Shown here in pieces: positions 1 through 33,200 of a DNA stretch of 33,200 nucleotides. The position numbers and the translations under genes were made by a program. Each line of letters starts with the position of its first letter. Positions within the stretch are counted from its first letter, which is position 1. The stretch is from Methanothermococcus sp. (lineage in GTDB: Archaea > AGJL01 > Methanococci > Methanococcales > Methanococcaceae): NCBI RefSeq assembly GCF_015523155.1, contig NZ_WAKW01000016.1:1-33200 (forward strand), read 5' to 3'. The notes beneath the pieces were generated by a model. That model had not been told where the DNA came from and did no database searches. It worked only from the letters and a program-made list of their open reading frames with translations.

Positions 1-694
1 CACAGCATAGCCATTATGTGATAAGCGGAACTTCAACAGATGGAACAAATTATGCCACTGATGAGCAGATAAAAAAATGTGTTGAACTGGCGGAAAGTGC
101 CAATAAAAAAGCTTATGTGGTTCCTGCTGATGTTTCATCCTCTGTTGCAGATATAAACAGTCCTTTTGTTGCTATCATGGTTGCAGGAATTATTGATGCA
201 TGTAAATTAAATGAAAGATTTAAACTTCCTGAGGGAGTATTTAACGAGGCTATATTGGATACTATTAAGGCGTTTAAGAATGTAATTGAAGAATATGGGG
301 GAATTCCAATAAATGCCCCCCATATGAAAAATTTTTAGAACAGATTAAGAATAATTTGCCTGAAAATATAGGTAGCATGGCATCATCTAATATATCGTCA
401 CCCACTGCAATTATAACACATTATTTTGCCATCACCATAGCCGCAGGAATTATTAAAGCGTGCAAATTTAACTCTAAATTAGAGATGCCTGAGTATATCA
501 TCAGAGAAAATATACTAAATGCCTTTGGAGCATTAGAATATTCAATAAATAGGCATGATATTAACGAGGTCTTGAGGCAGATGCACCTAGAAGTTTTGGC
601 AAAATCTACAAGATATAGCATGAAATTAAATGATGAACCTAGCAGTATCGTCCATTCAGCATTAAAAAATTTAGAAGATTATAAAATAAATTAA
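1..694 (+). pseudogene. Hmd paralogue (H2-forming methylene-H4MPT dehydrogenase-related), 5'-partial, frameshifted
   Basis: This is the 3' part of a gene that begins before the window; the open frame runs from base 3. The residues match the Hmd-II/Hmd-III class as I remember it: HYVISG at the start, an EQIKKCVELA helix, then YVVPADVSSSVAD. The first frame stops at 336-338. If one base is added to the C6 run at 316-321, the reading passes from IPINAP into PYEKFLEQIKNN and continues to the stop at 694. The GTG at 18 and TTG at 356 are therefore internal codons, not starts. The part after the run repeats the C-terminal helical segment: AGIIDACKLN is followed 87 codons later by AGIIKACKFN. Hmd paralogues lack proven dehydrogenase activity and are thought to have regulatory or other roles; none can be assigned here. 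It could be a pseudogene, a sequencing error, or a recoded or phase-variable gene. The gene converges on glyS. Confidence 0.72.
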
Positions 695-771
695 ATTTTA
701 TGTAAGTGGGTGGTAGGTTATTTAACTTAAAGTCTTATTTAAAATACTTTTATATCGGATGTATTTTAATT

Positions 772-2499
772 TTAGATGTTTCTTTTGATATAATCTACAA
801 CTTCATCAATTTTAATTCTTATCTGTTCTCTTGTATCTCTATGTCTTATTGTAATAGTTCCATCCTCCAATGTCTGACCATCAACAGTAATGCAGAATGG
901 AGTTCCAACTTCATCCATTCTCATATATCTTCTTCCAATTGCTCCGCTGTCATCATATTCAGCAATTATCCCATTTTTTCTTAGGTTATCCTTTATTTCC
1001 ATGGCGATTTCTGGCATACCCTGTTTATTAACCAATGGGAATACTCCAACTTTTACAGGAGCTACTTCTGGTTTTAACTTTAAATATGTCCTATCCTCTT
1101 CCTCATTGTAGGCATGCTCTAAAAGACAGTAGGTAATTCTGTCGATACCATAGGATGGTTCAATTACATGAGGCAATACTTTTTCTCCGGAGATTTTCTT
1201 TTTAGTTTTATTTATTTTTAAATAGTCGTTTAGTATCTCAAACTCCTTATCTTCGATTGTTAATATATATTTTCCATTTTCATTGAGCTCTTTTACCAAT
1301 TTTTCTATTTCGCTATTGTCCATGTTATTTAAGGTATTTTCAACGAGCTTCATATCTTTTTTGAATACCTTTCCAACGACCTTATAGTTTAATTCAATAT
1401 CGTAGGTTTCAATTTCTTTTGGTTTATCGTATTCTACGAAAACACTTAAATCCACACCACTGTGGTTCATGTGTGCCTTTAAGTCATAATCTGTTCTATC
1501 TGCAATACCTACACACTCAATCCATCCAAATCTATCGGTATATATTTCTGCATCCCAGCAGTCAATTGCATAGTGTGCCATTTCATCTGGAAGGTGTTGT
1601 CTGAATCTCAATCTGTTTATATCGATACCTATGTCCATTAAAAATCTCTTTGTAATTGCTACAAAGTATGCTATGGTTTCATGCCTTATTATTCCTTTTT
1701 CCACGGCATCTTTTAATGACATATTTACTACTTTTTCCTCCGAGCTCAGTGTTTCATCCATTTGCCTATCTGCTGGAAGAAGTGGTATTATGTCATTTTC
1801 CACATCCTTAAATCTCTTATGGTTCTTTATTTTAGGATGAACGAAAAATTCTGCCTCAGCCTGTGTAAATTCCCTTAATCTAATAACACCCTGCCTTGGA
1901 GAAATTTCGTTTCTGTATGATTTACCAATTTGTGCCACTCCAAAAGGAAGTTTGTTTCTGAAAAAACTTGCCAATCTTTTAAACTGGATGAATATTCCCT
2001 GAGCAGTCTCTGGTCTCATGTATCCTGTTCTCTTTCCTCCCGGACCTATTGAAGTCAAAAACATTAAGTTGTATTTTTTAACATCTCCAAATTCGCCACC
2101 ACATTTTGGACATCTTATATTGTGTTTTTTTATGAGCTCATTTAATTCTTCAAGTGTTTTTCCCTCGGTGTTTATGTTAATATTTTCCTCAATAATGTGG
2201 TCTGCCCTGAATGATTCCAAACATTCCTTACATTCTACCATCGGGTCTGTGAAGTTATCAACATGTCCAGATGCTTTTAAAACCTCGTATGGTGTAATAG
2301 TTGGGCTATCTATCTCGTAAAATTCTTCGTTTATGATATAGTGCTTTCTCCATGTGTCAATTATATTGTTTTTTAATATCGTTCCAAGTGGTGCATAATC
2401 TACAAAACCTGCTATACCACCATATATTTCAAAGGAGCTCCATAGATAACCTCTTCTTTTAGCTAAATCCATTACTTTTTCATACTTATCTTCGCTCAT
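772..2499 (-). CDS. glyS: Glycyl-tRNA synthetase
   Basis: This class II synthetase charges tRNA-Gly with glycine in the cytoplasm. The 575 residues fit the archaeal/eukaryotic alpha2 type rather than the bacterial alpha2beta2 type. The start region GYLWSSFEIYGGIAGFVDY is the usual N-terminus of this family. A zinc-ribbon-like pair (CKEC at about residue 90, CPKCGG at about 134) lies in the insertion. Motif 2 is visible as YRNEISPRQGVIRLREF at about 195-211, and motif 3 as GIDRITYCLLEH near 460. The C-terminal anticodon-binding domain follows (KVGVFPLVNKQ, then ITVDGQTLEDGTITIRHRDT). The ATG is preceded by CGGTGATTAA, a good ribosome binding site. The gene converges with the Hmd paralogue and is followed on the same strand by no other gene in the window. 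Confidence 0.97.
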   Translation of the reverse strand: MSEDKYEKVMDLAKRRGYLWSSFEIYGGIAGFVDYAPLGTILKNNIIDTWRKHYIINEEFYEIDSPTITPYEVLKASGHVDNFTDPMVECKECLESFRADHIIEENININTEGKTLEELNELIKKHNIRCPKCGGEFGDVKKYNLMFLTSIGPGGKRTGYMRPETAQGIFIQFKRLASFFRNKLPFGVAQIGKSYRNEISPRQGVIRLREFTQAEAEFFVHPKIKNHKRFKDVENDIIPLLPADRQMDETLSSEEKVVNMSLKDAVEKGIIRHETIAYFVAITKRFLMDIGIDINRLRFRQHLPDEMAHYAIDCWDAEIYTDRFGWIECVGIADRTDYDLKAHMNHSGVDLSVFVEYDKPKEIETYDIELNYKVVGKVFKKDMKLVENTLNNMDNSEIEKLVKELNENGKYILTIEDKEFEILNDYLKINKTKKKISGEKVLPHVIEPSYGIDRITYCLLEHAYNEEEDRTYLKLKPEVAPVKVGVFPLVNKQGMPEIAMEIKDNLRKNGIIAEYDDSGAIGRRYMRMDEVGTPFCITVDGQTLEDGTITIRHRDTREQIRIKIDEVVDYIKRNI

Positions 2500-2574
2500 T
2501 TAATCACCGTTATAAAATTTTAAATTAAAAATAGTTAAAATAGATTGCATATATAATTTACTAATTATTTATTT

Positions 2575-3459
2575 TTACCACAATATAGTATCATTTTTAT
2601 CTATCCTATCCAATAAAAATATCATCAATGAAGACGCCACTAAATCCGCCGTAGTCCCTGGATTTAATTTGTTTCCTTCTTTTGATAGGAATTTATCAAA
2701 CTCTTCAATATCTTCCTTTTTAAATCCTTCATCAAGTATGTTTTTTGCCATTTCTGAAACCATTTTTGAGGTATCCAAATCTTTTTTTCTGGCTATTAAA
2801 GTATCTGGATGCTCGGATAAAATGCTTAAAAATGTTTTTGTTGTTGCCAAATTTATGTTGTTGTATTCGTTATAATATTCATTTAATAGATTGTATCCTT
2901 TAAATGATATATTAAATCCTTCTGCCCATTCCTTTGAAATGCTGTCCCATGTGGAAGATATTTTAAAAACATCATACAATGTTAAATTTTTTTCTATGAG
3001 TTCCTGTTTTGCATCATTTTTCTGAGCGTCGGGACCTTCTTTTGGTGGGTTTATATTGGGTATTGCTATTTCAATAGCCTCATAAACATTCACTGCATCA
3101 TTTACTGTGGTATTTTTTGTTGTGGATATTATTTCTTTTTTTAATGTATTTTCATCAAATTCATCAATTTTCCCTGAGCTCATGGCAATAGGTATATGCA
3201 ACATTATTATTCCTAAGTTTGCATTAGTTGGAGACCATTTTTTTGACTCAATTACTGCCAATTTTATGTATTTTCCAATATCTTTGTTATCCTGACATGC
3301 CTCATAAACTACATTTCCAAATGCTATGCCGGAGCTCAGAAAATGGTGGTATTTTATATCGTCGTATTCTCTGTTTCTATGAACATTTCCGGGTTTAAAA
3401 CTGCTAACTTCCAAACAGCAAGCTATTTGTGAAGCTTTCATTATATCGTAGGGATTCAT
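2575..3459 (-). CDS. CitG/MdcB-family protein (triphosphoribosyl-dephospho-CoA synthase-like)
   Basis: The 294-residue product resembles the CitG/MdcB family (COG1767), whose bacterial members make the 2'-(5''-triphosphoribosyl)-3'-dephospho-CoA precursor of citrate and malonate lyase prosthetic groups. The N-terminal signature [10 protein letters not shown] (about residues 19-28) corresponds to the family's TPKPGLVD-type motif, and a late segment [20 protein letters not shown] (about 266-285) corresponds to its conserved C-terminal GTTADL element. No citrate or malonate lyase gene is nearby, so the substrate in this methanogen is unknown and the bacterial reaction should not be assumed. The start ATG follows GGTGAAAGG. 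It lies upstream of glyS on the same strand with a 75-base gap, so co-transcription is possible. Family assignment is fairly sure; function is not. Confidence 0.8.
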
Positions 3460-3617
3460 CCTTTCACCATGTTAATAAAATGAATAATGAATAAATTTAT
3501 AAAAATCTAATAAAAATAATTAAAAGAAGTTTAAAAAAGTTATGTTTTTATAAAAAAATAATGGGAAAAATAAAGTTTTTTAATTTTATTACTTTTATTT
3601 ATTATTTATTCTTCTTA

Positions 3618-5222
3618 TCATTCATCCTTATTTTTTCTCTTATAGTAGTATAATCCAACAATCACAAGAATAATCATCAATCCAATTCCAAAAGGCAAAT
3701 AACTTGTGGAGTTATTTTCAACCTTAACTTTTATGGATTTTTGGGTGATATATACATTATCGTCCCCCTCATCTTTATCACCAACTGCCCTTATCTCAAC
3801 TGTAATGATATAATCCTTAGCAACTGCGTTTTTATCCACATCGATAACAATAGCCCCGGTTCCATTTTCCCCGGGTTTTAAAGTCCCTACGGTATCGCTT
3901 TTTGTCGGGTAGTCAAATGGTTGAGCTGAGTTTTTAATTGCAGTAATTTTTACATATTCTGCTTTTTCATTTCCTGCGTTTTTAACATGAATTAATAGGG
4001 TGTTTTCAGTTCCTGCTTTTAAATCATATTCTTTTGGGATAATTTCCAATATTGGTTTAGGTTTGATATATATATCGATTGTTTTTGTAATGTTGTGCTT
4101 TTTATTGAATATGTCCAAATATTCTATTTCTATTGGAATCTTGTAATGCTTAGGTGGTGCGTTTTTATCCACATCGATAGTAAAACTTACCTCTTTACTT
4201 TCACTACCTGATAGTGTTCCAATATCTTTATAGTTTGCATTACTCCAACTGTCTTTAAATGGATATTCGGTTTTAAGATGGACATTTATATCCTTTGCCT
4301 CACCGTGTCCGTTGTTTGTAATGGTTGTATCTATTCTTACATAGGTGTCTCCTGGTTTAATTTCTTTTGGAGTTGTAATTACATTGGATATTCCCAATAA
4401 AACATCCCCTTGAACTAAGAGACCAATGTTTATATTTTCAGTTTTTGGTGTTCCATCCTCATCTATCCATGATACTGTTGCAGGAATTAAATATGCTCCT
4501 TCGGGTGTTTTTTCATTTGCATATAATTTTAAATTTATAATTTTTCCTTCATTTGCTTCAATGCTCCCAACATAGAATTTTGTAGTATCTATTGGTGATA
4601 TACAATTATTTCCACCTATCGTAAGAGTGCATTGCTTTGCAGTTCCCGTTCCTTTGTTATATAGTGTAATAGGAATAATTTTTGTCTTTGCAGGAGTTAG
4701 TGTAATATTTTCTGCATTTATCTCAAAATTTGCTATTCCATATACATGTAAATAGTATGGCTTTGTCCATTCATAGTGCCTAGTTATATCCTCTCCATTT
4801 TCATTTTCAACTTCATCGTATGATACTTTTACATCGATTCTATAATCTCTTGATGGTGCATTTTCATTTACATGAAGTTTAAAATATGCCGTATCACTTT
4901 CACCAGGATTTAGATGAGATATTGTATAGGTTCCCTTTATGGAATTCACCTGCTTTATTTCAAATGGATAATGTGGCGTAATTGTTATTCTTATGTTCTT
5001 TACATTATTGTTATAATTGTTGTTTGTTATTTTAAACCATAAATCCACATCATCCCCTGGATGAATATTTAATGGTTTATACTGGGGATTATCAACCTGC
5101 AATGCATAAACACCTGATATTACTGAGGATATCAGTATTGATGAAAATACTGTTATGGCAATATATTTTTTAATGTTTAATTTTTTTATATTTATTTTTA
5201 CTTTTATTTTTGATAAATCCAT
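3618..5222 (-). CDS. Membrane-anchored surface protein with CARDB/NEW3-type repeats (COG1361-like)
   Basis: The 534-residue protein has an N-terminal hydrophobic segment (about residues 23-42) after a lysine-rich start, a long extracytoplasmic part, and a C-terminal membrane helix (about 507-526) followed by the basic tail KRKNKDE. The middle consists of repeated immunoglobulin-like beta modules. In at least three of them a block like LNPGESDTAYFKLHVNENAP is followed by a short YxIxVxVxY strand (near 105, 330 and 450), as in CARDB/NPCBM-associated NEW3 modules of archaeal S-layer-like proteins. It is the last gene of the minus-strand unit with the RND permease, which ends 22 bases upstream of its ATG, and has its own site AAGGTGGAAAT. 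COG1361 proteins often neighbour transporters. I infer that it forms the external partner of the permease, but the ligand is unknown. Confidence 0.8.
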   Translation of the reverse strand: MDLSKIKVKINIKKLNIKKYIAITVFSSILISSVISGVYALQVDNPQYKPLNIHPGDDVDLWFKITNNNYNNNVKNIRITITPHYPFEIKQVNSIKGTYTISHLNPGESDTAYFKLHVNENAPSRDYRIDVKVSYDEVENENGEDITRHYEWTKPYYLHVYGIANFEINAENITLTPAKTKIIPITLYNKGTGTAKQCTLTIGGNNCISPIDTTKFYVGSIEANEGKIINLKLYANEKTPEGAYLIPATVSWIDEDGTPKTENINIGLLVQGDVLLGISNVITTPKEIKPGDTYVRIDTTITNNGHGEAKDINVHLKTEYPFKDSWSNANYKDIGTLSGSESKEVSFTIDVDKNAPPKHYKIPIEIEYLDIFNKKHNITKTIDIYIKPKPILEIIPKEYDLKAGTENTLLIHVKNAGNEKAEYVKITAIKNSAQPFDYPTKSDTVGTLKPGENGTGAIVIDVDKNAVAKDYIITVEIRAVGDKDEGDDNVYITQKSIKVKVENNSTSYLPFGIGLMIILVIVGLYYYKRKNKDE

Positions 5223-5244
5223 ATTTCCACCTTTTTATAGTGAA

Positions 5245-6387
5245 TTATTTAGTTTTTTTAAAAAATGGAATAATATACCGTTCTTCAATTATAAGCATTG
5301 CTGGAAGTAGTGCAATTACAGAAATCATACAGAAAAATATACCCAATGCACATACCTTTCCCAAGTTAGCCATCATAGGAAGTGGGGCAAACACAAGTGC
5401 AAGAAAACCAACCACTGTTGTAGCTGTTGTGGCAAATACTGCGGTTCCTGTGCTCACAACTGCTGTTTCTATGGCTTTATCAATGGGTACATTGTTTTTC
5501 CTTTCTTCATTGTACCTATGCATAAGGTGAATTCCATAATCTATACCCATACCAAGAAGTAAAGAACCTATACCTGCTGTTGCCATATCCAAAGGGATTC
5601 CTATTATCCCCATAGCTCCACCAGTCCATATCACTGCAATCAACACAGGGATAAGTGGCATGATAGTAGATAGTGGTTTTCTAAAATATAGAAACAGTAT
5701 AAGTAATACTCCAATTCCACCAATTATTGTCGTAAAGGACTGACTTTCCGTCATAAGTTTATACAATAGTTCACGCATTGGGGGGGTTCCCGTGCATACC
5801 ACCTCTACTCCTGGGGGCGTTGGTGAATCTTTAATTCTTTCATGTACATCATCCATTACTCTAAGAAGTTTGTTTTGGTCTCCTCCTGCATCGGTATATG
5901 CATTTATTATTAACATAGTATATTCTGGATTGAAAACTTCACTTTTTTCTTCGTCATTGAGAGAATTGTATATTTCCTTTACAGTATCTATATCATTAGG
6001 AACTTTTCCATTATTTTTTTGAAATATTATGTCCACAGGTGAACTTATTTTCGTAATCCCATCGATTCCATTTAAATTTTCTTCTAAAAATTTTACATAA
6101 CTCAGAACTCGGGGGTCCCGTATATCTTCCACTTTATCTGGACTATCTGAGGGTTTTAATTTTATACAAATTGTAATTACATCAGTTCCTCCAAAATTGT
6201 CCCTAACTTCATATAATGTTTTTATAACTGGGCTGTCTTGTGGAAGCATTTTTTCAAATGCCGTTTGAGTTTTTATATTTGTTGCTGCCAATCCCGCAAA
6301 TATCGTAATTATTAAAACAATAGCTACCATTACAAACGGTTTTTTTTCTGAAAAATTGGCAGTCTTTTTTAAAATTTTTTCAAGCAT
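5245..6387 (-). CDS. RND/MMPL-family permease, half-size
   Basis: The 380-residue membrane protein belongs to the RND superfamily (MMPL/SSD-type). One membrane helix (about residues 18-36) precedes a large extracytoplasmic domain (about 37-215), and five closely packed helices follow (about 218-370). The helix GSLLLGMGIDYGIHLMHRYNEE is the RND helix-4 signature, with the acidic residue in GIDYGIH that usually couples to the proton gradient. Most RND exporters are about twice this length with two such repeats; this one holds a single repeat and presumably works as a dimer or higher oligomer. A half-size RND gene next to a GbsR-type regulator is also known in Methanocaldococcus jannaschii (MJ1562/MJ1563, from memory). 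It is 15 bases downstream of the regulator gene and has the site GGTGGTAAA. The substrate cannot be told; lipids or hydrophobic compounds are typical of the family. Confidence 0.88.
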   Translation of the reverse strand: MLEKILKKTANFSEKKPFVMVAIVLIITIFAGLAATNIKTQTAFEKMLPQDSPVIKTLYEVRDNFGGTDVITICIKLKPSDSPDKVEDIRDPRVLSYVKFLEENLNGIDGITKISSPVDIIFQKNNGKVPNDIDTVKEIYNSLNDEEKSEVFNPEYTMLIINAYTDAGGDQNKLLRVMDDVHERIKDSPTPPGVEVVCTGTPPMRELLYKLMTESQSFTTIIGGIGVLLILFLYFRKPLSTIMPLIPVLIAVIWTGGAMGIIGIPLDMATAGIGSLLLGMGIDYGIHLMHRYNEERKNNVPIDKAIETAVVSTGTAVFATTATTVVGFLALVFAPLPMMANLGKVCALGIFFCMISVIALLPAMLIIEERYIIPFFKKTK

Positions 6388-6402
6388 TTTACCACCAAAA
6401 AA

Positions 6403-6864
6403 CTAATATTTATCATTTTTATCTATACTTTCAAGCACATCCAATACTTTTTTTGACAAATCTCTCATTTTTTCAATATGACTGAGTTTTTTGGATATGA
6501 GCTCCTTTTCATCTTCATCAGATTTTTCTTTTAATTCTATCAATTTATCGCAGGTTTTTGATATAACATCATATTTCTTCTTTGCTATGTCTTTGAAGGA
6601 AGAAAAGCCGTCCACTGATTCATAATAGTTTTTTCTTTCTCCTTTAATCCATACCTTTTTTATAAATCCCAATTTTTTAAGCTTGTTTAAATTCATACTA
6701 ACATTCCCCTTGCTTATTCCCAATTCATTCATTATGTCATCTATGCACAGGGGTTTGTCTGCCAAATAAACTACTGCATAAATTTCTCCAACAGACTTAC
6801 TAAGACCGTGAATTTTTGCAATCTCTGAAAATAATTCTATTACTGTTTTTTTTAATTCATCCAT
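6403..6864 (-). CDS. GbsR/MarR-type winged-helix transcriptional regulator
   Basis: This 153-residue cytoplasmic DNA-binding protein carries a winged helix-turn-helix at about residues 22-85. [20 protein letters not shown] leads into [20 protein letters not shown], the recognition helix and wing. A long charged helix follows (about 100-150), probably for dimerization. This layout fits the GbsR group of the MarR superfamily. It is the first gene of the regulator-RND-CARDB unit, so it most likely controls that unit and itself. The ATG at 6864 follows CGGTGAGCCC. Its upstream region contains a minus-strand BRE/TATA element (6951-6969) and, just downstream of the predicted transcript start, a perfect 8-base inverted repeat (6913-6930), a candidate operator. 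The effector is unknown. Confidence 0.87.
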
Positions 6865-6912
6865 GGGCTCACCGTTTTCTATGTGGTATTATATATTTTA
6901 TATTTTCATTTT

Positions 6913-6930
6913 GTTCAAAATTTTTTGAAC
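6913..6930. promoter_or_regulatory. Palindromic candidate operator of the GbsR-RND-CARDB unit
   Basis: The arms GTTCAAAA and TTTTGAAC are perfect 8-base inverted repeats around a TT centre. A third half-site, TTTTGAAT, follows directly at 6932-6939, giving two half-sites in direct repeat nine bases apart. The element lies about 50 bases upstream of the regulator's ATG and just downstream of the start expected from the TATA box at 6951-6969, where a bound dimer would block initiation. Binding by the adjacent regulator is inferred from position only. Confidence 0.55.
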
Positions 6931-6950
6931 GTTTTGAATAATAGTGAATA

Positions 6951-6969
6951 GTATATATAAAAGTTTCGG
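6951..6969 (-). promoter_or_regulatory. BRE/TATA promoter of the GbsR-RND-CARDB unit
   Basis: Read on the minus strand the bases are CCGAAACTTTTATATATAC. This closely resembles the promoter of the tRNA/5S operon in this window (CCGAAAGGTTTATATA): a BRE-like CCGAAA followed by TTTATATA. Transcription would start about 25 bases downstream, near 6931-6933. Confidence 0.6.
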
Positions 6970-7087
6970 TAGATATCAAAAAATTTAATCATTAAATATT
7001 ATGAATATAATAATATAATAAAATAATACAAAATTAAATAAATAATGAAATATAATGTATATGGGCTAAAAAGATTATGGTGATATC

Positions 7088-7705
7088 ATGAAAAAAGATT
7101 TTATACTAAAGGCACTTAAATTAAGGGATGTAGGTTTTACAACCGCAGATATTGCAGAAGAATTGAATATATCCGTGGATACTGCACTTTATTTAGTGTT
7201 AAATGGTGAAAAACTTTTAAAAAAACCAGAAAAGCAGATTGAAGAAAAAGGTAAAAACATAGATATATTCGTAGAATGGGACAATGTTAAGATTTCGTCA
7301 AAGCGATTAAAAAACATAGCTTTAATAATGTGCGATATGTTGAAGGATGTGGAATTTGATGCTATTGTGGGCATCTCCACAGGAGGGGTCCCATTGGCAA
7401 CATTGATATCTGAGGAGATGGATAAAAATTTCTCAATATATATCCCTAAAAAACATCTTCATAGTAAAAATAATAGCACAGGATTTATAGGGCATAACTA
7501 TCCAAGCATCGAAGGTAAAAATGTTGTAATTGTGGATGATGTGATGACATCGGGAAATACTATGAAAGAAACTATAAAATATTTAAAAAATGTTGGAAAT
7601 CCAAAAAAAGCTGTTGTAATAATAGATAAAAGCGGAATAAAAGAAGTAGATGGCATTCCAATAAAGGCATTATTTAGAGTAGGAACTGTTGAATTGGAAG
7701 AATAA
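7088..7705 (+). CDS. gfcR: GfcR-type regulator (PyrE-like protein with N-terminal HTH)
   Basis: The 205-residue protein joins a helix-turn-helix (about residues 10-40: [20 protein letters not shown]) to a phosphoribosyltransferase-fold domain (about 58-205). The PRPP-binding loop [14 protein letters not shown] is at about 145-158, and a [14 protein letters not shown] loop at about 95-108. Archaeal proteins of this architecture were long labelled orotate phosphoribosyltransferase-like and are now named GfcR after the haloarchaeal regulator of glucose metabolism genes. In methanogens the target genes are not known, and an enzymatic activity has not been shown. The ATG follows GGTGATATC. The gene is divergent from the GbsR unit and precedes the glutamate synthase genes by 188 bases, so it is probably its own transcript. 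Confidence 0.85.
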
Positions 7706-7759
7706 TTTCTCACATATTATAACATACTGATACTGATAAATTAGAATATGCATTAATAA

Positions 7760-7777
7760 AATGGTAAAATATATAAA
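7760..7777 (+). promoter_or_regulatory. Probable promoter of the glutamate synthase gene set
   Basis: AATGGTAAAATATATAAA is a BRE-TATA-like element; the same 18 bases occur upstream of purP (from 21681). Transcription would start near 7800, leaving a leader of about 90 bases before the ATG at 7893. That leader holds a short tandem repeat, TAAACTACA twice from 7832. I see no clear NrpR-type GGAA-N6-TTCC operator. Confidence 0.4.
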
Positions 7778-7892
7778 AATGATGACCATATATCTATTCA
7801 AATTTTTAAAATTTTTCAATACATTATTTAATAAACTACATAAACTACATAAAATGACTTTTTTATATTTATAACTCAAATGGAGGATTACC

Positions 7893-8978
7893 ATGTGCGG
7901 AATTATTGGTTTTATGAGCAGAAAAAAAAGATTGATAAGTGGAGATAGGATAGCCATAGCACTGGACAGCCTAAAAGAAAGAGGAAATGGACAGGGTTCA
8001 GGTTATGTAGGATATGGTATATATCCAAAGTTCAAAGACAGTTATGCCATACATGTTTTTTTGGATAATGTACCAAATTACGACGAAATAAGAGAAAAAG
8101 TAAAAAACACACTGGAAAAATATGGGTATGTCCTTAAAGACGAGGAGATTCCAACAAAAGAAGGAATCTTAGAAAAAGAGCATATACCATGGAGATTCTT
8201 CTATGATTTTGATGAAAAATACAGGGATATTGAAGAAGATACCATGGTAAAAATTGTTATGGAAATTAACGATAAAATAGACGGGGCATTTGTATTTTCA
8301 AGTGGTAAGAACTTAGGGGTATTTAAGGCATCAGGATGGCCAATGGAAGTAGCGAAATTTTACAAGCTAAATGAGTATAAAGGATATATGTGGTTATCAC
8401 ATGCGAGATACCCCACAAATACAAGAGGGTGGTGGGGAGGAGCTCACCCATTCAACCTATTGAATTGGTCAGTAGTCCATAACGGAGAAATTACAAGCTA
8501 CGGAACAAACAAAAGATATGTTGAAAGTTTCGGATACAAATGCAGAATGCTAACGGATACAGAGGTTGTAGCATATATATTTGATTTATTGATAAGAAAA
8601 CACAAACTACCTGTTGAGTATGCATTGAATGCCATATCTCCAAAATTCTGGAAGGAAATAGACAACATGCCAGAAGAGGAAAGAAAAATCCATGAGGCAA
8701 TTAGGATGACATACGGCGGTGCAACATTAAACGGTCCTTTTGCAATAATTGTTGGCACCCATGAAGGAATGATGTTTATGAACGGAGATATTGAAAAGGA
8801 AAGTGCCATGGTAGGTTTAACAGATAGAATAAAACTTAGACCACTTGTTGCTGCTGAAAAAGATGATTTAGCATTTGTATCCAGTGAAGAGGCTGCTATA
8901 AGAAAAATATGTCCTGAATTAGATAAGGTGTGGATGCCTGACGCAGGAATGCCTGTGATAGCAAGGATTGAAAAATAA
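7893..8978 (+). CDS. Glutamate synthase, glutaminase (class II amidotransferase) subunit
   Basis: The 361-residue protein is a free-standing Ntn-type glutamine amidotransferase equal to the N-terminal domain of bacterial GltB. After removal of Met1, Cys2 of MCGIIGF is the nucleophile that hydrolyses glutamine. [20 protein letters not shown] (about residues 169-188) and [13 protein letters not shown] (about 194-206) are the conserved substrate-pocket segments. Ammonia released here would be passed to the FMN subunit encoded next. The ATG follows a strong GGAGGATTACC site. Archaea commonly encode the GltB domains as separate genes, and the next three genes on this strand complete the set. The protein is cytoplasmic. 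Expression is expected to respond to nitrogen, but I see no clear operator. Confidence 0.9.
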
Positions 8979-9137
8979 AAATATTAAAAATAATAAATAA
9001 AATTAATTAAATTAAAAATTAAATTATTTTTTAAATGGTTAATTAGACGATTTACAAAACTCTTAGAGTTTTATATTCTACGCTCATGTGTGAGCTCTGA
9101 TACGATAACGAATAAAAATAAAAAAAGGAGTGAAATC

Positions 9138-10670
9138 ATGATACCTTCAACAGTTCCACCAAAATACAGAGTTGAAGTTAATCCCGATAGATGTATGTTG
9201 TGTGAGAGATGTGTAAAAGAATGTTCATGGGGAGTTTATAGAAGAGAGGGGAATAAAATTATAACATACTCAAATAGATGCGGTGCATGTCAAAGATGTG
9301 TTTCAATGTGTCCAAGGGATGCAATAACAATTCATGAAAACCCGATATGTTGGAGAGAGCATCCATTATGGACAAAAGAAGCAAGGGAAGATATAATAAA
9401 CCAATCCAGAACAGGTTGTATATTGTTAAGTGGTATGGGAAATGCAAAAGAATATCCTATTTACTACGATAAAATCGTTTTAGACGCTTGTCAGGTTACA
9501 AATCCATCCATAGACCCATTGAGAGAACCTATGGAGTTAAGAACATATATAGGCAAAAAACCTAAAAAATTAGAATTCGATTTTGTTGAAGAAGAAATTG
9601 ATGGCAAGAGAATTAAAAAGGCAAAATTAAAAACCAAAATTGCTCCAAACTTAAAGTTGGAAACACCAATAATGATAGCCCATATGTCTTATGGAGCTCT
9701 ATCATTAAATGCCCATAAAGCCATGGCTAAGGCTGTTAAAGAATGTGGAACATTTATGGGAACAGGAGAAGGAGGACTGCATAAAGCTCTTTATCCTTAT
9801 GCAGACCATATTATTACACAGATAGCAAGTGGTAGATTTGGAGTTAATGAAGATTATCTTTCAAAAGGGGCAGCTATTGAGATAAAAATTGGCCAGGGAG
9901 CAAAACCTGGAATTGGAGGACACCTTCCAGGAGAAAAAGTATCCGCTGAGGTTTCAATGACAAGGATGATTCCAGAGGGTAGTGATGCTATTTCCCCAGC
10001 TCCGCACCACGATATTTACTCTATTGAAGATTTAGCACAGCTTGTAAGAAGTTTAAAAGAAGCTACAAGATGGAAAGTTCCAATATTTGTTAAGATTGCT
10101 GCTGTTCATAATGTTGCAGCTATTGCAAATGGTATAGCAACATCCGATGCTGATGCAGTTGTAATCGATGGATTTAAAGGAGGAACCGGAGCTGCTCCTA
10201 AGGTATTTAGGGACAATGTTGGAATACCTATTGAAATGGCTATTGCAGCAGTTGATAAAAGATTGAGGGATGAAGGCGTAAGAAACGAAATAAGTATTAT
10301 AGCAAGTGGAGGAATTAGAAACTCCGCCGATGTATTTAAATCAATAGCACTTGGTGCAGATGCCGTCTATATTGGAACAGCAGCAATGATAGCAATGGGA
10401 TGTAGGGTATGTGGAAGATGCTACACAGGACAGTGTGCTTGGGGTATAGCAACCCAAAAACCTGAACTCGTGAATAGATTGGATGTTGAAGAAGCTTCTA
10501 AAAGGGTTGCAAACCTTATAAAAGCATGGACTCTTGAAATTAAGGAATTGCTTGGTGCAGCAGGAATTAACTCTATTGAAAGTTTGAGGGGAAACAGAGA
10601 TAGATTAAGAGGTGTAGGATTAAACGAAGTGGAGTTAAAAGCACTGGGAATTAAGCATGCAGGATTGTAA
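9138..10670 (+). CDS. gltB: Glutamate synthase, FMN/Fe-S synthase subunit (archaeal type)
   Basis: The 510-residue protein makes glutamate from 2-oxoglutarate and ammonia on FMN. It starts with a two-cluster ferredoxin domain (Cys 19, 22, 25, 29 and 48, 51, 54, 58), continues into the FMN-binding barrel, and has a 3Fe-4S-type cluster motif CRVCGRCYTGQCAWG at about 422-436. GQGAKPGIGGHLPGEKV and GFKGGTGAAPKVFRDNVGIP are hallmark glutamate synthase segments. The frame is open from a GTG at 9090, but I place the start at ATG 9138, because AAAGGAGTGAAATC directly precedes it and the 16 extra residues are low-complexity and lysine/asparagine-rich. The bacterial-type NADPH subunit is absent; electrons more likely come through the ferredoxin domain from the FrhB-like partner encoded downstream. 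Confidence 0.93.
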   Translation: MIPSTVPPKYRVEVNPDRCMLCERCVKECSWGVYRREGNKIITYSNRCGACQRCVSMCPRDAITIHENPICWREHPLWTKEAREDIINQSRTGCILLSGMGNAKEYPIYYDKIVLDACQVTNPSIDPLREPMELRTYIGKKPKKLEFDFVEEEIDGKRIKKAKLKTKIAPNLKLETPIMIAHMSYGALSLNAHKAMAKAVKECGTFMGTGEGGLHKALYPYADHIITQIASGRFGVNEDYLSKGAAIEIKIGQGAKPGIGGHLPGEKVSAEVSMTRMIPEGSDAISPAPHHDIYSIEDLAQLVRSLKEATRWKVPIFVKIAAVHNVAAIANGIATSDADAVVIDGFKGGTGAAPKVFRDNVGIPIEMAIAAVDKRLRDEGVRNEISIIASGGIRNSADVFKSIALGADAVYIGTAAMIAMGCRVCGRCYTGQCAWGIATQKPELVNRLDVEEASKRVANLIKAWTLEIKELLGAAGINSIESLRGNRDRLRGVGLNEVELKALGIKHAGL

Positions 10671-10712
10671 GACCATTTATCATTATTAGTTTAGAGTTAT
10701 AAAGGTGAAAAA

Positions 10713-11507
10713 ATGGAAAAGGTCAAAGAAAATATGGAAGTGATATTGGATGCAAAAGACCTTGAATATAGGGAATTAAACGAAAAAATCCACAAAATAC
10801 TAAATGAAAACCCGAATGTAAAAAAAATCATTTTAAAAAATGTCTTAGGTCAAAGATTTATAGGAAATGGAATTCAGAAAAAAGGTTTAATTATTGAAAT
10901 ATATGGGGTTCCTGGTGGAGACCTTGGAATGTTCATGAATGGTCCTACAATTATAGTTCATGGCAATACAGACCATGCACCTGGAAACACCATGGATGAT
11001 GGTAAAATTATTATTCATGGAAGCGGAGGAGATGTAACAGGACATTCAATGAGAGGAGGAAAAATATTTGTAAGAGGTAATGTGGGGTATAGAAGCGGTA
11101 TTCACATGAAAGAATATAAGGATAAATTCCCTGTATTGGTTGTTGGAAGAACTGCTAAGGACTTTTTAGGAGAGTATATGGCAGGAGGAATCATAGTTGT
11201 ATTAAATATTGACAATAAAGGAAATGATTTAGGTAAAATTAAAGGAAAAATGATTGGAACAGGTATTCATGGCGGAAGCATATATATTAGAGGAAAAATC
11301 GATGAATCACAGCTTGGAGTGGCTGCAGATATTAAGGAATTTACAGAAGAGGACAGGAAAAGAATTACTCCATATATTGAGGAATTCTGCAAAGAATTTG
11401 GTTTAAGTGATGAATTAAAAAATAAATTGATAAATTCAGAATATACTAAAATAGCTCCAATATCAAAAAGACCGTTTGGAAAATTATACACTCCTGATTT
11501 GAGATAA
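10713..11507 (+). CDS. Glutamate synthase, GXGXG beta-helix subunit
   Basis: The 264-residue protein equals the C-terminal domain of bacterial GltB, a right-handed beta-helix built of G-rich turns that is also found in formylmethanofuran dehydrogenase subunit C (FwdC/FmdC). Repeats such as TIIVHGNTDHAPGNTM, KIIIHGSGGDVTGHSM and KIFVRGNVGYRSGIHM run from about residues 75 to 135, and a later one, IHGGSIYIRGKI, is near 187. In complete GltB this domain holds the other domains together. Context separates it from FwdC: it starts 42 bases after the FMN subunit, after a GGTGAAAAA site, and no other fwd genes are near. It ends with KRPFGKLYTPD. Confidence 0.9.
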   Translation: MEKVKENMEVILDAKDLEYRELNEKIHKILNENPNVKKIILKNVLGQRFIGNGIQKKGLIIEIYGVPGGDLGMFMNGPTIIVHGNTDHAPGNTMDDGKIIIHGSGGDVTGHSMRGGKIFVRGNVGYRSGIHMKEYKDKFPVLVVGRTAKDFLGEYMAGGIIVVLNIDNKGNDLGKIKGKMIGTGIHGGSIYIRGKIDESQLGVAADIKEFTEEDRKRITPYIEEFCKEFGLSDELKNKLINSEYTKIAPISKRPFGKLYTPDLR

Positions 11508-11620
11508 AAAAGAGAGACATGGAGAAAATAGAAAAAAATAAAAAAATAAATAGGCGAAAGAAAAAGAATAATGATAAGAATGTAAGAAATATGAAATAAG
11601 AAATAAAAAACGGTGGAATC

Positions 11621-12694
11621 ATGAAATCATACTTAAATTTAAAAGAGGAAGTATGGGATAAGAATATATGTTCTGGATGCGGTGCCTGTGTTGCAGTTTG
11701 TCCTGTGGATAATATATACTTTAAAGAGGATAGCCCTGTAAAATTTGTATGTGATGAATGTGCCTGTATTATAGCACCTGTGGAAGAAATAGAACATCCT
11801 GTTTCTGCTGAATTCTGCAAAGTCACCCTTTACGATGTTCCGTGCGGTGCCTGTTATGATGCCTGCCCGAGAACAGAGAAAACTATTGTTCCTCCAATTG
11901 AAAAGGGAATTGGTAGAACGTTGAAAATATTAAAGGCAAAGTCAAAAATTGAAATAAAAAATTCCCAAAGTGGCGGTGTAGTAACTGCAATTTTAGCAAA
12001 TGCCTTTGATGAAGATCTTATTGATGGAGCTATTGTAATGATGGAAGATAAATGGACAATGGAACCAAAATCTTATTTGGCCACATCAAAAGAGGAAGTT
12101 CTTAAATCATCAGGAAGCAGATATAACTGGAATGTTCCAATACTCAAAGTACTAAAAGAGGCAGTAATGGTTAAAAAATTAAAGAGAATAGCAGTTGTTG
12201 GAACTCCATGTGTAATGAATGCAGTTTATCAAATAATGGCATCAGATAATGACCTTTTAAAGCCATTCAAAGATGCTATAAGGTTAAAAATAGGTCTTTT
12301 CTGTTTTGAAACCTACGATTATGATAAGATGATGACAATATTGGAAGAAAACAATATAAATCCATGGGAAGTTCAAAAGATGGATATAGAAAAAGGTAAG
12401 TTGGTAATTAAACTTATGAATGGAGATTCTGTTGAGTTTAAATTAAAAGATGTGGAGCATGCTATAAGAGATGGATGCAAAGTATGTGGGGATTTCACAG
12501 GTATTACATCCGATATATCGGTGGGAAATGTGGGAACTCCTGAGGGATACTCAACAGTTTTGGTAAGAAATAAATGGGGAAAAGGATTCATCGACAGAGC
12601 TCATGATAATGGATATATTGAATTTGAGGAAGATGTAAATATGGATGCTGTTAAAAAACTTGTGGAATTGAAGAAAAAAAGAAAAAATAAGTAA
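11621..12694 (+). CDS. FrhB-like iron-sulfur flavoprotein, putative F420 subunit of glutamate synthase
   Basis: The 357-residue protein has an N-terminal cluster-binding region (C17, C20, C23, C27 in ICSGCGACVAVCP, then CDEC near 47 and CGACYDACP near 74) followed by the F420 hydrogenase/dehydrogenase beta-subunit fold. Typical FrhB segments are SQSGGVVTAILANAF (about 111-125), VVGTPCVMNAVYQ (about 192-204), GLFCFETYDYDK and CKVCGDFTGITSDISVGNVG (about 287-306). FrhB proteins oxidise or reduce coenzyme F420 through FAD. Located directly after the three GltB-domain genes, it probably supplies reducing equivalents from F420H2, which would make this an F420-dependent glutamate synthase. That electron donor is inferred from family and context. 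The ATG follows CGGTGGAATC. It carries one of the only three GATC sites outside RNA genes in this window (12014). Confidence 0.85.
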   Translation: MKSYLNLKEEVWDKNICSGCGACVAVCPVDNIYFKEDSPVKFVCDECACIIAPVEEIEHPVSAEFCKVTLYDVPCGACYDACPRTEKTIVPPIEKGIGRTLKILKAKSKIEIKNSQSGGVVTAILANAFDEDLIDGAIVMMEDKWTMEPKSYLATSKEEVLKSSGSRYNWNVPILKVLKEAVMVKKLKRIAVVGTPCVMNAVYQIMASDNDLLKPFKDAIRLKIGLFCFETYDYDKMMTILEENNINPWEVQKMDIEKGKLVIKLMNGDSVEFKLKDVEHAIRDGCKVCGDFTGITSDISVGNVGTPEGYSTVLVRNKWGKGFIDRAHDNGYIEFEEDVNMDAVKKLVELKKKRKNK

Positions 12695-12761
12695 ATTGCA
12701 ATTATAACACATACGCATAATAAAAACCATTATTATATTATTTTTTTAATAAAAACTGCAA

Positions 12762-13349
12762 ATGATGTTTATGAGATTTTTAAAAGAAGTGTCGGTTCCA
12801 AACCTGTGTGATGCTGGTGCAAAGGTGTTAAAGGACATTAAACCTATAAATAAGAATCAAAAAATTATTTTTGGAGAGGCTATTACCGTAAAAACTACTT
12901 CAAATGACTGGGGAACTACTGTGAAGGCAATAAGCTATGGGAGAAATAAAATAATAGTGATTGATGCAGAAGGGGAAAAAACTGCAATATGGGGCGGATT
13001 GGCAACTTTAAATGCAAAGTTAAAAGGAGTAATAGCTGTTGTAATTGATGGAAGTGTAAGGGATGTTGAAGAGATAAATAATTTAAAATTTCCAGTATTT
13101 TCAAAATATAATGTCCCAAATGCTGGAAAACCGCTGGATATGGGAGAAATTAATGTCCCCATCGTATGTGGGGGAGAGCTTATAAATCCAGGGGATATTA
13201 TTGTTGGAGATTGCAACGGTGTTGCAGTAATTGAAAGAAGTAAAATAAATGAAGTAATCGAAAATGTTAAAAAAATAAAAGAGAAAGAGGACTTAATAAA
13301 AAATAGGATAATGAGAGGTATGGATTTGAGAGATATTTTGAAGTTATAA
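12762..13349 (+). CDS. RraA-like family protein (possible class II aldolase/decarboxylase)
   Basis: The 195-residue protein belongs to the RraA/HMG-aldolase-like family (COG0684). The segment VVIDGSVRDVEEI (about residues 91-103) holds the Arg-Asp pair that binds substrate and metal in 4-hydroxy-4-methyl-2-oxoglutarate aldolases. VPNLCDAGAKVL near the start and PGDIIVGDCNGVAVI near 145-160 are also family segments. Members include aldolases, oxaloacetate decarboxylases and, in bacteria, the RNase E inhibitor RraA; which applies here cannot be told, and RNase E is not expected in this archaeon. The start is uncertain: ATGs lie at 12762, 12765 and 12771 and none has a clear ribosome binding site. 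It follows the glutamate synthase set by 67 bases and converges with moeA, with stop codons only a few bases apart. Confidence 0.75.
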   Translation: MMFMRFLKEVSVPNLCDAGAKVLKDIKPINKNQKIIFGEAITVKTTSNDWGTTVKAISYGRNKIIVIDAEGEKTAIWGGLATLNAKLKGVIAVVIDGSVRDVEEINNLKFPVFSKYNVPNAGKPLDMGEINVPIVCGGELINPGDIIVGDCNGVAVIERSKINEVIENVKKIKEKEDLIKNRIMRGMDLRDILKL

Positions 13350-13351
13350 AT

Positions 13352-15244
13352 TTAGCACTTAAATATAATCTCTCCACAATTTTCAGGTTTTTTAAACGGT
13401 AGTTCAACTTTTTTAAGAGTTTCGATAAATCTTTTAACTTCTTCGTCTTCCAGCTTTTCTGATTTAATAAGGAAATCGTAATTCTCATCCCCTAGGGGTA
13501 TAAATTTTAGCCTATATTTCTTAGCAATTGTTTCAATGCCTAAACCTATATCTACTTTTCCCATGGCAACAGCTGCACCAACAGCAGAGTGAGTTTTTGC
13601 CTCAATTTCATAGCCATTTATATCGTTTTTATTAATATTATTTTCCTTTAAAAATTTATCAAATAAAATTCTTGTCCCCGCTCCTTTATTTCTGTTTATG
13701 AATTTGTATTTTTTAATATTTTTCACAATATCATTTATACTATTTATGCCGAGTTCCTTTTTAAACATAAAACCCTGCCTTCTAATATATCCCCTACAAA
13801 GAACAGCGTTTTTAACTTTATATTTTTGAATAAAAGGAATATTGTATTCTCCATCATCTGCAAGTAAGTGGATGCCTGCAATATCTGCTTCCCCTCTTTT
13901 AATGGCCATCAATCCACCAAGGGAGCCGACATTTATCGTCTTTGCAAAAATATTTCCTTTTCTAAGTATCTCATCTATACCCACACAATGACTACCTATT
14001 ATATTTAATCCAAATAATATATTTCCAAATAAATGAACCTCTACATTTTCATCTTCTAATATTTCTTTACTTTCGTCTATAACAACATATCCATCCGCAT
14101 AAGTTAAGGATGTAATAGCACCGCTCCCCTTTGTAATGGGATAAACAACATATCCCTCATTTCCTTTAATAATTGACACAGGTAGGTATTCTGTCCTTCC
14201 CTTTGCGGACATATATCTAATTGGGAAATGACCTGTTATGGTCTTTCCCTTTTCATTAAAGAGAACATCAAAAATTGTTAGGCATGATGTTGGATATCCC
14301 GGAAGACCTACAATTAGTTTTTCTTTATTTCCAGAAGTTGATTTATGTTTTATAGTTCCTATGATTGTCGGTTTCCCCGGCTTTATCTTTATCCCATGAA
14401 TAAGAACACTTCCTCCAAGTTCTTCTATTACATTTGCAGTTAAATCTCCAACCCCTGCTGATGTTCCACCGCTTAATATTACAATATCATTGTCGTCATC
14501 AATTGCATTTTTTATGGATTCCATTAAATCTTTTTTATTATCCTTAACAATTCCATAGAATTTAAAATTCCATCCCTTTTCCAATATCGAAGATGCAAGG
14601 GTGTATGTATTCACATCATAAATTTTGTAAGGTTTTGGAGATTCATTAGGGTTTATTAGTTCGTTTCCCGTTGATATCAACCCAATGTTAAGTTTCTTTT
14701 TAACTTTTATTTTATTTCTTCCTATTGCAGATAATGCCCCTATATCCCTTGGTGAAAGAATGGTATTTTTTCTCAATATGAGCTCCCCTACCATTATATC
14801 GCTACCGCAGTATTGGATATTTTCATGAGGTGAAACAGGCTTGTATATTTTTACAGTATCATTTTCTTTTTCAGTGTATTCTACCATAACAACAGCATTT
14901 GCCCCCTTTGGAATGGGAGCTCCGGTGGCTATTTCTATGCACTCTCCATTTTTAATTTCAACATCTGAAAATTCTCCAGCCTTTATACTATCTACAATTT
15001 TTAAGGTTATAGGTCTATCTTCCTCTGCATTATAGGTGTCCTCAGATTTCACAGCATATCCATCCATTTTAGACCTATCAAATGGTGGAACATCAACATT
15101 GGAAATTATGTCCTCTGCTAAAATCCTATTTATTGAGTTGAATAGATTAACTTCTTCATTTTCATATGATTCAATAACTTCTTTAACTATATTTTTTGCA
15201 TATTCAATGTCGCAGAGCTCTAAGTATCTCAATATATCACCCAT
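13352..15244 (-). CDS. moeA: MoeA molybdopterin molybdenumtransferase fused to a periplasmic-binding-protein-like domain
   Basis: At 630 residues this is much longer than plain MoeA (about 400). Residues 1-400 are Moe[21 protein letters not shown] (about 52-71), [18 protein letters not shown] (about 110-127), the MPT-binding [12 protein letters not shown] near 255, and [11 protein letters not shown]. MoeA inserts molybdate or tungstate into adenylylated molybdopterin. The remaining 220 residues resemble a type 2 substrate-binding fold as in ModE/LysR partner domains ([19 protein letters not shown] near 445, [14 protein letters not shown] near 523, [20 protein letters not shown] near 557). It has no signal peptide, so the domain is probably a cytoplasmic ligand sensor or metal-binding module. 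This fusion occurs in other methanogens. Many of them need a tungsten or molybdenum pterin for formylmethanofuran and formate dehydrogenases. The ATG has no strong ribosome binding site. Confidence 0.93.
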
Positions 15245-15317
15245 ATAAAATAATATAATAAATTAAAATTAATTAAAATAAAATAAATAAAATAATTATT
15301 TTAAATTAAATTATATA

Positions 15318-15348
15318 TTAATATCATATATAACTAATGTGATATTAA
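15318..15348. promoter_or_regulatory. Perfect 9-base inverted repeat upstream of the ADP-ribosylglycohydrolase gene
   Basis: TTAATATCA (15318-15326) and TGATATTAA (15340-15348) are exact reverse complements separated by 13 bases that include a TATA-like CATATATAAC. The right arm ends just before the ribosome binding site AAGGTG at 15347-15352. It could be an operator over the promoter or an mRNA hairpin near the start codon. The surrounding sequence is very AT-rich, which raises the chance of coincidence. Confidence 0.4.
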
Positions 15349-15357
15349 GGTGTTTTT

Positions 15358-16341
15358 ATGGGTAATTATGAGCATGAGGACCATATATATAAAATTAAAA
15401 TTCAAGGTTGTATATTTGGAACTGCAATAGGTGATGCACTAGGTATGCCATCTGAGGGGCTAACGAAAAATGAAATAATATCGAACTACGGAATAATCGA
15501 TGATTATTTGCCCCCTAAAAACCATTTTAAAGATATATTAAATGCTGGAGATTATACCGATGATACGGAACAAACCATATGTTTAATAAAGTCAATAACA
15601 AAAGAGGGCTTTGATAAAAATCTATTTATAAAGGAGCTCATAAAATGGTACAGGAACAATCCTGTTGGAATTGGACCAACAAGTAAAAAAGCCATTGAGA
15701 GTTTAATAAATGGAAATTATAATGGCTTAAATTCAAAAACCTGTGGTGCGGCGATGAGGGTATCTCCCTTAGGGATTTTTTATTATGACAACCCCTATAA
15801 ATTAAAGAATGCTATAATCGAGGCATCCAAAATAACCCATAACAATAGCGAGGCAATAGCCGGAGCTCTTGCAATAGGTTTTCTGGTTTCATGGGGTTTA
15901 AATAATAATTTAACTATGAATAATTCATTATCTAAATCCGTTAAAACCTTTCGATGTAATCACTCTAAAAATTTTATATCAAAACTTGCAGAATTTATAG
16001 AGGATATTTCAGAAGAATTTGCAGAAAAGATATTGATTATAAAAAAAATAAAAACCATAGAAGAGGGGTATGAACTATTTGGAACTGGAATGGATGCTAT
16101 TGAATGTGTTCCTTCTGCTATTTTAACATTCTATTTAACAAATGATTTTAAAACTGGAATGATTAAAGCAGTTAATGCAGGTGGGGATACAGATAGTTTG
16201 GGATGTATGTATGGTGCTATTGCTGGCACATATTATGGCTATGGCAACATACCAAAAAAATGGATAAATGGAATCAAAAATAAAGACTATTTGATGAGTT
16301 TGGCAGATTACCTCCATAGTTTGAAATTCCAGAGATTTTAA
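15358..16341 (+). CDS. ADP-ribosylglycohydrolase (DraG) family protein
   Basis: The 327-residue protein is of the ADP-ribosylglycohydrolase family, which removes ADP-ribose from protein side chains or other acceptors using two Mg ions. The metal-binding motifs are present: GDYTDDTEQTICL (about residues 62-74) and NAGGDTDSLGCMYGAIAGTYYG (about 272-293). GCIFGTAIGDALGMPSEG (about 14-31) is the family start motif. The family includes DraG, which reactivates nitrogenase reductase, but no draT or nif gene is in the window, so this target is not supported here. The ATG follows AAGGTGTTTTT. It is divergent from moeA across 113 bases of AT-rich DNA carrying the inverted repeat at 15318-15348. The family is certain; the substrate is unknown. 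Confidence 0.9.
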   Translation: MGNYEHEDHIYKIKIQGCIFGTAIGDALGMPSEGLTKNEIISNYGIIDDYLPPKNHFKDILNAGDYTDDTEQTICLIKSITKEGFDKNLFIKELIKWYRNNPVGIGPTSKKAIESLINGNYNGLNSKTCGAAMRVSPLGIFYYDNPYKLKNAIIEASKITHNNSEAIAGALAIGFLVSWGLNNNLTMNNSLSKSVKTFRCNHSKNFISKLAEFIEDISEEFAEKILIIKKIKTIEEGYELFGTGMDAIECVPSAILTFYLTNDFKTGMIKAVNAGGDTDSLGCMYGAIAGTYYGYGNIPKKWINGIKNKDYLMSLADYLHSLKFQRF

Positions 16342-16434
16342 ATATTTATTATTGCAATAATTATTCATTTTAAATATAAATAAATATTTATAAATAATGC
16401 CAATTAATATATATTTATAAATTATATTGTTAAA

Positions 16435-16459
16435 AATATATGTCTTTAATATATGTCTT
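16435..16459 (+). repeat. Two tandem copies of AATATATGTCTT upstream of the pilin-type cluster
   Basis: The 12-mer AATATATGTCTT occurs at 16435-16446 and again at 16448-16459, with a 13-base period. It ends 47 bases before the ATG at 16507 and could be a regulator site or part of the promoter. The related string CATATGTCTT follows the cluster near 18915. Chance is possible in sequence this AT-rich. Confidence 0.4.
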
Positions 16460-16506
16460 AGTATTGTTTCACGCCATTTAATGCAATGTTTGGAGGGGCA
16501 GATATC

Positions 16507-17649
16507 ATGGTTAATGAGGATTTTGGCAATAAATTAAAAAAATTGAAATCAAAAACTAAAAGAACATCCGGAGATAAAAGTAAATATATAAAATATGCGT
16601 TAATTATTATAATATCAATAGGTATATTTCTCGTATTAAATATAGTATATAAAAACATGGAGATAAATAAAATCCAAGAGATGAAAACCTTTGAGAATAG
16701 CAAAAATATGGCAATAAATAGTATAAATCAAATGTTTTCCAAATATCCAAATGACCCAAATAAAATCATATATATTTCACAAATTAATGAAGCCAGTAAC
16801 AGTAAAGAATTACAAGATATAGTAAACAGAGCAAAAAATTATATACTTTTTAAATCTTATAAAGAAGATGTGATTGCCTCAATAAAAACCACATATGGAA
16901 GATATTACGATAGAAGTTTCTATGCTAAATCATTGGTTGATAGAATAAATTCTGCTAAATCGCGAAATGAAGTTGATGAAATTCTTAAAAATAGCAATAT
17001 TGAAGAAAATGCAAGAGAATATTATTTGAACGATATATTTAATAAACTATCTCTTGCAGATTATTTTAACGTTAAAATAGGAACTACGGAAAAACTCATG
17101 AAAAGAGAGGAGCTCTCAGAGTATGTAAAAAGATTGAGTTTGGCAGAGCTCAAAAATATAATAATAATACCGGTGTCTTTTGATAGGGTTACAATTGTTG
17201 TATCCGCAATACAGTGTGGTAAGATACCCTATGAAGGGGATAAAATACTAATATATGATAAAAGCAATGTTTCTAAAAAACCTATTGAAGGAATAGTTAA
17301 TTCCTCTTATGTCATACTCAAAGATATATCCTACTCAGAAAAAAGAGATGTTTCAAGTAATTTAAATGATAATGGGGATTCCACATCGGCTTCAAGTTCT
17401 TCATCCATATCCTACTCTCTGAACAATCTTCCAGGGGTGTTGTATGCAACAGCCGCTGATAAACTAGATTATAACAAAATTAATGAAAAATTTGGTAGAT
17501 ATGGGGAAAAGTTAAACAAAATACAGTCAGATACGCAGATATTTGATGGAAGTGTTAAATATCTGTTAATACTATCCATCCCATCAGATTCAATATCAAA
17601 AATTATTTCATTGAAAAGTAGCAATGCCTATATTGTAAAGGCAGGGTGA
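16507..17649 (+). CDS. Membrane-anchored extracytoplasmic protein of the pilin-type cluster (unknown function)
   Basis: The 380-residue protein has a lysine-rich cytoplasmic start, one membrane helix at about residues 24-44 (ALIIIISIGIFLVLNIVYK) and a large outer domain. The first part of that domain is helical and charged. A Ser-rich linker (STSASSSSSIS, about 298-308) precedes a last folded segment. It may belong to an archaeal family of unknown function (DUF515-like, from memory). I place the start at ATG 16507 because GGAGGGG (16492-16498) sits nine bases upstream; an in-frame ATG at 16486 would overlap that site. It heads a tight three-gene cluster: the next gene starts four bases after its stop, and the third encodes a prepilin. 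A role in assembling or anchoring a pilus-like surface structure is inferred from context only. Confidence 0.7.
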   Translation: MVNEDFGNKLKKLKSKTKRTSGDKSKYIKYALIIIISIGIFLVLNIVYKNMEINKIQEMKTFENSKNMAINSINQMFSKYPNDPNKIIYISQINEASNSKELQDIVNRAKNYILFKSYKEDVIASIKTTYGRYYDRSFYAKSLVDRINSAKSRNEVDEILKNSNIEENAREYYLNDIFNKLSLADYFNVKIGTTEKLMKREELSEYVKRLSLAELKNIIIIPVSFDRVTIVVSAIQCGKIPYEGDKILIYDKSNVSKKPIEGIVNSSYVILKDISYSEKRDVSSNLNDNGDSTSASSSSSISYSLNNLPGVLYATAADKLDYNKINEKFGRYGEKLNKIQSDTQIFDGSVKYLLILSIPSDSISKIISLKSSNAYIVKAG

Positions 17650-17653
17650 TGTT

Positions 17654-18478
17654 ATGAAATATATTATTCCCATAATTTTTTTTATTGCAATTGTTCCAAT
17701 CGGGTTTGCAGAAACAGCAATAGCTACAATGGATGGGTATTGGGCATTAACTGGTGAAATTACCAACTCCAATCCATATACTGTATTTGTGGCTGTGCCT
17801 GATAATATAGATTACACTGATAAAACATTAAAATCCTCAAACGACTTTTTAAAAGTGAGTTTGTCAGGCGATATTGTGGATAACCCCGATGCTGCGGTTT
17901 TTTACAATACTATATTGAATGGAAAAAGGGGATTTTGGATTCCACCATATACCACGGTAAAAATAAGTAGAGAAGGCATCTTAAATTATACGTTAAATAT
18001 TGATGAATCTCAGGTAAATTACGATATTGCAGGTCCAGCATTGGTAGATACTACGAAGATTTTAAATTTAAAACAGGTATTTCCCATATATCAAAAAGGA
18101 ATAATGCTTGATAATTTCAAACTCTATGTGAGAGGTTCGATAAAAAAATCAGATAATTCCGAAGTTATAAGTATGATTGTTCCAGCACCACTTGTTTTGA
18201 AAGACTATTATCAATTTAACAAAATTCTTGGAAAATATGATGTGGATGTTTGGGTGAGCTCATATAATGAATATATCAATAAGCATAAAAAAATGGCTTA
18301 CAAGCAAAACCCCGACTTGTATAATGTCGATGATGCATTAGTTCCAAATATGGATGATAGTTTTGGCAGTGATATTAATTTAAAATTATTTGATGTGCCT
18401 GCAATGGTATTTACAACATCCGATAAACAACCAATAGATTTTGCATATGTTATGTATTGGGATAAAAAGTATAATTAG
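17654..18478 (+). CDS. Secreted protein of the pilin-type cluster (unknown function)
   Basis: The 274-residue protein starts with a typical signal peptide: MKY, a hydrophobic stretch IIPIIFFIAIVPIGF, then AETAIA near residue 20-25. No second membrane helix or known domain is visible. The mature part is beta-rich and acidic, with many Asp, Asn and Tyr residues and no cysteine that I can see. Its ribosome binding site GGTGATGTT overlaps the stop codon of the preceding gene, so the two are almost certainly co-translated, and the prepilin gene follows nine bases after its stop. I do not recognise the family. Its place between a membrane-anchored protein and a prepilin suggests a subunit or assembly factor of a surface fibre. 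Confidence 0.65.
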   Translation: MKYIIPIIFFIAIVPIGFAETAIATMDGYWALTGEITNSNPYTVFVAVPDNIDYTDKTLKSSNDFLKVSLSGDIVDNPDAAVFYNTILNGKRGFWIPPYTTVKISREGILNYTLNIDESQVNYDIAGPALVDTTKILNLKQVFPIYQKGIMLDNFKLYVRGSIKKSDNSEVISMIVPAPLVLKDYYQFNKILGKYDVDVWVSSYNEYINKHKKMAYKQNPDLYNVDDALVPNMDDSFGSDINLKLFDVPAMVFTTSDKQPIDFAYVMYWDKKYN

Positions 18479-18487
18479 GTGTTTGGT

Positions 18488-18883
18488 ATGAGGGGACAAA
18501 TTTCTTTGGAATTTTCCATACTATTTTTAGCACTACTGGTTGTTGTAATAGTGTCTACAATGACTTCAGGCATGTATGGTTATAAAAAAACAGTGGAGGT
18601 ATCATCTGCAAGTTTAGGTCATGCTGCATTATCTAAATTAAAAACCAATATAGATATGCTTTCCGTTGCAGATTCAGGTTCTAAAAAGCTAGTATATATA
18701 AAGTCTCCACCTGGAATATGGGTAGTTAATGGAACAAATATAACATTAAAAGGAAATGGATATAACTTAACTACAACATGCAGTATAAATTTGACTACCA
18801 ACGAGATATATAAAACAAATTTAAGTGTAGATGCTGTATTATTAGAGAGAAATAAAAATAATATTTATATAAATTGGTCATAA
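18488..18883 (+). CDS. Type IV pilin-like protein with class III signal peptide
   Basis: The 131-residue protein begins MRGQISLEFSILFLALL. A short basic leader ends in Gly, the mature protein would start QISLE with Glu at +5, and a hydrophobic helix follows directly. This is the QxxxE class III signal peptide of euryarchaeal pilins, cut by the dedicated peptidase EppA in Methanococcus. The helix anchors the subunit or forms the fibre core. The rest (GNGYNLTTTCSINLTTN) is beta-rich and holds several N-x-S/T sequons suited to archaeal N-glycosylation (for example NGT, NIT, NLT, NLS). I place the start at ATG 18488, six bases after AGGTG, rather than the in-frame GTG at 18479. It is the last gene of the cluster and could be a major or a minor pilin. 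Confidence 0.85.
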   Translation: MRGQISLEFSILFLALLVVVIVSTMTSGMYGYKKTVEVSSASLGHAALSKLKTNIDMLSVADSGSKKLVYIKSPPGIWVVNGTNITLKGNGYNLTTTCSINLTTNEIYKTNLSVDAVLLERNKNNIYINWS

Positions 18884-18951
18884 CGGTATGGTTTTAATAT
18901 ATATATTATTATTGCATATGTCTTGACCTATTCATTCCCTATCAATCTATT

Positions 18952-19866
18952 TTACAATATACTATTTAATATTGGTAACACCATCAAAGAAACCACCGTA
19001 GTTATGAAACATGCCGAAGCTACGAGTTTTACATCCAGTCCATAAAGCACAGAGAACACCAAGGACATCATTGCAGAGGGCATTGCAGATTCAAGTATTA
19101 AAACATTTTTATCCAATCCCCCTATTAAAAATATGGATGAAAGAATAAAGGCTATTAACGGAGCGATTCCCATCCTAACTATGGATGCTATTACTCCATA
19201 AATAGCACCGAATCTTGCAGAGCTCGGCGATAATGACAATCCAAGGGATAGCATAATTAAAGGTATTGTGGCATTTGACAGGTAATTCAGCGTTTTAATA
19301 AAAAACTCTGGAAAATTACCAAGGGATAATCCAAAAAATACAAGAGTTATACTTATAACACCAGTCATCAATGGTGGAAATTTTAGGAGCTCTTTTATTA
19401 CGGACTTATCGCTATTTTTATTTTTTCCAAATTTTATACCGATGTATGTTCCAATTAATAAACTGGCAAAAACACTCCCCATGTCGCAAAATATTGCTCT
19501 TGTAAGTCCTTCTGTTCCATAAAATCCATATATTACAGGGTAACCTAAAAATCCAGTATTTCCTAATGCACAAACTAATATTAGACCCCCCAGTGATTGT
19601 TTATTTAGTTTTAAGAATCTTCCAATAAGATATCCTATAAACCCACAAATGATAAATGCTAAAAATATCAAAAAAGGAAGTTTTAAAAATTGAGGTAAAT
19701 CCACAGGTGAAACATTTTTCATAATTGTTAAAAATATGGTTGAAGGCATTGCAATATATACTACAATATTGTTGAGTATTGTCCTATCGCTCTCTTTTAG
19801 AATATTAAAGTATTTTGATAGATAACCTGTTAATATTAAAAGAACTATTATGATCATTATATCCAT
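18952..19866 (-). CDS. Auxin-efflux-carrier (AEC) family transporter
   Basis: The 304-residue integral membrane protein has about ten hydrophobic helices in two groups around a more polar middle (GIKFGKNKNSDKSVIKELLK, about residues 143-162). The start region TGYLSKYFNILKESDRTILN, the segment VCALGNTGFLGYPVIYGFYG (about 98-117) and the late helices match the AEC family. Prokaryotic members are often called malate permeases, but substrates are rarely proven and archaea do not use auxin. The ATG follows GGTGTAATACT and lies four bases after the stop codon of coaD, so the two genes form one transcript. It carries one of the three non-RNA GATC sites (19852). Confidence 0.85.
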   Translation of the reverse strand: MDIMIIIVLLILTGYLSKYFNILKESDRTILNNIVVYIAMPSTIFLTIMKNVSPVDLPQFLKLPFLIFLAFIICGFIGYLIGRFLKLNKQSLGGLILVCALGNTGFLGYPVIYGFYGTEGLTRAIFCDMGSVFASLLIGTYIGIKFGKNKNSDKSVIKELLKFPPLMTGVISITLVFFGLSLGNFPEFFIKTLNYLSNATIPLIMLSLGLSLSPSSARFGAIYGVIASIVRMGIAPLIAFILSSIFLIGGLDKNVLILESAMPSAMMSLVFSVLYGLDVKLVASACFITTVVSLMVLPILNSIL

Positions 19867-19870
19867 AGTA

Positions 19871-20335
19871 TTACACCATATTTTTATTTTTTAACAACCT
19901 TCCTTTTTCGTCTATTTCCTTATTTCTTATCCTTGTTGTAGATATTGGTTTTTTATCTTCACTTAATACATAATCATAAACCATTATTTCAAGGGGTTTT
20001 AGATTGTTTTTTGCCCTTATTTCATTTATTCGTTTAGCATTTTTTTCTGTTTCAGGAGTAACTACAATTATATCATAATCTTTTTTTAAGGTATCCCCAT
20101 AGGCGTCGTCTATAACCAATATCTCGTAATTAATTTTATTGCCGTCAAGATATTTTTTTAAGTTTTTTAATCTAATATTTAGTGGATTTATGTTATGGGT
20201 TTTGTATGTTTTTGCAAATTTATCGGATGTTATACCCACATATAACTTTCCAAATTGTGAGGCATATTTTAGAAGTTTTTTATGACCTTTGTGAAGTATA
20301 TCAAAAGTTCCGCCAACAACTACTTTCCTAAACAT
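19871..20335 (-). CDS. coaD: Phosphopantetheine adenylyltransferase (archaeal type)
   Basis: The 154-residue protein is a nucleotidyltransferase that joins 4'-phosphopantetheine and ATP to dephospho-CoA and pyrophosphate, the fourth step of CoA synthesis. The N-terminal [12 protein letters not shown] (residues 8-19) contains the HxGH-type motif for ATP, and [12 protein letters not shown] near the C-terminus corresponds to the ISSTRIR-type motif. The length and sequence fit the archaeal/eukaryotic COG1019 group rather than bacterial CoaD. The ATG follows GGTGTTTAA. It is the first gene of a two-gene unit with the AEC transporter; a functional link is not evident. Confidence 0.92.
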
Positions 20336-20500
20336 TTAAACACCAATATTATTTTATAATTTATATTATCAATTAAATTATACCATAATCATAATCATCG
20401 TAATATCATAACTATTATATCATATACAAAAACAAAAAATATATATAACATGTTATATTTAATTAATTTTATAAAAATTAAAACATAGGATGTGATTTTT

Positions 20501-20956
20501 TTGGTAAAAAAAGGCGATAAAGTAAAAGTTGATTACATAGGTAAATTAGAAAGTGGAGAAGTTTTCGATACATCAATTGAAAGTGTTGCTAAGGAAGAAG
20601 GCATTTACACACCTGAGAGACCATACGAACCTTTGGAATTTACAGTTGGCGAAGGACAACTTATTGAAGGATTTGAAGAGGCAGTTCTTGATATGAATGT
20701 GGGGGACGAAAAAACAGTAAATATCCCAGCAGAAAAAGCTTATGGACAGAGAGATGAAAAATTAATTCAGACAGTTCCAAAAGAAGCATTCGAAGGAGCA
20801 GACTTTAAACCAGAAGAAGGCATGATAATCCTTGCAGGTGGCGTTCCAGCTACAATTATTGAAGTTAAAGATAACGAAGTAGTTTTGGACTTCAATCACC
20901 AGTTGGCAGGAAAGGATTTAATATTTACAATAAAAGTTGTAGATGTTAAAGAATAA
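20501..20956 (+). CDS. FKBP-type peptidyl-prolyl isomerase, cytosolic
   Basis: The 151-residue protein is a short archaeal FKBP with an insert-in-flap domain, as in the well-studied MtFKBP17 of Methanothermococcus thermolithotrophicus. It catalyses cis-trans isomerization at proline and has chaperone activity through the insert. [16 protein letters not shown] (about residues 8-23) and [13 protein letters not shown] (about 47-59) carry the FKBP pocket residues; [15 protein letters not shown] leads into the flap insert (about 80-130), and [20 protein letters not shown] closes the domain. I place the start at TTG 20501, because GGATGTGA lies just upstream and [14 protein letters not shown] is the usual N-terminus; an in-frame GTG at 20492 overlaps that site. 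A TATA-like stretch is at about 20440-20447. It is followed by a second FKBP gene. Confidence 0.92.
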
Positions 20957-21061
20957 TTTTAATTTTATATTATTTTAATTTTTTAAACAATAGCTATATA
21001 TTAAACATTATTTTATTAATTATTATTTATTTTCTATATTGGATTATTTATCGGTGAAACA

Positions 21062-21631
21062 ATGAAAAATTTAAGATTATCTAATTTTACAAAACTATCT
21101 ATTATTTTTGGTAGTTTAATAATTCTATTAACGGTATTGTCTGGATGTATGAGCACCACTAATGCATCCAATGCAGTAGTTAAAAATGGAACAACAGTTT
21201 GTGTAGATTATATTGGAAAATTTGAAAATGGAACGGTTTTTGATACATCGATTAAAAGCGTTGCAATAAAAAATGGAATATACAATCCCAATAGGGAATA
21301 TAAACCGTTGAATTTTACCGTTGGAAAGGGGCAATTGATTAAGGGCTTTGAAAATGCAGTAATTGGAATGCATGTGGGAGAAAATAAAACAGTCACTATT
21401 CCACCAGAGGAGGCATATGGCGTTAGGAACGATAAGTTAATAATACCTTTACCAATAGAGGCATTTAAAAATGCAAATATAACACCTATAGTTGGTAAGT
21501 ATATATATGTTAAAGGAACTCCTGCTAAAATCATTAAGGTAAATGACACAAATGTGGTTTTAGATTTTAATCCACCACTCGCTGGAAAATCATTAATATT
21601 CACGATAAAAGTTATTAGTATTGAAAAATAA
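21062..21631 (+). CDS. FKBP-type peptidyl-prolyl isomerase, predicted lipoprotein
   Basis: The 189-residue protein is a close relative of the FKBP encoded 106 bases upstream, but with an added N-terminal signal. A basic start (MKNLRLSNFTK) is followed by a hydrophobic stretch (about residues 12-27) and the lipobox LSGC with Cys29. After a short linker the FKBP domain begins: VCVDYIGKFENGTVFDTS (about 45-62) and GKGQLIKGFENAV align with the cytosolic copy, and the insert-in-flap region and end (VVLDFNPPLAGKSLIFTIKV) are kept. It should therefore act outside the membrane, folding secreted or surface proteins. Several N-x-T/S sequons absent from the cytosolic copy (NGT, NFT, NKT, NIT) agree with an external, glycosylated protein. 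The ATG follows CGGTGAAACA. The pair most likely arose by tandem duplication. Confidence 0.9.
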   Translation: MKNLRLSNFTKLSIIFGSLIILLTVLSGCMSTTNASNAVVKNGTTVCVDYIGKFENGTVFDTSIKSVAIKNGIYNPNREYKPLNFTVGKGQLIKGFENAVIGMHVGENKTVTIPPEEAYGVRNDKLIIPLPIEAFKNANITPIVGKYIYVKGTPAKIIKVNDTNVVLDFNPPLAGKSLIFTIKVISIEK

Positions 21632-21683
21632 TATTTTTATACCTTACTTTTTTGTTTTTAAAGCATATATAATGAATAATAAT

Positions 21684-21697
21684 GGTAAAATATATAA
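21684..21697 (+). promoter_or_regulatory. Probable promoter of purP
   Basis: GGTAAAATATATAA combines a BRE-like purine run with a TATA box (about 21690-21697). Initiation would fall near 21720, leaving a leader of about 45 bases to the ATG at 21764. The 18 bases from 21681 are identical to the element upstream of the glutaminase gene. Confidence 0.45.
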
Positions 21698-21763
21698 ATG
21701 AGCTTTATAAAACTATATTTATCTATTTTTCTTTCTCATTTCATATAAATCTCTGGTGAAAGA

Positions 21764-22849
21764 ATGATTTCAAAGGAAGAAATTTTAAGCATATTTGAAG
21801 AATACAACAGGGATGAAATAACCATAGCCACTGTTGGTAGCCATACATCACTCCATATATTAAAAGGAGCAAAATTAGAAGGTTTTTCAACAGCAGTAAT
21901 TACAACAAAAGATAGGGATGTTCCATATAAAAGATTTAATGTTGCAGATAAGTTCATTTATGTTGATAAGTTTTCAGACATATCAAATGAAGAAATCCAA
22001 GAGAAATTAAGGAAAATGAATGCCATAATTGTTCCGCACGGTTCATTTATTGCATACTGCGGACTGGATAAAGTGGAAAACGACTTTAAAGTGCCAATGT
22101 TTGGAAATAGAAAAATACTTAGATGGGAGGCAGAAAGGGATTTGGAAGGAAAGCTTTTAAAAGAAAGTGGTTTAAGAATTCCTAAAAAATACAACAGCCC
22201 CGATGAGATAGACGGACCTGTAATGGTTAAATTCCCTGGTGCAAGGGGAGGAAGGGGATATTTCCCATGCTCCACAACAGAAGAGTTTTGGAGAAAGATA
22301 GAAGATTTCAAGGCAAAGGGTATATTAACAGATGAAGATGTTGAAAATGCACATATTGAAGAATATGTTGTAGGGACAAACTACTGTATACACTATTTTT
22401 ATTCTCCATTGAAAGACCAGGTGGAATTAATGGGGATAGACAGAAGATATGAAAGTAATATTGATGGAATTGTCAGGATTCCTGCAAAAGACCAGATGGA
22501 GCTCGGCATAGACCCATCTTATGTTATAAGTGGAAACTTCCCAGTGGTAATAAGGGAAAGTCTCCTTCCACAGGTATTTGAAATGGGAGATAAATTAGCA
22601 GCTAAGGCAGAAGAAATTGTGCCACCGGGAATGCTTGGTCCATTTTGTCTCCAGTCATTGTGTAATGAAAACTTAGAGCTTGTAGTATTTGAAATGAGTG
22701 CAAGAATAGATGGTGGAACAAACACCTTTATGAATGGAAGTGCATATTCATTCCTATACAATGGAGAGCCACTGAGCATGGGTCAGAGAATAGCAAAAGA
22801 GATAAAACTGGCATTGGAACTTGATATGGTGGATAAAATACTGTCATAA
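21764..22849 (+). CDS. purP: FAICAR synthetase (5-formaminoimidazole-4-carboxamide ribonucleotide synthetase)
   Basis: The 361-residue ATP-grasp enzyme joins formate and AICAR with ATP to give FAICAR, the formate-dependent ninth step of purine synthesis in archaea, which replaces the folate-dependent PurH transformylase. Recognisable segments are TIATVGSHTSLHILKGAKLE (about residues 20-39, the nucleotide/substrate pocket), MFGNRKILRWEAERDLEG (about 112-129), MVKFPGARGGRGYFP (about 151-165, the ATP-grasp lysine and glycine loop) and EMSARIDGGTNTFMNGSAYS (about 309-328, metal-binding end). The length is typical. The ATG follows GGTGAAAGA. Another purine gene, purD, lies about 4 kb away on the other strand, so the two are not in one operon. 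Confidence 0.95.
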   Translation: MISKEEILSIFEEYNRDEITIATVGSHTSLHILKGAKLEGFSTAVITTKDRDVPYKRFNVADKFIYVDKFSDISNEEIQEKLRKMNAIIVPHGSFIAYCGLDKVENDFKVPMFGNRKILRWEAERDLEGKLLKESGLRIPKKYNSPDEIDGPVMVKFPGARGGRGYFPCSTTEEFWRKIEDFKAKGILTDEDVENAHIEEYVVGTNYCIHYFYSPLKDQVELMGIDRRYESNIDGIVRIPAKDQMELGIDPSYVISGNFPVVIRESLLPQVFEMGDKLAAKAEEIVPPGMLGPFCLQSLCNENLELVVFEMSARIDGGTNTFMNGSAYSFLYNGEPLSMGQRIAKEIKLALELDMVDKILS

Positions 22850-22860
22850 ATCGATAAAAT

Positions 22861-22887
22861 AATAAAAATATTTATTTTTTAATTTTT
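22861..22887 (+). terminator. Candidate U-rich terminator of purP
   Basis: AATAAA and TTTATT flank AATA and are followed by a T-rich run (TTTTTTAATTTTTTTAATTTT) in the 38-base gap between purP and the convergent small gene. Archaeal termination mainly needs such T runs; the weak hairpin may be incidental. Confidence 0.35.
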
Positions 22888-23070
22888 TTAATTTTCCAAT
22901 TTTTCTTTTAACTTTTCATTTTCATTTTTTAATTTTTCATATAATTCTTTGTATGTATCTGGATTTAAACCACAGCTTTCAATGGAGGTTATGAGCTCTT
23001 CAAAATGTTCTTCGGTATGCTTTAAATTATGGAGTAGTTTTTTTATTTTTCTTTCCCTTTCATTTTCCAT
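22888..23070 (-). CDS. Small coiled-coil protein of unknown function
   Basis: The 60-residue product is almost all charged helix: 15 or more Glu and a similar number of Lys. It has heptad-like spacing in LKHTEEHFEELITSIE and again in YEKLKNENEKLKEKLEN, separated by a turn at SCGLNPDTYK (about residues 32-41), so it may fold as a helical hairpin or a dimeric coiled coil. A single Cys is at about 33. The evidence for a real gene is a good ribosome binding site, GGTGATATC, directly before the ATG, a compact fit into the gap, and no better frame on the other strand. I recognise no family. It is convergent with purP and precedes nothing on its strand closely; Alba is encoded 177 bases upstream. 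Confidence 0.65.
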   Translation of the reverse strand: MENERERKIKKLLHNLKHTEEHFEELITSIESCGLNPDTYKELYEKLKNENEKLKEKLEN

Positions 23071-23246
23071 GATATCACCAAAGGTATATAATTTTTGGTA
23101 AATAATTTTTTATAAGTTATAAGTTATTTATTTATATCAATATTGAATATTTAATATTATTTAAATGTTATTAATAAATAATATATATTTGAAAAAAGTA
23201 ATACTATAAAGAAAAATAAATTAAATAAAACTAAAAAAATAGGGAA

Positions 23247-23516
23247 TTATTTGGATAATACTATTTCAATTGTGGATATATTGACAGTTTTTCCCTCTTC
23301 GTTTTGCACTTGGTCTGTGCCGAGCTTTATTTCTTCCACTTTAATGTTCGGTAAAAATCTATTTTTTACCATTTCTTCCACATCCACTGCTCTACTAATA
23401 GCTCTGCCTCTTGCCTTAATTTTGACTTTTTCTGCGTTTTCTGTGTTAAACTGGGTAATTACTGCAAGAACATAGTTCATTACACCTTTATTTCCCACAT
23501 ACACGGTGTTATTCAT
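23247..23516 (-). CDS. albA: DNA/RNA-binding protein Alba
   Basis: The 89-residue protein is Alba, an abundant archaeal chromatin protein that binds DNA and RNA as a dimer. The start [20 protein letters not shown] (residues 3-22), the [19 protein letters not shown] segment (about 37-55) and the C-terminal strand STIEIVLSK are the family features. The basic [12 protein letters not shown] region forms the nucleic-acid-binding surface. In Methanococcus, Alba homologues are reported to bind DNA more sequence-selectively and to be less abundant than in Sulfolobus. The ATG follows a very strong AAGGAGGGATATA site, and a clear TATA element stands about 40 bases further upstream, which suggests high expression. 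Confidence 0.95.
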
Positions 23517-23555
23517 TATATCCCTCCTTATGATAACCTAAATATTGGTATAATA

Positions 23556-23573
23556 ATATATAAACTTATCGAT
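23556..23573 (-). promoter_or_regulatory. Promoter of the Alba gene
   Basis: Read on the minus strand the element is TCGATAAGTTTATATATT: a TTTATATA box preceded by a purine-containing BRE-like stretch. It would start transcription near 23535, giving a leader of about 20 bases with the strong AAGGAGGG ribosome binding site. Confidence 0.55.
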
Positions 23574-23593
23574 AAATATTAATATTCTTTATA

Positions 23594-24502
23594 TCATAGA
23601 TTATTTTTTATTTTTTTTCCAATGTTGATACTAGTTTCTTTAACTAAATTTATGTTTTCAATTCCACATTGAATTTTGCCCTCTTTTGATATTATAATAT
23701 TACCCCCATTTAACTCATAAACAGCACTACATTTTAAATATAGTTCGTTATTTTTAATATCATAATTAGCCAGAGCCCCAAAGGGTGCCTGGCATCCACC
23801 ACCATATCCCCTCAATGCCCATCTTTCTGCAATTGATTCTATATATGTTTTGTCATCGTTTATTTTTTTAAGAATATTTATTATTTCTTTATTATCTTTT
23901 CTTGAAGCAATCCCTATAATTCCTTGGGCAGGAGCGGGCAATATATCAAGTCTTTTATAATCAAACTCAGATAAATCCATTTTCAGCCTATTTAATCCAG
24001 CTTCTGCCAAAATAATGGCATCATACTGATGTTCCTTTAATTTTTTCAGTCTCGTGTCAATATTTCCCCTTAATAATTTCGTCTTTAAATTTGGATGCTT
24101 TATGGATAAAAAAGCCTTTCTTCTAATACTTGAAGTTCCCACAATTAATTCATCTTTTTCAATATCCATATCGTCGTTTTTATTCCATATTATTAAATCA
24201 TGGTAGCTTTCCCTTTTTGGAGTTGCAGATATTGTTAAATTTTCATTCCACACCGTTGGGACATCCTTTAAGCTATGGACGGCTATATCTATTTCATTAT
24301 TTAGCATTTTAATATCAAGCTCTTTTGTAAAAACTCCCAATCCGAGCTCAGATAATTTTGTTTTTTGGTTCCTATCCCCTGCGGTTTTGATAATTTTTAT
24401 CTCGATATCGAGGTTTTCATTTAAATTTTCCAAAATATTCTTTACATAATATGTTTGAGCAAGTGCTAATTTGCTTCCCCTTGTTCCAATAGTTATTTTC
24501 AA
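23594..24502 (-). CDS. hemC: Porphobilinogen deaminase (hydroxymethylbilane synthase)
   Basis: The 302-residue enzyme links four porphobilinogen units into hydroxymethylbilane, the common precursor of siroheme, heme, cobalamin and coenzyme F430. The start MKITIGTRGSKLALAQ, Asp80 in HSLKDVPT (catalytic), the RR pair in VGTSSIRRKA (about 121-130), RGNIDTRLKKL and Cys237 in GGGCQAPFGA (which binds the dipyrromethane cofactor) are all present. The start codon is TTG, placed by AAGGTGAAATC just upstream; no ATG fits. It lies 50 bases downstream of the aminotransferase gene on the same strand, so they may be co-transcribed. In a methanogen the main demand is F430 and corrinoids. Confidence 0.96.
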   Translation of the reverse strand: MKITIGTRGSKLALAQTYYVKNILENLNENLDIEIKIIKTAGDRNQKTKLSELGLGVFTKELDIKMLNNEIDIAVHSLKDVPTVWNENLTISATPKRESYHDLIIWNKNDDMDIEKDELIVGTSSIRRKAFLSIKHPNLKTKLLRGNIDTRLKKLKEHQYDAIILAEAGLNRLKMDLSEFDYKRLDILPAPAQGIIGIASRKDNKEIINILKKINDDKTYIESIAERWALRGYGGGCQAPFGALANYDIKNNELYLKCSAVYELNGGNIIISKEGKIQCGIENINLVKETSINIGKKIKNNL

Positions 24503-24552
24503 GATTTCACCTTAAAAGTAAAAAAGAGAGATATATCATTATATTATTTCAA

Positions 24553-25701
24553 TTATATTCTTAATATCTCTTTTGCTGCATCAATTCCACTATTTACATC
24601 ATAGCCCAATTCTCTAAATGCCATTTCAACAGCACCCAATGTTCCCAATATATGATATTCCCTTGCCTTTCCCATATGCCCTATTCTAAATATTTTTCCA
24701 CTCACCTGAGCTTGACCACCTGCTACAAGTATGCCATATTTGTTAGCAAGTAATTCTCTAAATTCTGAATCTACAATCCCCTTAGGATATTTAGCAGAGG
24801 TTACAGTCACTGACCTTGCCCCTTCCTTTGCGAATAATTCAATACCCATAGCTTCTAACCCCGCTCTTGTGGCTTTTGCAAGTTTTTCATGTCGTTTAAA
24901 TCTATTTTCAAGACCTTCATCAAGTACCATTTCAAGAGCTTCATTCATAGCATAGGTTAATGAGACTGATGGTGTATATGGTGTTTCTTTTTTACTTTCA
25001 TATCTTTTTTTGTAGGCGTTAATATCTAAGTAGAATGATTTTGTTTCTGTTTTACTTATAACATCCCATGCCTTTTCACTTACAGATATCGCCGCCATTC
25101 CTGGTGGAGCTGCAATACACTTCTGTGAGCCTGTAACACAAATGTCAATATTAAATTTATCTACATTTACATAATCCCCACCAAGAGATGAAACAGTATC
25201 TACAACATATAATGCATTATATTCTTTGACTATATCACCTATTTCTTTAATTGGATTTCTAACACCTGTTGAGGTTTCGTTATGAACAACAGTAACAACT
25301 TTAATATCTGGGTTTTTCTCCAAAATTTCCCTTACCTCTTCAGGTTTTGCATCGTCACCCCACTCATTTTCCAACCTAATAACATCTGCCTTATACACCT
25401 CGGCTATTTTGCAGAACCTTTCTCCAAAGTTTCCGTTTGTAATAGTTAATACCTTATCCCCTTTATCAACGGTATTTGAAATAGCCATATCCATTGCCGA
25501 TGTTCCTGAACCTGTGATTAAATATACATCATTTTTTGTCATGAAAACTTTTTTCATTTTTTCTATTGTATCCTCTAATAATTCACTATATTCTTTTGTT
25601 CTGTGGCCTATTATCGGATTTGCCATTGATGTTAAAACATTATTTGGAACCATTGTAGGTCCTGGAATCATTAAAAGTTTTTCATAATCTAACTTTTTCA
25701 T
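24553..25701 (-). CDS. Class V aminotransferase (alanine-glyoxylate/serine-pyruvate type)
   Basis: The 382-residue PLP enzyme belongs to the alanine-glyoxylate/serine-pyruvate aminotransferase branch of class V. Lys194 in TGSQKCIAAPPG forms the PLP aldimine, Asp168 in VVDTVSSLGG binds the pyridine nitrogen, and TGSGTSAMD (about 63-71) binds the phosphate. The start LLMIPGPTMVPNNVL and the late segment RIGHMGKAREYHILGTLGA are characteristic. Archaeal homologues have been assigned to alanine, serine or phosphoserine metabolism; the substrate cannot be fixed from sequence. It is cytoplasmic. The ATG follows GAAGTGATAAAAG. It precedes hemC on the same strand. Confidence 0.92.
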   Translation of the reverse strand: MKKLDYEKLLMIPGPTMVPNNVLTSMANPIIGHRTKEYSELLEDTIEKMKKVFMTKNDVYLITGSGTSAMDMAISNTVDKGDKVLTITNGNFGERFCKIAEVYKADVIRLENEWGDDAKPEEVREILEKNPDIKVVTVVHNETSTGVRNPIKEIGDIVKEYNALYVVDTVSSLGGDYVNVDKFNIDICVTGSQKCIAAPPGMAAISVSEKAWDVISKTETKSFYLDINAYKKRYESKKETPYTPSVSLTYAMNEALEMVLDEGLENRFKRHEKLAKATRAGLEAMGIELFAKEGARSVTVTSAKYPKGIVDSEFRELLANKYGILVAGGQAQVSGKIFRIGHMGKAREYHILGTLGAVEMAFRELGYDVNSGIDAAKEILRI

Positions 25702-25871
25702 CTTTTATCACTTCTTTTATCTTATCACTTCTTCTTTTTTATAAGTAATATATTTATATTATTTATAAAGTTTATCTTTTAAAATTTAATATATATTATT
25801 ATGCATTTTACAATACTTTAATATTTAATTTATTTTTAATTTATTTTTTGTTTTTAATTATCACTTCTGCT

Positions 25872-27203
25872 TTATTTCCTAAGTTTTTTCATTTTCTCTA
25901 TTCTCTTGTTTATTAAATTCAATGTTCCAATGTCTTTTCTATAAAATATATCTCCCCTTATGTGCTGTATGGCACTTTCTGCTATTTTTTCTGCTTCTTT
26001 AATATTATCTGCCACTCCAACAACTGCTGCACTTCTTGAACCAGTGGTGTATAATTTTCCATCCTTTTCATTTATAGAGGCATAATATAATATTGCACCA
26101 ATTTTTTTTATTTTGTCCTCATCAATAAATATTTCTCTGTCTTTCACTGGATTTAATGGATAGCCTTGTGGAACAACATATTTACAAACTGTTGCTTTGT
26201 TTTCAAATTCTATGTTCATTTTGTTTAATTCGCCGTTTGCTATGGCATTGCATACTTCTACAAAGTCATTTTTTAGTATAGGTAGTAGATTCATAGCTTC
26301 AGGGTCTCCAAATCTTGCATTGTATTCGATTATTTTTGGCCCATCTACTGTAAGCATGAACTGCCCATATAATATTCCTTGGTATGCCCCTACTTCTTTT
26401 TTAATGGCTTCCACTGTATTTTTCATTATTTCTTTTGCTTCGTCCAAATCATTTTCTGTTAAAAATGGTAGGTTGTGATCTGAACAGGAGTATGAACCCA
26501 TACCACCGGTGATTGGACCTTTGTCGTTTTCATATGCATGAGGGTGGTCTTGAACTGGCGGCATGAATATTATGGTTTTTCCATCGACAAAACCATGGAG
26601 TGTGAATTCAACACCTACAAGTTTTTCCTCGATTATTAATTTTCCACCACCTATGCTCTTTTCAAATATTTCCTTCGCATACTCCTTAGCCTCTTCGTTG
26701 TCCTTTAACTGCTCACCAACAACCTTTACACCTTTCCCACCTGTTAATCCAACAGGTTTAACGACGACCTCTATTCCTAAATTTGTCATTTTATCGATAA
26801 ACTCTTCCACCCCATCGTAGCTGTTGAATGCACTATACTTTAATGAACCTTTTATTTTGTATTTTTTAAAGAGATTCCTCATAAACTCTTTACTTGTTTC
26901 AATTTGTGCAGGGAGTTTTTTAGGTCCTACTGTGGGTATGCCAATTTCCCAAAGCATATCTGCAACTCCAATACCCAAAGGGGCTTCTGGACCTATCACT
27001 GCCAAATCAGGTTTTACCTCTTCTGCAAATTTTTTTATTGCATTTAAATCTGTTTCAGCATTCAATGAAACTTTTTCTGAAATTTTGGATATACCCGGGT
27101 TTTTGTTTTTCATTAATGTGTATAATTTTACAGAGTTATTTTTTTTTAGAGCTCTTGCAATAGCATGTTCTCGAGCTCCTCCACCTATTAATAAAACATC
27201 CAT
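25872..27203 (-). CDS. purD: Phosphoribosylamine-glycine ligase (GAR synthetase)
   Basis: The 443-residue ATP-grasp ligase joins phosphoribosylamine and glycine in the second step of purine synthesis. The N-terminal [18 protein letters not shown], the [14 protein letters not shown] segment (about residues 73-86), [17 protein letters not shown] (about 144-160, ATP-binding) and [17 protein letters not shown] (about 289-305, metal-binding) define the enzyme. Two ATG codons adjoin, at 27206 and 27203; I use 27203, since GGTGAT touches the first and leaves normal spacing only for the second, and M-D-V-L-L matches the usual family start. It carries one of the three non-RNA GATC sites (26477). It is divergent from the small gene at 27354 and followed by a 170-base AT-rich gap. 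Confidence 0.96.
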
Positions 27204-27353
27204 CATATCACCATAACTTCTTTAATTTATTTTTATTATAAATATAATAATATTAATTTTTATATTTTAATTTTATATATTTCACCACACCACAACATAA
27301 TTATTAAATATTAATTAATTATATGTATAATTATTAAAAGATACGGTGAAATC

Positions 27354-27746
27354 ATGTTAAAGAATGTTTTAAAAAAGGGAGATGCCAACGATATATTACC
27401 AATAGCCTATGCAGTGCATTTATTGGTAAATAAAGTTCCAATAGCTATGCGGTCCAAAGAAAAACCAGGGGTAAGAATTGAAAAAGGTGAGCTCGTAGAT
27501 GCCAAATATGAAGGCTATGTTCTGAAACTTGCCATTGAATTGGGAAAAACATTAAGGGTAAGTGCCACAGTAGGACCTTATGCAGGACTTCCAGTAATTG
27601 TGGTACCTATAAAAGATGGAAATGATATATTGGGGGCCATAGGGGCTGTTGATATAACTGCTGGAATATTTGAAGAAATACTATCACTCTCAAGACGACC
27701 AGAATTATCCAAATTCTTGCCTGATGAGGCTTATCCAAAAATCTAA
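27354..27746 (+). CDS. Small conserved methanogen protein (possibly DUF2111)
   Basis: This 130-residue cytoplasmic protein has no signal or membrane segment. A central alpha/beta part looks like a compact ligand-binding fold: KLAIELGKTLRVSATVGPYA (about residues 59-78), GLPVIVVPIKDGNDILGAIG (about 79-98) and AVDITAGIFEEI. The arrangement of a conserved VGPYAG turn followed by two beta strands recalls a GAF/roadblock-like sensor, but this is only an impression. I think it matches a family of unknown function found in methanogens next to the gene that follows here (80 bases downstream, same strand). The ATG follows CGGTGAAATC. No function is assigned. Confidence 0.6.
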   Translation: MLKNVLKKGDANDILPIAYAVHLLVNKVPIAMRSKEKPGVRIEKGELVDAKYEGYVLKLAIELGKTLRVSATVGPYAGLPVIVVPIKDGNDILGAIGAVDITAGIFEEILSLSRRPELSKFLPDEAYPKI

Positions 27747-27825
27747 AAAAATTATAAAATAAATAAAATATTTTATATTATAATTACTAACTCATAATTA
27801 GTTTCTACAATATTACGGTGATAAT

Positions 27826-28263
27826 GTGAAAAAAGTATTCATTTACCCGCCAAACAGTCTTATATTGGGAGATTTAGTGGAAAGATTTGGACACAAACCC
27901 TTGATGTTAAACAATGTAATCGGCGAAAAAGTAAGAACTGCGGAAATTGACAGCCCACCTTTAAATATGACTGATGAAGACCCTAAAAAAGGGCTTAAAT
28001 ATGCTGCAATTGAAGTTCCATCGGGAGTTAGGGGAAGAATGTCTTTGATAGGTCCATTGATTGAAGAGGCTGATGCTGCAATTATTATGAATGAGGCTCC
28101 CATTGCCTTTGGATGTGTAGGATGTGCAAGAACAAATGAGCTCTCAAAATACCTTATAAGAAGAAGAGAAATACCAAGGTTAAATTTAATATATCCAAAG
28201 AATGAGGAAGAGGCAAAGGTTGTAGTTCAAAAAATAGCTTCATTTTTGAAGGAGCTCGAATAA
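27826..28263 (+). CDS. Probable methanogenesis marker protein 5
   Basis: The 145-residue cytoplasmic protein begins [21 protein letters not shown]. It has a middle block [20 protein letters not shown] (about residues 61-80) and a cysteine pair in FGCVGCART (about 95-103) that could bind metal or form a redox-active pair. From memory these features fit the family called methanogenesis marker protein 5, present in nearly all methanogens and of unproven function. The start is a GTG, fixed by ACGGTGATAAT just before it. It is 79 bases downstream of the preceding small gene, which is also methanogen-conserved, so a shared role is plausible. The main uncertainty is the family number, not that it is a real gene. 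Confidence 0.65.
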
Positions 28264-28391
28264 TATTTTTTAATGATTATATCTTATTTTAATTTTTTTA
28301 GATTGGTTTTTAGATAAAATATTTTATATTTTCAATTATATAGTTTTACAGTTTTTTATTATAATATTTAATAAATTAACAAGGTGGTTGT

Positions 28392-29576
28392 ATGATTGTA
28401 AATGCAGATTTACACATTCACTCAAAATTTGCAAAGGGAACATCTAAGTATATGGATATTGAGCACATAATAAAATATGGAAGATTAAAAGGGCTTGATA
28501 TTATTGGGACTGGGGATTGTCTTCATCCAAAACATCTTGAAGAGATTAAAAAATACAAGAATAACAACCATTTGCTTTTAACCACTGAAATAGAAGATAA
28601 AAACCGTGTTCATCATCTTGTTTTTTTGCCAAATATATCAAAAGCTGAGGAACTAAGAACTACCTTAAAAAAATACTCCAAAAACATTGATACAGAGGGA
28701 AGACCAAGGGTTGTTTTAAATGGTAAAGAACTTTTTGAAATAGTTAAAGAAGTTGGGGGACTTATTGGACCAGCACATGCATTCACACCATACACTAGTT
28801 TATATAAATCTTTTAATTCAATATATGAGTGCTATGAAAAGAAACCAGATTTTGTAGAACTTGGATTATCCGCAGACACAGATATGGGTGATATGGTAGA
28901 GGAACTTAGAGATATCCCATTTTTAAGCAATTCTGATGCTCATTCTTACCACCCCCATAGATTGGGAAGAGAATTTAATCAAATTAAAATAGGCAATGTT
29001 GGGAACCTTGAAGAAAATTTTGAAGAGGTAAAAAAAGCTATAAAAAATAATAAAATCACTGCAAATTATGGTATTGACCCAGCACTTGGAAAGTACCATT
29101 TAACGGCATGTTCAAACTGCTATTTAAGATACCATATTAAAGATGCTGAAAAATTAAACTTTAAATGCGCTGAATGCGGTGGAAGAATTAAAAAGGGAGT
29201 GCATGACAGAACTTTGGAATTATCAAAGGATAAGAAAATTATTCATCCAGATTTTAGACCCCCATATTATAAGATAATTCCTCTATCTCAAATAATATCC
29301 CTTTCAATTGGGAAAAACATAGGAACAAAAGTGGTAGATTCGCTTTGGAGGAAGTATATCGATACATACCACAATGAGATTAATATTCTTACAAATGTTG
29401 ATATATCGGATTTAACAAAAATAAACGAGAAAGTTGGGAAGACAATTGATTTGTTTAGAAGAAATAAAATATATATTTATCCAGGAGGTGGCGGAGAATA
29501 TGGAAAGATAATGAAAACTCCACCAAAAATAAGATGGTATAACCCCAAATTAACACTGGATAGTTGGATAAAATAA
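28392..29576 (+). CDS. Endonuclease Q (PHP-family phosphoesterase with zinc ribbon)
   Basis: The 394-residue protein has a PHP phosphoesterase domain with the usual metal-binding motifs: DLHIHSKFAKG (residues 6-16), GTGDCLHP (about 40-47), TTEIED near 64-69 and LSNSDAHSYHPHRLGRE (about 178-194). A zinc ribbon follows at about 239-265 (CSNCYLRYH, then CAECGGRIKKG). This layout is that of endonuclease Q, described first in Pyrococcus, which nicks DNA 5' of deaminated bases (uracil, hypoxanthine, xanthine) and abasic sites. It thus gives an alternative to uracil-DNA glycosylase repair in archaea and a few bacteria. The ATG follows AAGGTGGTTGT. The function is transferred by homology; no partner repair gene lies nearby. 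Confidence 0.88.
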   Translation: MIVNADLHIHSKFAKGTSKYMDIEHIIKYGRLKGLDIIGTGDCLHPKHLEEIKKYKNNNHLLLTTEIEDKNRVHHLVFLPNISKAEELRTTLKKYSKNIDTEGRPRVVLNGKELFEIVKEVGGLIGPAHAFTPYTSLYKSFNSIYECYEKKPDFVELGLSADTDMGDMVEELRDIPFLSNSDAHSYHPHRLGREFNQIKIGNVGNLEENFEEVKKAIKNNKITANYGIDPALGKYHLTACSNCYLRYHIKDAEKLNFKCAECGGRIKKGVHDRTLELSKDKKIIHPDFRPPYYKIIPLSQIISLSIGKNIGTKVVDSLWRKYIDTYHNEINILTNVDISDLTKINEKVGKTIDLFRRNKIYIYPGGGGEYGKIMKTPPKIRWYNPKLTLDSWIK

Positions 29577-29649
29577 AAATAAATAGATATTAAAATAAAT
29601 AGAAATAATAGGCATATAGAAATTAAGCAAAACGATATTGGGGTAAATA

Positions 29650-30879
29650 ATGAGTAATATAAAATATACAATGGGAGATGATGGCAAAGTAAATCCGATG
29701 GAAATTGTAATAATTTTGTGGATTACTATATTTGTAACAATGCTTGGTATTGGGTTGATAGCTCCGCTTATGTCAATTTATGCCAAAGAATTGGGGGCAT
29801 CAAATTTTGAAATAGGTATTATTTTTGGTTCTTTTGCAATTGCAAGAACCATAGCCCAAATTCCTATTGGAAGTTTATCCGATAAATACGGTAAAAAAAT
29901 ATTCATTTTAATAGGAACATTTTTTTATGGTATTTTTACATTGATGTATGCTTTTATAAATTCTGTAAGTGGATTGTTATTAGTCAGGTTATTTAATGGA
30001 GCATTTTCTTCGTTTATAACCCCTGTTGCTGGTGCATATGTTGCCACCATTGCTCCAAGGGAAAAACTTGGAGAATATATGGGTATATTTAATTCTTCAA
30101 TAAGTGTTGGATTTGCTATGGGTCCTCTTATAGGAGGTTTTCTTGCGGAGTGGTATGGTATAAAAACGCCTTTTTATTTTTGCGGAGCTCTGGCGTTCCT
30201 TGCATTTTTAATTAGTTATTTTAAATTAAAAAATGTAGTGGTTGATAGCAATGGAAAATGGAAATATATTTCAGAATGTATTGTTAGGAAGGAGGTTGAA
30301 TTTAGTAAAAGTATATTATCTTTTGAATTTTTAAAAAATAGATATTTTTTAATATCATATATAATAAATACAGCATATATGGCAGTTAATGCAGGCATAA
30401 TAGGATATTTAGCAGTTTATGCTTCAAATTATAATATTGGAATAGCCTATGTTGGATTTTTAATAGCTTCCACAAACTTAGTCATGGGGACCCTTCAAAG
30501 AAAATTTGGAAGAATTTATGATAAAGTAGGAAACTCTGTTATATATATTGGATTAATAATTGGGGGTTTTGGAGTTTATGCTCTTTCCATATCTAACTCC
30601 CCCATAAGTATGTTTATATCCTTAGTGGTAATGGCTCTTGGGGGTGCAATGTACGTTCCTGCCATAAATGCATTAGCTATGAATGATATACCTCATTATA
30701 AAAAGGGAGGAGCTATGGGATTTTTTACAACCAGCTTAAACATCGGAATGTTTATTGGTGCGGTGGTTCTTGGATTTATTGCCGATTATGTGGGATTGTC
30801 CAATATGTATAAATTTTCTGCTGTAATTTTATGTGGAGTATGTATTGGAGCATATATTGCCATGAGAAAAAGGATATAA
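29650..30879 (+). CDS. Major facilitator superfamily transporter
   Basis: The 409-residue membrane protein has about twelve hydrophobic helices in two halves with a charged central loop (about residues 195-222). The loop after helix 2 reads [13 protein letters not shown] (about 76-88), the classic MFS GxLaDrxGrr motif, and [20 protein letters not shown] (about 148-167) resembles the helix-5 antiporter motif of drug/proton exporters. A drug or metabolite efflux role is therefore plausible, but the substrate is unknown. The short N-terminal tail is cytoplasmic. The ribosome binding site is weak (TTGGGGTAAATA). Its stop lies 10 bases before the pcm start codon, so the two are probably co-transcribed. 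Confidence 0.9.
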
Positions 30880-30889
30880 AGGTGATTTT

Positions 30890-31540
30890 ATGGTGATATC
30901 AAAAATGATTCCAATAGTGGAGAGGTTAATGAATGAAGGATATATAAAAAATAACAAAGTAGCCGAGGCCCTTCTAAAAGTTCCGAGGGAGAAGTTTGTT
31001 CCAAAGGAGCTCAGGGATTACGCATATATTGACACACCCTTAAACATTGGTTATGGCCAAACTATTTCAGCCATTCACATGGTTGCCATAATGTGTGAAG
31101 CCCTTGATTTAAAAGAAGGTCATAAGGTTCTTGAAGTTGGAACAGGTTCTGGTTATCATGCCGCAGTTGTGGCCGAGATTGTTGGAAAAAATGGGCAGGT
31201 GGTAACAATAGAAAGAATACCTAAACTGGCTGAAAAAGCTGAAAATGTGTTGAGAGAATTGGGGTATGATAATGTGATAGTAATTTGTGGAGATGGAACA
31301 TTGGGGTATGAACCCCTTGCACCCTATGATAGAATATATATAACCGCAGCAGGTCCGGATATTCCAAAACCTTTAATTGAACAGTTGAAAGATAATGGAA
31401 AACTTGTAGCTCCAGTTGGTCAATATATTCAGAATTTAATAGTGGTGGAGAAAAAAGGTAAAAAATTAATAAGGAGAAACATAGGAGAAGTAGCGTTTGT
31501 ACCATTAGTTGGAGAGGAAGGGTGGCATATTGAAGAATAA
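30890..31540 (+). CDS. pcm: Protein-L-isoaspartate O-methyltransferase
   Basis: The 216-residue enzyme methylates L-isoaspartyl residues in damaged proteins with S-adenosylmethionine, starting their repair to aspartate. [20 protein letters not shown] (about residues 45-64) is the substrate-loop signature of the family, [18 protein letters not shown] (about 80-97) is the SAM-binding motif I, and [16 protein letters not shown] (about 162-177) is the later conserved segment. The length is normal. The ATG follows AAGGTGATTTT. It lies 10 bases after the MFS gene, an arrangement with no evident functional link. Confidence 0.96.
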
Positions 31541-31694
31541 GGCGGATTATTATCATAATTATAAAATTAATAATTAATAAATTAATATAAATTAATAGAT
31601 TAATTTCGATAATGTTAAATATATAAAAAATAATTAAAATGAATATTAAAAATTATATTAAAAATTATAACATATAAAATAAAGAGGTATAATT

Positions 31695-32594
31695 ATGAAA
31701 AAAATCGGAACTGAACTTTTAAAAAGAGGATTTGCAAAAATGGTAAAGCATGGAGTTGTAATGGATGTTACAAATGTTGAACAGGCACAAATTGCTGAGG
31801 ATGCAGGAGCTACTGCGGTAATGGCTTTGGAAAGAGTTCCAGCAGATATAAGAGCTCAAGGTGGAGTAGCAAGAATGTCAGACCCTGAAATGATATTGGA
31901 GATAAAAGATGCTGTGTCAATTCCTGTAATGGCTAAGGCAAGAATAGGTCATTTTGTTGAAGCTCAGGTTTTAGAGGCAATTGGCGTTGATATGATTGAT
32001 GAGAGTGAGGTATTAACCCCTGCTGATGAAGTAAATCATATCGATAAAAAAGCATTTAAAGTTCCATTTGTATGCGGTGCGAGAAATCTTGGAGAGGCAT
32101 TAAGAAGAATTGATGAAGGAGCTGCAATGATAAGAACAAAAGGAGAAGCTGGAACAGGAAATGTTGTTGAAGCTGTAAAACACATGAGGGCAGTAAATGA
32201 AGGTATTGCAAGAGTTGTTGGATACTATGAAATGGGTCTTGATAGGGAGCTCGTCCAAATGGCAAGAAATGAATTGAAGGTTCCATTGGATTTGGTATAT
32301 GAAGTGGCAAAATTAAAAAGATTGCCAGTAGTTAATTTCGCAGCAGGGGGTATTGCAACACCAGCTGATGCGGCATTGATGATGCAGATGGGATGCGATG
32401 GTATATTTGTAGGTTCTGGTATTTTTAAGTCAGGAAATCCTGAAGAGAGAGCAAAAGCAATTGTTGAGGCAACATACAATTATGATAAGCCTGATGTAAT
32501 AGCAGAAGTCAGCAAAAACCTTGGAGAAGCCATGGTTGGAATTAACATTGAGGACATTCCAGAGAAGGAACTCCTTGCAAAAAGAGGAGATTAA
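31695..32594 (+). CDS. pdxS: Pyridoxal 5'-phosphate synthase, lyase subunit
   Basis: The 299-residue TIM-barrel enzyme makes PLP directly from ribose 5-phosphate, glyceraldehyde 3-phosphate and ammonia in the DXP-independent pathway. Asp24 (VVMDVTN), the imine-forming Lys81 (VMAKARIGH) and Lys149 ([10 protein letters not shown]) are in place. It forms a dodecamer and needs the glutaminase PdxT for ammonia; no pdxT is in this window. The sequence is very typical, with a somewhat richer codon choice than its neighbours, as expected of a well-expressed gene. The ATG follows AGAGGTATAATT. The tRNA/5S operon follows after 120 bases. Confidence 0.98.
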
Positions 32595-32669
32595 ACTTAT
32601 ATATTTTTATTATTTTATTATATATTTTTTATTTTTAATTACACTCATCAATTTAAATTATTAAAACCG

Positions 32670-32706
32670 AAAGGTTTATATAGTAGAAGGGTATTATTCA
32701 GTTTGC
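32670..32706 (+). promoter_or_regulatory. Promoter of the tRNA/5S operon
   Basis: CCGAAAGGTTTATATA (about 32668-32682) is a BRE plus box A as in methanococcal stable-RNA promoters. It is followed 22 bases later by TTGCAAAC (32703-32710), which matches the box B/initiation region (TGC); the start is expected at about 32705, roughly ten bases before tRNA-Thr. Confidence 0.85.
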
Positions 32707-32715
32707 AAACAAAAT

Positions 32716-32789
32716 GCCTCGGTGGCTCAGCCTGGTAGAGCGCCTGACTTGTAATCAGGTGGTCGGGGGTTCGAATCCCCCCCGGGGCT
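32716..32789 (+). tRNA. tRNA-Thr (anticodon TGT)
   Basis: The acceptor stem GCCTCGG pairs with CCGGGGC (32782-32788), the anticodon loop is CTTGTAA with TGT at 32750-32752, and the T arm is GGGGG-TTCGAAT-CCCCC. The discriminator is T, as usual for archaeal tRNA-Thr. CCA is not encoded. First gene of the operon; no intron. Confidence 0.97.
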
Positions 32790-32811
32790 TGATGTTTCAG
32801 AATGTTTAATA

Positions 32812-32889
32812 GGGCCTGTGGGGTAGCCTGGTCCATCCTTTGGGATTTGGGATCCTGAGACTCCAGTTCAAATCTGGGCAGGCCCACCA
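32812..32889 (+). tRNA. tRNA-Pro (anticodon TGG)
   Basis: The acceptor stem GGGCCTG pairs perfectly with CAGGCCC (32879-32885), followed by A and an encoded CCA (32887-32889). The anticodon TGG is at 32848-32850, in a loop whose stem has two G-U pairs. The T loop is TTCAAAT. Of the four tRNAs here only this one encodes its CCA end. It contains a GATC at 32851-32854. Confidence 0.95.
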
Positions 32890-32911
32890 TTTGTTATTTA
32901 ATTAATCTTAC

Positions 32912-32985
32912 CCGGCGGTAGTTCAGCGTGGTAGAACGGCGGACTGTAGATCCGCATGTCGCTGGTTCAAATCCGGCCCGCCGGA
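32912..32985 (+). tRNA. tRNA-Tyr (anticodon GTA)
   Basis: The acceptor stem CCGGCGG pairs with CCGCCGG (32978-32984), giving the C1-G72 pair that marks archaeal tRNA-Tyr, with discriminator A. The anticodon GTA is at 32946-32948 in loop CTGTAGA with stem GCGGA/TCCGC. The T arm is GCTGG-TTCAAAT-CCGGC. CCA is not encoded and there is no intron. Confidence 0.97.
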
Positions 32986-32993
32986 CTACAATT

Positions 32994-33067
32994 GGGCCCG
33001 TAGCTTAGTCTGGTAGAGCGTCTGGCTTTTAACCAGGCGGTCGAGGGTTCGAATCCCTTCGGGCCCG
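32994..33067 (+). tRNA. tRNA-Lys (anticodon TTT)
   Basis: The acceptor stem GGGCCCG pairs with CGGGCCC (33060-33066), and the discriminator is G, as usual for archaeal tRNA-Lys. The anticodon TTT is at 33028-33030 in loop CTTTTAA. The T arm is GAGGG-TTCGAAT-CCCTT. CCA is not encoded. It is 21 bases upstream of the 5S rRNA. Confidence 0.97.
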
Positions 33068-33088
33068 CTACAATTAACATTTTTGACA

Positions 33089-33200
33089 TGACGGTCATAG
33101 CGGAGGTGCCACATCCGATCCCGTTCCGATCTCGGAAATTAAGCCCTCCAGCGATACCCTAAGTACTGCCTTTTGGTGGGAACAGGGTGACGCCGTCAGC
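33089..33200 (+). rRNA. 5S rRNA (3' end at or just beyond the window edge)
   Basis: The 5' end TGACGGTCATAGCGGAGG and the core CCGATCCCGTTCCGATCTCG and AAGCCCTCCAGCG are archaeal 5S rRNA. Helix I closes as TGACGG (33089-33094) with CCGTCA (33193-33198), so nearly all of the molecule is present and at most a few 3' bases are missing. It is linked to tRNA genes rather than to 16S and 23S rRNA, as in the extra 5S gene of the tRNA operon known from Methanococcus vannielii. Confidence 0.95.

Follow-up and report, generated by a model that had tools for sequence, protein, structure and literature searches.

On balance, we regard GAGCTC as a HIP-class iterated palindrome that a few Methanococcaceae maintain as a kilobase-scale signal, probably unmodified and read by a putative dimeric DNA-binding protein. 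The excess itself is genuine, both in the window (the whole stretch of 33,200 nt that was analysed) and in the genome from which it derives. All 33 copies listed by a sequence-only reading of the window were present, 32 at the exact coordinate and one displaced by a single base (9694, not 9695). This density of about one per kb compares with 1.8 copies expected; dinucleotide shuffles of the window contained 1.81 +/- 1.39 copies with a maximum of 6, and a third-order Markov model built on the window predicted 6.7. Methanothermococcus okinawensis IH1 is the closest complete genome to the Methanothermococcus-related source, and 26 of the 31 alignable window sites are kept in it. The sites are as follows (no strand assigned; kept or not kept refers to M. 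okinawensis).

1285 to 1290, GAGCTC in the gene for glycyl-tRNA synthetase, Glu-Leu frame; not kept (GAATTA)
1742 to 1747, GAGCTC in glyS, Ser-Ser frame; kept
2134 to 2139, GAGCTC in glyS, Glu-Leu frame; kept
2435 to 2440, GAGCTC in glyS, Ser-Ser frame; kept
3176 to 3181, GAGCTC, Ser-Ser frame; one-off GAGTTC in M. okinawensis
3332 to 3337, GAGCTC, Ser-Ser frame; kept
6499 to 6504, GAGCTC, Glu-Leu frame; kept
8440 to 8445, GAGCTC, Gly-Ala-His frame; kept
9092 to 9097, GAGCTC at a gene start (V-S-S); no alignable counterpart
9694 to 9699, GAGCTC, Gly-Ala-Leu frame; kept
12597 to 12602, GAGCTC, Arg-Ala-His frame; kept
14780 to 15220, three GAGCTC in a moeA-like gene, 14780 EL, 14917 GAP and 15215 EL; all three kept
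15634 to 15868, two GAGCTC, 15634 EL and 15863 GAL; both kept
17110 to 17151, two GAGCTC, both EL, of which 17146 is kept and 17110 is not
18256 to 18261, GAGCTC, Ser-Ser frame; not kept, the protein having diverged
19220 to 19392, two GAGCTC, 19220 PSS and 19387 EL; both kept
22499 to 22504, GAGCTC in purP, EL; kept
22993 to 22998, GAGCTC outside the ORF set, at ATGAGCTCT after GGAGGT, a possible small-gene start
24344 to 24349, GAGCTC in the porphobilinogen deaminase gene, EL; kept
27149 to 27178, two GAGCTC in purD, 27149 RAL and 27173 GAR; both kept
27489 to 27494, GAGCTC, EL; not kept (GAAATT)
28138 to 28257, two GAGCTC, 28138 and 28252, EL; both kept
30185 to 31012, two GAGCTC, 30185 GAL and 31007 EL; both kept
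31852 to 32252, two GAGCTC in a pdxS-like gene, 31852 RAQ and 32247 EL; both kept

GAGCTC abundance was evaluated phylum-wide in 36 genomes, namely four GAGCTC-rich genomes and 32 other Methanococcales. The source genome (G000, 1.44 Mb; the window is its contig C14) contains 1315 GAGCTC against 8 copies of the reversed control CTCGAG, M. okinawensis contains 2070, and two more Methanococcaceae genomes contain 1645 and 1515; the reversed controls for 1315, 1645, 2070 and 1515 sites number 8, 21, 6 and 45, respectively. Densities in these four genomes range from 0.9 to 1.2 per kb, and the overall excess in these thermophilic methanogens is approximately 15- to 20-fold, while the remaining 32 genomes carry 4 to 229 copies each. 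GAGCTC was the most over-represented hexamer in 302 kb of the source genome (299 vs 25.8) as well as in M. okinawensis (1.58 Mb; 1958 vs 132), and it ranks first in G000, G003 and G033. In the M. aeolicus-like genome G002 it is slightly outscored by its sub-word AGCTCC, since the site there is GGAGCTCC (n = 1259; reversed control 0). Sampled Methanococcus-type genomes displayed no GAGCTC enrichment, and no other strongly enriched palindrome that might serve as an alternate HIP was found in samples of 4.6 to 80 kb from non-enriched relatives. Two further candidates were rejected: an apparent depletion specific to GAGCTC in sister genomes belongs to a general avoidance of AGCT, and counts in Methanocaldococcus, though above the reversed control, were at or below the trinucleotide-based expectation in the sampled stretches.

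That the excess merely reflects codon or amino-acid usage, a restriction-site effect or an assembly artefact is almost certainly wrong. The commonest context is indeed Glu-Leu; for the window, the initial frame split of 17 Glu-Leu, 9 Ala and 6 Ser-Ser was close, the nine Ala-centred sites being recovered and the others recounted as 16 Glu-Leu, 7 Ser-Ser and one (22993) outside the ORF set. However, coding DNA of the GAGCTC-rich genomes is enriched approximately 12- to 17-fold over a synonymous-codon null (M. okinawensis: 1820 vs 106 under codon shuffle), and the excess extends to all frames rather than being confined to Glu-Leu (M. okinawensis: 979/638/203 observed vs 19.8/72/14.5). Log odds ratios in M. 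okinawensis are approximately 2.9 to 4.7 in each codon class, and 94% of its Gly/Arg-Ala-[PHQ] tripeptides are encoded with GAGCTC. Non-coding DNA is likewise enriched, by 8- to 30-fold (M. okinawensis: 140 vs 5.6), as is the M. okinawensis plasmid pMETOK01 (13 vs 0.8, 16-fold). The suggestion that codon preference is an insufficient cause was thus borne out. Avoidance of a restriction site would lower counts, which here are raised, and an artefact is difficult to reconcile with the same excess in G002, G003 and G033, assembled as one or two contigs.

Site positions are retained between species far above the neutral expectation, though synonymous sites are near saturation. G002 and M. okinawensis share a median amino-acid identity of 74%, with 48% of four-fold sites identical; where residues match, GAGCTC was kept at 29 of 37 and 29 of 58 sites, against approximately 0.05 expected from codon-by-codon retention alone (0.296 x 0.172). 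For the source genome and M. okinawensis the corresponding values were 197 of 223 and 197 of 266 (expected approximately 0.19). This positional conservation, together with the codon-shuffle null and the non-coding enrichment, rules out codon usage and amino-acid composition, and it upholds the original view of a HIP1-like signal acting at the DNA level, genome-wide and independent of codons. Flank preferences vary by species: further to the extended site of G002, M. okinawensis has G at position -1 in 90% of sites preceded by K, E or Q, vs 29% at other Glu-Leu sites.

Single-base variants had been described as near expectation. This holds for most, the exceptions being those of the GTGCTC type (0.48-1.2) and those containing GATC or GCGC, which deviate because the genomes avoid both words for other reasons. 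One-off variants in the Glu-Leu frame of M. okinawensis show no excess (0.63-1.15), while the source genome has a modest surplus of GAACTC (1.79) and GAGCTG (1.98). Neither the place within a gene nor that on the chromosome had an effect. In M. okinawensis the sites are spaced slightly more evenly than permuted ones (198 vs 255 pairs at 120-240 bp, z -4.2); the effect is significant in this genome only, the other three having too few sites available or showing no such effect. Some stretches of 5 to 10 kb in M. okinawensis lack GAGCTC altogether, so that the density of one per kb can be dispensed with in places. These stretches include gene clusters prone to horizontal movement.

Weak selection, or a drive of equal effect, amounting to approximately 3 to 4 scaled units per site probably maintains such a pattern, arising because a putative dimeric protein would read the unmodified palindrome in a nearly all-or-none manner. 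Weak maintenance per site is equally the outcome of biased conversion. A neutral account, which we consider unlikely, is that near-GAGCTC sequences are converted to functionless GAGCTC sites, and lost sites restored, by gene conversion or by a sequence-preferring repair enzyme in polyploid cells. The bias of approximately 3 to 4 log units, alike across contexts, non-coding DNA and the plasmid among them, suits drive and selection equally, and the often horizontally moving clusters among the GAGCTC-free stretches speak for drive. Slightly even spacing is unexpected under a local repair bias, though, and the one-off variants show no general depletion. Moreover, MutS (searched for as MutS_V) was detected in none of the four GAGCTC-rich genomes, and NucS and Vsr were missing from all four, which leaves neutral drive with no known mismatch system. 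The published HIP1 repair route, a GmeC-directed mismatch-repair model, requires MutS and MutL; the proposed repair mark, as far as it follows that route, is therefore not supported.

Methylation, the other basis initially proposed, fared no better. A methylation-linked HIP as in cyanobacteria, in which GAGCTC is the target of an unrecognised methyltransferase and sites accumulate through methylation-directed repair or in some other way, is in our estimation improbable, even though a matching methyltransferase was reported in every HIP-rich cyanobacterial genome (PMC4390886). The methylome of M. aeolicus PL15/Hp, the only one found for the group, comprises the motifs CTAG, GTNAC, GCACY and CGAG with no m6A or m4C at GAGCTC, m5C not being directly visible to that SMRT study (PMC10113651). 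A C5-methyltransferase gene was searched for in G000, G002 and G003 and found in none of these three of the four rich genomes, while the same search was positive in the order's other genera. Methyltransferases of PF01555 are present in the source genome (four) and in G002 (one), and absent from M. okinawensis, where 82.5 kb of the chromosome were screened with PF01555 and PF00145 only; non-canonical enzymes may have escaped. Its chromosomal amino-methyltransferases are a D12 enzyme adjoining DpnII, the only type II pair seen (a GATC system, none being found for GAGCTC), and two type I HsdM. Elhai's rule of a methyltransferase for part of the palindrome thus finds no visible canonical candidate in M. 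okinawensis. The plasmid of this strain encodes one more amino-methyltransferase, which is insufficient to account for four genomes, and MutS is missing. Together, these results make methylation or a known mismatch-repair pathway an unlikely cause of the GAGCTC excess.

If GAGCTC is maintained and unmodified, its likeliest role would be as a signal, spaced on the kilobase scale, by which the cell manages its own DNA during recombination, DNA exchange or chromosome organisation; our tentative preference among these is for recombination or exchange of DNA. A DNA uptake sequence, tagging self DNA for a type IV pilus or other receptor during natural transformation, as DUS do in Neisseria and USS in Haemophilus, is one specific form of such exchange, and a rather doubtful one. 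Known DUS and USS are not palindromes, unlike GAGCTC. The density of approximately one per kb, related species with different flanks (comparable to dialects), intragenic sites, loss in some relatives, plasmid copies and slightly even spacing are all compatible with uptake, and M. maripaludis, a related methanogen, is capable of natural transformation (PMC10133366). However, mismatched variants of DUS/USS are over-represented (PMC1939737), while one-mismatch variants in M. okinawensis are not, and the sampled Methanococcus-type genomes lack the enrichment.

For HIP1, the question of function dates from the 1990s and still stands; the leading explanation invokes DNA methylation and mismatch repair. 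Our literature search turned up no article describing enriched GAGCTC in methanogens. It is nearly an even call that GAGCTC is the first archaeal HIP-class palindrome, working without methylation or known mismatch repair, in which the bare word (GGAGCTCC in M. aeolicus) would serve a putative archaeal reader protein as a mark of self, placed along the chromosome at roughly one per kb. A HIP in small archaeal genomes apparently without both processes would decouple the palindrome from methylation, and close relatives with the signal, with another dialect or without it offer a comparative system. Since M. okinawensis and M. aeolicus can be cultured, as by inference can M. thermolithotrophicus, such a reader protein could be isolated directly.

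Among known systems, Chi sites are also over-represented, dispersed, short G+C-rich words, but Chi is asymmetric and oriented, and we know of no RecBCD/AddAB role in archaea. GAGCTC is the recognition word of SacI and Ecl136II, yet here it is enriched, not avoided, and M. okinawensis has no visible cognate enzyme. There is a close likeness to HIP1 (GCGATCGC) and the alternate cyanobacterial HIPs, which share a genome-wide palindrome at approximately one per kb with species-specific extensions (Elhai 2015, PMC4390886). As in that class (range approximately 0.5-2 per kb), a single palindrome is singularly over-represented, whatever the codon usage or reading frame. Loss in some relatives, several of which here avoid AGCT altogether, is shared as well; a comparable loss has been proposed for a cyanobacterium after its gain of a GATC endonuclease (PMC4390886). 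Unlike HIP1, GAGCTC is archaeal, has a core of just 67% G+C, occurs without MutS or a matching methyltransferase found, and has had its positional conservation between species directly tested.

GAGCTC in these archaea is a word of the highly iterated palindrome (HIP) class that is kept in place without visible methylation or mismatch repair. All 33 copies counted in the window by the sequence-only reading are present (one coordinate was shifted by one), compared to 1.8 in shuffled sequence. Among 36 Methanococcales genomes counted, four were rich in GAGCTC: the window's genome (G000; 1.44 Mb), with 1315 copies versus 8 of the reversed word CTCGAG, G002 (1645), M. okinawensis IH1 (G003; 2070) and G033 (1515). 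The remaining genomes contained 4 to 229 copies each. Three of the rich genomes share a genus with nine non-rich ones, and the fourth belongs to a different genus. A G003 contig of 14,930 bp is identical to the M. okinawensis plasmid pMETOK01, and the glycyl-tRNA synthetases of the window and G003 are 95% identical; G002 (1,569,500 bp) is presumably M. aeolicus Nankai-3; for G033, M. thermolithotrophicus is the presumed species. The window is contig C14 of G000, which its proteins and closest named relatives assign to Methanococcales, close to Methanothermococcus. The window ends in RNA genes:

Window 32716-33200 (window end): four tRNA genes, then a 5S rRNA gene.

Codon usage was evaluated with a null in which synonymous codons were redrawn using codon usage outside GAGCTC. 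Coding sequences of M. okinawensis contained 1820 copies, compared to 106 under this null, and each reading frame showed an excess (979, 638 and 203 versus 20, 72 and 14.5), bearing out the earlier claims that all three frames are used and that codon preference is no full explanation. In 302 kb of the window genome, 283 copies compared with 18. GAGCTC log odds ratios across M. okinawensis codon classes were 2.9-4.7; the word was present in 94% of tripeptides of the form [Gly/Arg]-Ala-[PHQ] and encoded 28.5% of Glu-Leu. Given that non-coding DNA (140 versus 5.6 expected) and pMETOK01 (13 versus 0.8) also displayed an excess, the bias is similar in size in every context, and codon usage as its cause is ruled out.

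Comparison of positions between related strains, as the sequence-only reading had proposed, revealed retention well above expectation. For G002 and M. okinawensis, whose proteins have a median identity of 74% and whose four-fold third positions agree in 48% of cases, 29 of 37 G002 sites at matching residues were kept in M. okinawensis and 29 of 58 in the opposite direction, versus approximately 5% expected from separate retention of GAG (0.296) and CTC (0.172), or 28% or 16% from simple Glu-Leu position occupancy. Of window-genome sites 88%, and of M. okinawensis sites 74%, were kept in the other genome (19% expected); within the window, M. okinawensis has the identical word at 26 of 31 alignable sites. 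Same-residue differences were found at 69 of 266 M. okinawensis sites versus 26 of 223 window-genome sites, with transitions the majority of single differences, and the window genome shows some excess of the single-mismatch word GAACTC, so that maintenance may be weaker in the window genome.

In G002 the iterated word is an octamer: GGAGCTCC occupied 75 of 98 sampled sites and occurs 1259 times genome-wide versus 0 for its reversed word. M. okinawensis showed a weaker preference, with T-[AC]-G preceding the core and the mirrored form following, a symmetry built in as an assumption by pooling both strands; after Lys, Glu or Gln codons, position -1 was G in 90% of motif sites versus 29% of other Glu-Leu positions. 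Judged from these patterns, GAGCTC with its flanks resembles the site of a dimeric protein, in dialects that differ between species. Single-mismatch words showed no excess in M. okinawensis (0.63-1.15), and recognition therefore seems close to all-or-none. Occupancy did not depend on place in the gene or along the chromosome. Spacing in M. okinawensis was slightly more even than permuted (pairs 120-240 bp apart, 198 versus 255, z -4.2; gaps <320 bp, 533 versus 588), which was not seen in three smaller samples from other rich genomes and is suggestive only. In GAGCTC-free stretches of its contig G003:C2 (1338008-1348547, 458185-464496 and 1457791-1465230), the encoded proteins point to a glycosyltransferase-like cluster, a series of membrane-protein paralogues and a cluster resembling chemotaxis genes; these stretches are possibly acquired DNA.

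MutS, NucS and Vsr are absent from all four rich genomes; the GmeC-directed mismatch model and biased repair by these proteins therefore cannot run there and were ruled out. Among genomes G012-G035, MutS and NucS each occur in few Methanococcales, never together. The proposed methylation role found no support either. The SMRT methylome of M. aeolicus PL15/Hp (m4C CTAG; m6A GTNAC, GCACY and CGAG; m5C ACGT inferred; PMC10113651) lacks GAGCTC, in a strain other than the G002 counted here and by a method blind to C5 methylation. C5 methyltransferases are widespread in the other four genera of Methanococcales, G033 included, and were found in none of the 12 genomes of the window's genus (G000-G011), three rich ones among them. 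M. okinawensis, in which 82.5 kb of chromosome was covered by PF01555 and PF00145 profile searches only, encodes a D12 methyltransferase adjoining a DpnII endonuclease (GATC stands at 0.03 of expectation), two HsdM proteins of type I and, on pMETOK01 (L246), a pair resembling a defence module:

5124-8597: 1157-aa DNA methyltransferase.
9590-12637: 1015-aa helicase-related protein.

None of these methyltransferases is likely to be the GAGCTC enzyme, and hidden methylation is an improbable account of the word. In one G002 methyltransferase (L107 919-2277), the end of the protein is fused to a domain resembling staphylococcal nuclease.

We tentatively favor a role in recombination or DNA exchange, followed by chromosome organisation: a reader protein would recognise GAGCTC, which would serve a kilobase-scale function. 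That a functionless drive accounts for the word appears unlikely, though less so than hidden methylation.

GAGCTC is rare in the relatives G008, G009, M21, SZUA-1385, C09 and G034 because the whole AGCT word is avoided (observed/expected 0-0.4), as AGCT restriction would produce; in rich genomes AGCT stands at 0.9-1.1 once GAGCTC is excluded. The samples G008, G009, L025, L026, L027 and G034 show this avoidance of AGCT (0-0.4), which suggests an AluI-like restriction system in several Methanococcaceae. Samples of G000, G002 and G003, genomes that themselves accumulate GAGCTC, show strong avoidance of GATC, ACGT, GTAC, CTAG and GCGC, with values as low as 0.01-0.3.

For cyanobacteria, a matching methyltransferase is reported for every HIP-rich genome (PMC4390886), whereas the methyltransferases found in M. 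okinawensis include no likely one for GAGCTC. The rarity of GAGCTC in AGCT-avoiding relatives parallels the HIP1 loss proposed for a cyanobacterium that gained a GATC endonuclease (PMC4390886).
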